NCBI RefSeq assembly: GCF_025148125.1
Contig: NZ_CP102267.1
Coordinates: 1,238,001-1,302,000, forward strand
Length of the DNA: 64,000 nt
Direction: 5' to 3'
Origin: Blautia wexlerae DSM 19850
GTDB taxonomy: Bacteria > Bacillota > Clostridia > Lachnospirales > Lachnospiraceae
Of this stretch, positions 1 through 64,000 are shown in pieces. Below the pieces are notes generated by a model. The model did no database searches, was not told where the DNA came from, and was given only the letters and a program-made list of their open reading frames with translations. The translations under genes and the position numbers were made by a program. Numbering within the stretch: position 1 is the stretch's first letter; every line of letters begins with the position of its first letter.

Positions 1-459
1 CATGGCTGCCTCTGTAACATTCTGATTGATATAGATAAAAACATTGATCGTACCGGGTGGCAGCATCTCGTAAGCGCCGTTTCTTTCATAGTAAGAAGAA
101 GGATCTCCCGGACACATTCCGTTTGAATCAATTCCCCCTGTAACAGCAGCAGTCACGGATAACTCCTGATAACAGATTTTCTCAACAGCACACAGTTCAG
201 TCCATGCCGCTGTGCTGAGTGCGGTTGCTGTCTGCGGATCAATTCCCAGCTCTTTTGTATGAATGTTCAGGTCTTCCTCATAGGTGTTTCCAAGCATTTC
301 ACATTCATAGGCACCATTCATGCAGTTGATATTTAAAGCATGCGTGAGATGAGCAGTGATCCCGCCATTAAGAGGACTGGTGCTAAGAACCCTTGTTTTT
401 CCCGGAAAAGAAAAAACAGTACATCCCTTCTTTTGAAAATAAGTAAAAGTATCATTCAT
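1..459 (-). CDS. cbiZ: Adenosylcobinamide amidohydrolase CbiZ (partial, C-terminus outside window)
   Basis: I translated this from the minus strand, starting at the ATG at 459-457, 45 nt after the LRR gene stop. The 153 residues visible run open to the window edge. They contain blocks typical of the CbiZ family: FPGKTRVLSTSPLNGGI near the N-terminus, then LSTAAWTELCAV and VTAAVTGGIDSNG, and later PGTINVFIYIN. CbiZ cleaves the nucleotide loop of (pseudo)cobalamin-type corrinoids to give adenosylcobyric acid, so the cell can salvage and remodel foreign corrinoids. It is the second gene after a cobalamin riboswitch, which fits B12-repressible expression. The C-terminal end cannot be judged. Family assignment is by recalled motifs, not a search. 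Confidence 0.82.
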   Translation of the reverse strand, partial: MNDTFTYFQKKGCTVFSFPGKTRVLSTSPLNGGITAHLTHALNINCMNGAYECEMLGNTYEEDLNIHTKELGIDPQTATALSTAAWTELCAVEKICYQELSVTAAVTGGIDSNGMCPGDPSSYYERNGAYEMLPPGTINVFIYINQNVTEAAM

Positions 460-503
460 AAACATTCCTCTTTTTTGTCTGTTCAATACAGATTTTGTTG
501 TTA

Positions 504-1323
504 TTAGGAAAAGTATTCTACTTTGAATCCTGACTGCTGGCAGTATCTGTCTACTTTAGAACCTTTATAACAGCGGATCGTAGCCGCTTTGTTGATGATC
601 CATTCCCCGATAAATTCAGGATCATGGCGAATCTCCAGATACTGCAGGCGGTTACATCCATGAAAGATCCATTTTCCAAGGTATCTGACATTGGGCGGAA
701 TCACCACAGAGGTCAGATTACAGCACTTAAAAAAAGCACTCTCATCAAGAACTTCCAGCGAATCAGGCAGCTGCAGCGAATCCATTCCGCAGAAATAGAA
801 AGCCTGCTTTCCGATAACCCTTAAATCCCCCCCCCGGAAAAGAAATACAACTCAGTTTCTTACATTTATAAAAAGCCCTGTCATCAATTTCTTCCAGAGA
901 GGCAGGGAAAACAACTTCCGTAAGAGTAGCGCATTCTGAAAAGGCATTCGGACCGATAAATGTCAGTTTGCTGTTCGGGGCGAACTCCAGACTGTTCAGT
1001 TTCCGGCCATTGTTAAATGCGTTTTTTGGAATACTGGTAAGGCTGGCGGGAATTTTGACTTTTTTCAGAGAAATGCAGTCTGAAAATACCCCTATGCCAA
1101 GTTTTTGCAGATGTTCAGGAAGCTCTATTCTGCTTAACCGGGAACATCCCTGAAAGGCTTTGTTTCCAATCTGTTCCATTTCATAGGGAAATACCACAGA
1201 ACGAATATCAGGTCTGTTAAAAAAGGTTTCTGCTGAGATAGCGCGGCAGTTTTGTGGAAGTTCCATATTCTTCTCAATATACTGTCCGCAGTTACGACGC
1301 GTAAGTGTCAGAGAATGTGACAT
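504..1323 (-). CDS. BspA-like leucine-rich-repeat protein, frame broken at a G9 run
   Basis: Two overlapping minus-strand frames (1323-763 and 785-504) together make one continuous BspA/TpLRR-type protein. Repeats such as IGNKAFQGCSRLSRIELPEHL, LGIGVFSDCISLKKVKIPASL, IGPNAFSECATLTEVVFPASL and VLDESAFFKCCNLTSVVIPP lie on both sides of the break. The frame is lost at nine consecutive Gs (plus-strand C827-835). With eight Gs the reading would run F-P-G-G-D-L-R-V-I-G-K through the repeat without a stop. The ATG at 1323 has AAAGGAG upstream. No signal peptide is visible, which is odd for a BspA-like protein. It sits between a cobalamin riboswitch and cbiZ. It could be a true pseudogene, a phase-variable gene or a sequence error. 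Confidence 0.75.
827..835. repeat. Homopolymeric tract (G9 on the coding strand) at the LRR frameshift
   Basis: Nine consecutive C on the plus strand. One base fewer restores the LRR reading frame. Tracts of this kind slip readily during replication or transcription. Confidence 0.9.
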
Positions 1324-1540
1324 AAAAAAATACTCCTTTGCTGATAGACAATGTTGTTTTCTCTGTATGGGAGTAGTATGGACTATGATAAAAATAACAA
1401 GGTACCGATAACTGCCGGTGTTCTATATTCCTTAAAAGGAACAGAGAAAACATATGTAAGGATGATACTTCTGTAAAAAAGAGAACACTAAAGAAGATCA
1501 CCCTTCCATTTCCTATTGCGTGTAGTTAATGGCGGCAGTT
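1324..1540 (-). other. Long leader between the riboswitch and the LRR gene
   Basis: About 215 nt on the minus strand between the cobalamin aptamer and the LRR start. It ends in an AAAGGAG ribosome site before the ATG at 1323. I see no convincing intrinsic terminator, so the expression platform is unresolved; there is only a T-rich stretch near 1476-1482. Confidence 0.4.
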
Positions 1541-1735
1541 TATAGCAGGTATTCTGACTCACGCAGTAACGCCATGTCTCTCCTTCTCGCATAACGATGC
1601 AATGGATATGAGATATGGCTGCACGTATACAGCAGCACGACTGTTCAGGATTCTGACCTGATTCCCTCTTAGCTGAAAGTCCGACATTTCTATACCGTGA
1701 CTGACAGAACTAAAAACCGGTAATTGTCAATGAAT
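1541..1735 (-). promoter_or_regulatory. Cobalamin riboswitch upstream of LRR-cbiZ
   Basis: Reading the minus strand from about 1735, the conserved cobalamin aptamer landmarks occur in order: GAGGGAAT, then an AATCCTGAACAG stem with the GTGCTGCTGT core, then GAGAAGG, and at the 3' end GTCAGAATACCTGC. The last is nearly the standard 3' B12-box. The downstream cbiZ gene fits the ligand. A promoter lies just upstream (minus-strand TATAAT). Confidence 0.82.
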
Positions 1736-1750
1736 GTTCGATTAAATCGT

Positions 1751-1778
1751 ATTATACACTTTTTTGGAGAAAAGACAA
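1751..1778 (-). promoter_or_regulatory. Promoter for the riboswitch-LRR-cbiZ transcript
   Basis: On the minus strand, TTGTCT (plus 1778-1773) and TATAAT (plus 1756-1751) are 16 nt apart. The expected start near 1744 is directly before the aptamer. Confidence 0.55.
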
Positions 1779-2015
1779 CAAATTTTTTGAGGGGGAGACA
1801 AAATCAGGGAGGGGACGCGCAGGGAAAGCGTTTCTTTTCTGTGCGCTGGTTATTGGATGTGTGGGGATTTGTATGATTTGCAGGTAATGTTTTTGGTTTT
1901 GAATAATTGCGCGTCGCATTCTCGTTACTTTAGTGATGAGTTAGACGCGCAAATTTTTTACTCAAAGAAAGAACACATGTTTACTTTTGGCACTATATGT
2001 GCTAAAATATAACCA

Positions 2016-3762
2016 TAGGTAGTAGAAAAACTTAAATGAAAAACTAAATTCCGGTTTTGGACCAAATGCAAGAGTAAATTCCATATAGGTCGAAGTTACT
2101 TTTGCACACATATTTGCCATATTGTCTTTGATAATCATTACTCCGTATAATGTACTTGCAGCTGATTGCCTGCCTGTGCAGATTGGAGATAATTATGAAA
2201 AATAAAGGCAATCAGAAACATTTAACATTTGAACAGCGTGTTGATATCGAGAAAGGTCTTACTGAGAATAAAAGCTTCACTGAAATTGGACGGATTATTG
2301 GTAAAAATCCATCTACCATATCAAAGGAAGTACGTCTCCACGCACATACAAAAGAACGTCCGGATTCAGGTTACACTCACCCGCCATGTATTCATCGCAA
2401 GAACTGTAAGGTGACATGCTTGTGTGATAAGATGTGTGGCATTCATTGTAAGCTTTGCAGAAAACCATCCTTTCGCTGCACTGATATATGTCCCGCATAT
2501 GAGACAGCTGAATGTGAGAAACTGAATAAACCTCCCTACGTATGTAATGGCTGTGGTAAAAAGACCCATTGTCTTATGCCCAGAAAGTTTTATTCATCCA
2601 AATATGCCCATGATGAGTACCGTAGCGTGCTGGTCGATTGCAGAGTCGGCATTAACCAGACTCCGGAAAGCATTCAATCCATGAATGATTTATTGGTTCC
2701 ATTGATCAAGGAGAAGCATCAGTCCATCGGTCATATTTATGCTACTCATGCAGAAGAATTGGGTTGCTCCAGAAGAACACTTTACTCCTACATCAATGAT
2801 TGTGTATTCGATGTCCGCAATGGTGACTTAAGACGTTCTGTACGTTATAAGAAACGCAAGAAACCTACACAGACCAGTGCAAAAGATCGTTCTTATCGTC
2901 AAGGTCATAACTACGAAAATTTCCAGAATTATATGAAAGATCATCCAGATATAAATGTTGTGGAAATGGACTGCGTGGAAGGAATGAAAGGCGAAAGCTG
3001 CGCCCTCTTGACCTTTACATTCCGCAACTGCAATCTTATGCTTATGTTCCTGTTGGAATATCAAGACCAGGAATGCGTGTTAGAGGTCTTTGTATGGCTT
3101 GAAACAGTGTTAGGACAGGATGCATTCAAAAAGCTTTTTCCGGTGATCCTCACGGATGGAGGTTCAGAATTCTCAGCTCGTGAAGAGATGGAGAAATTCT
3201 GTGACGGAAGTAAAAGCACGACGGTCTTTTACTGTGATCCATACAGCTTTTGGCAAAAAGGTGCCTGCGAAAAGAACCACGAGTATATCCGCTACATCCG
3301 TCCGAAAGGGAGTTCATTCGCTGATTTAAATGACGAGAAAGTCAGACTTATGATGAATCACATAAACAACGAAAAAAGAGACAGTCTTAATGGACATAGC
3401 CCATATGAACTCTCTCTTTTACTCTTGGACAACAAACTGCACAAAGCATTAGGATTAAAGGCAATCGCACCTGATGATGTTATGCTTAGTCCAAAACTTA
3501 TAAAATAAAATAGTAAAGCACAGGCAGATTTCACTGCACCAGAATTTAGTCTTGCACATAAGGCATGTGGAATTTAGTCTCGCACACTATTTTCAGATGC
3601 CCGGTTAGTATGCATAAAAACATAAATCATGAGTGCTTACAGGTTTATTATAAGACAAAAAAATAGAATTGTTAAGGTGCATTACAGAATTTAATCCCGC
3701 ATAGTTACTGAGATAATCCACAGCTGGAATTTAGTTTTTCATTTAAGTAGGTAGTAGAAAAA
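2016..3762 (+). mobile_element. Complete IS30-family insertion sequence with 15-bp target duplication
   Basis: The element spans 2031-3747 (1717 bp). Its ends are 22-bp perfect inverted repeats (2031-2052 and 3726-3747, beginning CTTAAATGAAAAACT). It is flanked by direct repeats TAGGTAGTAGAAAAA at 2016-2030 and 3748-3762. Further degenerate copies of the motif GGAATTTAGT lie inside the right end (about 3540-3740), as subterminal repeats. It carries one transposase gene. Intact ends and an intact ORF suggest recent and possibly active insertion. Confidence 0.9.
2195..3508 (+). CDS. IS30-family transposase
   Basis: A 437-aa protein from the ATG at 2195, which has GGAG about 7 nt upstream; the longer frame from 2150 lacks a ribosome site. 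The N-terminal helix-turn-helix (HLTFEQRVDIEKGL, then IGKNPSTISKEV) is the IS30 DNA-binding module. A cysteine-rich stretch of about 60 residues follows (CKVTCLCDKMCG, CKLC, CNGCGKKTHC), a likely zinc-binding insert. The C-terminal integrase core shows the DDE residues in VVEMDCVEG, LTDGGSEF and EKNHEYIR. It catalyses cut-and-paste or copy-out transposition of the surrounding element. Confidence 0.93.
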   Translation: MKNKGNQKHLTFEQRVDIEKGLTENKSFTEIGRIIGKNPSTISKEVRLHAHTKERPDSGYTHPPCIHRKNCKVTCLCDKMCGIHCKLCRKPSFRCTDICPAYETAECEKLNKPPYVCNGCGKKTHCLMPRKFYSSKYAHDEYRSVLVDCRVGINQTPESIQSMNDLLVPLIKEKHQSIGHIYATHAEELGCSRRTLYSYINDCVFDVRNGDLRRSVRYKKRKKPTQTSAKDRSYRQGHNYENFQNYMKDHPDINVVEMDCVEGMKGESCALLTFTFRNCNLMLMFLLEYQDQECVLEVFVWLETVLGQDAFKKLFPVILTDGGSEFSAREEMEKFCDGSKSTTVFYCDPYSFWQKGACEKNHEYIRYIRPKGSSFADLNDEKVRLMMNHINNEKRDSLNGHSPYELSLLLLDNKLHKALGLKAIAPDDVMLSPKLIK

Positions 3763-3803
3763 ACAACAGAATCTGAGAAAAGAGTTATCAGGGAGAAATA
3801 AAA

Positions 3804-5132
3804 ATGCAGATAATATCCAGTTATGGTGTGGAATTACGAAAACAGAATATCCCGATCCGCCAGACACTGGAAATCTACCGTTCTGCTGTCAGCTATCTGA
3901 TTGGGATTTATGTGAAGGTATGGGAAGAATTAGCAGAAATCCCGGATGCAAAGAGGCGTTTTAATGCTGCAGAACATCTGGTACATACTACGAAGAAAAA
4001 CCATGCCTGTTTTGATTTTGATATCCGGTTCCCAAAGATGCCTTCCTATCTGCGCAGATCTGCCATCCAGCATGCACTGGGGACAGTATCCTCTTATAAA
4101 ACACGGCTGGATCTATGGGAAAAGACCGACGGAAAGAGCGGGAAACCAAAGCTTGTATATGAAAACCACGCCATGCCGGTCTTCTACCGTGATGTCATGT
4201 ATCGTGAAGGCGCAGAAGGGAAAGACGAAGCATACCTGAAACTCTATGACGGTCATGACTGGAAATGGTCCTGTGTACGTCTGGATCATACGGATATGGA
4301 ATATCTGAGAAAATGCTGGTCAGGGAAAAAGGCATCTGCCCCGACTCTGGAAAAGAGACACCAGAAGTATTTTTTGCGTTTTTCCTATAAAGAGGAAGTA
4401 ACACTTACCAAAACACCTGTGAAAGAACAGATCATCTGCAGCGTGGACTTAGGGATCAATACCGATGCAGTCTGTACGATCATGCGGGCAGACGGAACTG
4501 TCCTGGGAAGAAGATTCATAGATCATCCCAGTGAAAAAGACCGGATGTACCGCACACTGGGACGGATCCGCAGATCCCAGAGGGAACATGGCTCTGCGCA
4601 GACACAGGGAAGATGGGCATATACGAAACGTCTGAACACAGAACTGGGTAAAAAGATTGCAGGTGCGATTGTAAGATATGCGGAAGAAAACCATGCAGAT
4701 GTGATCGTGTTCGAGTATCTGGAGATGCAGGGGAAGATATCGGGAAAGAAAAAACAGAAACTGCACCTGTGGAGAAAAAGAGATATCCAGAAGTGTTGTG
4801 AACATCAGGCACACAGGAAAGGGATGCGGGTATCCAGGATCTGCGCATGGAATACCAGCAGATTGGCTTATGATGGTTCCGGGGCGGTAACACGTGACTG
4901 GGAAAATCACAGCCTCTGTACTTTCCAGACAGGAAAACGATATAATTGTGACCTGTCAGCATCCTATAATATAGGGGCGAGATATTTTATAAGGGAACTT
5001 TTAAAATCCCTTCCGGCAACGGAAAGGTCTTTACTGGAGGCAAAAGTCCCTCCTGTAAAGCGTAGAACCTCATGCGTCTATGCAGATCTGAGGAAACTCC
5101 ATTCAGAAATGGAACGTTTAAAAGCAGCATAG
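3804..5132 (+). CDS. tnpB: TnpB-type RNA-guided nuclease (IS605 OrfB family), variant zinc-finger region
   Basis: A 442-aa TnpB-like protein. The RuvC triad can be read as D215 (SVDLGIN), E304 (VFEYLEM) and D383 (CDLSASYNIGAR), so the nuclease site looks complete. The usual TSKxCSxCG zinc-finger half is replaced by NTSRLAYDGSG, leaving only scattered cysteines (RICAW, SLCTF, YNCDL). No TnpA transposase lies beside it, so it resembles an IS1341-type, TnpB-only element. Known TnpB proteins use an omega-RNA from the element's right end to cut target DNA. The candidate RNA follows directly and the element interrupts an Rpn-like gene. Confidence 0.88.
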   Translation: MQIISSYGVELRKQNIPIRQTLEIYRSAVSYLIGIYVKVWEELAEIPDAKRRFNAAEHLVHTTKKNHACFDFDIRFPKMPSYLRRSAIQHALGTVSSYKTRLDLWEKTDGKSGKPKLVYENHAMPVFYRDVMYREGAEGKDEAYLKLYDGHDWKWSCVRLDHTDMEYLRKCWSGKKASAPTLEKRHQKYFLRFSYKEEVTLTKTPVKEQIICSVDLGINTDAVCTIMRADGTVLGRRFIDHPSEKDRMYRTLGRIRRSQREHGSAQTQGRWAYTKRLNTELGKKIAGAIVRYAEENHADVIVFEYLEMQGKISGKKKQKLHLWRKRDIQKCCEHQAHRKGMRVSRICAWNTSRLAYDGSGAVTRDWENHSLCTFQTGKRYNCDLSASYNIGARYFIRELLKSLPATERSLLEAKVPPVKRRTSCVYADLRKLHSEMERLKAA

Positions 5133-5297
5133 ATACAGGCAGATATACAGTGGACTACCTGTAATGTGGGAACCTGCCATATCTGGCATGGGAAATGCGC
5201 ATAACTGCGTACCTAAGTTACAGGCGTATCCGCCGATATTCAGTCGGACGCCTAAAGCGTCTGGAAGCATGTGACTTCAGTCATGTGAGGTTCACAA
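5100..5297 (+). ncRNA. Candidate omega-RNA / right end of the TnpB element
   Basis: Non-coding sequence after tnpB that folds into successive hairpins. The last, AGCATGTGACTTCAGTCATG followed by TGAGGTTCACAA, has the typical IS605/IS607 right-end form (GACTTCAGTC core, then GGTTCAC). In TnpB systems the RNA's 3' end abuts the guide, which here would be the flanking sequence from about 5298. The 5' limit is a guess, and it probably overlaps the end of tnpB. Confidence 0.5.
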
Positions 5298-5298
5298 G

Positions 5299-5682
5299 GA
5301 ACTGACAGGATCTGGAAGGTCGGAATTATATACGGATCTGATAAAACTGATTGTAAAAATCTCGGACTATATCTTCCAGGATGAAGAGAAGATCCAGAAA
5401 GGGATAGGTGATGCTATGGGTGGAAAAGTTTTGGAACTGGAATCGGAAAGGTTAAGAGCGGAAGGGGAAGCACGTGGCAAGGCGATTGGCGAATCTATTG
5501 GAGAAGCGCGTGGCAAGGCAATTGGCGAATCTATTGGCAAAGCAATTGGCGAAGTCAGAGGAGAAGAACGCCTTAGTGTTTTGATTAATAAACTTATTCT
5601 TGATAAGAGAAATGATGAGATTCAGATCGTAGTGACAGATGCTAAAAAGCGCAGGCAGTATTATGATGAGTATGGACTTTAG
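5299..5682 (+). pseudogene. C-terminal remnant of an Rpn-family (PD-(D/E)XK) nuclease / transposase-like protein
   Basis: An open frame begins at the right end of the TnpB element and runs to the stop at 5682 with no start codon until the ATG at 5416. Before that ATG it reads SELYTDLIKLIVKISDYIF. After it come repeated blocks of the type GEARGKAIGESIG (36-nt DNA repeats at about 5465-5560) and the tail VTDAKKRRQYYDEYGL. Charged Gly-Glu-Arg repeats at the C-terminus are common in Rpn-like proteins of Clostridia. The catalytic N-terminal part is missing, so I read this as a gene truncated by the neighbouring element. A short protein from 5416 (88 aa) cannot be excluded. Confidence 0.6.
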
Positions 5683-5806
5683 AACCGAGGTGTGGAAGAT
5701 CATTCCTTTGATTTGTATATTCCGCATTGTGGAGATTCTGTAAAAGAGTGTTTTCTCAGACGTATTCCGGGGATAATAAGGGAAGTAATTATTTGTAATC
5801 GGGATA

Positions 5807-5835
5807 TTGACAAATTATGGACAAAATGTTAAGAT
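5807..5835 (+). promoter_or_regulatory. Strong sigma-A-type promoter of the B12 uptake locus leader
   Basis: TTGACA (5807-5812) and TAAGAT (5830-5835) are separated by exactly 17 nt. The expected start is near 5842, directly before the structured leader. Confidence 0.75.
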
Positions 5836-5841
5836 GGTTTC

Positions 5842-6042
5842 GTAAAAAACGAATAGCGTTTAGCGCACATGTACAGCTCATTACTACGGTAATGATTGAA
5901 GAATCGTTGGGTGAGAATCCCAAACAGGGCTTTCGTCCCTTGTAGTATATTCAGTCTGCAATTCACTGTATTCTTGTAGAAGTATTCATAAGGGATACTT
6001 TAATATAAAGGATAGGAGTGGATTCTTGGTTTGTACATTGAT
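5842..6042 (+). ncRNA. Multi-hairpin leader RNA, cobalamin-riboswitch-like core
   Basis: About 200 nt between a good promoter and a strong terminator, with no plausible ORF. I see at least five local stems in order: TTCG/CGAA near 5840, TCATTAC-tac-GGTAATGA near 5878-5896, TTGGG-tgagaat-CCCAA near 5908-5925, AGGG-ctttcgt-CCCT near 5926-5940, and AAGTAT/ATACTT near 5980-6000. The block GGGTGAGAATCCCAAACAGG resembles the GGTGnnAATCC box of cobalamin aptamers, but the remaining B12 boxes are not clear. It may be a divergent cobalamin-class riboswitch or another ligand-sensing leader. Confidence 0.5.
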
Positions 6043-6045
6043 ATT

Positions 6046-6074
6046 CCCTGCCGAATCCGGCAGGGATTTTTTTT
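6046..6074 (+). terminator. Intrinsic terminator ending the leader RNA
   Basis: CCCTGCCG-aat-CCGGCAGGG stem followed by eight T. It lies between the first leader and the second riboswitch, so downstream genes need read-through or another promoter. Confidence 0.9.
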
Positions 6075-6094
6075 GCACTTTGATAACAGAATAT

Positions 6095-6275
6095 CGGAAG
6101 TAACGTTATCTCTTTATCTTTAGCTTTTGGAAATCCGGTGAGATACCGGTACGGTTTCATCCCCACTGTAATAAGGACGAACACTGCGAAGCCATTGGAA
6201 ATTATTTCTGAGAAGGGCAGTAAGTAGGTTAGAGTATGTCTGAAAAATACTCTGGAACTTTAAGTCAGGAGACGG
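6095..6275 (+). promoter_or_regulatory. Cobalamin riboswitch controlling the DUF4430/ECF operon
   Basis: Aptamer boxes occur in order: TTTTGGAAATCCGGTGAGAT, then ACCGGTACGGTTTCATCCCC followed by ACTGTAAT, then AAGCCATTGG, GAGAAGGGCAGTAAGTAGG, and finally TTTAAGTCAGGAGAC. This is a nearly canonical B12 element. About 180 nt separate it from the first gene. I do not see a clean terminator there, so control may be translational or use a structure I cannot resolve by eye. Confidence 0.88.
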
Positions 6276-6455
6276 GCTTTAGAGTGTGTGTGAAAATGAA
6301 GAATGGACATATGCAGGCAGAGCAGAGGTTTATTTTTTGCACCCTTTTTTAGGGAAAACAGATATCAACGCAGTCTGAATGATTGTGAAAAGATATATTT
6401 TGCAGAATAACCTGCAAAAGAACAAACTATATTTTAATTTCAAGGAGGAAACGAA

Positions 6456-7193
6456 ATGAACATGAAAGTAAGAAAAAGCGTGATTGCATTCTTAATGGCA
6501 ACAACAATGGTAGGAAGCACAGCAGTACCGGCTATGGCAGATACAGTAACTGCAAAAGTGTCTATAAAGACAACTGGTTTAACAGGAAAAAATAGTGCGT
6601 CACCAGACATTGTGCCAGAAAAAGTTGTTACAGTAACAAATTCCAACGGTTCTGTTACTGCACTAGATGTTCTGAAAGCAGTTTCGGGATCTGATACTGA
6701 AACAAAAGAGACTTTAAATGGTAAAACTTATCATTATCAAGGAGTTTTAAGTTGGTATGATAGTCAGTATGGAAATTATATTCCAGCTGTTAAAATGGAA
6801 AATCATGCTAATAGCGATTTAGGGAAAGTATTTGCAGATGATGGTACAGCAAATAAAACAGCAAACTCTCTTGCTAACGGAAGAGGAAAATATTTCAAAT
6901 TATCAAATCTTAATACAACAGAAACAGAAAGCATGAAGGTTACAAAAAATTCAACCTGGAACAATATAGTACATAAAACAGATTGGCTTTCTGAGAAAGA
7001 CTATAATAATTATTCAGGTTGGATGACTATTATTGATGGTAATACAGATAACTTAGGTGTTGATACTGTACTTTCCGACACTAAAGAACACACTGTATGC
7101 TTAGATTTTTCTATGATGATGGGATTAGATCTTGGATTTTCCAGTTATGTTCAGCAGGGAGATCAGTGGATTCAGGTTCCGGGTTGGAAATAA
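6456..7193 (+). CDS. Exported DUF4430 (transcobalamin C-terminal-like) protein, first gene of the B12 operon
   Basis: A 245-aa protein with AAGGAGG 7 nt before the ATG. It begins with a clear signal peptide (RKSVIAFLMATTMVGSTAVPAMA). The rest resembles a single DUF4430 domain. SVTALDVLKAVSG corresponds to the xTaxDVLk block, and NYSGWMTIIDGN corresponds to the SGWxYxvNg block. A C-terminal strand VCLDFSMMMGLDLG closely parallels VLRVMFALCGGTDITG in the operon's last gene. In vertebrate B12 carriers this domain closes over the corrinoid. Codon use is more AT-rich than in downstream genes. A role in extracellular corrinoid binding is inferred from the riboswitch and neighbours. No anchor is visible, so it may be released or held by partners. 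Confidence 0.72.
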   Translation: MNMKVRKSVIAFLMATTMVGSTAVPAMADTVTAKVSIKTTGLTGKNSASPDIVPEKVVTVTNSNGSVTALDVLKAVSGSDTETKETLNGKTYHYQGVLSWYDSQYGNYIPAVKMENHANSDLGKVFADDGTANKTANSLANGRGKYFKLSNLNTTETESMKVTKNSTWNNIVHKTDWLSEKDYNNYSGWMTIIDGNTDNLGVDTVLSDTKEHTVCLDFSMMMGLDLGFSSYVQQGDQWIQVPGWK

Positions 7194-7216
7194 AGTAAAT
7201 TTTAATAGCAAATAAA

Positions 7217-7280
7217 AAGATGAAGATACTAATGCTTTATAAAGTTTCACTTTATAAAGCATTAGTTCTTCGTCTTTTTC
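7217..7280 (+). terminator. Large intergenic hairpin / terminator after the first gene
   Basis: ACTAATGCTTTATAAAG-tttca-CTTTATAAAGCATTAGT, a 17-bp perfect stem, followed by TCTTCGTCTTTTTC. It probably lowers but does not abolish transcription into the giant gene, since no promoter is obvious between. Confidence 0.75.
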
Positions 7281-7311
7281 ATATTATTTTAATTTTAGGG
7301 TGTAAATAGAT

Positions 7312-10300
7312 ATGAAGAAAAAGAAAAAAAAAAAAAATCTTATATCAGTTAATATTCTCAGCTTTTCTATTATTTAGTAATGCCTATCTTGTAAAAGCTA
7401 ATTCAGATATATTATCACAAGATTCAACAGGGAAATACTGTATTAATACAGAACAAGATTATTATAATTTTATCGAAAATATACAAAATTATAATAATAA
7501 AACGGTTATACTATGTAATGACATTGACATTTCAGATGTTCCAGAAGCAACATCTAGTTTTGGCGGCATATTGAACGGAAAAGGACACACCATTACATAT
7601 GCTTCAAAAGAAGCAAAAGAAAACATTGCTGTATTTCCTTTTCGTATAAATGACAATGGAATTGTAGAAAATATAAATGTACAAATTGATGAATCATATG
7701 CATATAATAGCGAAACAGATGAATTTCAAACTGTCTTTTCGCAATGTGATGGAATTGCAAAAGGAATAACAATTAAAGGAAACGTAACTTGTATTTATGA
7801 CGATGAAGATGAAGATGTTTCAATAGGTGCAATCGAGGGAAATGGAACTTTAATGGATTCTTCCATAGCGATAACTTACGATTTGCAGAGTGAAAAAACA
7901 ATCGAAGAAATAGCTGAGGATATTGTTGAGAATGATTTAGAATTTGAATTTTGTCAATTAGGAACAACTTATGCTGGAATAACTTACCAAAATTGTATAG
8001 GATATGGACAGTATTCGGAAGCAATAAAGTCATTAGCAGATGAACTGGAACCCAAAATAGAAGATAATACATGGGGAAATCTATGTGTTTCATTTACACG
8101 AAAAAGTTTTTCTAGTACGTCAGCAAGTGCAACCAATTGTTATTATGATAAAGAAAATATGCCAGACATTAAAATCAGGTCTGAATATATTGCAAATAGA
8201 GATAATAATAAAGAGTTTCCTAATTATGCTGATTTTGGCAAAACTACGTCTGAAATGAAAAACCAGGGAACTTATGAAGGGTTTGACTTTAATAAAAAAT
8301 GGACTATTTCCCCAGAAGATAATAATGGCTATCCATATTATAATCTACAAACCGAAGAAATAACTCTTAAAGTTCAGGCTTCCACTGAACCTAAAGTATG
8401 GAGTACAAGCGTACCCAGAGATTATAATCGTTTTGTTGATTATGCTAAAAATTATCATTTCCCATATCAAGTAGATATTATAGATGGTGAAAAAAAGAAT
8501 ATTTACGATGACGGTAATAATAATGTTGTAAATGTGATAGGTGTAAAATTTACAGATTTAACTGATGAACAACAATCTATTATTGAAAAATATGGTATAG
8601 AAGTAGTTTTGCCATCTGATGATGTAAAGAAAGATATAAAATCTGCTACAATTGATACGAGTTTTTTAGGCGAACGTCCATTAAGCGTAGAATGGATTAA
8701 TATGCCTATTTTGAAATTTAAAGATGGAAAAGAAGAACAAGCAGAAGAAGATGGGTATAGTTTCAAAGTTGAAGTAGTTGACGGTACTGGTGAAGTTGTA
8801 GACAATGGAGCTAAGGGAAACTCAAGTAATCCAAGTCATTGGCCATCTTACTATGAAAAAGCTAAAAAGGCTTGTAACATTATTATGAACTATTGCCAAA
8901 ATAAAAATGCCTTTGGATCTAAAGAATCCCCATCCTATGAAAATACAGATATTTGGGCCATTTTTACAGCAGCTAGATGCGGCTATATTCCATATGGAGA
9001 TACAAATTATTTTGACAAATGGTTTGCAAATACCAAAGAGTATTTGCAGTTACTTAAAAATCAGGGAACTGATGTTTCTCAATGGAAGACAACAGAACTT
9101 TCAAAATTAATTTTAGCTATTGAAGCTATTGGATATGATCCAAGGGACATTTCGTCTGTAGACCTTCTTTCGGCAGTTGGATCAAGAAAAAGCACAGAAC
9201 TTACTTATACAACTGTATATGCTATTAATGCAATAAAAGCAGGTGGGTATACCGCTGACACTTTTAAAGATACAGAACTTAACCAATGGGCACATGATAC
9301 AGCAAAAGCTTTGTCAAATGCCGAAGACAAAATTTTTGCAAATGCCGACAATACCATAGGATGGCAGCCACTTATTTTCTGGTACAAAAAGCCTGGTTAC
9401 GATGATGTAACAGAAGCTGTAGACAAGGCATTACATAAGCTTCCAGCAATTGCACAACGTTCAACAGGTTCATTCTGTACACCAGGATTTGAAACAGGAT
9501 GTATGTCTTATGGAAACAACGCATGGAATGATGCACAGGCAATGCTTTTTGCAGGAACGTTTGGTGTAAATGTTTTAGATTCTTCCAGTGGATATACTAA
9601 GAATGGAAACAATATTCTTGATGCATTCTTTGATCTGGTAGATGTAGATGATGTTCTTGACGGAAGTATTCATGGATTCACAAATTATGATGTTCCGCAG
9701 ATTGCACGTGGTCTGGATGCATTTATCAGACAATATGAAAAAACATCCAGCTTCTGGGAATTTACAGACGTAACCGTTCCAACCAGATCCGTTAACGACA
9801 TGATCCTTGCCCTTAACGATAACAGTTCGAAAGAAGACATCAAAGCAGCGAGAGAGGCTTACGATAAATTAGATGAAACTCACAAGGCAATCTTTAACAA
9901 GGATACACTCAGAAAGCTTCTTGCAGCAGAGACTGGTTCAGGTAATTCTATTGAAAAAGCTATGGCAGCCATTGATGCGATCCCAGCAGCGGATAAGCTG
10001 ACAATGGATGACAAGGCGGCTGTAGAGAAAGCAAGAACTCTTTATAATTCACTGAATGATGAAGAGAAATCTGTAATTACAAATTACTCTAAGCTGACTG
10101 AAGCAGAGGCTAAGATCAGAGAACTCGAGAAACAGCAGGAGCAGAAAGATAAGGATAAGAAAGCGGCAGAGAAGGTTATCGCTGATATTGATGCGCTTCC
10201 TTCTTCTTCTGAACTGACTCTTGATCCGTATGTTCTGCAGCTTCTTGACCGCGTACAGGCAGAGTACAATGCTCTTACGGATGCGCAGAAGGCTCTGGTT

Positions 10301-12586
10301 ACGAATTACAGTACGTTACAGTATCTGAGAAATCTGATCCCTGATCTGAAGGCTGCGGCTGCAGTTGTTGATAAGATCAAGGCGATCGGTGAGGTTACTT
10401 CCGATAATTATCTGAAGAAACAGGCTCTTGTAGTGGAAGCCAGAACGGCTTATGATGCCCTGACAGCAGATCAGAAGAAGCGTGTGACAAACTATGCAGA
10501 GCTTGAAAAAGCGGAGTTGTTTATCAGCAGACAGAGTACGGATGAGAAGGTTGCTTATGTGATCTCCTTTATCGATGAACTGAATATCACTACTTCATCT
10601 TCAGGTGCTCTTTCTGACGGACCTCTGAGACTGACAGAGAAGAATAACAATGTTCCGACAGAGAAAATCTGGAATGACTGGAAGGCTTATGTGGTAAATG
10701 CAAGAGCATTGTATGATACGCTTGATGACCAGCAGAAAGCCCAGGTTACAAATACAGCTTCTCTGGAGAAAGCAGAAGGTTATATTTACCAGCTGAAAGC
10801 CGATGCGCTCAAGGCAATGCTTAAAGCACTCCCGGATGCGCAGACAGTACGAGGATATGAGGCACCTCAGCCGACTACAGTTCCATCAGCACAGGAGGCA
10901 GCTTCTGTTGAAGAGGAACAGGCGGTACCGGCACAGTCTGAGGAATCTGATTTCTCAGATGGAAGTGCGGACGCATTCAGCAGTGATGAAGTTGAGGAGC
11001 AGGCAGCTGAGACAGTGGATATCCCTCAGGCAGAATCAGCTGAAGATACTGAAGATGTCCAGACAGATGTTGATTTCTCCTCTGATGAAGAAGTTCCGGC
11101 AGCAGGTGATACCTCTAAGCGTGAACTTACAGAAGCAGAGCTGAAACAGATTGCAGAAGCCAAGAATGCTTATGACAGATTAACAGAAACAGAAGAGAAG
11201 AAATTCAGAAGCGAGAACACCGCACTGGTTGAGAATATGGAGAAGCTTCTTGCCATGGCACTGACTTATGAGAAAGGCCAGAGTGCATATCAGCAGTTCT
11301 TCGCAGATGAAGCAGCACAGATTTATGCAACAGTAAAAGATCACCCGGTAGACAGAGATTCCTACGCAGATGTTAAGGCTTTCCTTGACCGTTATGCTAA
11401 GGATTATCAGGGACAGGAAGATGCCATGGCAGGCCTGAAAGTCAAAGTCGGCAGTCAGGAGATGACTTTTGCAGAGGTTATCGCAGCACTGACGGCACAG
11501 GCTGACAAGGCAGGTAAGGACATTTCAGATGCACAGCAGGCAGATGAGTGGATCAGCAATCTTCCGACTGCTGTTACCAAAGAGAACATTGCAAATGTAG
11601 AAGCAGAGCTTGCAGCACTTCAGAAGCTGATCGACGGCATGAGTGTGGAAGGCAAGTCCTATATGTGGAATGCGAAGCAGTTAGGGCTGATCAAGACGAT
11701 CGTGGCAGATTACCACATTGAACTTGCGGGCAAACAGGGTGCATTTAAGGCAGATATGCCTGCAGATCTTCAGACAAAGGCAATCAACTATAAGACTGTC
11801 CAGATCAGCTGGAGCAGCGTGGATAACGCAGACGGATACATGGTATACCGCAGAACTGCAGACAGCGGATGGAAGAAGATCGCATCCCGGGTAACAGACA
11901 TTTCCTATAAGGATCAGAAAGCAGTTACAGGAACAACCTATTATTATACTGTTAAGGCGTACTCTTACGCATGGGGCGAGATGACTGTAAGCAGCTATGA
12001 CAAAGATGGTGTTGCAGGAAAAGCCAGACTTGGCAAAGTAAAGATTGCTACGGCAAATTCTGAAAGCTACAGTACGATCCGCGTAACATGGAATAAGGTT
12101 TCCGGTGCAAATGGATACAGAGTATACCGTTCCACTTCAAAGGATGGCAAGTATACAGCGATTGGTTCCACTGCAAAGAACAGCGCAGTTACATTCCTAG
12201 ATAAGAAAGCAGTTACCGGTAAGACTTATTATTACAAAGTACGTGCTTACCGCAATGTAAGCGGAAAGAAAGTATACGGAAGCTATTCAGCAACAGAGAA
12301 AGCAAAGGCAGTACTTTCTGCTCCGACCCTGTCCGCAGGCTCAACTTCAAAGACAGCAGTGCTTGAATGGAGTAAGGTAAAGGGTGCCGATGGCTATCAG
12401 GTATATGCCAGCGATTCCCAAAATGGTACCTATACCCGCATAAAGATCACCAAAGGTACAGGTGCGACAGACGAGAGCCTCCTCACCGGAAAGACCCGTT
12501 ACTATAAAGTACGTGCTTACAGAAAAGTAAACGGAAAAGCAGTTTATGGCTCTTTCTCAAAGATTAAAAAAGTAACTGTTAAATAA
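7312..12586 (+). CDS. Giant secreted protein: beta-helix-like region, intrinsic-factor-like alpha/alpha domain, helical repeats, fibronectin-like domains (frame broken at A14)
   Basis: The long frame is open from just after an A14 run at 7324-7337 to 12586. Its own signal peptide (ILYQLIFSAFLLFSNA) has no start codon in frame. The only suitable ATG, at 7312 (MKKKKK), is in the other frame, and one A fewer would join them; a TTG at 7571 would omit the signal peptide. Regions: GLUG/beta-helix-like, about 7560-8350; an all-alpha domain at about 8847-9770 (TDIWAIFTAARCGY, TELSKLILAIEAIGYDP, YTTVYAINAIKAGGY) resembling the toroid of intrinsic factor; four or more helical repeats (YNSLNDEEKSVITNYSKL) with an acidic insert at 10890-11110; and three fibronectin III-like domains (YYYKVRAYR) at 11770-12583. 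There is no LPXTG motif. It presumably binds corrinoid or displays partner proteins. Confidence 0.75.
7324..7337. repeat. A14 homopolymer that separates the start codon from the signal-peptide frame
   Basis: Fourteen consecutive A follow ATGAAGAAAAAG. A13 would put ATG 7312 in frame with the 1750-residue protein; A14 leads to a TAG at 7375. Confidence 0.9.
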
Positions 12587-12594
12587 TAAAATCA

Positions 12595-12625
12595 GTATGC
12601 AGTGTGTTATCAACACACTGCATAC
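12595..12625 (+). terminator. Intergenic hairpin without a T tail
   Basis: GTATGCAGTGTGTT-atc-AACACACTGCATAC is a strong perfect stem, but CCCCAAAAG follows instead of a T run. It is more likely an RNA processing or stability element than a terminator. Confidence 0.5.
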
Positions 12626-12644
12626 CCCAAAAGAAGGTAAGAGA

Positions 12645-13115
12645 ATGAAAAAAGCATTTATAATTATAATTTTATGTATGATTTTGCAAATTTTTACAGT
12701 TACTGTATATGCAAATGATAGCAATGTAAATATTGTAAGCGCTGATAATTATGAATCACGGGAATTTAATCAATGGAAGCGCGCTAAGTATGATTTTTCA
12801 TTTAATGTATCTACCGAAAAGAAAACTATAAAGGCATTATGTAGTGCTGTGTTAACTGCAACTGGAACAGCAATTGGATCTTGCGGAGGTGAAGGAGCAG
12901 CTATAGCAGGAAGTGCAATTGGAGCGGGAATTTCTTCTTATGCGAGTGATTGTATAGAGGAACATTACAGTAAATTCAAAAAAAAGGGATATGGTACTTC
13001 AATTACAGCTATGTATGGTTCAAAATTGCGCGTGATTATATCAATATATTCAGATTCAGCAAGAACAAAATTAGTTTCTGAATATAAAATGTCTACAGAT
13101 TCCTATCCTGTATAA
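12645..13115 (+). CDS. Small exported protein with a glycine/alanine-rich hydrophobic segment, unknown function
   Basis: A 156-aa protein starting at the ATG at 12645, which has GAAGG about 9 nt upstream; the longer frame from 12597 would start inside the hairpin. It has a classical signal peptide (KKAFIIIILCMILQIFTVTVYA). Around residues 68-105 is a Gly/Ala-rich stretch (ATGTAIGSCGGEGAAIAGSA) like a glycine zipper, then a basic C-terminal part (HYSKFKKKGYG, SIYSDSARTKLV). I do not recognise the family. The composition resembles bacteriocin-like or pore-type peptides, but also some surface-layer accessory proteins. It is AT-rich compared with the operon genes on either side. Confidence 0.7.
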   Translation: MKKAFIIIILCMILQIFTVTVYANDSNVNIVSADNYESREFNQWKRAKYDFSFNVSTEKKTIKALCSAVLTATGTAIGSCGGEGAAIAGSAIGAGISSYASDCIEEHYSKFKKKGYGTSITAMYGSKLRVIISIYSDSARTKLVSEYKMSTDSYPV

Positions 13116-13124
13116 TTTATATAT

Positions 13125-13346
13125 ATGAATAAAATAAAAATATTTTTGCTGACTATTTCATTAATGTTTTTGGCGAGCCTGGCAGCTATATTTATATCAA
13201 GAGAATTTATATTCCACAATAAAATTTCAGATTTGAGCTGCCTGTTAAACATATGGAAAGATACTTATGGATGGAATTTTCTGATAAATGTAATAATCGC
13301 TCTGATAATTGCTGCAAAATTTGGAAAGAATGATACAAAAAAATAA
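13125..13346 (+). CDS. Small two-helix membrane protein, unknown function
   Basis: A 73-aa protein starting 9 nt after the preceding stop, so it is co-transcribed with it. It has two predicted membrane helices (IFLLTISLMFLASLAAIFI and FLINVIIALIIAAKF) and a short lysine-rich tail. It is AT-rich like its partner. A pairing of exported small protein and membrane protein could reflect toxin and immunity, or a secretion accessory pair. Nothing in the sequence decides between these. Confidence 0.65.
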   Translation: MNKIKIFLLTISLMFLASLAAIFISREFIFHNKISDLSCLLNIWKDTYGWNFLINVIIALIIAAKFGKNDTKK

Positions 13347-13370
13347 GGCAGATGTCCTTTCTACCTGCTA

Positions 13371-13435
13371 TATGACAGGGGGAGAGTCATCTGTCATTTT
13401 GTAATTTCAGGAATTGCGGGTGCTATTTTACCCGG
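13371..13435 (+). other. Two small hairpins before the next operon gene
   Basis: ATGACAG...CTGTCAT (13371-13398) and CGGGT...ACCCG (13418-13435) are each followed by modest T stretches (TTTTG, TTTTTTAG). They may be weak terminators or spacers that isolate the two AT-rich small genes. Confidence 0.35.
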
Positions 13436-13471
13436 ATGTAATTTTTTAGATTAAAAACGCGGAGGAAACAA

Positions 13472-16009
13472 ATGAATAAACAATGGATGGCACTGCTTCT
13501 CAGTACAGGAATTGCTGTGACCGCATGTCCTGTACCCGCAGCCCAGATGCCACCGGCTGAGCAGATACACGGGGAGGCAGAAGAAACTTCTGTCCCTGTA
13601 CAGCATGATGATTCTGACGACAGAGAAACTGCGAATGAATTCCAGTCTGACACCGAACCATCTCAGTCAGAGACAGACGATGGCGCGGCCGGAAATGAAG
13701 AAGAAAATAATGAAGCCGGTGAAGAAAAGCTGGATATACCAGCCATGATTTCCTGTATTCAGGAAGCAGCGGCGCTCGAAGAAATTGATCTGTCCTCAGA
13801 AACGGTCTCGAAGTTCTTTCTTGCCAGTGACACCTATGACAGTCTGACAGAAGAGGAGCAGGCAGAAATTGATGCCGGAGTCAAAGAGGCTCTTGAAACT
13901 GTCCGAAACCGTATTGCGGCACTGATTTCTTCTGACAGTGGAGTGACCGCCACGGGAAATCCCTGGTATGTGCAGACCCATGTGCAGGAGAACCCGGATC
14001 AGGAACAGACTATACAGGAGCTCTCCGAAGCATATCCGGGGACTCTTCCACAGCTTCTTTATGATATAAATATTTCCTATACGGATATCCGTACAGGAGA
14101 AAGCTATCAGCCAATGACGATGATCTCTCTGACATTTCCTGTCCCGGATGGATATGAGAGTCTGACGAAACCGAGGGTTCTTAGAAGTACCGGGGATTCG
14201 TTTATGGAACTGACCCCTCAGACGACAGAAGATAACCGATTCTATCTGGACAGTGCCAGAACTTTAAACCATCTGATCATTGCTGACTTTCCCGCAGGAC
14301 TTCAGGGAATCTCTCTTAACAGTAAATCCGTTAAGATCAACCGGGGGCAGAAATACACCCTGAAGGTGGTTCCGATACCGGAATCGGTTACGGAAGAGTA
14401 TACAGTGACATGGAAAAGCAGTGACACTTCTGTTGCGAAAGTAAGCAAAAAGGGAGTTGTCACAGCAGTAAAGAATGGCAAAGCTACGATTACCGCTTCT
14501 GTAACACAACACCCGGAAATGACGGCCTCCTGTAAGGTAACGGTCATGCAGGGAGCAAATGCCCTGAAGAAATCGGTCAGTCAGGTTATGGCAGAGACCA
14601 GCGCCTATATGCGTGCAACAGATACCAATCCTTCTGTTGGCAGCGAATGGTATGTGCTTGGGCTGGCAAGAGGCGGTTTAAGCCTGAAGGAGAAATATTT
14701 CTCTACCTATTATAATCACACGGCAAATTATATCGAGGAAAAGAAGGGAATCCTTACCAATACCTCCAAATATACAGAATATTCCAAGAGAATCCTGGTC
14801 CTGACCTCGGAGGGGAAGGATGCCCGCAATGTGGGGGGTTACAATCTGTTTCAATATATCTCTGATCTCAGCCTTGTGAAGGAACAGGGATTAAACGGCC
14901 CGATCTGGGCACTCCTTGCCCTTAACTGCCACCCGGAATATTCTTTCCCGGAGAACCCGTCTGCGAAGGAGCAGAATTCGGAATCTGCGCTGGTGAATTT
15001 CCTGCTGCAGAGTGAACTCCCGGGTGGCGGATGGACGCTGATGGGGAGTAATGCAGATTCTGATATCACCGGCATGACACTGCAGGCGCTGGCACCGTAT
15101 TATCATAAATCAGGTTATGAGAATGTGACTGCTGCCATTGACAGAGGGCTGAATAAATTGTCGGAAATGCAGAACGACAGCGGTGGATATTCCACGATGG
15201 GTGTGGAGACAGAGGAGTCCTGTGCACAGATCATCACGGCTTTATGCAGCCTTGGGATTGACCCGGAGACGGATTCGCGTTTCATCAAGGGCGGCCACTG
15301 GACAATAGAGAATCTTCTTTCCTATCATATCGATGGAAGTGGATTTATGCATGTAAAGGCGGGTGCCGGAAATAACGGCGGGGCGGCAGCAGGCACTCTG
15401 GACGGGATGGCTACGGAGCAGGGATATTACGCACTGGTTGCCTACCAGCGCCTGAAGGATGGCAAGACGAGCCTTTATGATATGTCAGATGTGAGTATCA
15501 AAAAAGGTGGCAAGGGAGATGGTTCCGGTACCGGTCTGAAAGAACCCACGCCGATTCCTACCCCGACGCCGGTTCCTGCCACAACACCGTCAGGCGGCAA
15601 TACGAAAACGCCGGGTGGATCCGGGAAATCTCTGGGTGGTAAGTCTTCCGGCAGCAAAAGCTCCACGGGTTCCGAAAGCTCAGGAAAGGATAGTGGCTCC
15701 GGTTCAAAGGATTCTAAAAACAGTAAATCAAAGAACAGTAAGTCATCAAAGGATAAGAATTCCGGCGGCTGGGATTTCGAAGCAGAGCCTTATACAGAGT
15801 CGGAAGAGACTTCACAGATGGATACCGGTGAGGATGGATATCAGGAAACTGCCGGGGAGAGTGGAACCGGAAGTCTGACCTCAAAGAAGAAAGAATATGG
15901 TATGATCTTTGGTTTTGCGGCAGGCGGTGCTCTGGCGGGAGGACTGGCAGGCAGCGGCATTAAGGCCGGAGTGAGGGCTCTTATTAAGAAGCGGAGGAAG
16001 AAGAAATGA
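13472..16009 (+). CDS. Membrane-anchored surface protein with Big_2 and intrinsic-factor-like alpha/alpha domain
   Basis: An 845-aa protein with GGAGG 6 nt before the ATG. The N-terminal export signal ends in VTAC, which could also be a lipobox (C19). An acidic low-complexity stretch follows, then a bacterial Ig-like Big_2 domain (residues about 280-360; WKSSDTSVAKVSKKGVVTAV). Next is an all-alpha toroid-like domain (about 365-670; WYVLGLARGGLS, GPIWALLALNCHPEY, DITGMTLQALAPYY, ESCAQIITALCSLGIDP) of the prenyltransferase/cobalamin-binding type. A Pro-Thr and Ser-Gly linker precedes a C-terminal membrane helix with a KKRRKKK tail. The arrangement suggests a tethered corrinoid-binding subunit whose beta partner is the next gene, with which it overlaps by ATGA. 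Confidence 0.78.
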   Translation: MNKQWMALLLSTGIAVTACPVPAAQMPPAEQIHGEAEETSVPVQHDDSDDRETANEFQSDTEPSQSETDDGAAGNEEENNEAGEEKLDIPAMISCIQEAAALEEIDLSSETVSKFFLASDTYDSLTEEEQAEIDAGVKEALETVRNRIAALISSDSGVTATGNPWYVQTHVQENPDQEQTIQELSEAYPGTLPQLLYDINISYTDIRTGESYQPMTMISLTFPVPDGYESLTKPRVLRSTGDSFMELTPQTTEDNRFYLDSARTLNHLIIADFPAGLQGISLNSKSVKINRGQKYTLKVVPIPESVTEEYTVTWKSSDTSVAKVSKKGVVTAVKNGKATITASVTQHPEMTASCKVTVMQGANALKKSVSQVMAETSAYMRATDTNPSVGSEWYVLGLARGGLSLKEKYFSTYYNHTANYIEEKKGILTNTSKYTEYSKRILVLTSEGKDARNVGGYNLFQYISDLSLVKEQGLNGPIWALLALNCHPEYSFPENPSAKEQNSESALVNFLLQSELPGGGWTLMGSNADSDITGMTLQALAPYYHKSGYENVTAAIDRGLNKLSEMQNDSGGYSTMGVETEESCAQIITALCSLGIDPETDSRFIKGGHWTIENLLSYHIDGSGFMHVKAGAGNNGGAAAGTLDGMATEQGYYALVAYQRLKDGKTSLYDMSDVSIKKGGKGDGSGTGLKEPTPIPTPTPVPATTPSGGNTKTPGGSGKSLGGKSSGSKSSTGSESSGKDSGSGSKDSKNSKSKNSKSSKDKNSGGWDFEAEPYTESEETSQMDTGEDGYQETAGESGTGSLTSKKKEYGMIFGFAAGGALAGGLAGSGIKAGVRALIKKRRKKK

Positions 16010-17256
16010 GGATAAAGAAAAAGGGACTTGCCCTGTGGCTTGCACTGTTTCTGGGGGTAAGTTCGCTCTCAGGTTGTGGCGGCGGGGATGACGGCATGAC
16101 ACAGCTTTCCGAAAAAGGAGCTGAGATCTTAAACAGCACGGAGGAAGATTCTGATACAGATGTGGAACCTTTGAAGCAGAAAACAAAGCTTCCTGAGGAC
16201 GGAATCATCACCCAGGCACAGATGGAAACGATCGCCGGAAAGGACGAAAAGTATTATTTTACCGGAAAAACGGACAGCGGGATCAGTTATAAATGGACTT
16301 ACAATGGAAGCCAGATTCAGAATCCGGTGGAGCAAAAACTTCTGGTACAGTGCAGTGAAGATGGAACAGAAGAGGTAAAGAAGCTTGCCAATGATGCGCC
16401 TTATGCGTTGAAAGTCACACTGGAGAAGATGAATCTGGCAGCGCCTGCGAAGCTGACCCTGAATCTGAAAGAAAAATGGGACGCGGATAAGGTTCTTTAC
16501 TGTCTGGAAGAAGATGGAAAGCTTTATCAGCTTGATACTGCAAAGATTACTACCAGAGAAACCGGAAAGAAAAAAACAGAGCGCACAACACTTACCTTTA
16601 ACGTGACTAAGACAGGAGGAGATTTCTATCTGATCGGCGGTTCTACCACAGGTGAATCTACGGATGAATCCGATGACAAATCCAAGGGCACTGCTGATAA
16701 TAAGGATACACAAAACGGTGAAAATTCCACTGGAAGTTCTGGCGGTCAGTCCAGCACAGATGGAAATACCAGTTCCGGACAGACAGACTCTTCCGGCGAT
16801 GGAACAGGCAATACAGACACTTCCGGTGGCGATGACAGCTCAGATACAGCCATGACCTGTACTTTCTCTATCGAGTGTTCTACGATCCTGAATAACTGGG
16901 ATGATCTGAAAGAGTCCAAGGCAGAATTTGTGCCTGCGGACGGCTGGATCCTGTATCCTTCGGAGGTGGAGTTCTATGAGGGGGAGACGGTATTTGATGT
17001 GCTGAAGCGTGTATGTAATCAGGCCGGTATTCAGATGGAGTCGGAGTGGACACCTATGTATAACAGTTATTATGTATCCGGTATCAATAACCTGTATGAG
17101 TTTGACTGTGGCAAGGATTCCGGATGGATGTACTGTGTCAACGGCTGGTATCCGAATTATGGCTGCTCGAAATATACGCTGGAGGACGGCGATACGGTAG
17201 AATGGCGTTATACCTGCAATCTTGGCAGGGATGTGGGGGATCAGTATTATGACTGA
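16006..17256 (+). CDS. DUF4430 lipoprotein, transcobalamin C-terminal-like
   Basis: A 416-aa predicted lipoprotein: signal sequence with lipobox LSGC (C24). It has a middle beta-rich region, a Ser/Gly/Asp-rich linker (about residues 215-280) and a C-terminal DUF4430 domain (about 285-416). The domain contains VEFYEGETVFDVLKRVC, YYVSGINNLYEFDCG, DSGWMYCVNGWYPNYG and EDGDTVEWRYTC. These are the hallmark blocks of the family that includes the beta domain of intrinsic factor and transcobalamin. It overlaps both neighbours by a few bases, indicating tight translational coupling with the toroid-bearing protein upstream and EcfT downstream. I infer extracellular B12 binding and delivery to the ECF transporter. 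Confidence 0.82.
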   Translation: MRIKKKGLALWLALFLGVSSLSGCGGGDDGMTQLSEKGAEILNSTEEDSDTDVEPLKQKTKLPEDGIITQAQMETIAGKDEKYYFTGKTDSGISYKWTYNGSQIQNPVEQKLLVQCSEDGTEEVKKLANDAPYALKVTLEKMNLAAPAKLTLNLKEKWDADKVLYCLEEDGKLYQLDTAKITTRETGKKKTERTTLTFNVTKTGGDFYLIGGSTTGESTDESDDKSKGTADNKDTQNGENSTGSSGGQSSTDGNTSSGQTDSSGDGTGNTDTSGGDDSSDTAMTCTFSIECSTILNNWDDLKESKAEFVPADGWILYPSEVEFYEGETVFDVLKRVCNQAGIQMESEWTPMYNSYYVSGINNLYEFDCGKDSGWMYCVNGWYPNYGCSKYTLEDGDTVEWRYTCNLGRDVGDQYYD

Positions 17257-18241
17257 TGCTTTTTCCAGGTGCCATCCTGTTTTAAATTTCTTTTATTTTG
17301 CCGTGGTGCTGGGGTTTACCATGTTTATCCAGCACCCGGTTTACCTGGCAGTCTCTTTTGTGGCTGCCACAGCTTACTCCATGTGGCTTAACGGAGTAAA
17401 GAAGGTTCTGAAAATCAATTTTCTTCTGACGCTACCGAGTCTCCTTATCGTGGCACTCTTAAACCCGATGTTTAACCATTACGGAGTCACACCGCTTCTT
17501 TATATAGAAAGCAGCGGAAACTGGGTTACGCTGGAGGCAATGGTATATGGAATCGTTCTGGGATGTGTACTTTTTATTATGATTTTGTGGTTCTCCTGCT
17601 ATAACCAGATCATGACAAGTGATAAATTTATCTATCTTTTTGGCAGGATTATCCCTGCGATGTCTCTGATGCTGTCTATGGCGCTTCGGTTTGTGCCTCA
17701 CTTTATGGCCCAGCTGAAGGTGATCCGCAATGGACAGAAATGCGTGGGGATGGATGTGAGCAATGGCAAATGGTTTAAGAAGATCCGTTATGCGTTAAAT
17801 ATGGTGTCCATTCTTGTCACATGGGCACTGGAAAATGCGATTGAGACGGCTGATTCCATGAAAAGCCGTGGCTATGGGTTAAGAGGACGTACGGCTTTTT
17901 CTATTTACCGTTTTAACAGAAGGGATAAACTACTGGGAACTATGCTTGTCGGGCTTTGTGTGATTTTCGGATATGGATGTTACCGGGGAGCTGCTTTTGC
18001 ACAGTACAATCCCAGAATCCTGCTTGCCGGTTTTACTGTTTTCGGAAGGGTTCCGAAGCAGTCGTGCAGTCCGCTGCTGGCTGCTGTCACATTTGTCAGC
18101 TTTGGTGTGTTCTGTTTTCTGCCGCTGATTCTGGATCTGTGTGAGGAATCTGCCATGAAGAAAAGCAGAAGCCACGTACAGGGAGAGATGGCAGTGACCT
18201 ACAGAAAGATTTATGAAGATATGGAAGGAGAAGCGAGATGA
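17249..18241 (+). CDS. ecfT: ECF transporter transmembrane component EcfT
   Basis: A 330-aa membrane protein with several hydrophobic helices. The ATG at 17249 overlaps the preceding stop; an earlier in-frame start at 17222 would lengthen the overlap and has no better ribosome site. The cytoplasmic coupling helices carry the EcfT signature: ALRFVPHFMAQLKVIRNGQ, and the SRGYGLRGRT motif that contacts the ATPases. It is followed at once (ATGA overlap) by the fused ATPase gene. It forms the scaffold linking the ATPase pair to the substrate-binding S component. Unlike group II ECF systems with a shared housekeeping module, this operon encodes its own, so it is a dedicated transporter. Confidence 0.9.
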   Translation: MTDAFSRCHPVLNFFYFAVVLGFTMFIQHPVYLAVSFVAATAYSMWLNGVKKVLKINFLLTLPSLLIVALLNPMFNHYGVTPLLYIESSGNWVTLEAMVYGIVLGCVLFIMILWFSCYNQIMTSDKFIYLFGRIIPAMSLMLSMALRFVPHFMAQLKVIRNGQKCVGMDVSNGKWFKKIRYALNMVSILVTWALENAIETADSMKSRGYGLRGRTAFSIYRFNRRDKLLGTMLVGLCVIFGYGCYRGAAFAQYNPRILLAGFTVFGRVPKQSCSPLLAAVTFVSFGVFCFLPLILDLCEESAMKKSRSHVQGEMAVTYRKIYEDMEGEAR

Positions 18242-19995
18242 AGATAATAGAAGTGAGAGATTTTTCCTTCCGTTATGCGAATGGCAGCAGGGAGTCACTG
18301 TCTCATGTGTCACTGGATGTGGAGGAGGGTACCTTTAATGTGCTGTGCGGTAAGAGTGGCTGTGGCAAGAGTACGCTGCTTCGCCAGCTGAAGTCGGATC
18401 TGGCTCCTTTTGGCAGCAGTTCCGGGAAAATCTGTTATTATGGGCGGGATTTGAAGGAAGTCGGCCACCGGCAGCAGAGCCAGGAAATTGGCTATGTACT
18501 GCAAAATCCCGAAAATCAGATCGTGACAGATAAGGTGTGGCATGAGCTTGCATTTGGTCTGGAAAGTCTGGGGTATGATACGCCTACGATTCGTCTGAGA
18601 GTGGCAGAGATGGCAAGCTATTTCGGGATTCATCAGTGGTTTTATAAGAATGTCTCGGAGCTGTCCGGAGGGCAGAAGCAGCTTTTAAACCTGGCGGCGA
18701 TCATGGCTATGCACCCGAAACTTCTGATTCTGGATGAGCCGACTTCTCAGCTTGATCCGATCGCGGCTTCTGATTTTCTGGAAACGGTGAGAAAGATTAA
18801 CCGGGATATCGGCACTACCATAATTCTGACGGAGCACCGGCTGCAGGATGTCATTCCGTGGGCGGACAGGGTATATGTGATGGATAAGGGCAGTCTGCTC
18901 ACGCAGGGGGCGCCACGGGAGATCGGTGAGTTCCTGAAGAGGGAACATCATGGAATGTTTCTGTCTATGCCGGTTCCCATGCAGATTTATGCAGAGGTAG
19001 AAAATAATCTGCCATGTCCGCTGACTGTAAAAGAGGGAAGGAACTGGATCACACAGGTGATGGCAGCAACTTCTGATACAGTTTCTGTTTGTGAAGAAAG
19101 TTATTTTTGTAAAAATAAACAAAAACTGCAAAAAAAGCTGAATACAGTCAGAGATAAACTGCTGTCTGGTTCCAAAAGCTCTATGCCACCGGCTATTGAG
19201 GTAAAGGATGTGTGGTTTCGTTATGAAAAAGACGGAAAGGATGTTGTGCAGGATCTGAACCTGGAAGTAAAGCAGGGAGAATTTTATGCGCTTGTCGGTG
19301 GAAACGGAACGGGGAAAAGTACGACTTTATCGCTGATCAGTCGTGTCCGTGCTCCCTACAGAGGCAAGATTCTCCTGAATGGGACTGATATCCGCAGGTA
19401 TACGGATACCCAGCTTTACAGAGGGTATCTGGGTGTGCTGCCACAGAATCCCCAGAGCATGTTTATCAAGAAGACAGTCCGGGAGGATCTGTATTCTATC
19501 ATCGGTGGGGCAAAGGAGAAGAAATCTTCCGAATACACTGCCAATATGAGGAAGGCAGAGGCAATCGAGGGAATCGTAAGTCTGACCAGACTGGAAGGAC
19601 TGCTTGACCGTCATCCGTATGATTTAAGCGGTGGAGAACAGCAGCGTCTTGCACTGGCTAAGGTTCTGCTGTTGCAGCCGAGGCTTCTTCTGATGGATGA
19701 ACCAACGAAGGGGCTGGATGCAGAATATAAACAGGAACTGGGAGACATTTTAAAGAAGCTCAAAGCTCACGGGATCACTATCTTTATGATCTCGCATGAT
19801 GTGGAGTTTGTCGCAGAATATGCAGACAGGGTCGGCCTGTTCTTTCAGGGAAATGTGGTGACGTGTAAGAGTGCAAGGGATTTCTTTGCGGGAAACAGCT
19901 TTTATACGACTGCTGCCAATCGCATGGCAAGGCATTATTTTCCTGATGCTGTTACCGGAAAGGAGGTGGCTGCGTGCTTGAAGGCAAGGCTTTAG
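18238..19995 (+). CDS. ecfA: Fused ECF ATPase (EcfA-EcfA', two ABC domains)
   Basis: A 585-aa protein with two complete ABC ATPase domains in one chain. Domain 1 has Walker A GKSGCGKST, signature LSGGQKQLLNL and Walker B LLILDEPTSQLDP, with H in LTEHRL. Domain 2 (from about residue 315) has GGNGTGKST, LSGGEQQRLALAKVLL and LLLMDEPTKGLDA, with H in MISHDVEF. The linker around residues 270-310 is poorly conserved. It powers the ECF transporter with EcfT and the next gene. The start overlaps ecfT by ATGA. Both active sites appear intact. Confidence 0.92.
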   Translation: MKIIEVRDFSFRYANGSRESLSHVSLDVEEGTFNVLCGKSGCGKSTLLRQLKSDLAPFGSSSGKICYYGRDLKEVGHRQQSQEIGYVLQNPENQIVTDKVWHELAFGLESLGYDTPTIRLRVAEMASYFGIHQWFYKNVSELSGGQKQLLNLAAIMAMHPKLLILDEPTSQLDPIAASDFLETVRKINRDIGTTIILTEHRLQDVIPWADRVYVMDKGSLLTQGAPREIGEFLKREHHGMFLSMPVPMQIYAEVENNLPCPLTVKEGRNWITQVMAATSDTVSVCEESYFCKNKQKLQKKLNTVRDKLLSGSKSSMPPAIEVKDVWFRYEKDGKDVVQDLNLEVKQGEFYALVGGNGTGKSTTLSLISRVRAPYRGKILLNGTDIRRYTDTQLYRGYLGVLPQNPQSMFIKKTVREDLYSIIGGAKEKKSSEYTANMRKAEAIEGIVSLTRLEGLLDRHPYDLSGGEQQRLALAKVLLLQPRLLLMDEPTKGLDAEYKQELGDILKKLKAHGITIFMISHDVEFVAEYADRVGLFFQGNVVTCKSARDFFAGNSFYTTAANRMARHYFPDAVTGKEVAACLKARL

Positions 19996-20864
19996 ACCAG
20001 TTTATGGACCGTTTCTTCGGGGATTCCTGTGCACAGAGCCTGCCCGGGGAAGAGGAATCCGGACAGGAATTAGAGGAATATGAACTGAAAGAGGATGGAA
20101 TCATTATCCAGCCGATCCATAAAGGAAAGATTGAGAAGCGTACCTGGATCGGTCTGATTATGTTTCTGGCTTTTGTTCCGCTGGTGCTTTTTATCCTGGT
20201 TCATAAGTTTCATGGTAAGCATGATGTAGTGATCAGTCTTTTAATACTTGCCTATGCCACGATCCCGTTCTTTATGGTATTTGAGGGCCGGCATCCACAG
20301 GCAAGAGAGATTATGGTCATTGCCGTAATGGCGGCTCTTGGGGTCGCAGGCAGGAGTGCTTTCTTTATGATCGGAAGCTTTAAGCCGATTGCGGCCATCG
20401 TGATCATTACCGGGGTTTCCTTAGGTGGTGAGGCGGGGTTTCTGTGTGCCTGTCTGATCATGATGATCTCAAATATGTTTTTCGGGCAGGGACCGTGGAC
20501 ACCCTGGCAGATGTTTTCCTATGGAATGATCGGATATCTGGCAGGAATCCTTTTTCAGAAAGGGATTCTCAAAGCCAGGAAGGTGGATCTGTGTATTTAC
20601 GGATTCTTAAGTGTGTTTCTGATCTTCGGCGGGATCATGAATCCGGCATCTATTCTGATGGCATACGGATACATCACAAAGAAGAGCCTGATCGCGTTTT
20701 ATATCTCAGGTGCACCGGTAGATCTGGTGCAGGCAACTTCTACGGTAATCTTCCTGTGGATCCTAAGCAGGCCTCTGCTGGAGAAACTGGAGAGAGTAAA
20801 AAGAAAATACGGGCTGCTGCAGCGGCCCGAAAATAAGGAGGAAAATGAATATGACAAAGAATAA
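19974..20864 (+). CDS. ECF transporter S component, predicted corrinoid-specific (CbrT-like)
   Basis: A 296-aa protein with a GTG start at 19974 preceded by AGGAGG at 19961, overlapping the ATPase gene. The first 50 residues are an acidic cytoplasmic extension, unusual for S components. About six membrane helices follow. Segments such as REIMVIAVMAALGVAGRSAF, SFKPIAAIVIITGVSLGGEA and MFFGQGPWTPWQMFSYGMIG match what I recall of predicted cobalamin S components (CbrT type). The B12 riboswitch and DUF4430 neighbours support corrinoid as the substrate, but this rests on context. Confidence 0.8.
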   Translation: MLEGKALDQFMDRFFGDSCAQSLPGEEESGQELEEYELKEDGIIIQPIHKGKIEKRTWIGLIMFLAFVPLVLFILVHKFHGKHDVVISLLILAYATIPFFMVFEGRHPQAREIMVIAVMAALGVAGRSAFFMIGSFKPIAAIVIITGVSLGGEAGFLCACLIMMISNMFFGQGPWTPWQMFSYGMIGYLAGILFQKGILKARKVDLCIYGFLSVFLIFGGIMNPASILMAYGYITKKSLIAFYISGAPVDLVQATSTVIFLWILSRPLLEKLERVKRKYGLLQRPENKEENEYDKE

Positions 20865-22986
20865 GCTATGGCAGGCCATTAAGGGGCTGACTCTTGCAGC
20901 CGGAATGGCAGTGGGGATTTTTGCGCTGGGACAGACCGATGTTCTGGCAGATACCCTGACGCTGACTGTGGAGAAGAACACGATCGGCCAGGGTATGATC
21001 CTGGATCCTGTACAGGTGGAATTTGCGAAAGGAGAAACCTGTGCAGATGTTCTGCTCCGCGGGTTAAGTGAGAACGGGATTACGCCGCTTTATGACACAA
21101 ATACAAGTTATGGTTTCTACTTAAGGGGAATTGCCAACTGTGACAGTGGAAGCCTGAATCCACCGGCATGTATCCAGAAGGTTCTCTCCGAGACTTCCAC
21201 CTGGACCGGTGATGCCTATAAGCTTACTGATAACAAATATGCACCGGATCTGACAGAATTTTCCTACTGCTCCGCATCCGGATGGACGTATACTCTGGAT
21301 AATGTATTTATGGGTGTCGGAATGGGTGCGAGTCATCCGTCAGACGGAAGTGTCCTGCGTGTTATGTTTGCCCTTTGCGGTGGTACGGACATTACAGGAT
21401 GTGACCCGTATAATAATAACAGGCAGATTTTTGAGGCGGCAGATAAGAGCGAGCTTATCCGCATGATGGGAAAGGCAAATGCAGAGCGTTCCAGATGGTC
21501 CCAGGTCAGCGGATTCTCCGGTGCATATGCCGAAGCGGACAGTGCGCTGACTACGCTGGATGCGTCTGCAAACAGAGTTTATGAAGCGGTTCAGCTGCTT
21601 AAAAGTATTGAGTCAAAGCTTCCGGTAGCACCGAAGCTGATCAGCTTAAATGCTTCTGATCTGACTCTTACAAAGGGAGACAGCTATACACTGACTTATA
21701 CGATTGTTCCGTCTGATGCGGTGGGAACTGTAAGCTGGACTTCTTCCAACAATTCTGTTGCAAGTGTAAACGGTGGTGTGGTAACAGCAGTGGGAGAAGG
21801 TTCTGCGGTGATTACTGCGAGAGTTTCCGGAAGTGTCTATGCGACCTGCAATATTTCCGTTTCTTCCAGACCGGTCAGTGTGACAGGGGTGAGTATTTCT
21901 CCGTCCAGCCTGAATCTCTCAACGAAAAGCGGTTCCAGGACACTGGATTACACGATCACGCCAAACGGCGCAAAACCGTCCTCTTTGTACTGGGAATCTT
22001 CCAACTCTTCTGTAGTAACCGTAGATGGCTCCGGCAAGGTAACTCCTGTGGGTGCCGGTTCTGCAGATATTACACTGACTACGGACAATGGAATGAAAGG
22101 CACCTGCCACGTGACTGTTACAGCACCGGCACAGAGCATTGCTTTGAGTGACAAAACGCTGACTCTGGCAATTGATCAGGGAACCTATACCCTGACCTGG
22201 ACATTCAGTCCGAAGGGAAGCGGCGGGGAACTGGTATGGACCTCTGATAATGCAGGCGTTGCCAAAGTAGACCAGAAGGGTGTTATCACACCTGTTTCTG
22301 TAGGAGAAACCGATATCCGTGTAAAAACAGATCAGAATGTAACCGCAGTGTGCCATGTAGTTGTAAAGGGTACTGCGAAAGACCTCTTTGCAGCAGGAAT
22401 GCCAGAGATCACAACCTGCAAGGCGGCAGGAAATACAGTTCTTCTTACTTGGAATAAATATGAAAATGCAGATTCTTATATTATTTTAAGACGTAAGATG
22501 GGTGAAAGCAAATTCGCAAAGATTGCTACGGTCAAAGACCTCTCCTATACAGATACAGCGTTTTCTCCGTCAACTCCTTATTATTACAGTGTACAGGCTG
22601 TTTCCACCAAATGGGGCGGTGCTATTAAAAGCAGTTATGACAAAAACTTCTCTGTAACAACCAATGGAATTGCACCGACACCAACTCCGGCACAGACAGT
22701 AAAACCGAAAACCCCGGCTGTCACAGTAACTGCCGGTAAGAAACAGGCTACACTGAAATGGAAAAAGGTAAGCGGTGCCAAAGGGTATGTAGTATACCGT
22801 GCCACATCCAAATCCGGTAAATATAAGGCAGTATCAACGATTAAAAAGGGAAGCACTGTTTCTTATATAAATAAGAAGCTTACGTCTAAGAAAACATACT
22901 ATTACAAGGTGCGGGCATATCGTACCGAAAACGGTAAAAGAATATACAGCAGCTATTCTAAAGCAAAGAGCGCTAAGATCAAATAA
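20851..22986 (+). CDS. Secreted DUF4430 protein with Big_2 repeats and fibronectin-like domains
   Basis: About 711 aa. The ATG at 20851 has a better distance to AGGAGG than the ATG at 20845. After a signal peptide (TLAAGMAVGIFALGQTDVLA) comes an N-terminal DUF4430-like domain (about residues 30-190; FAKGETCADVLLRGL, YGFYLRGIANCDSG, SASGWTYTLDNVFMG, VLRVMFALCGGTDITG). Three Big_2 Ig-like repeats follow (VSWTSSNNSVASVNGGVVTA and relatives), then two fibronectin III-like domains like those in the giant protein (YYYKVRAYR, YSSYSKAKSAKIK). There is no sortase motif; the repeats probably span or bind the wall. Likely a further corrinoid-binding surface subunit closing the operon. Confidence 0.78.
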   Translation: MTKNKLWQAIKGLTLAAGMAVGIFALGQTDVLADTLTLTVEKNTIGQGMILDPVQVEFAKGETCADVLLRGLSENGITPLYDTNTSYGFYLRGIANCDSGSLNPPACIQKVLSETSTWTGDAYKLTDNKYAPDLTEFSYCSASGWTYTLDNVFMGVGMGASHPSDGSVLRVMFALCGGTDITGCDPYNNNRQIFEAADKSELIRMMGKANAERSRWSQVSGFSGAYAEADSALTTLDASANRVYEAVQLLKSIESKLPVAPKLISLNASDLTLTKGDSYTLTYTIVPSDAVGTVSWTSSNNSVASVNGGVVTAVGEGSAVITARVSGSVYATCNISVSSRPVSVTGVSISPSSLNLSTKSGSRTLDYTITPNGAKPSSLYWESSNSSVVTVDGSGKVTPVGAGSADITLTTDNGMKGTCHVTVTAPAQSIALSDKTLTLAIDQGTYTLTWTFSPKGSGGELVWTSDNAGVAKVDQKGVITPVSVGETDIRVKTDQNVTAVCHVVVKGTAKDLFAAGMPEITTCKAAGNTVLLTWNKYENADSYIILRRKMGESKFAKIATVKDLSYTDTAFSPSTPYYYSVQAVSTKWGGAIKSSYDKNFSVTTNGIAPTPTPAQTVKPKTPAVTVTAGKKQATLKWKKVSGAKGYVVYRATSKSGKYKAVSTIKKGSTVSYINKKLTSKKTYYYKVRAYRTENGKRIYSSYSKAKSAKIK

Positions 22987-23141
22987 TATAAATTCACACA
23001 AGTCCAGTGTGTTAGAAAGCATATTGCTGTGAACAGAAACGATGTTAGAGCGTGTTTGAAAAATTAAAAATATAGGATTGTGCTATTTAAGAAAATATGT
23101 TATATAATACAATATATAGAGAGTTAATTCTCTATTCGCAT
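22987..23141 (+). promoter_or_regulatory. Intergenic region with promoter for the type III antitoxin RNA
   Basis: No clear terminator for the B12 operon is visible. A TTGTGC (23078) and TATATAAT (23101-23108) pair lies 17-19 nt apart and would start an RNA shortly before the 51-nt repeats. Confidence 0.5.
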
Positions 23142-23283
23142 GATGAGATGAGTGACGGTTCTGACTCATCGGTAAAATAAATATAACCGAGAGATGAGAT
23201 GAGTGACGGTTCTGACTCATCGGTAAAATAAAATATGACCGAGCGAAGAGTATAACGAGAGGGAGTTCATTTTCCCTCTCGTT
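23142..23283 (+). ncRNA. Type III antitoxin RNA: two 51-nt tandem repeats plus leaky terminator
   Basis: Two nearly identical 51-nt direct repeats start at 23142 and 23193. Each contains the hairpin GATGAGT-gacggttctg-ACTCATC and an A-rich tail (GGTAAAATAAA). A GAGAGGGA/TCCCTCTC hairpin (23254-23283) with a weak T tail follows. Repeats, then leaky terminator, then toxin gene is the defining layout of type III toxin-antitoxin loci such as CptIN, ToxIN and TenpIN. Two repeats of about 45-50 nt fits the Cpt/Tenp types best. The toxin gene follows 24 nt later. Confidence 0.75.
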
Positions 23284-23307
23284 TATATGTATATAAGGAG
23301 AAGAAAA

Positions 23308-23574
23308 TTGGAAATTGACTATGCTGTTTATAGCCTTTCAGATGAATTTTACGAGAAATATCCGAATCCGCCATATAAAGAACTTTTAAAGAAAAAGGAA
23401 AGAAGATATGCTTGTTTACTTATTCAAAGTCATTATGGATATTTTATATGCATTCCATATAGAACAGAGATTTCCCATAAATATGCATATCACTTTCGCA
23501 AATCGTCTCGTTCGCAAAAACATAGATCAGGACTTGATTATACTAAAATTGCTATTATAAAAGATATTTCGTAA
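23308..23574 (+). pseudogene. Type III toxin (CptN/TenpN-like), truncated by a MITE
   Basis: The start is TTG 23308 with AAGGAG 8 nt upstream; the ATG at 23287 lies before this ribosome site. The 88 residues read like the N-terminal half of CptN/TenpN endoribonucleases: VYSLSDEFYEKYPN, KKERRYACLLIQ, IPYRTEISHKYAY and GLDYTKIAIIKDIS. Family members are about 150-170 aa, so roughly the last 70 residues are missing. The stop codon TAA is supplied by the terminal inverted repeat of a 120-bp MITE starting at 23571, and no remainder of the toxin follows. I infer an inactivated toxin. Confidence 0.72.
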
Positions 23575-23690
23575 CTATTCAGCAGTCTACTATCCCGCGA
23601 GGTGTTTTGGCATGAACATGCCAAAATCCCGCAAGCAGGATTCTTTCTTGTGGATTTTGACTCGTAACTGTGAAGGTACTGAACAGTTAC
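23571..23690 (+). mobile_element. MITE-like element, copy 1 (120 bp)
   Basis: The terminal inverted repeats GTAACTATTCAG and CTGAACAGTTAC match at 11 of 12 positions. Inside is TTTTGGCATgaacATGCCAAAA within CCCGCGAGGTG...ATCCCG. The same core recurs at 36153-36295. It encodes no protein. Its left end forms the toxin stop codon and its right end lies 6 nt before the trmO ribosome site. Confidence 0.75.
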
Positions 23691-23707
23691 AAAAGGAGAA
23701 TAATACA

Positions 23708-24418
23708 ATGGTTCCAATCGCACATATAGAAAATGATTTTCCAACTAAATTCGGTATTCCCAGGCAGAGTGGCCGTGTAGGGGCGCTTAAAGCGAGAATC
23801 GTATTCGAACCGGAATATCGCAATGTGGATGCCTGCCGTGGTCTGGAGGAGTTTAGTCATATCTGGCTGATCTGGGAGTTTTCGGAGGCAAAGAGGACAA
23901 AGTGGTCACCGACTGTCCGCCCGCCCAGACTTGGGGGAAATGTGAGAAAAGGAGTTTTTGCCACAAGATCTCCCTTCCGTCCCAATTCCATAGGATTATC
24001 CTGTGTGAAGCTTGAGAAAGTAGCTCTGGATGAGCCGGACAGCCCTGTACTTTATGTAGAAGGTGCAGATCTGATGAATGGAACACCGATTTTCGATATT
24101 AAACCATATATTCCTTATGCGGATTGCCATCCGGAAGCAACAGGAAGTTTTACCGAATATTCCAAAGATCATCATCTGAATGTAGAATTTCCCCAGGAGC
24201 TTCTGGAAAGAATACCCGAGGAAAGCAGAGAGGCTCTGATCGCAGTGCTTGCAGATGATCCCCGTCCTGCTTATCAGAATGATCCGGAACGGTCTTACGG
24301 AATGCCTTTTGGAGAGAAGGATATTCATTTTCGGGTGGATGGAGATATCCTTCGTGTTTATAATGTGACAGAATTTGTAAAAAAACAGCAGGAATCTTCG
24401 GCAGATTGTGGAAAATAA
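23708..24418 (+). CDS. trmO: tRNA (t6A37) N6-methyltransferase TrmO
   Basis: A 236-aa protein from the ATG at 23708, preceded by AAAAGGAG. The longer frame from 23612 runs through the MITE and is not used. It has TrmO/YaeB (UPF0066) blocks: VPIAHIENDFPTKFGIPRQ, FEPEYRNVDACRGLEEFSHI, GVFATRSPFRPNSIGLS and DLMNGTPIFDIKPYIPYAD. TrmO methylates N6-threonylcarbamoyladenosine at position 37 of tRNA-Thr using S-adenosylmethionine. The upstream MITE lies close to its ribosome site and may affect its expression. Confidence 0.9.
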   Translation: MVPIAHIENDFPTKFGIPRQSGRVGALKARIVFEPEYRNVDACRGLEEFSHIWLIWEFSEAKRTKWSPTVRPPRLGGNVRKGVFATRSPFRPNSIGLSCVKLEKVALDEPDSPVLYVEGADLMNGTPIFDIKPYIPYADCHPEATGSFTEYSKDHHLNVEFPQELLERIPEESREALIAVLADDPRPAYQNDPERSYGMPFGEKDIHFRVDGDILRVYNVTEFVKKQQESSADCGK

Positions 24419-24563
24419 CCATTTTCGGATATTTCTGTAAGAAAGGCTTGCAAAATTGGCGTTTATTCAATACAATATTAAACAGACTTTATGTTGGTAG
24501 AGTGACAAAGACTGATAGGAGATCGGTCTGAAAATATTTAGTGACATATGAGGAGCAGGAAAA

Positions 24564-25883
24564 ATGAAGAAAATTGTTAAATTCGGAGGAAGTTCTCTGG
24601 CAAATGCAGAACAGTTTCAGAAAGTAGGGGAGATCATCAGAAGTGATGAGAGTAGACGTTATGTGGTTCCGTCCGCTCCCGGAAAGAGATTTGACGGAGA
24701 TACAAAGGTTACAGATTTACTTTATAAATGTTATAATACTGCAGTTGAGGGGGAGGATTTCATACCGATCCTGCAGGAAATCAAGGGAAGATATTATGAG
24801 ATTATCCGCGGACTGAACCTTGATCTTTCTCTGGAAGACGAATTTGTTCAGATCGAAGCTGATTTCAAGGCACAGGCAGGCACAGACTATGCAGCATCCA
24901 GAGGAGAATTTCTCAATGGTAAGGTGATGGCAGCATATCTGGGTTATGAATTTGTTGATGCAGCAGATGTGATCCGTTTTGATAAGAACGGAAATCTGGA
25001 TGCCGAGAAGACAGACAGACTTCTGTCCAAAAAGCTGGCAAAATGTGAACATGCCGTTATCCCTGGATTTTATGGCGCTGGTGAAGATGGAAAAGTTAAA
25101 ACTTTCTCCAGAGGAGGTTCTGATGTAACCGGTTCTCTTGTGGCAAAGGCTATTAAGGCAGACCTCTATGAAAACTGGACAGATGTTTCCGGTTTCCTGG
25201 TAACAGACCCACGTATTGTTAAAAATCCGGAAGTAATCGAGAGCATTACCTACAGAGAACTCAGAGAGCTTTCTTATATGGGTGCAACTGTTCTTCATGA
25301 AGATGCGATCTTCCCGGTTCGTAAAGAGGGAATTCCGATCAATATCAAAAACACAAACAGACCGGAAGACAAGGGTACTTTTATTGTTGAGAGCACATGC
25401 AAGAAACCGAAATTTACAATCACAGGTATTGCAGGTAAGAAGGGATTCTGTTCTATCAATATTGAGAAATCCATGATGAACAGTGAGGTTGGTTTCGGAC
25501 GTAAGGTACTTCAGGTATTCGAAGATCAGGGAATCAGCTTTGAGCATGTTCCATCAGGAATCGATACAATGACTGTATATGTACATCAGGATGAATTCGA
25601 AGAGAAAGAGCAGCAGGTAATCGCAGGAATCCATCGCGCAGTACAGCCGGATTTCGTAGAAATGGAATCTGACCTTGCACTGATCGCTGTTGTAGGACGT
25701 GGTATGAAATCCACCAGAGGTACAGCAGGAAGAATCTTCTCAGCACTTGCCCATGCAAATGTAAATGTGAAGATGATTGACCAGGGTTCCAGTGAGCTGA
25801 ATATCATTATCGGTGTGGAGAACAGAGATTTTGAGACTGCAGTAAAGGCTATTTATGATATCTTTGTAATTACTCAGATCTAA
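24564..25883 (+). CDS. lysC: Aspartate kinase
   Basis: A 439-aa protein from the ATG at 24564 with GAGGAG upstream. It begins with the kinase signature IVKFGGSSLANAEQFQKV and has SRGGSDVTGSLVA in the nucleotide-binding part. Two ACT domains occupy the C-terminal 150 residues (SEVGFGRKVLQVFEDQGISF; NVKMIDQGSSELNIIIGVE). It phosphorylates aspartate as the first step to lysine, threonine and methionine. It stands alone here. The 145-nt upstream region holds a small hairpin (AGACTGAT/ATCGGTCT near 24510) but no lysine riboswitch or T-box that I can recognise. A Rho-independent terminator follows. Confidence 0.93.
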   Translation: MKKIVKFGGSSLANAEQFQKVGEIIRSDESRRYVVPSAPGKRFDGDTKVTDLLYKCYNTAVEGEDFIPILQEIKGRYYEIIRGLNLDLSLEDEFVQIEADFKAQAGTDYAASRGEFLNGKVMAAYLGYEFVDAADVIRFDKNGNLDAEKTDRLLSKKLAKCEHAVIPGFYGAGEDGKVKTFSRGGSDVTGSLVAKAIKADLYENWTDVSGFLVTDPRIVKNPEVIESITYRELRELSYMGATVLHEDAIFPVRKEGIPINIKNTNRPEDKGTFIVESTCKKPKFTITGIAGKKGFCSINIEKSMMNSEVGFGRKVLQVFEDQGISFEHVPSGIDTMTVYVHQDEFEEKEQQVIAGIHRAVQPDFVEMESDLALIAVVGRGMKSTRGTAGRIFSALAHANVNVKMIDQGSSELNIIIGVENRDFETAVKAIYDIFVITQI

Positions 25884-25965
25884 TTGAGAATTGCAGGAGC
25901 TCCTTCACAGCGGAGCAATTTGTGGATATGATGTTTACCAATTATAGGATAAACAAAATAATGGA

Positions 25966-26003
25966 CCGTCAGAAATCAGCATAGAGATTTCTGGCGGCTT
26001 TTT
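25966..26003 (+). terminator. Terminator after lysC
   Basis: CCGTCAGAAATC-agcataga-GATTTCTGGCGG followed by CTTTTTATA. Confidence 0.85.
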
Positions 26004-26239
26004 ATATTATAGGAAATTACTCCGTAATGTTCCTATAACATAAAAAAGCCCTCCGGGCAGGATCGCACTGCGACGGAGAGGAATTATGTCGCTGAAGCGA
26101 CCCGTTGCAGGCGGAGAATTCTGCAAGCAGGATTCTTTCTTAAATTCAGGAGTTTTTACATGATGATGAATTCTGTGTTATAATGAACGGACGATGTGGA
26201 TAATTATTTGACAGCTATTGTTGCGTGAGGTGTTTTGAT
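26004..26239 (+). other. Intergenic region with MITE-derived fragment and promoter
   Basis: This region contains GCAAGCAGGATTCTTTCTT (26123-26141), identical to 23631-23649 in MITE copy 1. A TTTACA (26155)-18-TATAAT (26179-26184) promoter precedes the helicase gene. GTGAGGTGTTTTG just before the start codon also resembles the MITE core, so remnants may have shaped this leader. Confidence 0.5.
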
Positions 26240-28597
26240 ATGGATAAGCCGGTGGTTCGTATTTCCGTCAGAAATCTGGTGGAGTTTATATTAAGAAGCG
26301 GGGATCTTGACAACCGGGGAGGATCTTCTGACAGAGAAGCAATGCAGAAGGGCAGCAGACTGCACAGAAAAATACAGGGCAGGATGGGAAGCCATTACAG
26401 AGCGGAGGTTTCTCTTAAATATAAAACAGAATATGAAGATGTAAGTATCCAGGTAGAGGGCAGAGCTGACGGAATCTTCACAGAGGATGGACAGTGCTGG
26501 ATCGATGAAATTAAGGGTGTTTATGCAGATGTCAGTCAGTTGGAAAAGCCTGTGGAGGTTCACCGTGCACAGGCAATGTGTTATGCCTGGATCTACGCAC
26601 AGGAGCAAAAAACGGAGAAGATCGGAGTGCAGATGACATATGGGAATCTGGACACAGAGGAGCTTAAGTTTTTCAGAGAAGAATATACGCTGGAAGAACT
26701 CAGACTGTGGTACCAGAATTTTTTGGACAGGTATCATAAATGGATCGCATACCAGCTTGCATGGAAAAAAGAACGGAATGCGTCCATGAGTGATCTGGAG
26801 TTCCCTTTTGAATATCGTGAGGGACAGCGAAAAATCGTATCCGGTGTATATCACACTATATCCACAGAAAGACAGATTTTTGTCCAGGCACCTACAGGAG
26901 TAGGAAAGACCATGTCCACGATCTTTCCTGCAGTGAGAGCAGTTGGTGCAGGGCTGGGGGAAAATATTTTCTATCTTACAGCAAAGACCATTACCAGGAC
27001 TGTGGCTGAAGAAGCTTTCTCCATATTAAAGGAGCATGGACTGAAATTTAAAGTGATTACCATTACCGCGAAGGAAAAGCTGTGCTTCTGTGATAAAACA
27101 GAATGCAATCCTGAGAACTGTCTGTGGGCGAGAGGACATCTGGACAGAGTGAATGATGCTGTTTTTGAACTGTGGACTACGCAGGACAGCTATGACAGGG
27201 ATATTTTGCTGGAACATGCGAAGAAATGGCAGGTGTGTCCCTTTGAAATGTGCCTGGATCTGGCAGTCTGGGTGGACGCTGTGATCTGTGATTATAATTA
27301 TGTATTTGATCCCAATGTTTATCTGAAAAGATTTTTCGGGGAGGGTACTTCCGGAGAATACATTTTTCTGATCGATGAAGCTCACAATCTGGTGGACAGA
27401 GGAAGGGAAATGTACAGTGCTCATGTGGACAGAGCGGACGTACTGGAGGCGAAGAAGCTGGCTGCTGATTACAGCAAAGGTCTGGTACGAGCACTGGAAA
27501 AAGTGAATCGACAGCTTCGAACTCTGGAAAAGGAGTGTACAGAATACAAAATCCTTCCAAATCCCGGAGCAGTTTCTCTGGGAATGCTTCAGGTGATGGG
27601 GGAGATGGATAAGCTCCTGGAGGAACTTCATGGAAAGGAACTTCCGGAGCAGCTGCTGGAATTTTACTTCTGTGTGAGAGATTTCCTGAACATTGATGAA
27701 CTTCTGGATGAAAATTATGTGGTTTATACAGAAATGGGAGAAGGGGGAAAGGTGATTTTGCGGCTTTTCTGTGTAAATCCTGCAGCAAATATTCATAGAT
27801 GTCTGGAAAAGGGAAAAAGTGCGGTGTTCTTTTCTGCGACTCTGCTTCCCATGGATTATTACCGTGCACTTTTAAGCACCAGAAAGGATGACTATGGGAT
27901 TTATGTGACCTCTCCTTTCAGGCAGGAGAACAGGTGCATTCTCACAGGACGGGATGTGAGCAGCAGGTATACCAGAAGAGGATATGAGGAATATCACAGG
28001 ATCGCATCTTACATTGCCAGAACTGTATGGACAAGAAAAGGAAATTATATGGTATTCTTTCCTTCTTATAAATTTATGGAAGATGTTCTGGAGGTGTATG
28101 AGAATGAGTTTTCAGCGGAATGGGTTCGTTGTATTTCGCAGACATCGGGAATGAATGAAAGGGAGAAAGAGGAATTTCTGGAGGAATTTTCTGCATCAGA
28201 GGGAACGCTAGTAGGATTTTGCGTGATGGGCGGGATTTTTTCAGAGGGGATTGATCTGATGGGAGAGAAGCTGATCGGAGCAATCATCATAGGGACTGGT
28301 CTTCCTCAGATTGGAACAGAAAGGGAGATCCTCAGGCAGTATTATGATAAAAAGGGTGTGAATGGATTTGATTATGCATACAGATATCCGGGGATGAATA
28401 AGGTGCTGCAGTCAGCCGGGCGTGTGATCAGAACCCAGGAGGACACAGGGATCATACTTCTGCTGGACGAGAGATTTGCAGGAAAAGATTACAGGAATCT
28501 GTTTCCTGCTGAGTGGTCTGACAGGGGAAACTGTACTTTAAATACTGTGGAAGAACAGCTGGGAAGCTTCTGGAACAGGATCAGAGAAAAGAACTGA
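26240..28597 (+). CDS. RecB-like nuclease fused to a DinG/Rad3 (XPD)-type helicase
   Basis: A 785-aa protein from the ATG at 26240 with GAGGTG upstream. The N-terminal 190 residues form a PD-(D/E)XK nuclease domain (SRLHRKIQGRM, VEGRADGIFTEDGQCWIDEIKG, then a conserved Q-C-Y-A-W motif). The rest is an XPD/DinG superfamily-2 helicase: Walker A QAPTGVGKT (residue 216), a four-cysteine iron-sulfur region (CFCDKTECNPENC near 282 and CPFEMC near 333), DEAH (379), and C-terminal motifs FSEGIDLMGEKL and QSAGRVIRTQ. It is probably a 5'-3' DNA repair or recombination helicase with built-in nuclease, of a type seen in Firmicutes. It stands alone in the window. Confidence 0.85.
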   Translation: MDKPVVRISVRNLVEFILRSGDLDNRGGSSDREAMQKGSRLHRKIQGRMGSHYRAEVSLKYKTEYEDVSIQVEGRADGIFTEDGQCWIDEIKGVYADVSQLEKPVEVHRAQAMCYAWIYAQEQKTEKIGVQMTYGNLDTEELKFFREEYTLEELRLWYQNFLDRYHKWIAYQLAWKKERNASMSDLEFPFEYREGQRKIVSGVYHTISTERQIFVQAPTGVGKTMSTIFPAVRAVGAGLGENIFYLTAKTITRTVAEEAFSILKEHGLKFKVITITAKEKLCFCDKTECNPENCLWARGHLDRVNDAVFELWTTQDSYDRDILLEHAKKWQVCPFEMCLDLAVWVDAVICDYNYVFDPNVYLKRFFGEGTSGEYIFLIDEAHNLVDRGREMYSAHVDRADVLEAKKLAADYSKGLVRALEKVNRQLRTLEKECTEYKILPNPGAVSLGMLQVMGEMDKLLEELHGKELPEQLLEFYFCVRDFLNIDELLDENYVVYTEMGEGGKVILRLFCVNPAANIHRCLEKGKSAVFFSATLLPMDYYRALLSTRKDDYGIYVTSPFRQENRCILTGRDVSSRYTRRGYEEYHRIASYIARTVWTRKGNYMVFFPSYKFMEDVLEVYENEFSAEWVRCISQTSGMNEREKEEFLEEFSASEGTLVGFCVMGGIFSEGIDLMGEKLIGAIIIGTGLPQIGTEREILRQYYDKKGVNGFDYAYRYPGMNKVLQSAGRVIRTQEDTGIILLLDERFAGKDYRNLFPAEWSDRGNCTLNTVEEQLGSFWNRIREKN

Positions 28598-28722
28598 ACA
28601 CTGATACTGAGATTCTGGTCTTTGCTGGAAAAAAGATAAAAATCTTGCTATCCTGAATAAAACAATATATACTTTGCTTACTGTGAATGGGATGTGAAAA
28701 GAAACCGTAAAAGGAGTTTTGC

Positions 28723-30216
28723 ATGAGAAAAAATAGACAAACAGCGAAATATCATATTAAAAGTTATATCATAGCCGGAAGTCTGGCCGGAGCCATTTCC
28801 ATGGCACTGGCTTTGCCGGTTCCTGTTATGGCTGCACAGCAGAGCCTTGCATCTGTCACCGGGCAGGCACAGATTCAGCCCATGGGAGACGGAAGTGGCA
28901 AATATATGATGAAGAGTGACGGATTTTACTGTCTGGATGTGAATGGCGCCGGAAGTACCCAGGCGGAGATCCATTATTTTCAGGATTATGAGATAGACGG
29001 AACTGTATTTGACGGATATTATTACCATGATGCAGATGGGAAATTCAAAGCCTGCAGTCCTCATATGGAGCATCTGAAAGGTGTTGCAGTGTTTGGGGAT
29101 AAGACAGATGAGGAAGCTGATACACAGAATGCCCAGGAGGCAGAGAAATTTGACGGATATTACTTTGTGAACAATCTGGGGCGTCTGTCAGCAGCACCGC
29201 AGGTAAGGTATATTGACAATCTGGCAATAGACGGGATTACTCTGAATGGATATTATTATTTTGATGAAAATGGCAGACTGGTAACCGAGCCAGGTATCCA
29301 TTCACTTGAGATGGACTGTTATGAGATGAATTTTGACGGAAGCTATTATTTTGGCGGTACAAATGGCGCCCTGCTTCAGGAAAGCACAGTGACGGATGAT
29401 GGTTTTATTGTGGATGATACGGGAAAGATCGTGAATATGGATGATCTTGGGATGGATAATCTGAAGCCTCAGCTTGAGAAGATGCTGTCCGGATATCAGG
29501 GAACCTGGAGTGTTTATGTGAAAGACCTTAATGAAGAAAAGGAAATCCTGATCAATGATACTTCCCTTTATTCTGCAAGTCTGATCAAAGCCTTTGTAAT
29601 GGCAAAGACATATGAGGACATGGAGCAGGTAAAGGCAGATGAGGCAAAGAAATTAAATACTGCAGATACAAAAACTGTAGATGTAAAATTAAATGACCTG
29701 CTGTGGAATATGATCACAGTCAGTGACAATGAATCCTGCAATGAACTGGTGAAGCTTCAGACAGATTCCCTTGATTTCAAAAAAGGTGCGGAGGATATTA
29801 ACAAATATCTGGAAAAAGAGGGCTATACAGAGACAAGTGTGCAGCACACCCTCCATCCTGCGGCATCCGCACAGGAGAGTCTGGGTGGCAGAAACATGAC
29901 TTCTGTAAAAGATTGCGGCACTCTGCTTGAAAAAATCTACAAGGGGGAATGTGTCAGCAAAGATGCATCAGAAGAAATGTTAAATCTTCTGTCAAATCAG
30001 GAAAACACTTGGAAAATCCCCCAGGGACTTCCGGATGGAATAAAATCTGCCAACAAGACCGGCGAGACAGACCAGGATCAGCACGATATCGCAATTGTCT
30101 ATGGCGAAAAGACAACTTATATCCTATGTGTGATGTCTGAAAACTGCCCGGAGAGTACGGCGGTGACGAACATACAGAATATTTCAAAGATTGTATATAA
30201 TTATTTGAACCTGTAG
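28723..30216 (+). CDS. Secreted class A beta-lactamase-like serine hydrolase with wall-repeat N-terminus
   Basis: A 497-aa protein with signal peptide (SLAGAISMALALPVPVMAA). Residues about 50-245 hold repeats of the type DGYYYFDENGRLV, like glucan/choline-binding wall repeats. The C-terminal half has the serine beta-lactamase/transpeptidase fold: SLIK (S286, K289), SDN (334-336) and KTG (445-447), with QDQHDIAIVYG after it. The omega-loop glutamate typical of true beta-lactamases is not obvious. It may be a wall-modifying D,D-peptidase-like hydrolase or a beta-lactamase held in the wall. Confidence 0.8.
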   Translation: MRKNRQTAKYHIKSYIIAGSLAGAISMALALPVPVMAAQQSLASVTGQAQIQPMGDGSGKYMMKSDGFYCLDVNGAGSTQAEIHYFQDYEIDGTVFDGYYYHDADGKFKACSPHMEHLKGVAVFGDKTDEEADTQNAQEAEKFDGYYFVNNLGRLSAAPQVRYIDNLAIDGITLNGYYYFDENGRLVTEPGIHSLEMDCYEMNFDGSYYFGGTNGALLQESTVTDDGFIVDDTGKIVNMDDLGMDNLKPQLEKMLSGYQGTWSVYVKDLNEEKEILINDTSLYSASLIKAFVMAKTYEDMEQVKADEAKKLNTADTKTVDVKLNDLLWNMITVSDNESCNELVKLQTDSLDFKKGAEDINKYLEKEGYTETSVQHTLHPAASAQESLGGRNMTSVKDCGTLLEKIYKGECVSKDASEEMLNLLSNQENTWKIPQGLPDGIKSANKTGETDQDQHDIAIVYGEKTTYILCVMSENCPESTAVTNIQNISKIVYNYLNL

Positions 30217-30238
30217 CCGCCAGACCTGCGCGGAATGA

Positions 30239-30267
30239 TTGATTTTTACAGGAAAATCATGTATAAT
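30239..30267 (+). promoter_or_regulatory. Promoter upstream of egsA operon
   Basis: TTGATT (30239-30244), 17 nt, TATAAT (30262-30267). It would drive egsA-ispF-cysS-mrnC-rlmB with a leader of about 120 nt. Confidence 0.6.
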
Positions 30268-30397
30268 ACCAACGAACTATGCCTATAGAAAAAAGTTTAA
30301 CCGAATCAGGCTGTGAAACAACTATTCAATTATGAGCAGATATTCAAACGGATGATTTTATCCGCTTGATTCAGGAAAGTCAGGAGGAAGAATTTAA

Positions 30398-31672
30398 ATG
30401 CGAGTTGATGCGGACGATTTTGCCCGACCTTGCAGCTGCGGCAGGGAACACCAGATTGCAGTGAAAGAGATTTTGATAGAAGCCGGAGCTGTAGAGAAGC
30501 TTGAAGAAGAGATGTCAGAGGGAATGCTCAGAGAGTACATATCCCCGCTGGTCATCTGCGATACCAATACCTATGCAGCAACAGAAGAACTTATGGAGGA
30601 TATCTATGACAGGTGTCAGGTACTTGTTCTGGATGCAGAGGGACTTCAGGCAGACCGGCATGCAATAAAAATTGTGGAGAACAACATGGAAGAGGACATT
30701 GACCTGATCCTTGCAGTAGGAGCAGGCACGATCCATGATATCAGCCGTTATATTGCACATAATTACAAAGTACCTTTCATTTCAGTGCCTACCGCAGCAA
30801 GTGGAGATGGATTTGTAACAACAGTAGCAGCAATGACCCTGGATGGAGTAAAGAAGACTGTGCCTTCAGTAGCTCCGATCTGTGTATATGCAGATACAGA
30901 TATTTTTTCAAAAGCACCACAGCGCCTGACTGCAGCCGGGATTTCAGACCTGATGGCGAAATACATCTGTCTTGCAGACTGGAAGATCGCGAACCTGGTC
31001 ACCGGAGAGTATTTTTGCCGCGAAACTGTAAAGCTGGAAGAGAAAGCGTTAAAAACTGTGAAATCTTCGATTCAGGATATTACAGAGGGAGAGGAAGATG
31101 AATGCGAACAGCTTATGTATGCATTGATTCTTTCCGGACTTGCAATGCAGATGATTGGTAATTCAAGGCCTGCGTCCTGTGCAGAGCACCAGGTCACACA
31201 TCTGTGGGATATGGAAGTGATCAATGGTCCGCTGGATGCACTCCACGGAGAGAAGGTTTCTGTAGCAGCACTTCTTGTACTGGAAGAATACAAGCGTATC
31301 GCTGCAGCCATCACACAGGGAAGATGTCACGCAAAACCCTATGAGAATGAGGACGATGAGCTTCTGAAAGAAACTTTTGGAAAAAAAGGACTTCTGGAAG
31401 AAATAAGAAAAGAAAACGAGCCGGAATTGTTAGAAACTATTTCACCCCAGCACCTGGAAAAATGCCTGAACGGGATAGAGGAGATTATTGATGAGCTTCC
31501 CAGTGAACAAACTATGTTCCATTTGCTGGAGAAAGCCGGATGCGCGAAAACCGTTTATGATATCGGACTCGATGAATCGGCTGTTTTGCCAAGCCTCAGA
31601 CTTGCTCCTTATACAAGGAGACGGTTAAGCTTATTGAGAATCAGCAAGATGCTGGATATAAGAGGAGAATGA
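30398..31672 (+). CDS. egsA: sn-Glycerol-1-phosphate dehydrogenase (AraM/EgsA family)
   Basis: A 424-aa protein with CAGGAGGAAG upstream. It is an iron-ADH-fold polyol dehydrogenase: nucleotide-binding [15 protein letters not shown], then [13 protein letters not shown], metal-ligand region [16 protein letters not shown], and histidines in [12 protein letters not shown] and DALHGEKV. This matches the bacterial AraM/EgsA group that makes sn-glycerol-1-phosphate from dihydroxyacetone phosphate. In Bacillus this feeds heptaprenylglyceryl phosphate. The next gene is ispF of isoprenoid synthesis, with an ATGA overlap, which fits a prenyl-glycerol ether pathway. The N-terminal [13 protein letters not shown] cysteine pair is notable. 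Confidence 0.85.
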
Positions 31673-31674
31673 TT

Positions 31675-32157
31675 ATGCGTGTTGGAATGGGATATGATGT
31701 ACACAGACTGACCGAAGATAGAGATCTGATTCTGGGTGGTGTGAAGATAGACTGGGAAAAAGGTCTCCTGGGACATTCAGATGCAGATGTACTGATCCAT
31801 GCAGTTATGGATGCACTTCTGGGAGCTGCTGCACTGGGCGATATCGGAAAACATTTTCCGGATACAGACCCTGTATATAAAGGAATTTCCAGTATTCTGC
31901 TGCTGGAACATGTGACGAAGCTTTTGAGAGAGCACCATTATGAGATCGGAAATATAGATGCAACGATCATTGCACAGAAACCAAAGATGGCACCTCATAT
32001 TCCACAGATGAGAGCCAATATGGCAAAAGCAATGGGAATCAATGAGTCTCAGCTGAACATTAAGGCTACTACAGAGGAAAAACTGGGATTTACGGGAAGA
32101 GAAGAAGGAATTGCATCTCAGGCGATCTGTCTTCTTAATGAAAGAAAAGAGAGTTAA
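31675..32157 (+). CDS. ispF: 2-C-methyl-D-erythritol 2,4-cyclodiphosphate synthase
   Basis: A 160-aa protein. I chose ATG 31675 because AGAGGAG lies 7 nt upstream; ATG 31669 is too close to it. It has IspF signatures: [10 protein letters not shown] (metal ligands D, H), [33 protein letters not shown] and [18 protein letters not shown]. It catalyses the fifth step of the MEP isoprenoid pathway. It is coupled to egsA and followed 27 nt later by cysS. Confidence 0.95.
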
Positions 32158-32184
32158 TGATAGAGAAAACTGGAGGAATAAAAC

Positions 32185-33594
32185 ATGAAACTTTTTAACA
32201 CACTGACACGTAGAAAAGAAGAATTCGTACCTCTTGAAGAGGGAAAAGTTCGTATGTATGTCTGCGGTCCGACTGTATACAACCTGATTCATATCGGAAA
32301 TGCACGTCCGATGATCATCTTCGATACCGTACGCCGATATATGGAATACAAAGGATATGAAGTAAACTATGTTTCCAATTTTACAGACGTAGATGACAAG
32401 ATCATCAAGAAAGCAATCGAAGAGGGCGTAAGCGCACAGGAAATTTCCGAGCGATATATTGCAGAGTGTAAGAAAGATATGGATGGCATGAATGTAAAAC
32501 CTGCCACAACCAATCCACAGGCAACACAGGAAATCGACGGAATGATCAGTATGATCCGGACTCTGGTTGATAAGGGATATGCTTATCCGGCAGCAGACGG
32601 TACTGTTTATTTCAGAGTTAAGAAGTTCAAAGAATATGGCAAACTTTCGCACAAGAACCTGGATGATCTGCAGTCCGGCTTCCGTTCTCTGCAGGTATCC
32701 GGTGAAGACCAGAAAGAAGATCCACTGGATTTTGTTCTCTGGAAACCGAAGAAAGAGGGAGAACCATCCTGGCCTTCACCATGGTGTGACGGACGTCCGG
32801 GATGGCATATTGAGTGTTCTGTTATGGCGAAAAAATATCTTGGTGATGAGATTGATATCCATGCAGGCGGAGAAGACCTGATCTTTCCTCACCATGAGAA
32901 CGAGATTGCACAGAGTGAATGCTGCAACGACAAAATCTTTGCAAAATACTGGATGCACAATGCATTCTTAAATATTGATAATAGAAAAATGTCCAAGTCT
33001 CTTGGAAACTTCCGTACTGTTCGTGAAATCAGTGAACAGTATGACCTGCAGGTGCTTCGTTTCTTCATGCTGAACGCACATTACAGAAGTCCGCTGAATT
33101 TCAGCGCAGATCTGATGGAAGCTGCAAAGAATGCATTAGAGCGTATCACAGATGCAGCAGCAAACTTAAAGGACAGAAAAGCAGCAGCACAGACAGAAAC
33201 TGCAACAGATGCAGAGAAAGAACTGCTTGCACAGGCACAGGAATTCGTAAAGAAATTTGAAGAAGCTATGGATGATGATTTCAACACAGCAGATGCACTG
33301 GCAGCAATTTTTGAACTGGTTAAATTTGCAAATACAAATGTATCAGAGGCAAGTTCCGCAGAATTTGCAGGAGCACTTCTTGACACAATGGTGAAATTAT
33401 GCGATGTACTTGGTCTGAAGGCTGTGAAAACAGAAGAAATCCTTGATAAAGAAATCGAAGACCTGATCGCAGAGCGTCAGGAAGCAAGAAAAGCAAAGAA
33501 TTTCGCAAGAGCAGATGAGATCAGAGATGAGCTTCTGGCTAAGGGAATCATCCTTAAGGATACCCGCGAGGGAGTAAAATGGAAGCGAGCTTGA
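32185..33594 (+). CDS. cysS: Cysteinyl-tRNA synthetase
   Basis: A 469-aa class I synthetase: MYVCGPTVYNLIHIGNARP (HIGH-type motif and zinc Cys), WPSPWCDGRPGWHIECS (zinc ligand region), HAGGEDLIFPHHENE, and the KMSKS motif in NRKMSKSLGNF. It has AGGAAT upstream and overlaps mrnC by 16 nt. The ispF-cysS-mrnC-rlmB order is typical of Firmicutes. No T-box leader lies directly before it. Confidence 0.97.
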   Translation: MKLFNTLTRRKEEFVPLEEGKVRMYVCGPTVYNLIHIGNARPMIIFDTVRRYMEYKGYEVNYVSNFTDVDDKIIKKAIEEGVSAQEISERYIAECKKDMDGMNVKPATTNPQATQEIDGMISMIRTLVDKGYAYPAADGTVYFRVKKFKEYGKLSHKNLDDLQSGFRSLQVSGEDQKEDPLDFVLWKPKKEGEPSWPSPWCDGRPGWHIECSVMAKKYLGDEIDIHAGGEDLIFPHHENEIAQSECCNDKIFAKYWMHNAFLNIDNRKMSKSLGNFRTVREISEQYDLQVLRFFMLNAHYRSPLNFSADLMEAAKNALERITDAAANLKDRKAAAQTETATDAEKELLAQAQEFVKKFEEAMDDDFNTADALAAIFELVKFANTNVSEASSAEFAGALLDTMVKLCDVLGLKAVKTEEILDKEIEDLIAERQEARKAKNFARADEIRDELLAKGIILKDTREGVKWKRA

Positions 33595-34058
33595 ATAATA
33601 TGAGTGAGACAAACGGGCTTAATGAAGAGAGTTTAAGTAGTTTGAAAGGTTTGCTTAATCAGGTATTTCATTTGGAGGATAAAGACTTACGAACCTATTC
33701 TCCGCTGACATTGGCGTATATCGGAGATGGCGTCTATGAACTGGTGATCCGCACGATCCTTGTAAAAAAAGGCAACTGTCCGGTAAACCAGCTTCACAGA
33801 AAAGCCAGCAGTCTGGTTAAGGCAGGAACTCAGTCTTCCATGATGGAAGTGATTGAGCCCATGCTTACAGAGGAGGAACACAGCGTTTACAGAAGAGGAA
33901 GGAATGCTCATTCTCCTACAATGGCCAAACATGCAACTATGGCAGACTACCGCAGGGCAACAGGGTTTGAAGCTCTGATGGGCTATTTATATTTAAAAGA
34001 TGATTTCAGCAGGATCATAGAACTGGTCCGTGCAGGGATCGGAGAGGATAAGATATGA
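33579..34058 (+). CDS. mrnC: Mini-ribonuclease III
   Basis: A 159-aa RNase III-like domain without a dsRNA-binding domain: YSPLTLAYIGDGVYELVIRT (catalytic D), HRKASSLVKAGTQS, EHSVYRRGRNAHS and ATGFEALMGYLYL (catalytic E). It matures 23S rRNA ends in Firmicutes. The start at 33579 has GAGGGAG upstream, inside cysS; ATG 33600 is an alternative. It overlaps rlmB by ATGA. Confidence 0.93.
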   Translation: MEASLNNMSETNGLNEESLSSLKGLLNQVFHLEDKDLRTYSPLTLAYIGDGVYELVIRTILVKKGNCPVNQLHRKASSLVKAGTQSSMMEVIEPMLTEEEHSVYRRGRNAHSPTMAKHATMADYRRATGFEALMGYLYLKDDFSRIIELVRAGIGEDKI

Positions 34059-34792
34059 GTGAACAGATAGAAGGACGCAATGCGGTTTTGGAAGCCTTTC
34101 GTTCCGGCAAATGTGTAGATAAGCTTTTTATCCTGGACGGATGCCAGGACGGACCGGTCCGCACTATTGCCAGAGAGGCAAGAAAAAAAGATACGATTAT
34201 TAACTATGTGGCAAAAGAACGTCTGGATCAGTTAAGCGAGACAGGCGCACATCAGGGCGTGATCGCTCAGGTGGCAGCCTATGAATATGCAAGTGTAGAA
34301 GATATTCTTGCGAAGGCAAAGGAAAAAGGAGAAGATCCCTTTATCTTTATCCTGGATAATATTGAGGATCCTCATAATCTTGGTGCGATCATCCGTACAG
34401 CAAACCTTGCAGGTGCACATGGGGTGATTATTCCCAAGAGAAGAGCAGTTGGACTGACTTCCACAGTTGCCAAGACTTCAGCAGGTGCATTAAACTATAC
34501 ACCTGTTGCAAAGGTTACCAATCTGGGACATACCATCGATGAACTGAAAGAACAGGGCATGTGGTTTGTATGTGCAGATATGGGCGGTGAAACCATGTAC
34601 AATCTTAACCTGACAGGTCCGATCGGCGTAGTGATCGGCAATGAAGGTGAAGGTGTAAGCAGACTGATCCGTGAGAAGTGTGATTTCGTGGCATCTATTC
34701 CTATGAAGGGTGACATTGATTCCCTCAATGCATCTGTGGCAGCCGGAGTACTTGGATATGAGATTGTACGTCAGAGACTGCAGAAGAAGTAA
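34055..34792 (+). CDS. rlmB: 23S rRNA (guanosine-2'-O-)-methyltransferase, RlmB/TrmH (SpoU) family
   Basis: A 245-aa SPOUT methyltransferase. The N-terminal substrate domain reads EGRNAVLEAFRSGKCVDKLF. The catalytic SPOUT motifs are LDNIEDPHNLGAIIRTANLA, GVVIGNEGEGVSRLI and IPMKGDIDSLNASVAAGVL. Overlap with mrnC and the gene order support RlmB, which modifies G2251-type positions of 23S rRNA. Confidence 0.93.
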   Translation: MSEQIEGRNAVLEAFRSGKCVDKLFILDGCQDGPVRTIAREARKKDTIINYVAKERLDQLSETGAHQGVIAQVAAYEYASVEDILAKAKEKGEDPFIFILDNIEDPHNLGAIIRTANLAGAHGVIIPKRRAVGLTSTVAKTSAGALNYTPVAKVTNLGHTIDELKEQGMWFVCADMGGETMYNLNLTGPIGVVIGNEGEGVSRLIREKCDFVASIPMKGDIDSLNASVAAGVLGYEIVRQRLQKK

Positions 34793-34907
34793 GTTTATCT
34801 CAGACTGCTTGAATTTTTGCAGCAGAAAATTATTCCACAATATTGTTATGCTATAAGAAGCCCTCTGGGCGAATGATAGAGATTTTCAGAAAAACGGAAG
34901 GGTTAAA

Positions 34908-35510
34908 TTGATGAAACAGTATGACGGAATTAAAGATGAAGAATTAATTTCCCGTTTCAAAAACGGGGAATCAGAAATCCTCGACTATCTGATGGAAAAA
35001 TACAAGAACATGGTCCGCAAGAAAGCAAGGACCATGTTCCTGATAGGCGGGGAGAACGATGACCTGATACAGGAAGGCATGATCGGACTGTTTAAGGCAG
35101 TCCGCGATTACCAGCCGGACAGGGATGCTGCATTCCAGACCTTTGCCAGTATATGTGTGGACAGACAGATCTACAACGCCATCCAGAGTTCCAACAGGCA
35201 GAAGCACCAGCCACTGAATTCCTATATTTCCCTCAGCGAACAGGATGGGGAAAATGAAGAACATCTTGGAGATAACTGGGGAGAGAACCCGGAGTCTATC
35301 ATTATTGACCAGGAGAATGTCCAGGATCTGGAGCAGGAGATAACAGCAACGTTAAGTCCAATGGAGAACCAGGTTCTTGAATATTATCTGGCAGGAAACG
35401 GATACGGAGAGATTGCCCGGATCATGGGAAAAACACCCAAGTCCATAGATAATGCATTACAGCGTATCCGAATCAAGATCAGAGAGCAGTTGGAGCAATA
35501 TCAAAAATAG
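34908..35510 (+). CDS. sigH: RNA polymerase sigma-H factor (stationary phase/sporulation)
   Basis: A 200-aa sigma-70 family protein with region 2 (MVRKKARTMFLIGGENDDLIQEGMIGLFKAVRDYQPDRDAAF, read in parts) and a C-terminal region 4 helix-turn-helix (ENQVLEYYLAGNGYGEIARI, then GKTPKSIDNALQRI). The SigH location after the rlmB cluster is standard in Firmicutes. It directs early sporulation transcription, so the organism is, or descends from, a spore former. Confidence 0.92.
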   Translation: MMKQYDGIKDEELISRFKNGESEILDYLMEKYKNMVRKKARTMFLIGGENDDLIQEGMIGLFKAVRDYQPDRDAAFQTFASICVDRQIYNAIQSSNRQKHQPLNSYISLSEQDGENEEHLGDNWGENPESIIIDQENVQDLEQEITATLSPMENQVLEYYLAGNGYGEIARIMGKTPKSIDNALQRIRIKIREQLEQYQK

Positions 35511-35563
35511 AAAGATATCTGTATAAAACCCAAAAATAAAAATCAAAAAGTTAAAAATAGGGA

Positions 35564-35592
35564 TTGACAATACAAACAAGTTCTGGTAGTAT
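35564..35592 (+). promoter_or_regulatory. Promoter of tRNA-Thr
   Basis: TTGACA (35564-35569), 17 nt, TAGTAT (35587-35592), about 32 nt before the tRNA. Confidence 0.7.
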
Positions 35593-35623
35593 ATTTAAAT
35601 GTGAGCGGTAAATCCGACACAAT

Positions 35624-35695
35624 GCTGATGTGGCTCAGAGGTAGAGCACTTCCTTGGTAAGGAAGGGGTCACGGGTTCAATTCCCGTCATCAGCT
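35624..35695 (+). tRNA. tRNA-Thr (anticodon GGT)
   Basis: Cloverleaf: acceptor GCTGATG/CATCAGC, D-arm GGCTCAGAGGTAGAGC, anticodon stem CTTCC/GGAAG with loop TTGGTAA (anticodon GGT), and T-arm GGGTTCAATTCCC. The discriminator is T, no CCA is encoded, and a T run follows as terminator. Confidence 0.95.
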
Positions 35696-35814
35696 TTTTT
35701 TATTGCTTAAAAATAAAGGGTTTCTTGAACTTCAGTAACTCAAAAGTAATCAGAACAGAAGTTTTGATATACTTCTAAGAACTGTTTGTACTTCAAGAAT
35801 GACAAGAGATATGT

Positions 35815-35820
35815 TATACT
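35815..35820 (+). promoter_or_regulatory. Extended -10 promoter of the Fst-like toxin
   Basis: TATACT preceded by TGT (extended -10). The -35 region is poor (TTCAAG, 17 nt upstream). Expected start about 35827. Confidence 0.5.
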
Positions 35821-35869
35821 TACAGTGTTGTCCAACCGATACCCGGCAACGGGAGGAGGTGAAGTCTAT

Positions 35870-35959
35870 ATGGAGAATCTTGCTATTTCTTTTCTTGTCT
35901 CCTTTATGGCAAGCATAGCCGCCTATTATGTTTGCAAATGGTTAGACGGAGATAAGTAG
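35870..35959 (+). CDS. 29-aa membrane peptide, Fst/Ldr-like type I toxin candidate
   Basis: A short ORF with a very strong ribosome site (GGGAGGAGGTGA, 35851-35862) 8 nt before the ATG. The peptide begins MENLAISFLVSF, has one hydrophobic helix (to about residue 21), and ends YVCKWLDGDK. A single helix followed by a W-L-D/charged tail is the form of Fst-superfamily type I toxins. The surrounding DNA has the antisense promoter, shared terminator and direct repeats expected of a pAD1-par-type locus. Toxicity is inferred. Confidence 0.72.
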   Translation: MENLAISFLVSFMASIAAYYVCKWLDGDK

Positions 35960-35989
35960 GGCAACACTAACCTGGCAGTTTCTTGTCTA

Positions 35990-36078
35990 CCATAAAAAAT
36001 AAGAAGAAGCCCCCAGTATTCGCACTACTGAGGGCTTCATTCTTTTTGTCTACATGGACTTGCTATTTCTTTTCGCCT
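35990..36078 (-). ncRNA. Convergent antisense RNA (antitoxin candidate) for the 29-aa toxin
   Basis: A minus-strand promoter, TTGATT-17-TATAAT (plus 36113-36108 and 36090-36085), predicts a start near 36078. The RNA would run about 90 nt to the terminator shared with the toxin mRNA. Near its 5' end it carries the complement of CTTGCTATTTCTTTTC (36059-36074). That 16-mer also occurs at 35879-35894, just inside the toxin ORF, so this RNA can pair with the toxin's translation start and with the shared terminator. Confidence 0.7.
36006..36047. terminator. Bidirectional terminator shared by toxin mRNA and antisense RNA
   Basis: AAGCCCCCAGTA-ttcgcact-ACTGAGGGCTT, with CATTCTTTTTG on the plus strand and TTCTTATTTTTTAT on the minus strand. 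Confidence 0.85.
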
Positions 36079-36152
36079 ACTGGCATTATAGCATATGCAG
36101 ATCAGGAAATCAATATGCAAGTGATTCTGAAACATTCTGAAACAAATAAAAA

Positions 36153-36295
36153 GTTACTGTTCACACACCACTGTCCCGCGAGGTGTTTTGGCATGAATAT
36201 GCCAAAATCCCGAGACATACAAGCCAAAATTCCATTGCCGCAGGCAATCTGGAATGAATTTTGGCTACGTTACTGTGAACGGAGTGAACAGTAAC
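36153..36295 (+). mobile_element. MITE-like element, copy 2 (143 bp)
   Basis: Perfect 12-bp terminal inverted repeats GTTACTGTTCAC and GTGAACAGTAAC. The inner CCCGCGAGGTGTTTTGGCAT is identical to copy 1. A second internal hairpin, CCAAAATTCC...GGAATGAATTTTGG, is present only here. No coding capacity. Confidence 0.8.
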
Positions 36296-36455
36296 GTCTG
36301 AGAAATATAAGGCCTGTCACTGTTGTGTAAACGGTTGACAGATGGAATTTCCAATGATAATATAAATTCATTCGACATAAAAAATATTCAGTTGTATTTT
36401 TTATATATAGATGTGTGAAAAAACAGTATAAAATACGACAACAGGAGGGAAAAAG

Positions 36456-38123
36456 ATGGAGAACGAAACAGTTTCCAAAAATTTTATTGAGAATATCATT
36501 GATAAAGATTTAGCAGAGGGTGTTTATGACACCGTGCATACGCGTTTCCCGCCGGAACCGAATGGATATCTTCATATCGGTCATGCGAAATCTATTCTTT
36601 TAAACTATGGTCTTGCACAGGAATATAACGGCAAGTTCAACATGCGTTTTGATGATACAAACCCGACCAAAGAAAAGAGTGAGTTTGTAGAATCCATCAA
36701 GGCAGATATCAAATGGCTTGGTGCAGACTGGGAAGACAGACTGTTTTTTGCATCTGACTATTTCGGACAGATGTATGAAGCTGCTGTAAAGCTGATCCAG
36801 AAAGGCAAAGCCTATGTATGTGACCTGACAGCAGATCAGATCCGTGAATATCGTGGAACTCTTACAGAGCCGGGTAAAGAAAGTCCATACAGAAACAGAA
36901 GCGTAGAAGAGAACCTGCAGCTTTTTGAAGAGATGAAAGAAGGCAAATATGCAGACGGAGAGAAAGTGCTTCGTGCCAAGATCGATATGGCATCTCCGAA
37001 CATGAATATGCGCGACCCGGTTATCTATCGTGTTGCTCATATGACTCACCACAGAACAGGTGATACATGGTGCATCTATCCAATGTATGATTTCGCCCAT
37101 CCCATCGAGGATGCGATTGAGGGAATCACACATTCCATCTGTACTCTGGAGTTTGAGGATCACAGACCACTGTATGACTGGGTTGTAAAAGAATTGGAAT
37201 ACCCACAGCCACCGAAGCAGATTGAGTTTGCAAAACTGTATCTGACAAATGTAGTTACAGGTAAACGTTATATCAAGAAATTGGTAGAGGAAGGCATCGT
37301 AGACGGATGGGATGATCCGCGTCTGGTTTCCATCGCAGCACTGCGCCGCCGTGGATTTACACCGGAATCTATCAAAATGTTTGTAGAACTCTGCGGTGTA
37401 TCCAAAGCAAACAGCTCTGTTGACTATGCAATGCTTGAATACTGCATCCGTGAGGATCTGAAACTGAAACGTCCACGTCTGATGGCTGTTCTTGATCCGA
37501 TCAAGCTTGTGATCGATAATTATCCGGAAGGCGAAGTAGAATATCTGGAAGCTCCGAATAATATGGAGAATGAAAAACTGGGAACCCGTAAAATACCGTT
37601 TGGCAGAGAAATCTATATTGAGAGAGAAGACTTCATGGTAGATCCGCCTAAGAAATATAAGAGAATGTTCCCGGGTACAGAGGTTCGTCTTATGAACGCA
37701 TATTTTGTAACCTGTACAGGATATGAAGCTGATGAAGATGGAACTGTACGTGTTGTACACTGTACTTATGATCCTGCAACAAAGGGTGGCAATGCGCCGG
37801 ATGGCAGAAAAGTAAAAGGAACCATTCACTGGGTAGAAGCAAGTCAGGCAGGAAAAGCAGAAATACGTCTCTATGAGAATATCGTAGACGAGGAGAAGGG
37901 TGTATACAACAAAGAAGATGGTTCTCTGAATGTAAATCCGAACTCTCTGACAAAAGTTACTGCATATGTAGAACCAGCACTTATGGAAGCAAAAGGCTAT
38001 GACAGCTTCCAGTTCGTAAGAACAGGATTTTTCTGTGCAGATATCCATGATTCTAAAAAGGGTGCACCGGTATTCAACCGTATCGTGTCTCTGAAGAGCT
38101 CATTTAAACTTCCGAAAGCATAA
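36456..38123 (+). CDS. glnS: Glutaminyl-tRNA synthetase
   Basis: A 555-aa class I synthetase with ACAGGAGGG upstream. It has the HIGH region [20 protein letters not shown], the GlnRS blocks [12 protein letters not shown] and [20 protein letters not shown], and the C-terminal beta-barrel domain ([29 protein letters not shown]). At the KMSKS position the sequence reads [16 protein letters not shown]. Many Gram-positive bacteria lack GlnRS and make Gln-tRNA by transamidation, so its presence reflects a lineage with an acquired enzyme. TTGACA-17-TAATAT about 120 nt upstream may be the promoter. Confidence 0.95.
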
Positions 38124-38158
38124 TGAGACTGAAATAGTAATATAATCAGAATAAAAAG

Positions 38159-38206
38159 GGAATGTTGCTTTTACGATTGTATAATCGTGAAGTAACATTC
38201 CTTTTT
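38159..38206. terminator. Bidirectional terminator between glnS and the convergent gene
   Basis: GGAATGTT-gctttt-ACGATT-gtat-AATCGT-gaagt-AACATTCC with T5 on the plus strand and T5 on the minus strand. Confidence 0.85.
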
Positions 38207-38207
38207 G

Positions 38208-38232
38208 GTTACGTTACTGTGAACGGTAACGT
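38208..38232. repeat. MITE end fragment
   Basis: TACGTTACTGTGAACGG at 38210-38226 is identical to 36266-36282 in MITE copy 2, and makes a small palindrome with GGTAACG. It lies just inside the 3' end of the adjacent minus-strand gene. Confidence 0.6.
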
Positions 38233-38646
38233 TTATTCTTCAGATTCAGATGCAGCGTCCATAGTCTCTTCAAAATTCTCGGGTTCATCGGCATCTTCTT
38301 CCTCTTCTGCATCTTTAATCTCAACTTCAGCAGCTTTATCGGAAGACTTCTCAGAATCGTCTGTATCAGCAGCTTCTTCAGCTTCTTCGCTTTCGGTGTC
38401 ATCTGTTGCAGACTGCTCGCCTGTATGTTCCCAGGACTGGAAATCTTCGGCAGGTTCCTGATCTTCCTTAGCAGTTTCCTTTTCATCAGTCAGATCGAAA
38501 TCATCAAAGTCATCTTCAAAATCAAAATCCTCTTTACAGGATCCTTTTTTGGCAATAAGGGCAGCTACAGCACCGGCAGCTGCTGCTGTAAGGGCACCTA
38601 TTGCAACATATCCCCAGTATTTATTAATTTTAGCCATGATAATCAT
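38233..38646 (-). CDS. Small membrane-anchored acidic protein, unknown function
   Basis: 137 aa if it starts at 38646, or 134 aa from the ATG at 38637; the AAAGGAG site lies between good spacings for either. One N-terminal hydrophobic helix (YVAIGALTAAAAGAVAALIA) is followed by about 100 residues that are mostly Asp, Glu, Ser and Ala. No signal cleavage site or known domain is visible. Similar short membrane proteins with acidic tails are common in Lachnospiraceae; the gene near 48.9 kb has the same plan. A role in surface charge or wall spacing is only a guess. Confidence 0.75.
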   Translation of the reverse strand: MIIMAKINKYWGYVAIGALTAAAAGAVAALIAKKGSCKEDFDFEDDFDDFDLTDEKETAKEDQEPAEDFQSWEHTGEQSATDDTESEEAEEAADTDDSEKSSDKAAEVEIKDAEEEEDADEPENFEETMDAASESEE

Positions 38647-38857
38647 AAACTCCTTTCTGATATTCTCCTATTTTTGAAAGCGAGTCAGGATAAAAATATC
38701 TTTTACTCCTGACATTATTTTATTCAGCTATAGGTTATTGTTATTTTAATACTTTTCAGATAAAAAGAAAAGCGAAATTTTTATGGAAAGAGTTAATGAA
38801 AGCAGTTGCATACCCAAAAGATACAAGGTATACTATGACAGGAAAGAAGAGGTTATT

Positions 38858-39451
38858 ATGAGAAAAATTATTTTGGCGTCTGCTTCACCCAGACGAAAAG
38901 AACTGTTGGAACGGGCTGGCGTGGATTTTGAAGTACTGCCTGCATCAGGCGATGAGAACCGTATCTCAGACAATCCGGGAGAGGCAGTAAAACAGCTAGC
39001 TTCGGATAAAGCAGCTTCTGTTATCCGCACTATGAAAGATAGTGCCGACGGAACAATTGTGATCGGATCTGACACAGTGGTAGTGTTTGAGAATGTGATC
39101 CTTGGCAAACCTCATGATACAGAGGATGCAGTGAATACATTAAAGAAACTTCAGGCTGATACTCATCAGGTATATACAGGCGTTTCTGTATGGGAAAAGA
39201 AAGAAAAAGTCTGGACAGAACATACTTTTTATGAAAGTACAGATGTGACTTTTTATCCGGTTTCAGATGAGGAGATCAGAGAGTATGTTGCTACAGGAGA
39301 GCCTATGGATAAGGCCGGAAGCTATGGCATCCAGGGACTTTTCGGAATTTATGTAAAGGGGATCTGCGGAGATTACAATAATGTGGTAGGACTCCCGGTG
39401 GCCAGATTATTTTATGAAATGAAGAAATCAGGAATTGATTTAAGAGGATGA
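38858..39451 (+). CDS. maf: Maf-family nucleotide pyrophosphatase
   Basis: A 197-aa protein from the ATG at 38858 with AGAGG upstream. The longer frame from 38783 lacks a ribosome site. Maf signatures: ILASASPRRKELLERAG at the N-terminus, GSDTVVVFENVILGKP, and the C-terminal DKAGSYGIQG and YNNVVGLP. It hydrolyses non-canonical nucleotides and is linked to septum formation. Followed closely by two HAD phosphatase genes. Confidence 0.94.
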   Translation: MRKIILASASPRRKELLERAGVDFEVLPASGDENRISDNPGEAVKQLASDKAASVIRTMKDSADGTIVIGSDTVVVFENVILGKPHDTEDAVNTLKKLQADTHQVYTGVSVWEKKEKVWTEHTFYESTDVTFYPVSDEEIREYVATGEPMDKAGSYGIQGLFGIYVKGICGDYNNVVGLPVARLFYEMKKSGIDLRG

Positions 39452-39457
39452 CAAAAG

Positions 39458-40123
39458 ATGATTAAAGCATGTATATTTGATTTGGATGGAACACTGGCTG
39501 ATACGCTGGATTCCATGGCTTATGTGACTAATATTATTATGGAAAAATTCGGGTTGAAAACACTTCCGGTGGATAATTTCAGATATTACAGCGGAGAAGG
39601 GGCAAATATGCTGATCCGCCGCGCACTTAAGGATGCGGGGGATCCGGAACTTGCGCATTATGATGAGGGACAGAAGCTTTACCGGGAAATGTTTGAAGCA
39701 GATCCGATGTATAAAGTAGTTCCCTATAAGGGAATGCCGGAAACCTTAAAGAAATTGAAGGAACATGGAATGAAGCTGGCAGTTTGTTCAAATAAACCTC
39801 ATCCTGCAGCTGTGAAAGTAATTGCGCAGCTTTTTGACGGGGAATTTGATATGGTAGTCGGTCAGAGTGAAGCAATCCGCAGGAAACCGGCACCTGATGG
39901 TCCGCTTATGGTTGCGGAGAAATTTGGTGTAAAACCGGAAGAATGTATGTATGTGGGAGATACAAGTACAGATATGAAGACCGGTAAAGCAGCAGGAATG
40001 TATACAGTAGGTGCGCTATGGGGCTTTCGTGACCGAAAAGAACTGAATGAGAATGGAGCAGATCTTGTCGCTGAGAAACCGACAGATCTGGTAAAGATTT
40101 GCGAGGAACATGGAAATGATTAA
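39458..40123 (+). CDS. HAD-family phosphatase (phosphoglycolate phosphatase-like)
   Basis: A 221-aa HAD subfamily IA enzyme: motif I FDLDGTLADTLDSM, motif II LAVCSNKPH, motif III lysine near RRKPAPDG, motif IV MYVGDTSTDMKTGKAAG. The physiological substrate cannot be told from sequence; Gph-like or pyrophosphatase-like roles are possible. It overlaps the next HAD gene by 14 nt. Confidence 0.88.
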   Translation: MIKACIFDLDGTLADTLDSMAYVTNIIMEKFGLKTLPVDNFRYYSGEGANMLIRRALKDAGDPELAHYDEGQKLYREMFEADPMYKVVPYKGMPETLKKLKEHGMKLAVCSNKPHPAAVKVIAQLFDGEFDMVVGQSEAIRRKPAPDGPLMVAEKFGVKPEECMYVGDTSTDMKTGKAAGMYTVGALWGFRDRKELNENGADLVAEKPTDLVKICEEHGND

Positions 40124-40919
40124 GCTGGTTGCAAGTGATCTGGATGGGACGTTACTTTTACATAAGGCACAGTCTCTGCCTGAAGAAATTTTTTCGCTGA
40201 TCAGGCAGTTAGAGGAACTGGGGATTATGTTTGTGGCAGCCAGTGGAAGACAATATCCGAATATGACAAAGCTGTTTGCGCCTGTTGCTTCAGAGATTTC
40301 CTATATTTCGGAGAATGGTGCACTGGCAGTGGATCATGGAGAGGTACTGTATCAGGATTCTTTTGACAGAAAGCTGGCAGGGGAGATTATTTCTGCAATC
40401 CTGGAAAAGAAGGATGCCGAGTTTACCTGTTCTGCAAAGGATTACCACTATCTGATGCCGAAGACAAAGAGATTTCATGACCATATGTTATATGAAGTAA
40501 AAAATGAATGCAGATTTGTAAACAGCATGGAAGAGATGACGGCTCCTATCATGAAGCTGGCTGTGTTTGAACCGGCCGGCCTTACAGAAGAATCTGTGAA
40601 ATACTGGATGGACAGATTTGGAAAAGAATGTGTTGTTGTCACTTCGGGAAATGAGTGGATTGATTTTATTCCTTTTGGAACAAACAAGGCAAAAGGAATC
40701 AGAGAATATCAGAAAAGATATCATATTTCGCCGGAAGAATGTATTGCGTTCGGAGACGAATATAATGATATAGAGATGCTTAAAGCGGTAAAATATGGCT
40801 TTGCCATGGAGCATTCCAAGGAGGGGGTACGGGCAGCTACGTCCTATATGACAAAACAGGTTGAACCGGTCCTTGAGAAGCTGATCCGGGCAAAGGGAAA
40901 GATTGAGGAGGTTATTTAA
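40110..40919 (+). CDS. Cof-type HAD-IIB phosphatase
   Basis: A 269-aa protein: motif I VASDLDGTLLLHKAQSLP, motif II FVAASGRQYPNM, and motifs III/IV GTNKAKGIREYQK and CIAFGDEYNDIEML, with the IIB cap domain between. ATG 40116 is an alternative start. Sugar phosphate or nucleotide cofactor phosphatase; substrate unknown. Confidence 0.88.
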   Translation: MEMIKLVASDLDGTLLLHKAQSLPEEIFSLIRQLEELGIMFVAASGRQYPNMTKLFAPVASEISYISENGALAVDHGEVLYQDSFDRKLAGEIISAILEKKDAEFTCSAKDYHYLMPKTKRFHDHMLYEVKNECRFVNSMEEMTAPIMKLAVFEPAGLTEESVKYWMDRFGKECVVVTSGNEWIDFIPFGTNKAKGIREYQKRYHISPEECIAFGDEYNDIEMLKAVKYGFAMEHSKEGVRAATSYMTKQVEPVLEKLIRAKGKIEEVI

Positions 40920-40920
40920 A

Positions 40921-41178
40921 TTGTTTACAGAAGAATGTATTAATACGTTTCTTGAAAATCAGGAGCAGCTTTTTCCACAGGCGGTAGCAGAATCATATGA
41001 AGCAGCGGAAGCATTCCTTGAGGATTGCATGGCGCAGGTTGTGGATTCTATTGAAGAAGTGAGAGAATATCTGGAAGAGTCAGGCGCTGATGTGGAAGGA
41101 ATGTCAGATGAAGAACTGGAAGATGCAAGTGAAGTATTTGCTCTGCCGGATGGAAAATATCTGATAGTAGAAGGATAA
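40921..41178 (+). CDS. Small acidic conserved protein, unknown function
   Basis: 85 residues from a TTG start (40921) with GAGGAGG 9-10 nt upstream. The frame extends to 40903, but there the ribosome site would be inside the gene. Mostly helical and acidic (YEAAEAFLEDCMAQVVDSIE, GMSDEELEDASEVFALPDGK), with no membrane segment. It follows the HAD gene directly, so it is probably in the same transcript. I do not recognise the family. Confidence 0.7.
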   Translation: MFTEECINTFLENQEQLFPQAVAESYEAAEAFLEDCMAQVVDSIEEVREYLEESGADVEGMSDEELEDASEVFALPDGKYLIVEG

Positions 41179-41501
41179 AAACTGTTCGGTCAAATTATGG
41201 ATATCACGTGATATATCGGAGAAATAACTGTAAAACACAGTTCGGTCCCTGAATATTGGAGAAAATTGAACTCTGATACTCAGGGGCTGAAGTTGTTTTA
41301 AGGGAGAAAATACAGATTACATTTCCGGAAAATGTGATGCTATAATGCTTTTATACAGAGAAAAAACGATGTTGTGGTCTGTGATGGGAATGAAAAGGGC
41401 AGACAGACACAGAAGCATCACAGAACTGTAATTATTCAGTACCTTCAGAGCGGCTGCTGAATAATTACAAATTTTATTATAAATGAAAAGGAGGACTACA
41501 G
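41179..41501 (+). other. Intergenic region before the large surface protein gene
   Basis: No ORF. It contains a 14-bp palindrome ATATCACGTGATAT (41201-41214), a possible operator. A second imperfect pairing, CCCTGA/TCAGGGG, spans about 41251-41286. The leader ends in AAAAGGAGG before the ATG. Confidence 0.45.
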
Positions 41502-44159
41502 ATGGAGAGAAAGAGATTTCTTGCAGTTGTAATGACTGTGATGATGGTTATTTCAATGATTCCATCCATGGTTTTTGCGGCAGCTCCGTCAGGAGAATTG
41601 GGCGGTAAGCTTAAGATTAAGGGACTTGCAGCTGTAGGCGTAGCGTTGAGTGCAGATTATGCAAAGGTTACACCGGAAGAGGTTACGGATGAAGATTTCA
41701 CTTTTTCCTGGTCAAGACAGACCGGGGAGAAGGAGTTAACACAGGTAGGTACTGAGAAGACCTATACGATTACTCAGGATGATCTGGGATGCAGACTGGT
41801 GCTTGATCTGACCCCTGTAGATGGAAGCGGACTGACAGGTACTCTTACTGCAAAGACGTTAGAGGTAGCTGCAACTGAAGAAGAGGCGAAAGCAGAGGAT
41901 ACACAGCAGGCAGAAACGGCAGATGGAACAGAGAATGCACAGTTGGAAGAAACAGCAGATAATGCAGAAGGCAGTCAGGATTCTGAAAATCAGGACACAG
42001 ATAGAACAGAAGATGTACAGCAGGATGCAGGAAATGAACAGGAAGATGGATCTCAGAACACAGAAGGTCAGCCGGAGGAAACAACAGAAGGTACTGATGA
42101 TTCCCAGATGAAAATTTATACAGAAGATCAGCTGCAGGTGGATGAGAACGGAAATGTGCAGACAGATGGATCAGAGAAAGATGGACAGGCAGCAGGTGAA
42201 GATGATAAAGATAAAAAGACTTACGAAGCGACTGCCACTGTAGAGGACAGCGAAGATCAGATTTGTGATTTTGGAACAGTAAAGAGTGATCTTGAGGATG
42301 TGGAAGCACAGTATGTGCAGATTACGAACACCGGAAATGAGAGCTTGAATTTTCAGGAGATCAGTCCGGAACATTTTATGGTTCAGGATATTACAGAACC
42401 GCTGAGTGCAGGTGAATCTGTAAGCGTATGGATACAGCCGAGGGAAGGGCTGGAACCGGGTGAATATGATGATATGATCACATACCGGACGGAAGAAGGT
42501 ATTGAGGTTTCTTTTGAAGCGAAGATTGCAGTTGAAGGTGAGGATGATTCATCAGATGACGAAGATCTGAAGCCTTCGGATGAGCCTTCTGCAGAACCGA
42601 CAGAGACGCCGGATGACAGCGAGGCTCCATCGGCAGGTGACAATGCAGATGCATCTCTTGAGGCACAGTCTCTTGAGGTAAATACAGGAAGTCTTAATTT
42701 CAGCGATATCGAAGAAAATTATACACAGGCCAATGAGAAACTGTCCGTAACCGTAACAAATACAGGGGATGGAACTGTCACTTTAAAGATACCGAAATCA
42801 GATTATTTTGAGGTGATGAACGAAGATGGAAGTGAAGCTGTATCAGGAATACAGATTGCAAAAGGTGATTCTCTTATGTTCATGGTACAGCCAAAAACCG
42901 GTCTGACGAAGGGTGATTACAGTGATACCCTGATATTTGAAAGTGAAGAGGATTCGGAAGTAGCAGTGCAGGTAACTGCGGAAGTATCTGTAAAAGAGGC
43001 AGAACAGGAACAGATCACAGCAGTTCAGGCAGATCCGGAATCTTTCAGTTATGATGATCTGAAGGAAGGTTATGATACTCCTGAAGCGACGACCATTACA
43101 CTTACCAATACAGGAAATACAACTGTTTCGCTGATGCAGCCATATGCAGAGTATTTTGATATTGGGGAACTTTCGGCATCAGTGCTGGAGCCGGGAGATT
43201 CTGCTGCATTTACAGCAGTACCGGTGACCGGTCTGAAAGTCGGCAATTATCTGGACAGTATTCAGATAGCCCAGACCAGTTCGGAAGGACAGGAAGATGT
43301 ATTAACAACGATCAAAGCTTCTGCGACTGTTTCGGAAGTGAAAAAGATTTATAAATTATCCGTAACACCGGAAGAACTGAATTTTGGAAAAGCAAAAGAA
43401 GGATATAGTGAGGCACCGGAAGCGCAGAAAGTTACAGTGACGAATAAGGGGAATACAAATGTAACTTTAAATGCACCGTCAGGTAAAAACTTTAAAATCG
43501 GGAAACTTTCAGCCACAGAGCTTGCACCGGGGGAGAGCTGTACATTTAAAATCCGCCCGAAGGAGGGTTTAAAGGCCGGCTCCTATACAGAGTCAGTTGT
43601 GATTGATAATGAACAGCAGATCAGTGCAGAAGTAAAAGTTCAGTTTACGGTTAAAGCTGCCCGCAAGGCGAAAATTGCAGATCCGGCAGATAATAAGATT
43701 ACAGGAATCAGTTCAGATGGATACACAACACAGTCAAAGATTACATTTACAGCAGTCGGAGCGGGTATGGACAATGAAAGTCCGGGAAAGGGAGATGTCC
43801 GCTATGTACCGTATAACTGGAAAGTGATCAATACAAATAGCTGGAGCAGTGCACCTTATACTGCTGCATTTGGAATTACGAAGGCCGGAACCTACACATT
43901 GACAGTTACATTTGACCGTCAGAAGTATAATGGAAGTGAATGGAAGAATACAGGGGAGCAGGATACTAAACAGGTGAATTTCAGTATTACGCAGGCGCAG
44001 ACTGTAACTGCAACTCCGACTCCACAGCCGAATGGAGCAACTGCGAAAACAGCGGTAAAGACAGGAGATACGACTAATATCACACCGTTTGTGATTATTC
44101 TGGCGATTGCAGCAGGATGTATTGTGGGAGTTGTGGTATACAAAAGACGAAAGAAATAA
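41502..44159 (+). CDS. Large surface protein with ASH/HYDIN-like repeats and sortase-type C-terminus
   Basis: An 885-aa protein with signal peptide (FLAVVMTVMMVISMIPSMVFA) and a first beta domain (about residues 28-125). An acidic Glu/Gln/Asp-rich linker (130-245) follows, then four related beta-sandwich repeats of about 100 residues (LNFSDIEENYTQANEKLSVT, VTNTGDGTVTLKI, LNFGKAKEGYSEAPEAQKVT, LAPGESCTFKIRPKEGLKAG) of the abnormal-spindle/HYDIN type. The C-terminus is VKTGDTTN, a hydrophobic helix, then YKRRKK. This resembles a sortase signal with TGD in place of LPXTG. Likely a wall-attached structural or adhesive protein. The ligand is unknown. Confidence 0.8.
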   Translation: MERKRFLAVVMTVMMVISMIPSMVFAAAPSGELGGKLKIKGLAAVGVALSADYAKVTPEEVTDEDFTFSWSRQTGEKELTQVGTEKTYTITQDDLGCRLVLDLTPVDGSGLTGTLTAKTLEVAATEEEAKAEDTQQAETADGTENAQLEETADNAEGSQDSENQDTDRTEDVQQDAGNEQEDGSQNTEGQPEETTEGTDDSQMKIYTEDQLQVDENGNVQTDGSEKDGQAAGEDDKDKKTYEATATVEDSEDQICDFGTVKSDLEDVEAQYVQITNTGNESLNFQEISPEHFMVQDITEPLSAGESVSVWIQPREGLEPGEYDDMITYRTEEGIEVSFEAKIAVEGEDDSSDDEDLKPSDEPSAEPTETPDDSEAPSAGDNADASLEAQSLEVNTGSLNFSDIEENYTQANEKLSVTVTNTGDGTVTLKIPKSDYFEVMNEDGSEAVSGIQIAKGDSLMFMVQPKTGLTKGDYSDTLIFESEEDSEVAVQVTAEVSVKEAEQEQITAVQADPESFSYDDLKEGYDTPEATTITLTNTGNTTVSLMQPYAEYFDIGELSASVLEPGDSAAFTAVPVTGLKVGNYLDSIQIAQTSSEGQEDVLTTIKASATVSEVKKIYKLSVTPEELNFGKAKEGYSEAPEAQKVTVTNKGNTNVTLNAPSGKNFKIGKLSATELAPGESCTFKIRPKEGLKAGSYTESVVIDNEQQISAEVKVQFTVKAARKAKIADPADNKITGISSDGYTTQSKITFTAVGAGMDNESPGKGDVRYVPYNWKVINTNSWSSAPYTAAFGITKAGTYTLTVTFDRQKYNGSEWKNTGEQDTKQVNFSITQAQTVTATPTPQPNGATAKTAVKTGDTTNITPFVIILAIAAGCIVGVVVYKRRKK

Positions 44160-44208
44160 GAGTTATCTGAAGAAAAAAATACAGGGGAATATGTAAAATA
44201 TAAAATTA

Positions 44209-44235
44209 TTAGCACTCATTTTTAGTGAGTGCTAA
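44209..44235. promoter_or_regulatory. CIRCE operator (HrcA binding site) upstream of htpG
   Basis: TTAGCACTC-N9-GAGTGCTAA, a perfect consensus CIRCE. It lies 8 nt before the -35 (TTGACT 44243-44248; TACTAT 44266-44271). Confidence 0.95.
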
Positions 44236-44242
44236 TTTTTTC

Positions 44243-44271
44243 TTGACTTTTGGAATAAATGGTATTACTAT
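44243..44271 (+). promoter_or_regulatory. htpG promoter
   Basis: TTGACT, 17 nt, TACTAT immediately downstream of CIRCE. Confidence 0.7.
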
Positions 44272-44427
44272 ATCTTTCAGAGAAGCAACTTACAGGAGTC
44301 AAAAGCTATTTCAAAGGATAAACAGGAGAGGATAGTTTTGACTCCGGAGGCAGAGCAGATAAGAATGCAGTATATTGACAGATAAAGTTGCGGCAAATGA
44401 TTAAAAACAAAAAGGAGTGTGGACAGC

Positions 44428-46500
44428 ATGGCTGTAAAACATGGAAATTTATCAATTAACAGTGAAAATATTTTCCCAATCATCAAGAAATGGTTATATT
44501 CCGATCATGATATTTTTGTAAGAGAGCTGGTCTCCAACGGATGCGATGCGATCACTAAACTGAAAAAACTGGAAGTAATGGGAGAATATACTTTTCCGGA
44601 AGGATACAAACCGGAGATTCAGGTAATTGTTAATCCTGATGAGAAAACTCTGAAATTCATCGATAATGGTATTGGCATGACTGCTGATGAAGTAGAGAAA
44701 TACATTACCCAGATTGCTTTTTCAGGTGCAACTCAGTTTCTTGAGAAATATAAAGACAAAACTACAGATGATCAGATGATTGGTCATTTTGGACTTGGAT
44801 TTTATTCTGCATTTATGGTAGCGGATGAAGTGCATATTGATACACTTTCCTATACAGAAGGTGCACAGCCTGTACACTGGTCCTGCGATGGCGGAACAGA
44901 ATATGATATCCAGGAAGGTAACAAGAATACGATTGGTACAGAAATCACCCTGTTCCTGAATGAAGACTGCCTGGAATTTGCAAATGAGTACCGTATGCGT
45001 GAGATTCTTGAGAAATACTGTTCCTTCATGCCGGTTCATATTTACCTTTCCAAAGCAAATGCACCTCAGGAATATGAGACAATTGATGAATCTGAGTTAA
45101 GAGACGATGATGTAGTTGTTGAACATATTCATGAGGAAGCAAAGACAGAAGAAAAAGAAAATGATAAAGGTGAAAAGGAAGTTGTTGAAATTTCTCCTGC
45201 AAAGGATAAAGTAAAGATCAATAAACGTCCGGTTTCCATCAGTGATATTAATCCGCTCTGGATGAAGCATCCAAATGAATGTACAGATGATGAATACAAG
45301 GAATTCTACCGCAAGGTGTTTATGGATTATAAGGAACCGTTATTCTGGATACATCTGAATATGGATTATCCGTTTAATTTAAAAGGTATCCTGTACTTCC
45401 CGAAGATCAATACAGAGTATGATTCCATTGAAGGAACAATCAAACTTTATAACAATCAGGTATTTATCGCAGATAATATCAAGGAAGTAATTCCTGAATT
45501 CCTGCTTCTTCTGAAAGGTGTGATTGATTGTCCGGATCTTCCATTGAACGTGTCACGAAGCGCATTGCAGAATGACGGATTTGTACAGAAGATTTCTGAA
45601 TACATTTCCAAAAAAGTGGCAGATAAGCTTACCGGAATGTGCAAGACTGACAGAGAATCTTATGAGAAATACTGGGATGATATCAGCCCGTTTATTAAAT
45701 ATGGCTGTATTAAAGATGCTAAGTTTGCAGAGAAAATGGGAGATTATGTACTCTTTAAGAATCTTGATGGCAAATATCTCACATTAAAGGACTGCATTGA
45801 AGAGAATAAAAAAGAAACAGAAGAAACTGAGGCTCAGACAGAAGAAAAGAAAGAAGATGCAGCAGAGTCTGAAAACAAAGACAATGCGGAAGCGAAAGAA
45901 CCTGAGAAGACAGTAATTTTCTATGTAACTGATGAAGTTCAGCAGAGTCAGTATATCAATATGTTTAAGGAAGCAGGAAAAGATGCCGTTATCCTGAAGC
46001 ATAATATTGACAGTGCATTTATTTCCAGTCTTGAGCAGAAACATCAGGAAGTACAGTTTAAGCGTATTGATGCTGATCTGACCGAAGAAATGAAGGGTGA
46101 GGGTACTGCCGATGAAGCAACTGTCAAAGCACTGACAGAACTTTTCCGCAAGAGCCTTAATAAAGATAAACTGGAAGTACATGTTGAGAATCTGAAAAAT
46201 GAAAATGTATCAGCAATGATGACTCTTTCCGAAGAGAGCCGCCGTATGCAGGATATGATGAAGATGTATAATATGTATGGAATGGATCCGAATATGTTTG
46301 GCGGACAGGAAACACTGGTTCTGAATGCGAATCATCCATTGGTTAAATATCTGGCAGAGAATCAGGAATCTGACAAGGCTCCGCTTATCTGTGAACAGTT
46401 GTATGACCTTGCGATGATGAGCCATAAACAGCTTTCACCGGACGAAATGACCAGATTTGTTCAGAGAAGCAATGAAATTTTGCTGATGGTTGCAAAATAA
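44428..46500 (+). CDS. htpG: Chaperone protein HtpG (Hsp90)
   Basis: A 690-aa Hsp90 from the ATG at 44428, which is the right distance from AAAGGAG; GTG 44419 is too close. The GHKL ATPase motifs are present: FVRELVSNGCDAITKLKKLE, FIDNGIGMTADEVEKYI and GHFGLGFYSAFMVADEV. The middle domain has LNVSRSALQ. Two charged insertions are seen: one after residue about 225 (EEAKTEEKENDKGEKEVVE), as in eukaryotic Hsp90 linkers, and an acidic one near 455-490 (KKETEETEAQTEEKKEDAAE) that is unusual. Heat-shock control by HrcA is indicated by the upstream CIRCE. Confidence 0.95.
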   Translation: MAVKHGNLSINSENIFPIIKKWLYSDHDIFVRELVSNGCDAITKLKKLEVMGEYTFPEGYKPEIQVIVNPDEKTLKFIDNGIGMTADEVEKYITQIAFSGATQFLEKYKDKTTDDQMIGHFGLGFYSAFMVADEVHIDTLSYTEGAQPVHWSCDGGTEYDIQEGNKNTIGTEITLFLNEDCLEFANEYRMREILEKYCSFMPVHIYLSKANAPQEYETIDESELRDDDVVVEHIHEEAKTEEKENDKGEKEVVEISPAKDKVKINKRPVSISDINPLWMKHPNECTDDEYKEFYRKVFMDYKEPLFWIHLNMDYPFNLKGILYFPKINTEYDSIEGTIKLYNNQVFIADNIKEVIPEFLLLLKGVIDCPDLPLNVSRSALQNDGFVQKISEYISKKVADKLTGMCKTDRESYEKYWDDISPFIKYGCIKDAKFAEKMGDYVLFKNLDGKYLTLKDCIEENKKETEETEAQTEEKKEDAAESENKDNAEAKEPEKTVIFYVTDEVQQSQYINMFKEAGKDAVILKHNIDSAFISSLEQKHQEVQFKRIDADLTEEMKGEGTADEATVKALTELFRKSLNKDKLEVHVENLKNENVSAMMTLSEESRRMQDMMKMYNMYGMDPNMFGGQETLVLNANHPLVKYLAENQESDKAPLICEQLYDLAMMSHKQLSPDEMTRFVQRSNEILLMVAK

Positions 46501-46570
46501 GATAGAAAGCAGGCAATTTGCCGGCAGATCAATGAGAGGACAGATACGCCTGTCAGAATAGCAGAATATC

Positions 46571-46609
46571 AAATAAGGAGCGGAGAATAACTTTTGCTCC
46601 TTATTTTTG
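46571..46609 (+). terminator. Terminator after htpG
   Basis: AAATAAGGAGC...GCTCCTTATTT followed by TTG. Confidence 0.8.
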
Positions 46610-46630
46610 TGGAAAACAATTACATTGGTA

Positions 46631-46659
46631 TTGACAAATGTCTTATGAATTCCTATTAT
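46631..46659 (+). promoter_or_regulatory. Promoter of the Spo0A-domain gene
   Basis: TTGACA (46631-46636), 17 nt, TATTAT (46654-46659), leaving a leader of about 190 nt in which I see no clear riboswitch. Confidence 0.65.
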
Positions 46660-46853
46660 TAAGTTGCCGATATTTTAATGAATATGCCGAATCCGCATAA
46701 AATATAACGGGTTACAGAGAATAGTGACTGCAATGGTGCTTCCGGGCAGCCAATATCGTGACTTTCATTTACTTATAGAGAAATGTGTGTAAATAAATGA
46801 GATATCCAAATCTGTAAAAACACAGATTATGGAAGTTACAGGAGGAACGATGT

Positions 46854-47183
46854 ATGAGTGCAGTTTATGGAGTTATTAGAAAATTGGGTGCAACATCAAA
46901 GTATAAAGGATATTATTATGTTGTGGATGCAGTAGAAATGGCACAGAAAATTTATGAGCGACCGGTAAAAGTCACCAAAGATATTTATCCGGTCATTGCA
47001 AGAAAATATAAATCAACGCCGTCTAATGTAGAACACAACATAAGAACACTGGTAAACTTATGTTGGATGAATCATAAGGATACACTGGAAGAAATGGCAG
47101 GGTGTACAATGGCAGATAAACCGACGAACAGTGAGTTTATAGATATTCTGGTCTATTATCTGCGTTATTCGGATAAAGACTGA
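46854..47183 (+). CDS. Stand-alone Spo0A C-terminal (DNA-binding) domain protein
   Basis: A 109-aa protein with AGGAGG upstream. It matches the sporulation initiation factor Spo0A effector domain from start to end: YVVDAVEMAQKIYERPVKVT, KDIYPVIARKYKSTPSNVEH and IRTLVNLCWMNHKDTLEEM. The residues TPSNVEHNIR fall on the recognition helix (TPSRVERAIR in Spo0A). There is no receiver domain, so it cannot be controlled by phosphorylation of itself. It may bind 0A-box-like sites constitutively, compete with Spo0A or regulate other genes. Confidence 0.85.
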   Translation: MSAVYGVIRKLGATSKYKGYYYVVDAVEMAQKIYERPVKVTKDIYPVIARKYKSTPSNVEHNIRTLVNLCWMNHKDTLEEMAGCTMADKPTNSEFIDILVYYLRYSDKD

Positions 47184-47196
47184 TAACAGAATCTAC

Positions 47197-47697
47197 TCAT
47201 AATTTCTCACAGGGAATGTGATGACTGGAGAGAAAAACAGTCATGGAATCATCCCAGAGATGTTCCAGACGTTTATCCGGACTGAATGAAGTATAAGAAA
47301 CACCTGTTGTACATAAAAGGGACTGGTTCTTGTACCGGATATTCAGATAAAAGCTTTGCACAGGAATATCTGCAATATGCTGTTCATTTTTTAACAACGA
47401 CTGTGTCTGATCATGAGAAAGTTCAAATACAATCCTGAAATTCAAAGGTGTGCGTCTGCCGCGTATGATAGAAAAACAATAAGGTTTTACATCATGCCAG
47501 AGGGAATATTCTGTGGAATTCTCCTCAAAAGCAGCCTTTGTGTCAGTATCAAAGAAATCGTAATGAAGTTTTCCGTTTATGGTAAAAGTGTTGAAGGTTG
47601 TCACAGATGCCTCGACAAGAGAAAAACGGTCAAATACCTCACCGATCAGGAGTTTATTCATAAAATCTTTTACATCAGTAATTTTTAAAGCAAGCAT
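47197..47697 (-). CDS. DUF5721 family protein
   Basis: A 166-aa protein on the minus strand from the ATG at 47697, with AGAGGTG upstream; an in-frame ATG at 47718 precedes that site. The sequence (LKITDVKDFMNKLLIGEVFD, FTINGKLHYDFFDT, FRIVFELSHDQTQSLLKN) corresponds to a conserved Lachnospiraceae protein I know as DUF5721. Function unknown. It is convergent with the Spo0A-domain gene, 13 nt apart, with no terminator between them. Confidence 0.8.
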   Translation of the reverse strand: MLALKITDVKDFMNKLLIGEVFDRFSLVEASVTTFNTFTINGKLHYDFFDTDTKAAFEENSTEYSLWHDVKPYCFSIIRGRRTPLNFRIVFELSHDQTQSLLKNEQHIADIPVQSFYLNIRYKNQSLLCTTGVSYTSFSPDKRLEHLWDDSMTVFLSSHHIPCEKL

Positions 47698-47793
47698 ACA
47701 ACACCTCTCTGATAACATGATTTACAGCTGTTCAGAATTAAAAAAGACTTCTGGATTGCTGCATATTTCTGAACATATTTTGTGGATCAGGCA

Positions 47794-47827
47794 GCGCTTC
47801 CTGCACTTTGCGGGAAGCGTCTTTTTA
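47794..47827 (+). terminator. Plus-strand intrinsic terminator with no clear gene before it
   Basis: GCGCTTCCTGCA-ctt-TGCGGGAAGCG followed by TCTTTTTATT. The nearest plus-strand gene ends 600 nt upstream, so it may end a read-through transcript or a small RNA, or insulate the divergent genes. Confidence 0.7.
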
Positions 47828-47950
47828 TTATAAAGCACTTTTGAAAAAAAGAACAGTGTTTTTATTAAAAAGTCTTTTCAAACGTAAAGCGGTGTGATAA
47901 GATATATCTGGTATTGAATACTACATATAATGGAAAAGAGGACGATATAA

Positions 47951-48790
47951 TTGAGATATAAGATTATCATAGATAGTTGTGGAGAACTTTTGGACGAATG
48001 GAAGAAAGATGAATGTTTTGAATCCATTCCACTGACTCTGATGGTAGGAGCTGAACAGATCATAGATGATGAAACATTTGATCAGGCAGAGTTTATTGAT
48101 AAAGTGGCAGCCTGCCCGGAATGTCCGAAATCAGCCTGCCCGTCACCTGAGAGATATATGAGAGCATATGACTGCGAGGCTGAGCATATTTATGCAGTGA
48201 CTTTGTCTTCTGAGCTGAGTGGTTCCTATAACAGTGCGTTGCTTGGCAGAGATCTTATTATGGAAGACCATCCGGATAAAAAAATACATGTGTTTAATTC
48301 ACGTTCCGCATCCATCGGGGAAAGCCTGATCGGAATGAAGATACAGGAATGCGAAGAAGCAGGGATGAGTTTTGAAGAAGTTGTTTCAACTGTGGAACAT
48401 TATATTGAAGGACAGCATACATTTTTTATACTTGAGAATCTTGATACTTTGAGAAAGAACGGCCGTCTGAGCAAAGTGAAAGCGTTAGTGGCCAGTGCAT
48501 TGAAAATCAAACCGGTCATGGGTTCTACGGATGATGGAAATATCTGCCAGCTGGATCAGGCAAGAGGTATGAATCGTGCTCTGATCAAGCTTGTAGAGCA
48601 GGTAATCGAGAAAACCCCGGACAGTGCAGAGAAGGTTCTTGCCATCAGTCACTGCAATTGTCCGGCAAGAGCACAGGTGCTCAAAGAGGCTTTTGAAGAG
48701 AGAATGAAACTTGCAAAGATCGTAGTCCTTGATACAGCGGGTGTAAGTTCTATGTATGCAAATGACGGCGGAGTGATCGTTGCAGTATAA
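47951..48790 (+). CDS. DegV family (fatty-acid-binding) protein
   Basis: A 279-aa protein with a TTG start (47951) and AAGAGGACG upstream. DegV motifs: IIIDSCGELLDEWKKD at the N-terminus (D, S positions), VTLSSELSGSYNSALLGRDL, FNSRSASIGESLIG, and ENLDTLRKNGRLSKVKA. DegV proteins (FakB-like) bind a fatty acid for phosphorylation by FakA or act as lipid carriers. There is no FakA gene nearby. Confidence 0.9.
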   Translation: MRYKIIIDSCGELLDEWKKDECFESIPLTLMVGAEQIIDDETFDQAEFIDKVAACPECPKSACPSPERYMRAYDCEAEHIYAVTLSSELSGSYNSALLGRDLIMEDHPDKKIHVFNSRSASIGESLIGMKIQECEEAGMSFEEVVSTVEHYIEGQHTFFILENLDTLRKNGRLSKVKALVASALKIKPVMGSTDDGNICQLDQARGMNRALIKLVEQVIEKTPDSAEKVLAISHCNCPARAQVLKEAFEERMKLAKIVVLDTAGVSSMYANDGGVIVAV

Positions 48791-48864
48791 ACTAATTGTT
48801 TTCTTTTGCAGTAAAGTGTGCTATAATCAGAAAATACGAAATATTGATGCAAAGGAGATCTATC

Positions 48865-49338
48865 ATGAGCCAGAAGAAAGTCGATGCTTATAAGGCCAGA
48901 AAAGGACTGCATAACAAAACAGACAGAAAAGAAAAAGTACTTTTTGGACTGGAAATGTTTGCCTGGGCATTCATTTGTGTTGTGATTGTTGCATGGATTG
49001 GTTATTCTGCATATGTAAAAGTGACAGGAGCCAAAGAGAATGTGGTTCAGAATACAGTAATGGATACTACTGCACTTGACAATTACATTTCGAATCTGTC
49101 AACAGATGCATCCGATGATACAGACAGCACTGATGCAGATACAGCGGAGGAAGAAGATACAACAGCTTCCACTGATACAGACAGTGAAGATGCTGATGCA
49201 GCAGACGCAACCGCAGATGATTCTGAAACGGAAACCGCAGATAAATCTGAAGAAGCAGATGATACAAATGTAGCAGACGATAAAGCTGCAGAAACAGCAG
49301 ATTCAACAACGGATGCAGACAGCGCAGATGCTAAATAG
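48865..49338 (+). CDS. Membrane protein with acidic extracytoplasmic tail, unknown function
   Basis: 157 aa from the ATG at 48865 with AAAGGAG upstream (the longer frame from 48796 has none). A basic N-terminus (KKVDAYKARKGLHNKTDRKE), one membrane helix (MFAWAFICVVIVAWIGYSAY), then about 90 residues made almost only of Asp, Thr, Ala, Ser and Glu. The repetitive tail probably has low conservation. It shares its plan with the gene at 38233-38646. Confidence 0.8.
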   Translation: MSQKKVDAYKARKGLHNKTDRKEKVLFGLEMFAWAFICVVIVAWIGYSAYVKVTGAKENVVQNTVMDTTALDNYISNLSTDASDDTDSTDADTAEEEDTTASTDTDSEDADAADATADDSETETADKSEEADDTNVADDKAAETADSTTDADSADAK

Positions 49339-49380
49339 AAATTGAATCTCTGATGGATTCACAGAAGAAAAGCAATAAAA

Positions 49381-49408
49381 AATCCCCGGATGATCCGGGG
49401 ATTTTTTT
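49381..49408 (+). terminator. Terminator
   Basis: AATCCCCGGATGATCCGGGG followed by ATTTTTTT. It ends the membrane protein gene. Confidence 0.9.
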
Positions 49409-49470
49409 GAGGTTTAATCCGTATAGAAAAGTGCGGAATTCAATCCTCTCGCGTTAACAAAAATTATAAA

Positions 49471-49671
49471 TTATAATTTTGTAACGTTTGCAGCCTGCAT
49501 ACCACGAGCGCCTTCTGTTAAGTCGTATGTTACAGCCTGTCCTTCTTCAAGGGATTTGAATCCTTCACCATTGATAGCGGAGAAATGTACAAATACGTCT
49601 GCACCGTCTTCACCAGTGATAAATCCGTAACCTTTTTCTGCGTTGAACCATTTTACAGTTCCCTTGTTCAT
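49471..49671 (-). CDS. Cold-shock protein (CspA family)
   Basis: A 66-aa single cold-shock domain: [20 protein letters not shown] (RNP1) and DVFVHFSAI (RNP2). TGGAGGT precedes the ATG. It is expressed on the minus strand from a strong promoter with a leader of about 130 nt. It binds single-stranded nucleic acid and acts as an RNA chaperone. Confidence 0.95.
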
Positions 49672-49837
49672 GTTGTTACCTCCATAAAAAATAAAAAAAT
49701 TATATAGTTTCTGGCAAATAAAAAAATCACCAGATTTTACAGATTATATACTGTTATATAATCTCTAAAAACCAGTGACTATACATTAAATAATCCAGAT
49801 ATGAACTGATTATATCTCCCGCATTTTGAATTGTCAA
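49672..49837 (-). promoter_or_regulatory. Promoter and long AT-rich leader of the cold-shock gene
   Basis: Minus-strand TTGACA (plus 49837-49832), 17 nt, TATAAT (plus 49814-49809). The leader is about 130 nt and contains AGATTATATAACAGTATATAATCT, a palindrome of the kind found in temperature-responsive csp leaders. Only the pairing is visible; a thermosensing role is inferred. Confidence 0.7.
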
Positions 49838-49945
49838 GCAAAAAAGACTGCACATCAGTAAAAAAAGGCTTTATAAAAGAAGAAGTTTCGTGTATTATGT
49901 ATATCAGAAAGTTATTGTCAAACGACAACGAAGGGAGAGAATTGC

Positions 49946-51232
49946 ATGGGTATTCTGATTCAGGGAGGACGTATCGTAGATGCGGCTACTGACACTGATA
50001 AAAAAGGCGATATTTATCTGGAAGATGGCGTGATCACCGAGATCGGTGAGAAACTTAAAATAAAAGATAAAAGCGACAAAGTAATAGATGCGAAGGGATG
50101 TCTGGTAATGCCGGGACTGATCGATCTTCACGTTCATTTCAGAGATCCGGGACAGACACAGAAAGAGGATATAGAGACAGGTTCCCGGGCTGCTGCAAGA
50201 GGTGGTGTGACAACGGTTGTTGCAATGCCGAATACAACACCGGTAATTGACAGTCCGGATCGTGTAAATTATGTGCATAATAAGGCAAAACAGCTTGCCG
50301 GCATTCATGTGCTCCAGGCAGGTGCCATTACGCAGGGGGAGAAGGGACAGGAACTTTCTGATATCGAAGGAATGGTAAAAGCGGGAATCCCGGCATTATC
50401 TGAAGACGGCAAATCTGTTATGAATACCAGACTTTGCAAAGAAGCTATGGAAGTGGCAGAGAAATTCAATGTTCCGATTTTTGCTCACTGTGAGGATATT
50501 GATCTGCGCGGTGATGGATGTATGAATGAGGATGAGAATGCGCGGAGACTTGGTCTGCCAGGTATCTGCAATGCAGTTGAGGATGTGATCGCAGCGAGAG
50601 ATATTCTTCTTGCCAGAGAGACAGGGGCAAGACTGCATCTGTGCCATTGTTCCACAGAAGGTGTTGCGAAGATGATGGAGATTGTGAAGGAAGAGGGATT
50701 GGACAATATCACAGCAGAGGTTTGCCCGCATCATTTTATCCTCACTTCCGATGATATTAAATGTGATGATCCAAACTATAAGATGAACCCTCCTCTTCGT
50801 ACGAAGAAAGATGTAGATGCACTGATCCGAGGACTGAAGGATGGTTCCTTTAAAGTGATCAGTACAGATCATGCACCTCATGCAGTGCCGGAGAAGACAG
50901 GCTCTATCCGGAATGCGGCTTTTGGCATTGTGGGAATTGAGACAAGCTTTGCATTGTCTTATACTGCACTTGTAGAAACTGGAATTCTTACAATCTCACA
51001 GCTTATTGAGAAAATGAGCTGGAACCCAGCACAGATTCTGGGAAGTGACAGAGGTACACTTCAGAAGGGACATCCGGCAGACATTGTCATTGCAGACATT
51101 GATCACGAATATAAAATAGATAAAAATGAATTTGCTTCCAAAGGACGCAACACACCATTTGACGGATGGAAAGTAAAGGGAAAAATTCTCTATACAATCT
51201 GTGATGGAAAAGTTGTATACCAGAATGCATAA
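49946..51232 (+). CDS. pyrC: Dihydroorotase
   Basis: A 428-aa class I dihydroorotase with GAAGGGAG upstream. Metal-site motifs: DLHVHFRDPGQT, FAHCEDIDLRGDG, LHLCHCST and ISTDHAPHAVPEKTG, plus FGIVGIETS. It closes carbamoyl-aspartate to dihydroorotate. It is the first of five pyrimidine genes pyrC-F-K-D-E; pyrA and pyrB are not in the window. I see no PyrR attenuator before it. Confidence 0.96.
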   Translation: MGILIQGGRIVDAATDTDKKGDIYLEDGVITEIGEKLKIKDKSDKVIDAKGCLVMPGLIDLHVHFRDPGQTQKEDIETGSRAAARGGVTTVVAMPNTTPVIDSPDRVNYVHNKAKQLAGIHVLQAGAITQGEKGQELSDIEGMVKAGIPALSEDGKSVMNTRLCKEAMEVAEKFNVPIFAHCEDIDLRGDGCMNEDENARRLGLPGICNAVEDVIAARDILLARETGARLHLCHCSTEGVAKMMEIVKEEGLDNITAEVCPHHFILTSDDIKCDDPNYKMNPPLRTKKDVDALIRGLKDGSFKVISTDHAPHAVPEKTGSIRNAAFGIVGIETSFALSYTALVETGILTISQLIEKMSWNPAQILGSDRGTLQKGHPADIVIADIDHEYKIDKNEFASKGRNTPFDGWKVKGKILYTICDGKVVYQNA

Positions 51233-51265
51233 AAATACCATATCAATATTCAGGAGGAAAGACTC

Positions 51266-52192
51266 ATGATCAACAAACTTATTGAAAACATTAAAAAAAC
51301 AAACGCTCCTATCGTAGTAGGACTGGATCCGATGCTCAACTATATCCCGCAGCATATTCAGAAGAAAGCTTTTTCTGAACTGGGGGAAACATTAGAGGGA
51401 GCAGCAGAAGCTATCTGGCAGTATAATAAAGGAATCGTTGATGCGATCAGCGATCTGATCCCTGCAGTGAAACCACAGATCGCAATGTATGAGCAGTTTG
51501 GTATTCCGGGCTTAATGGCATATAAGAACACCATTGATTATTGCAAAGAAAAAGGTCTGGTAGTTATTGGAGATATCAAACGAGGTGACATTGGTTCCAC
51601 ATCTGCTGCATATGCAGTCGGACATCTGGGTAAAGTTCAGGTGGGAAGTAACAGAATCGCAGGTTTTGACGAAGATTTTGCGACAATCAATCCATATATG
51701 GGATCTGACAGTGTCAACCCGTTTATCGATGTATGTAAAGAAGAGAACAAAGGGCTTTTTGTACTCGTAAAAACATCCAATCCGTCCAGCGGAGAGTTTC
51801 AGGACAGAATCATTGACGGACGTCCGCTTTATGAGTGGGTTGGAGAGAAGGTTGCCCAGTGGGGAGAATCACATATGGGAAATGAATACAGCTATGTAGG
51901 TGCTGTAGTAGGTGCAACCTATCCGGAAATGGGAAAAACTCTCCGTAAGATCATGCCGAAAACCTTCATCCTGGTACCGGGATATGGTGCACAGGGCGGA
52001 AAAGGTGCCGATCTTGTTCATTTCTTTAATGAAGACGGACTTGGTGCGATCGTCAATTCCTCCAGAGGAATCATTGCAGCTTACAAACAGGAAAAATATG
52101 CTTCCTTTGGTGAATTAAATTATGCAGATGCATCCCGCCAGGCGGTAAAAGATATGATTGAAGACATCAGTACTGCTTTAAACAATCGCTAG
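51266..52192 (+). CDS. pyrF: Orotidine 5'-phosphate decarboxylase (type 2)
   Basis: A 308-aa protein, longer than the 230-aa type 1 enzymes. Motifs: PIVVGLDPMLNYIPQH, AVKPQIAMYEQFGIPG, and catalytic VIGDIKRGDIGSTSAAYA (D-K-D). The C-terminal FILVPGYGAQGGKGADL and NSSRGIIAAY bind the phosphate. It makes UMP from OMP, within the pyr operon. Confidence 0.96.
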   Translation: MINKLIENIKKTNAPIVVGLDPMLNYIPQHIQKKAFSELGETLEGAAEAIWQYNKGIVDAISDLIPAVKPQIAMYEQFGIPGLMAYKNTIDYCKEKGLVVIGDIKRGDIGSTSAAYAVGHLGKVQVGSNRIAGFDEDFATINPYMGSDSVNPFIDVCKEENKGLFVLVKTSNPSSGEFQDRIIDGRPLYEWVGEKVAQWGESHMGNEYSYVGAVVGATYPEMGKTLRKIMPKTFILVPGYGAQGGKGADLVHFFNEDGLGAIVNSSRGIIAAYKQEKYASFGELNYADASRQAVKDMIEDISTALNNR

Positions 52193-52202
52193 GAGGCATG
52201 AA

Positions 52203-52991
52203 ATGAGCGAAAAGACAAGAGAAATCTGCACTGTTGTAAGTCAGGAGAGCATTGGTGCAGGCATTTACAGTATGTGGATCCAGACTGACAGAATTGCAGC
52301 AGATGCGAAACCAGGACAGTTTGTATCTCTTTATACAAATGATAAATCCAAAATTCTTCCCAGACCGATCAGTCTTTGTGAGATTGACAAAGAAAATGGC
52401 CGTCTTCATCTGGTTTACAGAGTGACCGGACAGGGAACCGGAACCGATGAATTTTCACAGATGAAAGCCGGAGATACCATTCCGGTACTGGGACCTCTGG
52501 GAAATGGTTTTCCTGTAGAGAAGGCTGAGGGGAAAAAAGTTTTCCTTATGGGTGGTGGAATCGGTGTTCCTCCGATCCTGGAACTTGCAAAGCAGATGAA
52601 ATGTGAGAAAAAACAGATCATTGCAGGATACAGGGACTGTCATACGTTCCTCAGAGAGGAATTTGAGGCGGCGGGAACACTTTATATTGCCACAGAGGAT
52701 GGCAGTGTGGGAACAAAGGGCAATGTTATGGATGCTATCAGAGAGAATGCTCTGGAAGCGGACGTGATCTATGCCTGCGGACCAACTCCGATGCTTCGTG
52801 CAATCAAGAAATATGCCGAAGAAAATGGGATTGAATGTTATATTTCCCTGGAGGAACGTATGGCATGCGGAATCGGTGCCTGCCTTGCCTGTGTGTGCAA
52901 ATCCAGAGAAAAAGATGCACATAGCAATGTGAATAATAAGAGAATCTGCAAGGATGGCCCGGTATTTCTTTCTACGGAGGTGGAAATCTGA
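52203..52991 (+). CDS. pyrK: Dihydroorotate dehydrogenase electron-transfer subunit
   Basis: A 262-aa ferredoxin-reductase-type protein: FAD-binding PRPISLCEIDKENGRLHLVY, NAD-binding MGGGIGVPPILELA and YACGPTPML, and a [2Fe-2S] cluster in CGIGACLACVCK with a later cysteine (RICKDG). It passes electrons from the PyrD subunit to NAD+. The stop overlaps the pyrD start by one base. Confidence 0.95.
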   Translation: MSEKTREICTVVSQESIGAGIYSMWIQTDRIAADAKPGQFVSLYTNDKSKILPRPISLCEIDKENGRLHLVYRVTGQGTGTDEFSQMKAGDTIPVLGPLGNGFPVEKAEGKKVFLMGGGIGVPPILELAKQMKCEKKQIIAGYRDCHTFLREEFEAAGTLYIATEDGSVGTKGNVMDAIRENALEADVIYACGPTPMLRAIKKYAEENGIECYISLEERMACGIGACLACVCKSREKDAHSNVNNKRICKDGPVFLSTEVEI

Positions 52992-53893
52992 TGGATATGA
53001 GTGTAAATATTGCCGGCGTAGAGTGGAAAAATCCGGTAACAGTGGCATCCGGAACCTTTGGTTCAGGAGCAGAATTTGCTGATTATGTAGATATTAATAA
53101 GCTGGGAGCAGTGACAACCAAGGGCGTAGCCAATGTCCCGTGGGTCGGAAATCCGACTCCGCGTGTGGCTGAAGTTTACGGAGGCATGATGAATGCGATT
53201 GGTCTGCAGAATCCTGGTATCGATCTTTTCTGTGAGAGGGATATTCCTTTTTTGAAACAGTATGATACAAAGATCATTGTAAATGTATGCGGTCATGCGC
53301 CGGAAGAATATCTGGCAGTGGTGGAACGTTTGGCAGATCAGCCAATTGATATGATGGAGATTAATATTTCCTGCCCGAATGTAAATGCAGGATTCCTTGC
53401 ATTTGGTCAGGATGCACATCATGTAGAGGAACTTACCGCTCAGATCAAAAAGATTGCAAAACAGCCTGTGATCATGAAGTTAACACCGAATGTCACAGAT
53501 ATCACAGAGATTGCAAAAGGTGCGGAAGCAGGCGGTGCAGATGCGGTATCCCTGATCAATACACTGACAGGAATGAAGATTGATATCAACAGGAAGACTT
53601 TTGCGCTTGCAAATAAAACCGGTGGTGTTTCCGGACCGATCGTGAAACCGATTGCTGTCCGTATGGTTTATCAGGTTGCACAGGCAGTCAATATCCCGAT
53701 CATCGGAATGGGCGGAATTTCCTGCGCAGAGGATGCAATTGAGTTTATTCTTGCAGGAGCCAGCGCAGTATCTGTGGGTACGGCAAATTTCCACAATCCG
53801 GCAGTGACACTGGACGTGATCGATGGAATTGAAGCGTATATGAAGAAGAATGGATTCAATTCCGTAAAAGAGATGGTTGGTATTGTAAAATAA
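52991..53893 (+). CDS. pyrD: Dihydroorotate dehydrogenase catalytic subunit (class 1B)
   Basis: A 300-aa TIM-barrel FMN enzyme: NPVTVASGTFGSGAEFADYV, GLQNPGIDLF, and INISCPNVNAG with the catalytic cysteine of class 1B. FMN-phosphate motifs are IPIIGMGGIS and GASAVSVGTA. It pairs with PyrK upstream. Confidence 0.96.
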   Translation: MDMSVNIAGVEWKNPVTVASGTFGSGAEFADYVDINKLGAVTTKGVANVPWVGNPTPRVAEVYGGMMNAIGLQNPGIDLFCERDIPFLKQYDTKIIVNVCGHAPEEYLAVVERLADQPIDMMEINISCPNVNAGFLAFGQDAHHVEELTAQIKKIAKQPVIMKLTPNVTDITEIAKGAEAGGADAVSLINTLTGMKIDINRKTFALANKTGGVSGPIVKPIAVRMVYQVAQAVNIPIIGMGGISCAEDAIEFILAGASAVSVGTANFHNPAVTLDVIDGIEAYMKKNGFNSVKEMVGIVK

Positions 53894-53919
53894 AACAGAT
53901 ACAGGAGGCATAACATAAG

Positions 53920-54600
53920 ATGGAACAGTATAAACAGGAATTTATTGAATTTATGGTAGACAGTGAAGTTCTGAAATTCGGAGAATTTACCCTTAAAAGC
54001 GGAAGAAAGTCCCCGTTTTTTATGAATGCAGGCGGATATGTGACAGGTTCTCAGTTAAAGAAACTGGGTGAGTACTACGCACATGCTATTCATGATAAAT
54101 ATGGCGATGATTTCGATGTGCTTTTTGGACCTGCATATAAGGGAATCCCGTTAAGTGTTGTAACTGCAATTGCATTCAGCGAATTATATGGAAAAGAAAT
54201 CCGCTACTGTTCAGACCGTAAGGAAGAAAAAGACCATGGTGCAGATAAGGGAAGCTTCCTCGGAAGTAAATTAAAAGACGGCGATCGTGTAGTGATGATC
54301 GAAGATGTAACAACATCCGGTAAATCCATGGAAGAGACAGTACCGAAGGTAAAAGGTGCGGCTGATGTGGAAATCGTCGGTCTTATGGTTTCTCTGGACC
54401 GCATGGAAGTCGGAAAAGGCGGCGTGAAGTGTGCCCTTGACGAAGTCCATGACCTTTATGGGTTTGAAACAAATGCGATTGTTACAATGAAAGAGGTCAT
54501 TGAACATCTTTATAATAAAGAATATAAAGGAAAAGTAATCATTGACGATACATTGAAAGCCGCAATCGACGCATATTATGAGCAGTACGGTGCAAAATAA
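53920..54600 (+). CDS. pyrE: Orotate phosphoribosyltransferase
   Basis: A 226-aa type I phosphoribosyltransferase: FTLKSGRKSPFFMNAGGY, FGPAYKGIPLSVVTAIAF, RKEEKDHGADKGSFLGS (flexible loop), and the PRPP motif VMIEDVTTSGKSMEE. Last gene of the pyr operon; AGGAGG upstream. Confidence 0.96.
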   Translation: MEQYKQEFIEFMVDSEVLKFGEFTLKSGRKSPFFMNAGGYVTGSQLKKLGEYYAHAIHDKYGDDFDVLFGPAYKGIPLSVVTAIAFSELYGKEIRYCSDRKEEKDHGADKGSFLGSKLKDGDRVVMIEDVTTSGKSMEETVPKVKGAADVEIVGLMVSLDRMEVGKGGVKCALDEVHDLYGFETNAIVTMKEVIEHLYNKEYKGKVIIDDTLKAAIDAYYEQYGAK

Positions 54601-54634
54601 GCAAATACAGGTAACAGCGATTTATAAATAAGAT

Positions 54635-54662
54635 ATCATGATCTGCGAAAGCAGATCATGAT
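54635..54662. terminator. Palindromic hairpin after pyrE
   Basis: ATCATGATCTGC-gaaa-GCAGATCATGAT, perfect, but with no T tail. It marks the end of the pyr operon or an mRNA 3' structure. Confidence 0.5.
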
Positions 54663-54678
54663 ACTGATGAGGACGATT

Positions 54679-54831
54679 ATGAACGAAAAAATTTATAAAA
54701 CCATGTCTTCCACAGGAGCCTGCAGTCTGACAGTCGGGATCATTGTACTGGCAACGGGAATCGTAACAGGGATCATGATGATCGTAAACGGTGCAAGACT
54801 GCTGAAAAAGAAATCAGAGATATTGATATAA
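54679..54831 (+). CDS. 50-aa single-span membrane protein, unknown
   Basis: A short ORF from the ATG at 54679 with GAGGACG 4-10 nt upstream. One hydrophobic helix (LTVGIIVLATGIVTGIMMIV) lies between a Met-Asn-Glu-Lys start and a basic Lys-rich end (NGARLLKKKSEILI). It lies 26 nt before the vanZ-like gene. It is probably a real conserved small gene of Lachnospiraceae. No function is evident. Confidence 0.65.
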   Translation: MNEKIYKTMSSTGACSLTVGIIVLATGIVTGIMMIVNGARLLKKKSEILI

Positions 54832-54856
54832 AAGGCTTCAGAAACAGGAGAAAACA

Positions 54857-55330
54857 TTGAAAAAAGAAACGAAGCATATCATACGGACACTGGGAACCAT
54901 TTTGTTTATCCTGTATGTTCTGGCACTGATTTATTTTCTGTTCTTTTCAGAAGAATACGGAAGAGCAGCAATGGAAGAAAGACAGTACAGATATAATCTG
55001 ATACCGTTTGTTGAGATAAGGCGTTTCTGGGTATACAGGAAACAGCTTGGACTTATGGCGGTAGTTACAAATCTTTTTGGAAATGTAATTGGTTTTCTTC
55101 CATTTGGATTTATACTGCCGGTTATTCTGGACAAAATGAGAAGCGGATGGCTGATCGTACTGGCAGGATTTGGGCTTAGTGTTACGGTAGAGGTCATCCA
55201 GCTTATTACAAAGGTTGGGTGCTTTGACGTAGATGATATGATATTGAATACAGCAGGGGCGGCTCTGGGATATCTGCTTTTTTTTATCTGCGATCACCTG
55301 AGGAGAAAAATTTATGGCAAAAAGATATAG
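54857..55330 (+). CDS. VanZ family membrane protein
   Basis: A 157-aa protein with a TTG start and CAGGAG upstream. About four membrane helices and the VanZ signature: NLIPFVEIRRFW, NLFGNVIGFLPFGFILPVI, and VEVIQLITKVGCFDVDDMIL. VanZ proteins are tied to low-level teicoplanin resistance but are widespread, with unclear normal roles. It overlaps the next gene by 17 nt. Confidence 0.88.
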   Translation: MKKETKHIIRTLGTILFILYVLALIYFLFFSEEYGRAAMEERQYRYNLIPFVEIRRFWVYRKQLGLMAVVTNLFGNVIGFLPFGFILPVILDKMRSGWLIVLAGFGLSVTVEVIQLITKVGCFDVDDMILNTAGAALGYLLFFICDHLRRKIYGKKI

Positions 55331-55634
55331 ATATGCGTTTGCAAAGAAAAGAGAGGCACAGCAGGGAAAACTGTCAGCAGTGCTGGCGGCTGTTTCACTG
55401 GTTTTATTTGTGACTGCAGTTTTGCTGGCATTTTTTTTGCAGGGACAATACGGATATATTGTAGGCGGGATCAGTCTTTGCGCAATGCTTCTGTCTGTAT
55501 ATGGATTTGCGATGGGACTGAAAAGCTTTTCAGAAGAAAACCGGACACACAAAGCAGGTATGATCGGCTCTATTGCAAACGGAATCATAATGATCGGATG
55601 GCTGGGAATCTTTCTGATGGGAATTTCCGGCTGA
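55314..55634 (+). CDS. DUF6142 family small membrane protein
   Basis: A 106-aa protein with three hydrophobic helices (VLAAVSLVLFVTAVLLAFF, YIVGGISLCAMLLSVYGFAM, IANGIIMIGWLGIFLMG) and a basic N-terminus. It corresponds to a Lachnospiraceae family I know as DUF6142. It overlaps vanZ and is followed 39 nt later by the M29-like gene, so the three are probably one operon. Function unknown. Confidence 0.75.
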   Translation: MAKRYRYAFAKKREAQQGKLSAVLAAVSLVLFVTAVLLAFFLQGQYGYIVGGISLCAMLLSVYGFAMGLKSFSEENRTHKAGMIGSIANGIIMIGWLGIFLMGISG

Positions 55635-55672
55635 TTAACAGGGAAGTCTGATAGAAAAAGGAGAAATATAGT

Positions 55673-57706
55673 TTGGACGAATGGGTTATGGAACGGTATG
55701 AACTGGCGAAAGAAAGAATCGCTCAGATACCGGACGAGAAAATGGCAGAAGAACCGTACTGCGATTTTTTTACAAAAGAAGCAATGTTTTTACAGCAGGT
55801 GATTCATGTGATGGACCATGGAATTGCGGGGAAAAATCTTGAAGAACTTCAGGAACAGAATCATGAATTATATCAGGATATTCTGCCCGAAAATTATGAA
55901 AATTCTTATGGAAATCCTGCATATGCACAGAAAATGCTGGGAGAATACGGAAAAGTATTTACCTTTCTTTATACAGAACTTTATGGCACGATTGCTTATG
56001 CGTTTGAAAAAAAAGCATGGGATCTTACGGTTGTACTTGAATTGTTTCTGGAAATCTATTCTGCATTTACGCAGGAAGAAATTCCTGCTGAGAAACAGGT
56101 GAAAGAAATTCTCGTTTCCTACGTGAATGACTACTGCCAGGATATGGTGGAAAATCGGATCAGAGAGGCGATTGATCCTGAGAATAATTTTGTGGTTGAA
56201 ATGATCATGGATTCGGATCTGAGCGATCTGAGTTATCTGTATCAGTCCGGCGAATATGTATCGGAAAATGAACTGAAAACAGCAGAATTTATGAATTCAC
56301 TTTCCCAGAGGGAAATTGATGAGATGGCACGTACTTATACAGAAGGCTATCGGATGGGATTCATCACAGGAAGAAAAGATATTACAAAGAAGAAAACGGT
56401 TAATATACGTTATCATCTTGGCTTTGAGCGTATGGTAAAAGCGGCTGTTCTTCAGTTCCGGGAGATGGGGCTGCAGACGGTTATTTACCGCCATGCACTT
56501 CATGCGGTGAACAGACGGAATCAGTTCAGAAATGGATTTACAGGAGGAATTGCAAATCCGCAGTTTGATTATGACCACAGACAGGACAGTGCGCTGTTTC
56601 TGGATCCGGATTTTGTAAAGCGTAAACTTCGTGCCATGCAGACTTCTTATGATGAATATGCAGATCTGGCAGATGTACATGGCGGACCGGCTGTGATCGA
56701 GACATTTGGAGAGAAGCCGTTTTCACCGGTAAGTAAACCGGAAAGCTGGGCGTTTACAGAAGCACAGCAGAAGCTTCAGCTGGAACTGGACAATGAATCC
56801 GGTCAAATCACAAATCGTTATATCAAAGGTGAGGAAAGAAGTTTTACGATCATTGCTTATCCGATACCTGAGATCGGGGAGGATTTTCCGGAAATTTTCC
56901 GCGAGATCGTAAAGATCAATACATTGGATTATAAGAAATATCAGAAGATCCAGCAGACGATCATAGATACTCTTGATACCTGTGAATGGGTGGAAATCAA
57001 GGGAAAGGGAGAGAATGAGACAGATCTGCTCATTCATCTTCATACATTAACAGATGCGAAAACACAGACAAATTTTGAGAACTGTGTGGCAGATGTAAAT
57101 ATTCCTCTGGGTGAAGTATTTACTTCACCGGTGCTTGCAGGAACAGGCGGAATGCTTCATGTTTCAAAAGTATATCTTAACGGACTGCAGTTTTGTGACC
57201 TGAAGCTTGTGTTTGACTGCGGACAGGTGATCGATTACAGCTGTTCTAATTTTGAGACAGAGGAAGAGAACCGTAAATATATTGAAGATAATATTCTGTT
57301 CCATCATCCGAAACTTGCAATGGGAGAATTTGCGATCGGAACTAATACAACAGCTTATGTGGCAGCACAGAAATATAATATCGCAGACAAACTTCCGATT
57401 CTGATCGCGGAGAAAATGGGACCGCATTTTGCAGTTGGTGATACCTGTTACAGCTGGTCAGAAGATACTCCGGTCTATAATCCGGATGGTAAAGAGATCA
57501 TCGCAAGGGACAATGAGATTTCCGAGATGCGAAAAGAAGACGTCAGCCTTGCTTATTATGGATGTCACACAGATATTACGATTCCATATGACGAACTGGG
57601 AAGCATCCGTACGATTGATGATGAGGGGGATATGATCTCTATTATTGAAGATGGAAGATTTGTCCTTCCGGGTACGGAAGCTCTGAACGAGCCGTTTGGG
57701 GAATAA
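55673..57706 (+). CDS. Aminopeptidase M29-like metalloprotein with long N-terminal extension
   Basis: A 677-aa protein with a TTG start and AAAAGGAG 10 nt upstream. The C-terminal 230 residues look like the M29 (AmpS/PepS) aminopeptidase core: VNIPLGEVFTSPVLAGTGG (metal Glu), FHHPKLAMGEFAIGTNTTAY (metal Glu), and LIAEKMGPHFAVGDTCYSWS (metal His and Asp). M29 enzymes are usually about 400 aa, so nearly 300 N-terminal residues of helical sequence are extra. The metal ligands appear to be kept. Substrate and role are unknown. Confidence 0.8.
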   Translation: MDEWVMERYELAKERIAQIPDEKMAEEPYCDFFTKEAMFLQQVIHVMDHGIAGKNLEELQEQNHELYQDILPENYENSYGNPAYAQKMLGEYGKVFTFLYTELYGTIAYAFEKKAWDLTVVLELFLEIYSAFTQEEIPAEKQVKEILVSYVNDYCQDMVENRIREAIDPENNFVVEMIMDSDLSDLSYLYQSGEYVSENELKTAEFMNSLSQREIDEMARTYTEGYRMGFITGRKDITKKKTVNIRYHLGFERMVKAAVLQFREMGLQTVIYRHALHAVNRRNQFRNGFTGGIANPQFDYDHRQDSALFLDPDFVKRKLRAMQTSYDEYADLADVHGGPAVIETFGEKPFSPVSKPESWAFTEAQQKLQLELDNESGQITNRYIKGEERSFTIIAYPIPEIGEDFPEIFREIVKINTLDYKKYQKIQQTIIDTLDTCEWVEIKGKGENETDLLIHLHTLTDAKTQTNFENCVADVNIPLGEVFTSPVLAGTGGMLHVSKVYLNGLQFCDLKLVFDCGQVIDYSCSNFETEEENRKYIEDNILFHHPKLAMGEFAIGTNTTAYVAAQKYNIADKLPILIAEKMGPHFAVGDTCYSWSEDTPVYNPDGKEIIARDNEISEMRKEDVSLAYYGCHTDITIPYDELGSIRTIDDEGDMISIIEDGRFVLPGTEALNEPFGE

Positions 57707-57780
57707 AGGCATTTTCCTGTTAAGTTCGGAATACAAAAAAATTTATTAGTTCGTTAAAATATTTCTTTGCATTAATTTTA

Positions 57781-57809
57781 TTGACAGAAAAAGGGAATCT
57801 TAGTAGAAT
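57781..57809 (+). promoter_or_regulatory. Promoter of the pur operon leader
   Basis: TTGACA (57781-57786), exactly 17 nt, TAGAAT (57804-57809). Expected start near 57815. Confidence 0.75.
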
Positions 57810-57810
57810 C

Positions 57811-57858
57811 TACGGTTAGAGAGGGTTTTGATAAAATCTTTTCTGACCGTACTTTTTT
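57811..57858 (+). terminator. Promoter-proximal terminator before purE
   Basis: GGTTAGA...TCTGACC stem (extended to ACGGT/ACCGT in DNA), then GTACTTTTTTT. It begins at the predicted transcription start, so most transcripts would end after about 45 nt unless antitermination occurs. No purine aptamer fits in this space. Confidence 0.7.
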
Positions 57859-57939
57859 TATCAATAAAATAAAAACAAAGTCCCGGACAGATAAAATCTG
57901 GTCTGTCTGAGAATACTTGAGAAGAAAAGGAGAATAATC

Positions 57940-58440
57940 ATGGCAAAAGTAGGAATTGTGATGGGCAGCGACTCAGATATGCCGATCATGAGCAAAGCAG
58001 CAGACATTCTGGAGAAACTGGGAATTGATTACGAGATAAAGATCATTTCCGCACACAGGGAACCGGATGTCTTTTTTGAATATGCAAAAACAGCAGAGGA
58101 AAAAGGCTTTAAAGTAATCATCGCAGGTGCAGGAATGGCAGCTCATCTGCCGGGAATGTGCGCAGCAATCTTCCCGATGCCGGTTATCGGAATTCCTATG
58201 CACACTACTTCTCTGGGAGGAAGAGATTCCCTTTATTCTATCGTACAGATGCCGTCAGGAATCCCGGTTGCAACAGTCGCTATCAACGGAGGCGCAAACG
58301 CAGGACTTCTGGCAGCTAAGATACTTGCAACATCAGATGAGGAACTTCTTGCAAAATTAAAAGCTTACAGCCAGGAATTAAAAGAACAGGTGGAAGCAAA
58401 AGACGCAAGATTACAGGAAGTCGGATATAAAAATTACTAA
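57940..58440 (+). CDS. purE: N5-carboxyaminoimidazole ribonucleotide mutase (class I PurE)
   Basis: A 166-aa protein with AAAGGAG upstream. Motifs: IVMGSDSDMPIMSKAADIL, ISAHREPDVFFEYA, AGAGMAAHLPGMCAA, and LGGRDSLYSIVQMPSGIPV. It is the first gene of purE-purM-purN-purD, part of IMP synthesis. The other purine genes are not in this window. Confidence 0.97.
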   Translation: MAKVGIVMGSDSDMPIMSKAADILEKLGIDYEIKIISAHREPDVFFEYAKTAEEKGFKVIIAGAGMAAHLPGMCAAIFPMPVIGIPMHTTSLGGRDSLYSIVQMPSGIPVATVAINGGANAGLLAAKILATSDEELLAKLKAYSQELKEQVEAKDARLQEVGYKNY

Positions 58441-58500
58441 GATAAAATGAGGATAACTCAGGTTCATAAACAGGATCAGGGGTAAAAACGGAGGATTATC

Positions 58501-59526
58501 ATGGATTACAAGACCGCTGGAGTAGATATTGAAGCAGGATACAAATCAGTAGAGCTGATGAAAGAGCATGTAAAGAGAACCATGCGTGAAGAAGTGCTGG
58601 GAGGACTGGGAGGATTTTCCGGTGCCTTTTCTCTTGCTAAGATCAAAGAAATGGAAGAACCGGTATTATTATCAGGTACAGACGGATGTGGAACTAAAGT
58701 AAAACTTGCTATGGTCATGGACAAGCATGACACCATTGGCATTGATGCAGTTGCCATGTGTGTCAATGATATTGCATGTGCAGGCGGAGAACCATTATTC
58801 TTCCTTGATTATATTGCATGTGGTAAGAATTATCCGGAAAAGATCGCAGCTATCGTAGGCGGCGTTGCAGAAGGCTGTGTGCAGTCAGATGCAGCTCTGA
58901 TCGGCGGTGAGACAGCAGAGCATCCGGGACTGATGCCGGAAGACGAATATGACCTGGCTGGTTTCGCAGTAGGTGTCTGCGATAAAAAAGAGATGATCAC
59001 AGGTGAAGAACTGAAAGCAGGAGATGTTCTGATCGGTATGGCATCCACAGGGGTTCACAGTAACGGATTTTCTCTTGTCCGTAAAGTTTTTGATATGACA
59101 AAGGAATCTCTTGATACTTATTATGAAGAACTTGGAACAACACTTGGTGAAGCACTTCTGGCACCAACCAGAATCTATGTAAAAGCATTAAAGAGCATTA
59201 AAAATGCCGGAGTTCGTGTGCACGCATGCAGTCATATCACAGGCGGCGGTTTTTATGAAAATATTCCGAGAATGCTTAAAGAGGGAACACGTGCAGTTGT
59301 GGAAAAGAACAGCTATCCGGTACTTCCAATCTTCAAACTTCTTGCTGAAAAAGGCAATATTGACGAACAGATGATGTACAATACTTATAACATGGGACTT
59401 GGAATGATCCTTGCTGTAGATGCGGCAGATGTGGACAAAACAATGGAAGCAATCAAAGCAGCAGGTGACACTCCGTACGTAGTAGGACGTATCGAAGATG
59501 GTGAAAAGGGAGTGACTTTATGTTAA
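58501..59526 (+). CDS. purM: Phosphoribosylformylglycinamidine cyclo-ligase (AIR synthase)
   Basis: A 341-aa protein. Motifs: [49 protein letters not shown] and [18 protein letters not shown]. It forms AIR from FGAM. AACGGAGG lies before the start, and the end overlaps purN by 7 nt. Confidence 0.97.
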
Positions 59527-60161
59527 AAGTCGGTGTACTGGTTTCAGGAGGCGGCACGAATCTGCAGGCTATCCTGGATGCCATTGACTGTGGAAAGATT
59601 ACAAATGCAGAAGTTTCTCTGGTTATCAGCAATAATCCGAAGGCTTATGCGCTGGAGAGAGCAAAGAATCACAACATAGAAGCTGTATGTATTTCCCCAA
59701 AACAGTTTGAGAACAGAGAAGAATTTCACAGGGCACTTCTTGCGAAGCTGAAAGAAAGTGGTGTAGAGCTTATCGTTCTGGCGGGATTTCTTGTGGCTAT
59801 TCCTCCAATGATCGTGGAAGCGTATCCAAATAAGATCATCAATATCCACCCGTCACTGATTCCGTCTTTCTGTGGAGTGGGCTATTATGGATTGCATGTA
59901 CATGAGAAAGCTCTGGAAAGAGGCGTACGTGTGACAGGTGCGACCGTACATTTTGTTGACACAGGTACAGATACAGGTCCGATCATTCTTCAGAAGGCCG
60001 TAAAGATTAAATCTGATGATACCCCGGAAGTTCTTCAGAGACGTGTTATGGAGAAAGCGGAGTGGAAGATTCTTCCGAAAGCTATCAATCTTATTGCCAA
60101 TGACAAAGTGAAAGTGGTGGATGGAAGAGTAGAAACAGAGGAATTTGATACAGAAGAGTAG
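59520..60161 (+). CDS. purN: Phosphoribosylglycinamide formyltransferase
   Basis: A 213-aa protein: [17 protein letters not shown], and the catalytic region [20 protein letters not shown] (N, H), followed by [17 protein letters not shown] (D). The formyl donor is 10-formyl-tetrahydrofolate. Translation is coupled to purM. Confidence 0.96.
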
Positions 60162-60180
60162 ATAAAGGAGCAAAAATAAA

Positions 60181-61455
60181 ATGAAAGTCTTGATCGTAGG
60201 CAGCGGTGGAAGAGAACATGCCATTGCATGGAGTGTTTCAAAGAGTCCGAAAGTGGATAAAATTTATTGTGCACCTGGAAATGCAGGGATTGCAGAACTT
60301 GCAGAATGTGTAGATATCGGTGCTATGGAGTTTGAGAAACTTGCTGATTTTGCTCAGGAGAAAGCAATTGATCTTACCATTATCGGTATGGATGATCCTC
60401 TGGTTGGCGGTGTGGTAGATGTATTTGAAGCACGTGGTCTGAAAGTCTTTGGCCCGAGAAAGAATGCAGCTATCCTTGAAGGCTCCAAAGCGTTCTCAAA
60501 AGATCTGATGAAAAAATACAATATTCCCACAGCGGCATATGAGAATTTTGATGATCCTGAGAAAGCACTGGAATATCTCCGCACGGAAGCCAGATTTCCA
60601 ATTGTTCTGAAAGCAGATGGTCTTGCACTCGGCAAGGGAGTGCTGATCTGCAAGGATTTGAAAGAGGCAGAAGACGGCGTAAAAGAGATCATGGAAGATA
60701 AGAAATTCGGAAATGCCGGAAATACTATGGTCATTGAAGAATTTATGACAGGACGTGAAGTCTCTGTGTTATCATTTGTAGATGGAAAAACTATCCGTAC
60801 AATGACATCCGCACAGGATCACAAACGTGCTCAGGACGGTGATCAGGGATTGAATACTGGCGGAATGGGAACTTTCTCCCCAAGTCCGTTCTATACAGAA
60901 GAAGTAGATGAATTCTGCAGGAAATATGTATATCAGCCGACAGTGGACGCAATGGCTGCAGAAGGACGCCCGTTTAAGGGAATCATTTTCTTTGGTCTTA
61001 TGCTTACCGCAGATGGCCCGAAGGTATTGGAATATAATGCACGCTTCGGAGATCCGGAAGCACAGGTAGTCCTGCCACGTATGAAGAATGATATCATTGA
61101 AGTAATGGAAGCTTGCGTAAATGGAACACTGGACCAGGTAGACCTTCAGTTCGAGGATAATGCAGCAGTGTGCGTAGTACTTGCAAGTGATGGATATCCT
61201 GTAAAATATGAAAAAGGTATCCCAATGTACGGCTTTGAAAATTTCAAAGGCAAAGACGGATATTACTGCTTCCACGCAGGAACCAAACTGAAAGACGGTC
61301 AGATTGTTACCAATGGTGGTCGTGTTCTGGGAATTACTGCGACAGGCAAAGATTTAAAAGAAGCAAGAAAGAATGCATATGAAGCTACAGAGTGGATTAC
61401 ATTCGCAAATAAATATATGCGCCATGATATTGGAAAAGCAATTGATGAAGCATAA
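60181..61455 (+). CDS. purD: Phosphoribosylamine-glycine ligase
   Basis: A 424-aa ATP-grasp enzyme: VGSGGREHAIAWSVSKS at the N-terminus, KADGLALGKGVLIC, and the signature GDQGLNTGGMGTFSPSPFY, plus LEYNARFGDPEAQVVLPR. Last gene of the pur operon; a strong terminator follows. Confidence 0.97.
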   Translation: MKVLIVGSGGREHAIAWSVSKSPKVDKIYCAPGNAGIAELAECVDIGAMEFEKLADFAQEKAIDLTIIGMDDPLVGGVVDVFEARGLKVFGPRKNAAILEGSKAFSKDLMKKYNIPTAAYENFDDPEKALEYLRTEARFPIVLKADGLALGKGVLICKDLKEAEDGVKEIMEDKKFGNAGNTMVIEEFMTGREVSVLSFVDGKTIRTMTSAQDHKRAQDGDQGLNTGGMGTFSPSPFYTEEVDEFCRKYVYQPTVDAMAAEGRPFKGIIFFGLMLTADGPKVLEYNARFGDPEAQVVLPRMKNDIIEVMEACVNGTLDQVDLQFEDNAAVCVVLASDGYPVKYEKGIPMYGFENFKGKDGYYCFHAGTKLKDGQIVTNGGRVLGITATGKDLKEARKNAYEATEWITFANKYMRHDIGKAIDEA

Positions 61456-61476
61456 AAAATATTGATGTTTAAAAAT

Positions 61477-61527
61477 AAACAGGAGACAAAGCTGGGATAA
61501 AAGTCCCATTCTTGTCTCCTGTTTTAT
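61477..61527 (+). terminator. Terminator after the pur operon
   Basis: AAACAGGAGACAA...TTGTCTCCTGTTTT with an inner GGG/CCC pair, then a T-rich end. Confidence 0.9.
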
Positions 61528-61633
61528 GGTTGGCAGATACTTTTTCTGTCCAAAATGATCTCGATGTAATATTTTTTGAAAGAACGATAGAATCCACATA
61601 AATTATTTTGCATAAATAATACGAGCGATTTCC

Positions 61634-61760
61634 TTTACTTTTCATGCAATCTGTTATAAAATAGAAAAGTGCTGTAAAGCAAAGTTACAGATTGAGATGA
61701 ATTGTAACGTAGCAGAAACAGCAAGGAGAAAGTTACTGTTCAGCATATGCACAGTAATGG
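61634..61760 (+). promoter_or_regulatory. Promoter and MITE-end palindrome before the AlkD-like gene
   Basis: TTTACT (61634)-17-TAAAAT (61657-61662) is a likely promoter. The palindrome GTTACTGTTCAGCATATGC followed by ACAGTAAT (61733-61760) repeats the MITE terminal sequence and lies in the leader just before the ribosome site. Confidence 0.5.
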
Positions 61761-61770
61761 GAGAAATATT

Positions 61771-62493
61771 ATGAACAGGAAAAGTCAGAAAGAGATTCAG
61801 GTGACGACACATATGGTGCGCCAGTTTCTGCAGGAGAATGAAGATACCGGTTATCGGGATTTTCACAGCAATCTTCTGCCGGGTGTGGATAATGTTATGG
61901 GAATCAGACTTCCGGTGTTGCGAAAATTTGCAAAGCAGCTTTCTGGTATGGACTGGCAGGAATGGTTTGAACAGGCGGATGACCAGTGGTATGAAGAAAC
62001 GATGCTTCGCGGATTGGTGAGCGCTTATGCAAAGATGGAATGCAAAGAACGCTTAACATATGTGGCAAAATTTGTGCCGGACATTAATAACTGGGCAGTA
62101 TGCGATTGCTTTTGCAGTACATTAAAAGATGCAGATAAATACCAGACAGAATACTGGGATTTTATTGAAACGTATTTTACTTCGAATAAAGAATACGAAG
62201 CAAGATTTGCGGCAGTCATGCTTCTGGGACATTTTGTGAAGCGTGAATATTTGAAAGAGAGTATCAGACGTCTGGAGAGTATCACTCAGCAGGGATATTA
62301 TGCAAAGATGGCAGTGGCGTGGGCAGTATCTGTATATTTTGCGGCATTTCCGGATGAGATGCTGACATACTTGCAGGACGGTCACAAACTGGATGAATTT
62401 ACATATAAGAAATCACTACAGAAGATCACAGAGTCTTATCGTGTTGATAAGGAAATGAAAAAGATCATAAAAGAAATGAGACAGAGAGGATAA
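61771..62493 (+). CDS. DNA alkylation repair protein (AlkD-like)
   Basis: A 240-aa protein from the ATG at 61771 with GGGAG upstream; an in-frame ATG at 61747 lies inside the MITE-like palindrome. HEAT-like helical repeats with AlkD features: VMGIRLPVLRKFAKQLSGMD, WYEETMLRGLVSAYAKM, FVPDINNWAVCDCFCSTLKD (the conserved NWAvcD motif) and AAVMLLGHFVKREYLKESIR. AlkD excises alkylated bases without base flipping. Confidence 0.9.
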   Translation: MNRKSQKEIQVTTHMVRQFLQENEDTGYRDFHSNLLPGVDNVMGIRLPVLRKFAKQLSGMDWQEWFEQADDQWYEETMLRGLVSAYAKMECKERLTYVAKFVPDINNWAVCDCFCSTLKDADKYQTEYWDFIETYFTSNKEYEARFAAVMLLGHFVKREYLKESIRRLESITQQGYYAKMAVAWAVSVYFAAFPDEMLTYLQDGHKLDEFTYKKSLQKITESYRVDKEMKKIIKEMRQRG

Positions 62494-62497
62494 AATA

Positions 62498-63268
62498 ATG
62501 GGAATCAGCAAAGAAGAAGCAATCAAGGAATTACAGAACAGAGAGACAGTATTTGTTGCATACTCACAGGCTACCAAACTGCCATATGTGAAATGTGACG
62601 AAGAGACTTATAATGACCAGGCATGGATTTTTTCCACAGAAGAAGGAATCAAAGAATTCGGCAAAAAAATGCTGGAAGAAAAGGTTCTTCTTATGGGTAT
62701 GAAATTTACCAAGAAGGATTATCCCAGATTATATGGAACTTTCTATGCAATTGGCGTAAATACAGTTGTATGGGTAGATGGTGAAGATAAAATTGAGATT
62801 GATCTTCCGGATGTTGCAAAACAGGCAGATATGAGCAAGATTGAGCCGGCTAAGAGACCGCTTCTGAATCCTACACTGGAGCTTTCCGGCATTTACTTTA
62901 TGCAGGAACTCCGCCGTCCGGTAGAGAAGGATCAGCATGGAAATCTTCGTGAGCTTGAGGAAGAACTGATCGTAAACCTGAAGAAATCCGAATATCTGGT
63001 TGCTATGAATGTAGATCCTGAAGATCCTAAGAAGATCAATATTCCGTATCTCAAAAATAAAAAAGAAGAAATTCTCCAGCCTGTATTTACAGACGTTATG
63101 GAACTTGAGAAGTTTACAAAAGGTCAGAAGCTGCGTATTGCGAAAGTACCGTTTGCAAAACTTCCGGAGCTGTTAATCGATAAGGCAATGGCTTATGCAG
63201 TTAATCCATTAGGCTTTAACCTTGTTCTGAACAGAGAACAGCTCAATAAGATCATTGGCTTAAAATAA
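62498..63268 (+). CDS. SseB-like (enhanced serine sensitivity) domain protein
   Basis: A 256-aa protein that starts 5 nt after the AlkD gene, so they are probably co-transcribed. The first 120 residues look like an SseB N-terminal domain (TVFVAYSQATKLPYVKCDEE, WIFSTEEGIKEFGKKML, YGTFYAIGVNTVVWVDG). The C-terminal half is conserved in Firmicutes but of unknown role. No membrane segments. Confidence 0.75.
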   Translation: MGISKEEAIKELQNRETVFVAYSQATKLPYVKCDEETYNDQAWIFSTEEGIKEFGKKMLEEKVLLMGMKFTKKDYPRLYGTFYAIGVNTVVWVDGEDKIEIDLPDVAKQADMSKIEPAKRPLLNPTLELSGIYFMQELRRPVEKDQHGNLRELEEELIVNLKKSEYLVAMNVDPEDPKKINIPYLKNKKEEILQPVFTDVMELEKFTKGQKLRIAKVPFAKLPELLIDKAMAYAVNPLGFNLVLNREQLNKIIGLK

Positions 63269-63308
63269 TCAAGTCATGTAGATGAAATTCAGTTGACAGA
63301 AAGAAGAT

Positions 63309-63357
63309 AAAGGGTGTGCATGCTGTGTGAGAACATGGCAGTACACCCCTTTTTGTT
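63309..63357 (+). terminator. Terminator
   Basis: AAAGGGTGTGCATGC...CAGTACACCCCTTTTT, an imperfect but strong stem with a T run. Confidence 0.85.
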
Positions 63358-63447
63358 TTGAAAAATAATACAGCAATACGTCTTTCTGTTGCAAAAAATG
63401 CTGGTTTGTGCTAGGATATGTGTAACACAAAAAGGAGAAGAAAACGT

Positions 63448-63825
63448 ATGATGATAGAAATAGATTTCAGCAGTGATGAAGCCATTTACATCCAGCTGAC
63501 CAATCAGATCATCATGGGGATTGCTACGTCAAGACTGCAGGAGGGAGATACACTGCCATCAGTGAGACAGCTTGCAGATACAGTTGGGATAAATATGCAT
63601 ACAGTAAATAAAGCATATTCACTGTTGCGACAGGAGGGATTTGTCACTATCGACCGCAGACGTGGTGCAGTGATTTCTATTGATGTAAATAAACGGAAAG
63701 CATTGGAAGAACTGAAACAGAATCTCATGGTGGCGCTTGCGAAAGGATGTTGCAAGAGCGTAAGCAGAGAGGAAGTACATCAGCTTATTGATGAGATTTT
63801 TGACGAATATGATGAAAACAGATAG
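63448..63825 (+). CDS. GntR-family transcription regulator (YtrA type)
   Basis: 125 aa from the ATG at 63448 with AAAGGAG upstream. A winged helix-turn-helix occupies residues about 8-75 (AIYIQLTNQIIMGIATSRL, LPSVRQLADTVGINMHTVNK, LLRQEGFVTIDRRRGAVI), followed by only a short helical tail. That short architecture is the YtrA subfamily, which often controls ABC exporters. Here the next gene is clpC, 8 nt downstream, so it may regulate its own operon. Confidence 0.9.
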   Translation: MMIEIDFSSDEAIYIQLTNQIIMGIATSRLQEGDTLPSVRQLADTVGINMHTVNKAYSLLRQEGFVTIDRRRGAVISIDVNKRKALEELKQNLMVALAKGCCKSVSREEVHQLIDEIFDEYDENR

Positions 63826-63833
63826 GAGAGGAC

Positions 63834-64000
63834 ATGGAGAGACAATTTACCAGACAGGCAGAGAATGCCCTCAAATTGGCAAAGACAACTGCGAAAACCT
63901 GTGGACATGGATATATCGGAACAGAACATCTTCTTGCAGGTCTTTTGAAAGAACCTGAAGGCACTGCGGGAAAAGTGCTGCAGGAATTTAACGTAGAAGA
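63834..64000 (+). CDS. clpC: ATP-dependent Clp protease ATPase subunit ClpC (partial)
   Basis: The first 55 residues are visible before the window ends, with GGAGAGG upstream. RQFTRQAENALKLAKTTAK and GHGYIGTEHLLAGLLKEPEG are the ClpA/ClpC N-terminal repeat. In Bacillus clpC follows ctsR-mcsA-mcsB; here a GntR regulator takes that place. Confidence 0.88.
   Translation, partial: MERQFTRQAENALKLAKTTAKTCGHGYIGTEHLLAGLLKEPEGTAGKVLQEFNVE

Follow-up and report, generated by a model that had tools for sequence, protein, structure and literature searches.

A cobalamin riboswitch-associated gene array in Blautia wexlerae, probably for corrinoid capture by transcobalamin-type domains and import by a CbrT-like ECF transporter

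In the window analyzed here, a 64,000-nucleotide stretch of the Blautia wexlerae DSM 19850 genome, a cobalamin riboswitch is followed by genes for two proteins with an alpha/alpha toroid, three of DUF4430 type and all the parts of an ECF transporter. The array is probably (at about 0.82) a riboswitch-repressed corrinoid capture-and-import system, in which toroid and DUF4430 proteins capture the ligand for a CbrT-type S component, with CbiZ beside it for remodelling. This reading is supported by the match of the S component to CbrT, the co-occurrence of toroid and S genes, a fusion of S and toroid, the structural match of a relative's two-domain chain to transcobalamin, and riboswitches in 15 of 21 relatives.

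In the proposed mechanism, corrinoid would act on the upstream riboswitch to repress the array. The surface toroid and DUF4430 proteins would hold corrinoid outside the membrane, between toroid and beta domain as in intrinsic factor and transcobalamin, and the captured corrinoid would be handed to the dedicated CbrT-type S component, with EcfT and EcfAA' presumably driving import. CbiZ, under its own riboswitch, would cut imported foreign corrinoids so that they could be rebuilt into the cell's preferred cobamide.

The gene array and its riboswitch

The riboswitch aptamer upstream of the array (6081..6295, forward strand) was matched by the covariance model RF00174 with 50.8 bits (E 9.9e-10) against a gathering cut-off of 31.5. 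Of 21 relatives picked for spread from a set of 77 loci, 15 also had RF00174 ahead of the toroid gene and on its strand; in two of these (L003 and L005) the first detected domain follows only after 2.6 and 6 kb. RF00174 was not found upstream in the other six (L007, L014, where it was downstream only, L021, L023, L031 and L036). A consensus scan placed a terminator-like hairpin of 18 pairs (7228..7266, forward strand) between the first two genes, so that the array may not form a single transcript; 13 such sites were found in the stretch, against 13.1 expected from shuffles. In the gap from 13115 to 13472 no further riboswitch was found, the one match being at chance level and below the gathering cut-off.

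All of the genes described next lie on the forward strand. The first (6456..7193) encodes an exported protein of 245 aa with a divergent DUF4430-type domain. It had no Pfam match at E<=0.01 and was absent from the first round of iterated profiles, but was found in rounds 2-4 with E values of 1.5e-5, 4.8e-11 and 7.3e-8; in a 59-row DUF4430 tree it forms a pair with L012_solo_503 on a long branch. Judged from sequence, its DUF4430 membership appears less secure than that of the two proteins at 16006 and 20845.

The second gene (7571..12586) encodes a large surface protein with an unclassified N-terminal part, a toroid and C-terminal Fn3/GH85_C-like repeats. Its toroid is related to that of the 13472 protein (BLASTP 1.8e-8, profile 1.3e-9) and matches it over residues 462-642, with limits at about 420-760 by eye. 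The original prediction had placed the start of this gene at 7312, as one of two exported toroid proteins. Both toroids are present, but the toroid ORF, whose first listed start is 7571, is read in another frame than the 7312 start. Between that start and this ORF there is an A14 homopolymer (7324..7337), and no other A or T run in the window reaches 10. A 98%-identical relative (P0241) is intact, with a signal peptide. There follow a small exported protein of 172 aa (12597..13115), its role unassigned, with no Pfam or NCBIfam match at E<=0.01, and, in the gap before 13472, a 73-aa ORF (13125..13346), in which two hydrophobic stretches can be made out by eye and which may not be a real gene.

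The membrane-anchored toroid protein (13472..16009) has a signal peptide, Big_2, the toroid at residues 360-680, and a C-terminal hydrophobic segment with a basic tail, the ends being set by eye. The next gene (16006..17256) encodes a lipoprotein with a lipobox-like LSGC and a DUF4430 domain of the transcobalamin beta-domain type (PF14478, 4.2e-19, 69.2 bits against a cut-off of 23.8). It is followed by a CbrV-type EcfT (17222..18241, with an ATG at 17249; PF02361 at 25.0 bits, exactly the cut-off), fused EcfA-EcfA' ATPases of CbrU type (18238..19995; TIGR04520/TIGR04521) and a CbrT-like S component (19974..20864; PF07155). The sole PDB sequence match of the S component at E<=1 was CbrT (6fnp_A, E 7e-14), which imports cobalamin and cobinamide as described in PMC5997447. 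The array closes with an exported protein (20845..22986) carrying an N-terminal DUF4430-like domain (8.8e-8 in profile round 1 and 5.2e-23 in round 2), Big_2 repeats and Fn3-type repeats.

The prediction of a cobalamin riboswitch with a gene array including complete EcfT, fused EcfA-EcfA' and S components was borne out, and the ATGA overlap of 13472 and 16006 could be read in the sequence. Of the solved S components, none but CbrT was matched by sequence at E<=1. The claim of three exported DUF4430-type proteins held by Pfam for 16006 and by profiles for 20845, and more weakly, from profile round 2 only, for 6456; Pfam does not find the domain in either 6456 or 20845, both of which were assigned by iterated profiles.

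Conservation, fusions and fold

Genome surveys gave co-occurrence of toroid and S component both within the family and across the phylum. Among 80 same-family genomes, 18 had the S component, 17 the toroid and 16 both (Fisher p 9e-14), and among 119 phylum genomes the counts were 33, 24 and 24 (p 4e-18); these p values are overstated because the genomes are related. By our reading of the rows, toroid and S share contig and strand and are no more than 6 kb apart in 12 of the 16 family genomes; for 22 of the 24 phylum genomes this is so at up to 10 kb. Two family genomes (G036 and G051) had S without the toroid and one (G056) the toroid without S. The S component stood without a toroid in nine of the 33 phylum genomes, where some may belong to other S families, with E values near 1e-20. 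In a distant genome (G187), S component and toroid form one chain of 739 aa. Across 77 public loci, DUF4430 was present in 75, EcfT in 67 and S in 66, and 45 had toroid and DUF4430 in one ORF. These 77 are the best from a pool of 585 or more, and the toroid was the basis of their selection, a bias from which the genome surveys are free.

The toroid of 13472 had 3113 homologues at E<=0.001 among 7997 scored candidates. The structure prediction called for in comparison with intrinsic factor gave a modelled alpha/alpha toroid (pLDDT 91.6). Foldseek placed transcobalamin fifth (E 2.5e-3) and intrinsic factor eighth among many toroid enzymes, with no match at E<=0.001, and in a second structure comparison of the toroid alone squalene-hopene cyclase came top and transcobalamin was not among the best 50 listed. 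The toroid alone was thus rejected as a pointer to transcobalamin. Profiles of DUF4430 and toroid gave no link to transcobalamin among PDB sequences (A2 at E<=10, A3 at E<=1); the toroid profile A3 found terpene cyclases and their kin only, and A1 also, weakly, alpha-2-macroglobulin-type proteins. PF01122, the Pfam model for cobalamin-binding proteins of eukaryotes, was absent from the Pfam matches of the nine window proteins at E<=0.01.

Given these unspecific matches of the isolated toroid, a two-domain model of a natural fusion was used. Toroid and beta domain are on separate genes in the window, rather than in one toroid-first chain as in L050, L019 and L020. For the natural toroid-DUF4430 chain of Tissierella simiarum (L050), the top 15 Foldseek matches were transcobalamin, intrinsic factor and haptocorrin (E 1.5e-10 to 2.8e-8), the next match being at 7e-5. 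Its modelled beta-grasp has a beta-hairpin (strands 398-403 and 408-414) after the helix (383-394) and aligned with the transcobalamin beta domain (5no0) at TMt 0.75 and rmsd 2.4. Over both domains the rmsd was about 23 A, and no closed clamp is seen in this model, which was made without ligand. VIA-align of the same chain placed terpene cyclases first and transcobalamin 47th.

Partners of the toroid and the corrinoid load

The original prediction had taken 13472 and 16006 as the two halves of a split, intrinsic-factor-like clamp. A capture-and-import system of transcobalamin-type domains is supported, but 13472 and 16006 are at most candidate halves of one clamp. A simple reading of 16006 as the half that 13472 lacks is weakened by the trees and by 41 loci that have both forms. 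In the 59-row tree the 20845 domain fell in a 13-row set with eight toroid-fused domains (support 96/93) and the 16006 domain in a 27-row EcfT-side set (92/99), and in a quick 110-row tree these sets had supports of 82 and 96; the placements rest on 122 and 131 columns, and the support of 92 is below the usual 95. The 59-row tree covers 27 of 78 sources, excludes domains shorter than 95 aa and had four long-branch rows dropped (L009_solo_1751, L019_fusN_5333, L058_solo_6933 and L072_solo_16435); the 110-row tree was made without domains shorter than 90 aa and without 23 of the 29 Paenibacillus-type loci. Since 20845 groups with toroid-fused DUF4430s, its claim to be the partner of 13472 is no weaker than that of 16006.

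An EcfT-side, 16006-like DUF4430 gene was present in 63 of the 77 loci, in 41 of which the toroid carries its own DUF4430. By sequence, 16006 is a member of a family tethered to the membrane and encoded beside EcfT, which is kept even in such loci. By our pattern, a lipobox-like motif occurred in 23 of 64 EcfT-side ORFs, compared with 62 of 624 control ORFs; a uniform lipoprotein beside EcfT was rejected, several of the other ORFs having a plain N-terminal anchor by eye. We would give slightly less than even odds to an arrangement in which 13472 pairs with 20845, a type fused N-terminally to the toroid in relatives, while 16006 is a separate membrane-tethered delivery part beside EcfT. The two tree sets and the 41 loci with both forms point this way, as does L002, whose gene arrangement is that of the window. 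The ATGA overlap with 13472 speaks instead for 16006, as does the position of its set beside those DUF4430s that follow a toroid in one chain, in the order of transcobalamin (86/85; 90 in the 110-row tree), and the short alignments temper the tree evidence.

On the reverse strand, a second, divergent cobalamin riboswitch (1527..1729; RF00174, 84.9 bits) precedes a BspA-type LRR ORF (763..1323; PF13306, 6.5e-48) and the 5' part of a gene for the adenosylcobinamide amidohydrolase CbiZ (1..486; PF01955, 4e-48, 164.4 bits against a cut-off of 27). The CbiZ gene crosses the left edge of the window (whole gene G000:C1:1237344-1238486). Of the B12 scavenging originally proposed, corrinoid capture and import stands, but the role needs qualifying: with a large anaerobic B12-synthesis (cbi) cluster in the genome and CbiZ next door behind the second riboswitch, the array is better explained as serving to salvage and remodel foreign corrinoids than to supply an auxotroph by scavenging.

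A variant of the capture-and-import reading, compatible with it, is that the main natural load is foreign corrinoid (pseudocobalamin, cobinamide or other cobamides) destined for remodelling by CbiZ, rather than an auxotroph's cobalamin; we hold this to be possible, at somewhat under even odds. It is consistent with the neighbouring CbiZ under its own riboswitch, with the synthesis cluster and CbiK in the genome, and with the uptake of cobinamide by CbrT (PMC5997447). In five of the 77 loci, moreover, CbiZ starts no further than about 1.1 kb past S on the downstream side. In Dehalobacter restrictus, too, PMC4285132 describes CbiZ genes with corrinoid transporters in operons behind cobalamin riboswitches; those transporters are Fep/Btu-type ABC systems, and the words 'ECF' and 'CbrT' are absent from that text. 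Against the variant, no CbiZ was found in 72 of the 77 loci, within limited flanks that covered at least 3 kb downstream in 58 of the 66 loci with S.

Known systems and remaining alternatives

The idea of Gram-positive B12 capture by transcobalamin-type proteins is not new. Burroughs, Balaji, Iyer and Aravind (2007; PMC1796856) predicted transcobalamin-like SLBB/toroid B12 scavenging with CbiO/CbiQ operons in low-GC Gram-positives. Their systems share with the array the domains (SLBB, the DUF4430 type, and toroid), a CbiO-like ATPase, a CbiQ-like membrane protein and, in one operon, an additional exported SLBB paralogue. Here, by contrast, separate genes encode the 13472 toroid and the DUF4430s, the S component was identified as CbrT-like, riboswitches and an adjacent CbiZ were found, and the B12-synthesis cluster is large, whereas according to that paper such bacteria usually lack key enzymes. 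Among the matches listed in the open-licence literature there was no experiment that measured binding or uptake for a B12 binder of the bacterial DUF4430 or toroid kind, and the 2007 prediction that forerunners of intrinsic factor capture B12 in Gram-positives seems still to be without a test. The CbrT relation, the riboswitches, the split and fused versions and the S-toroid fusion make it directly testable at this locus and in its relatives.

In the usual description of ECF transporters, the S component alone binds the substrate. If true, the capture-and-import reading would qualify the rule that these transporters need no extracellular binding protein. The array shares the S family (E 7e-14) and an EcfT/EcfAA' importer with ECF-CbrT (CbrUVT; 6FNP) of Lactobacillus delbrueckii, where CbrT is described as one of eight S components predicted on one shared ECF module (PMC5997447); here EcfT, EcfAA' and S are instead encoded together with exported capture proteins. 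With animal intrinsic factor, transcobalamin and haptocorrin it shares the alpha/alpha toroid and beta-grasp, as the L050 matches indicate, but sequence identity is 12-15% (L050), the bacterial parts are membrane- or wall-bound, and PF01122 does not match. Human TC-alpha and TC-beta, expressed separately, are reported to assemble only with CNCbl (PMC5599065). A more far-reaching reading, for which the odds are again a little below even, is that a toroid/DUF4430 clamp split over several genes loads the CbrT-type S component directly, the G187 fusion being this docking in one chain, that the array is a surface capture and remodelling hub in a cell with a B12-synthesis cluster and CbiZ, and that it represents the bacterial stock of animal intrinsic factor.

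BtuG, BtuH and BtuB have folds different from toroid and DUF4430. This system of gut Bacteroides is described as having surface corrinoid binders ahead of an importer, a likeness of role only, and, unlike the Gram-positive array, is an outer-membrane TonB system (PMC6143338, PMC8941943); if true, the present reading would supply its Firmicute counterpart. A table in PMC9963975 carries the RAST-type label 'Additional lipoprotein component of putative cobalamin ECF transporter', an annotation without experiment, which would fit 16006 if, as we infer, the label denotes a DUF4430 protein.

Big_2 and Fn3-type repeats are common in surface adhesins. Both occur in the exported proteins, and glycan-active enzymes and terpene cyclases share the toroid fold. 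These proteins could then be adhesins, or bind glycans at the surface, and have no more than regulation in common with a cobalamin importer. This is unlikely given the tight co-occurrence of the toroid with the CbrT-like S component, their fusion in G187 and the transcobalamin-type matches of the L050 chain. Transport of another vitamin by the S component, with the riboswitch governing something else, is more improbable still: the Pfam label of the S component is ECF-ribofla_trS and NCBIfam is weakly folT-like, below cut-off, but in the PDB its sequence matches CbrT alone at E<=1, and 15 of the 21 relatives scanned have RF00174 ahead of the toroid.

Gene order of the array

The array lies on the single 4.69-Mb contig of its genome (G000), of which the window spans C1:1238001-1302000, and its nearest named loci were for the most part from Lachnospiraceae and other Bacillota. 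Searches with Rfam, Pfam and NCBIfam bore out the core of the original prediction, namely a cobalamin riboswitch (RF00174; 6081-6295, forward strand), a CbiQ-type EcfT (17222/17249, with a score exactly at the cut-off), a fused EcfA-EcfA' ATPase pair (18238), an ECF S component (19974) and a DUF4430 domain in the 416-amino-acid protein at 16006. The first gene after the riboswitch encodes an exported protein of 245 amino acids (6456), and a terminator-like hairpin is located at 7228-7266. Two genes for proteins with an alpha/alpha-toroid domain were located, one an ORF of 1671 amino acids from 7571 and the other encoding 845 amino acids at 13472. Between them is a small exported protein of 172 amino acids with a glycine-rich middle (12597-13115), for which no family was found in Pfam or NCBIfam. 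The 356-base gap 5' of 13472 contains a 73-amino-acid ORF, and no extra riboswitch was found in it. From 13472 through 20845, which encodes a protein of 713 amino acids, successive genes overlap.

A start at 7312 had been proposed for the longer toroid protein. It lies in another frame than the toroid ORF, and between the two is a run of 14 A residues (7324-7337), at the signal-peptide start; no other A or T run of at least 10 occurs in the 64-kb window. A 98%-identical relative is intact, begins with a signal peptide and heads a cluster of 2725 member sequences. The interruption could stem from misassembly or from a variable tract, or the start could be dead.

The S component and its co-occurrence with the toroid

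When the S component was compared with PDB sequences, the sole match at E ≤ 1 was 6fnp_A (E = 7e-14). This structure is ECF-CbrT, for which import of cobalamin and cobinamide has been shown (PMC5997447). Co-occurrence of toroid and transporter genes, a survey suggested with the original prediction, was also observed. The same-family set comprised 80 genomes, with S (E ≤ 1e-20) detected in 18, the toroid (E ≤ 1e-10) in 17 and both in 16; the two were on one strand within 6 kb in 12 of these 16 (rows read by eye), the exceptions being G030, where a distance of 14 kb and a change of strand separate them, and three genomes in which they are on separate contigs (G039, G044 and G078). Across 119 genomes of the phylum that were at least 90% complete, with E ≤ 1e-15 for both, S was present in 33 and the toroid in 24, all 24 of which also carried S; 22 of these pairs were on one strand within 10 kb, while those of G105 and G142 were on separate contigs. 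The Fisher p values (9e-14 for the family and 4e-18 for the phylum) overstate the association because the genomes are related. RF00174 was found upstream of the toroid on the same strand in 15 of the 21 public loci scanned with Rfam. Locus L094 (G187, contig C1, 1116-3332, reverse strand) encodes a single chain of 739 amino acids that joins a CbrT-like S component to a toroid and SLH repeats, by its sequence a natural fusion of an importer subunit with a capture domain. Taken together, the array is with high probability a corrinoid capture and import locus.

The locus is not of a new kind. In the account of Burroughs et al. 2007 (PMC1796856), bacteria have proteins in which toroid and SLBB domains are fused, in either order, SLBB being their name for the DUF4430 type, together with paralogous exported SLBB proteins within one operon and CbiO and CbiQ partners; the authors predict B12 scavenging and describe a transfer from low-GC Gram-positives to animals. 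A review counts cbrUVT among B12 uptake transporters (PMC8123684), and 'Additional lipoprotein component of putative cobalamin ECF transporter' appears as a protein name in a proteome table (PMC9963975). The locus therefore belongs to an already predicted kind. No binding or uptake experiment on this kind of system was found in the open-licence literature, among the matches listed.

Two further loci were noted. In L097 (G012, contig C6, 4304-6949), the S match lies within an 882-amino-acid ORF, the length of which suggests EcfA-EcfA'-S in one chain. L074, a 20.9-kb locus with a toroid/DUF4430/ECF array from a Peptococcaceae MAG, has four RF00174 matches over the cut-off, two before the array and two after.

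The toroid domains and their candidate DUF4430 partners

The 13472 toroid had 3113 relatives at E ≤ 0.001 among 7997 scored candidates, and structure prediction from 11 sequences returned the anticipated alpha/alpha-toroid fold (pLDDT 91.6, pTM 0.91). The toroid of the 1671-amino-acid ORF is its kin (BLASTP 1.8e-8, profile 1.3e-9), and at threshold the toroid profile had two matches in the whole genome, each within the array. The single genome match of PF14478 (DUF4430) at threshold was 16006. The DUF4430 domains proposed for 6456 and for the gene now placed at 20845 (previously 20851) were recovered by iterated profiles, 20845 in round one (8.8e-8) and 6456 from round two on (1.5e-5).

A clamp split between 13472 and 16006, resembling intrinsic factor, had been proposed. 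In 77 public loci selected by toroid, toroid and DUF4430 were fused in a single ORF in 45, a separate DUF4430 gene lay directly 5' of EcfT in 63, and both forms were present in 41. A careful tree of 59 rows placed 16006 within the EcfT-side DUF4430s (27 rows, 92/99), whose neighbours in the tree are the DUF4430s on the C-terminal side of toroid fusions (86/85 for the two sets together), and placed 20845 in a set of 13 that includes eight toroid-fused N-terminal domains (96/93). A quick tree of 110 rows was concordant, with SH-aLRT values of 96 (49 rows with 16006) and 82 (30 rows with 20845). The trees and the loci with both forms point to 16006 as a widespread, predicted membrane-tethered part that occurs even beside toroids already carrying a DUF4430, and the tree placement makes 20845 look like a detached form of the toroid-fused domain. 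A split clamp is plausible but its pairing is uncertain, 16006 and 20845 both being candidate partners of 13472. The EcfT-side proteins are not uniformly lipoproteins: a lipobox-like motif was present in 23 of 64, against 62 of 624 control ORFs.

Cobalamin synthesis, CbiZ and possible remodelling

G000 carries, in a row, cbiD, F, G, H, a J-E-T fusion, cbiA, B, P, C and cobD, where cbiG, cobD and cbiC stayed below the cut-offs even with their top-scoring families and the survey took in neither cbiL nor the late lower-ligand genes. The gene for CbiK has RF00174 upstream and a BtuF/FecCD-type gene group downstream. This row and CbiK indicate that the organism is probably a B12 producer, which runs counter to the 2007 remark (PMC1796856) that such bacteria are usually without key B12-synthesis enzymes. 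The B12 scavenging originally proposed has to be qualified accordingly. By eye, another BtuF/FecCD-type gene group lies behind a riboswitch at L083.

The genome has six RF00174 matches above cut-off. A second one in the window, higher-scoring than the first (1527-1729, reverse strand), precedes a BspA-type LRR ORF and the adenosylcobinamide amidohydrolase CbiZ, which are divergent from the array (1-1729, reverse strand, with CbiZ running past the left edge of the window). In five of the 77 public loci (L023, L005, L014, L007 and L016), CbiZ starts 4 to 1070 bases past the S domain, and in Dehalobacter CbiZ is described with corrinoid transporters behind riboswitches (PMC4285132). Import of foreign corrinoids for remodelling would fit these observations best. 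Between the window's two riboswitches, an IS30-type transposase (2150-3508) and a TnpB-like gene (3804-5132) were judged by eye to be present. Elsewhere on the G000 contig, a cobalamin riboswitch (1181695-1181889; L081, L092) follows genes that by eye look like eut genes, and 3' of it are a small cysteine-rich ORF and then a papain-family protein (PF00112) that is apparently exported.
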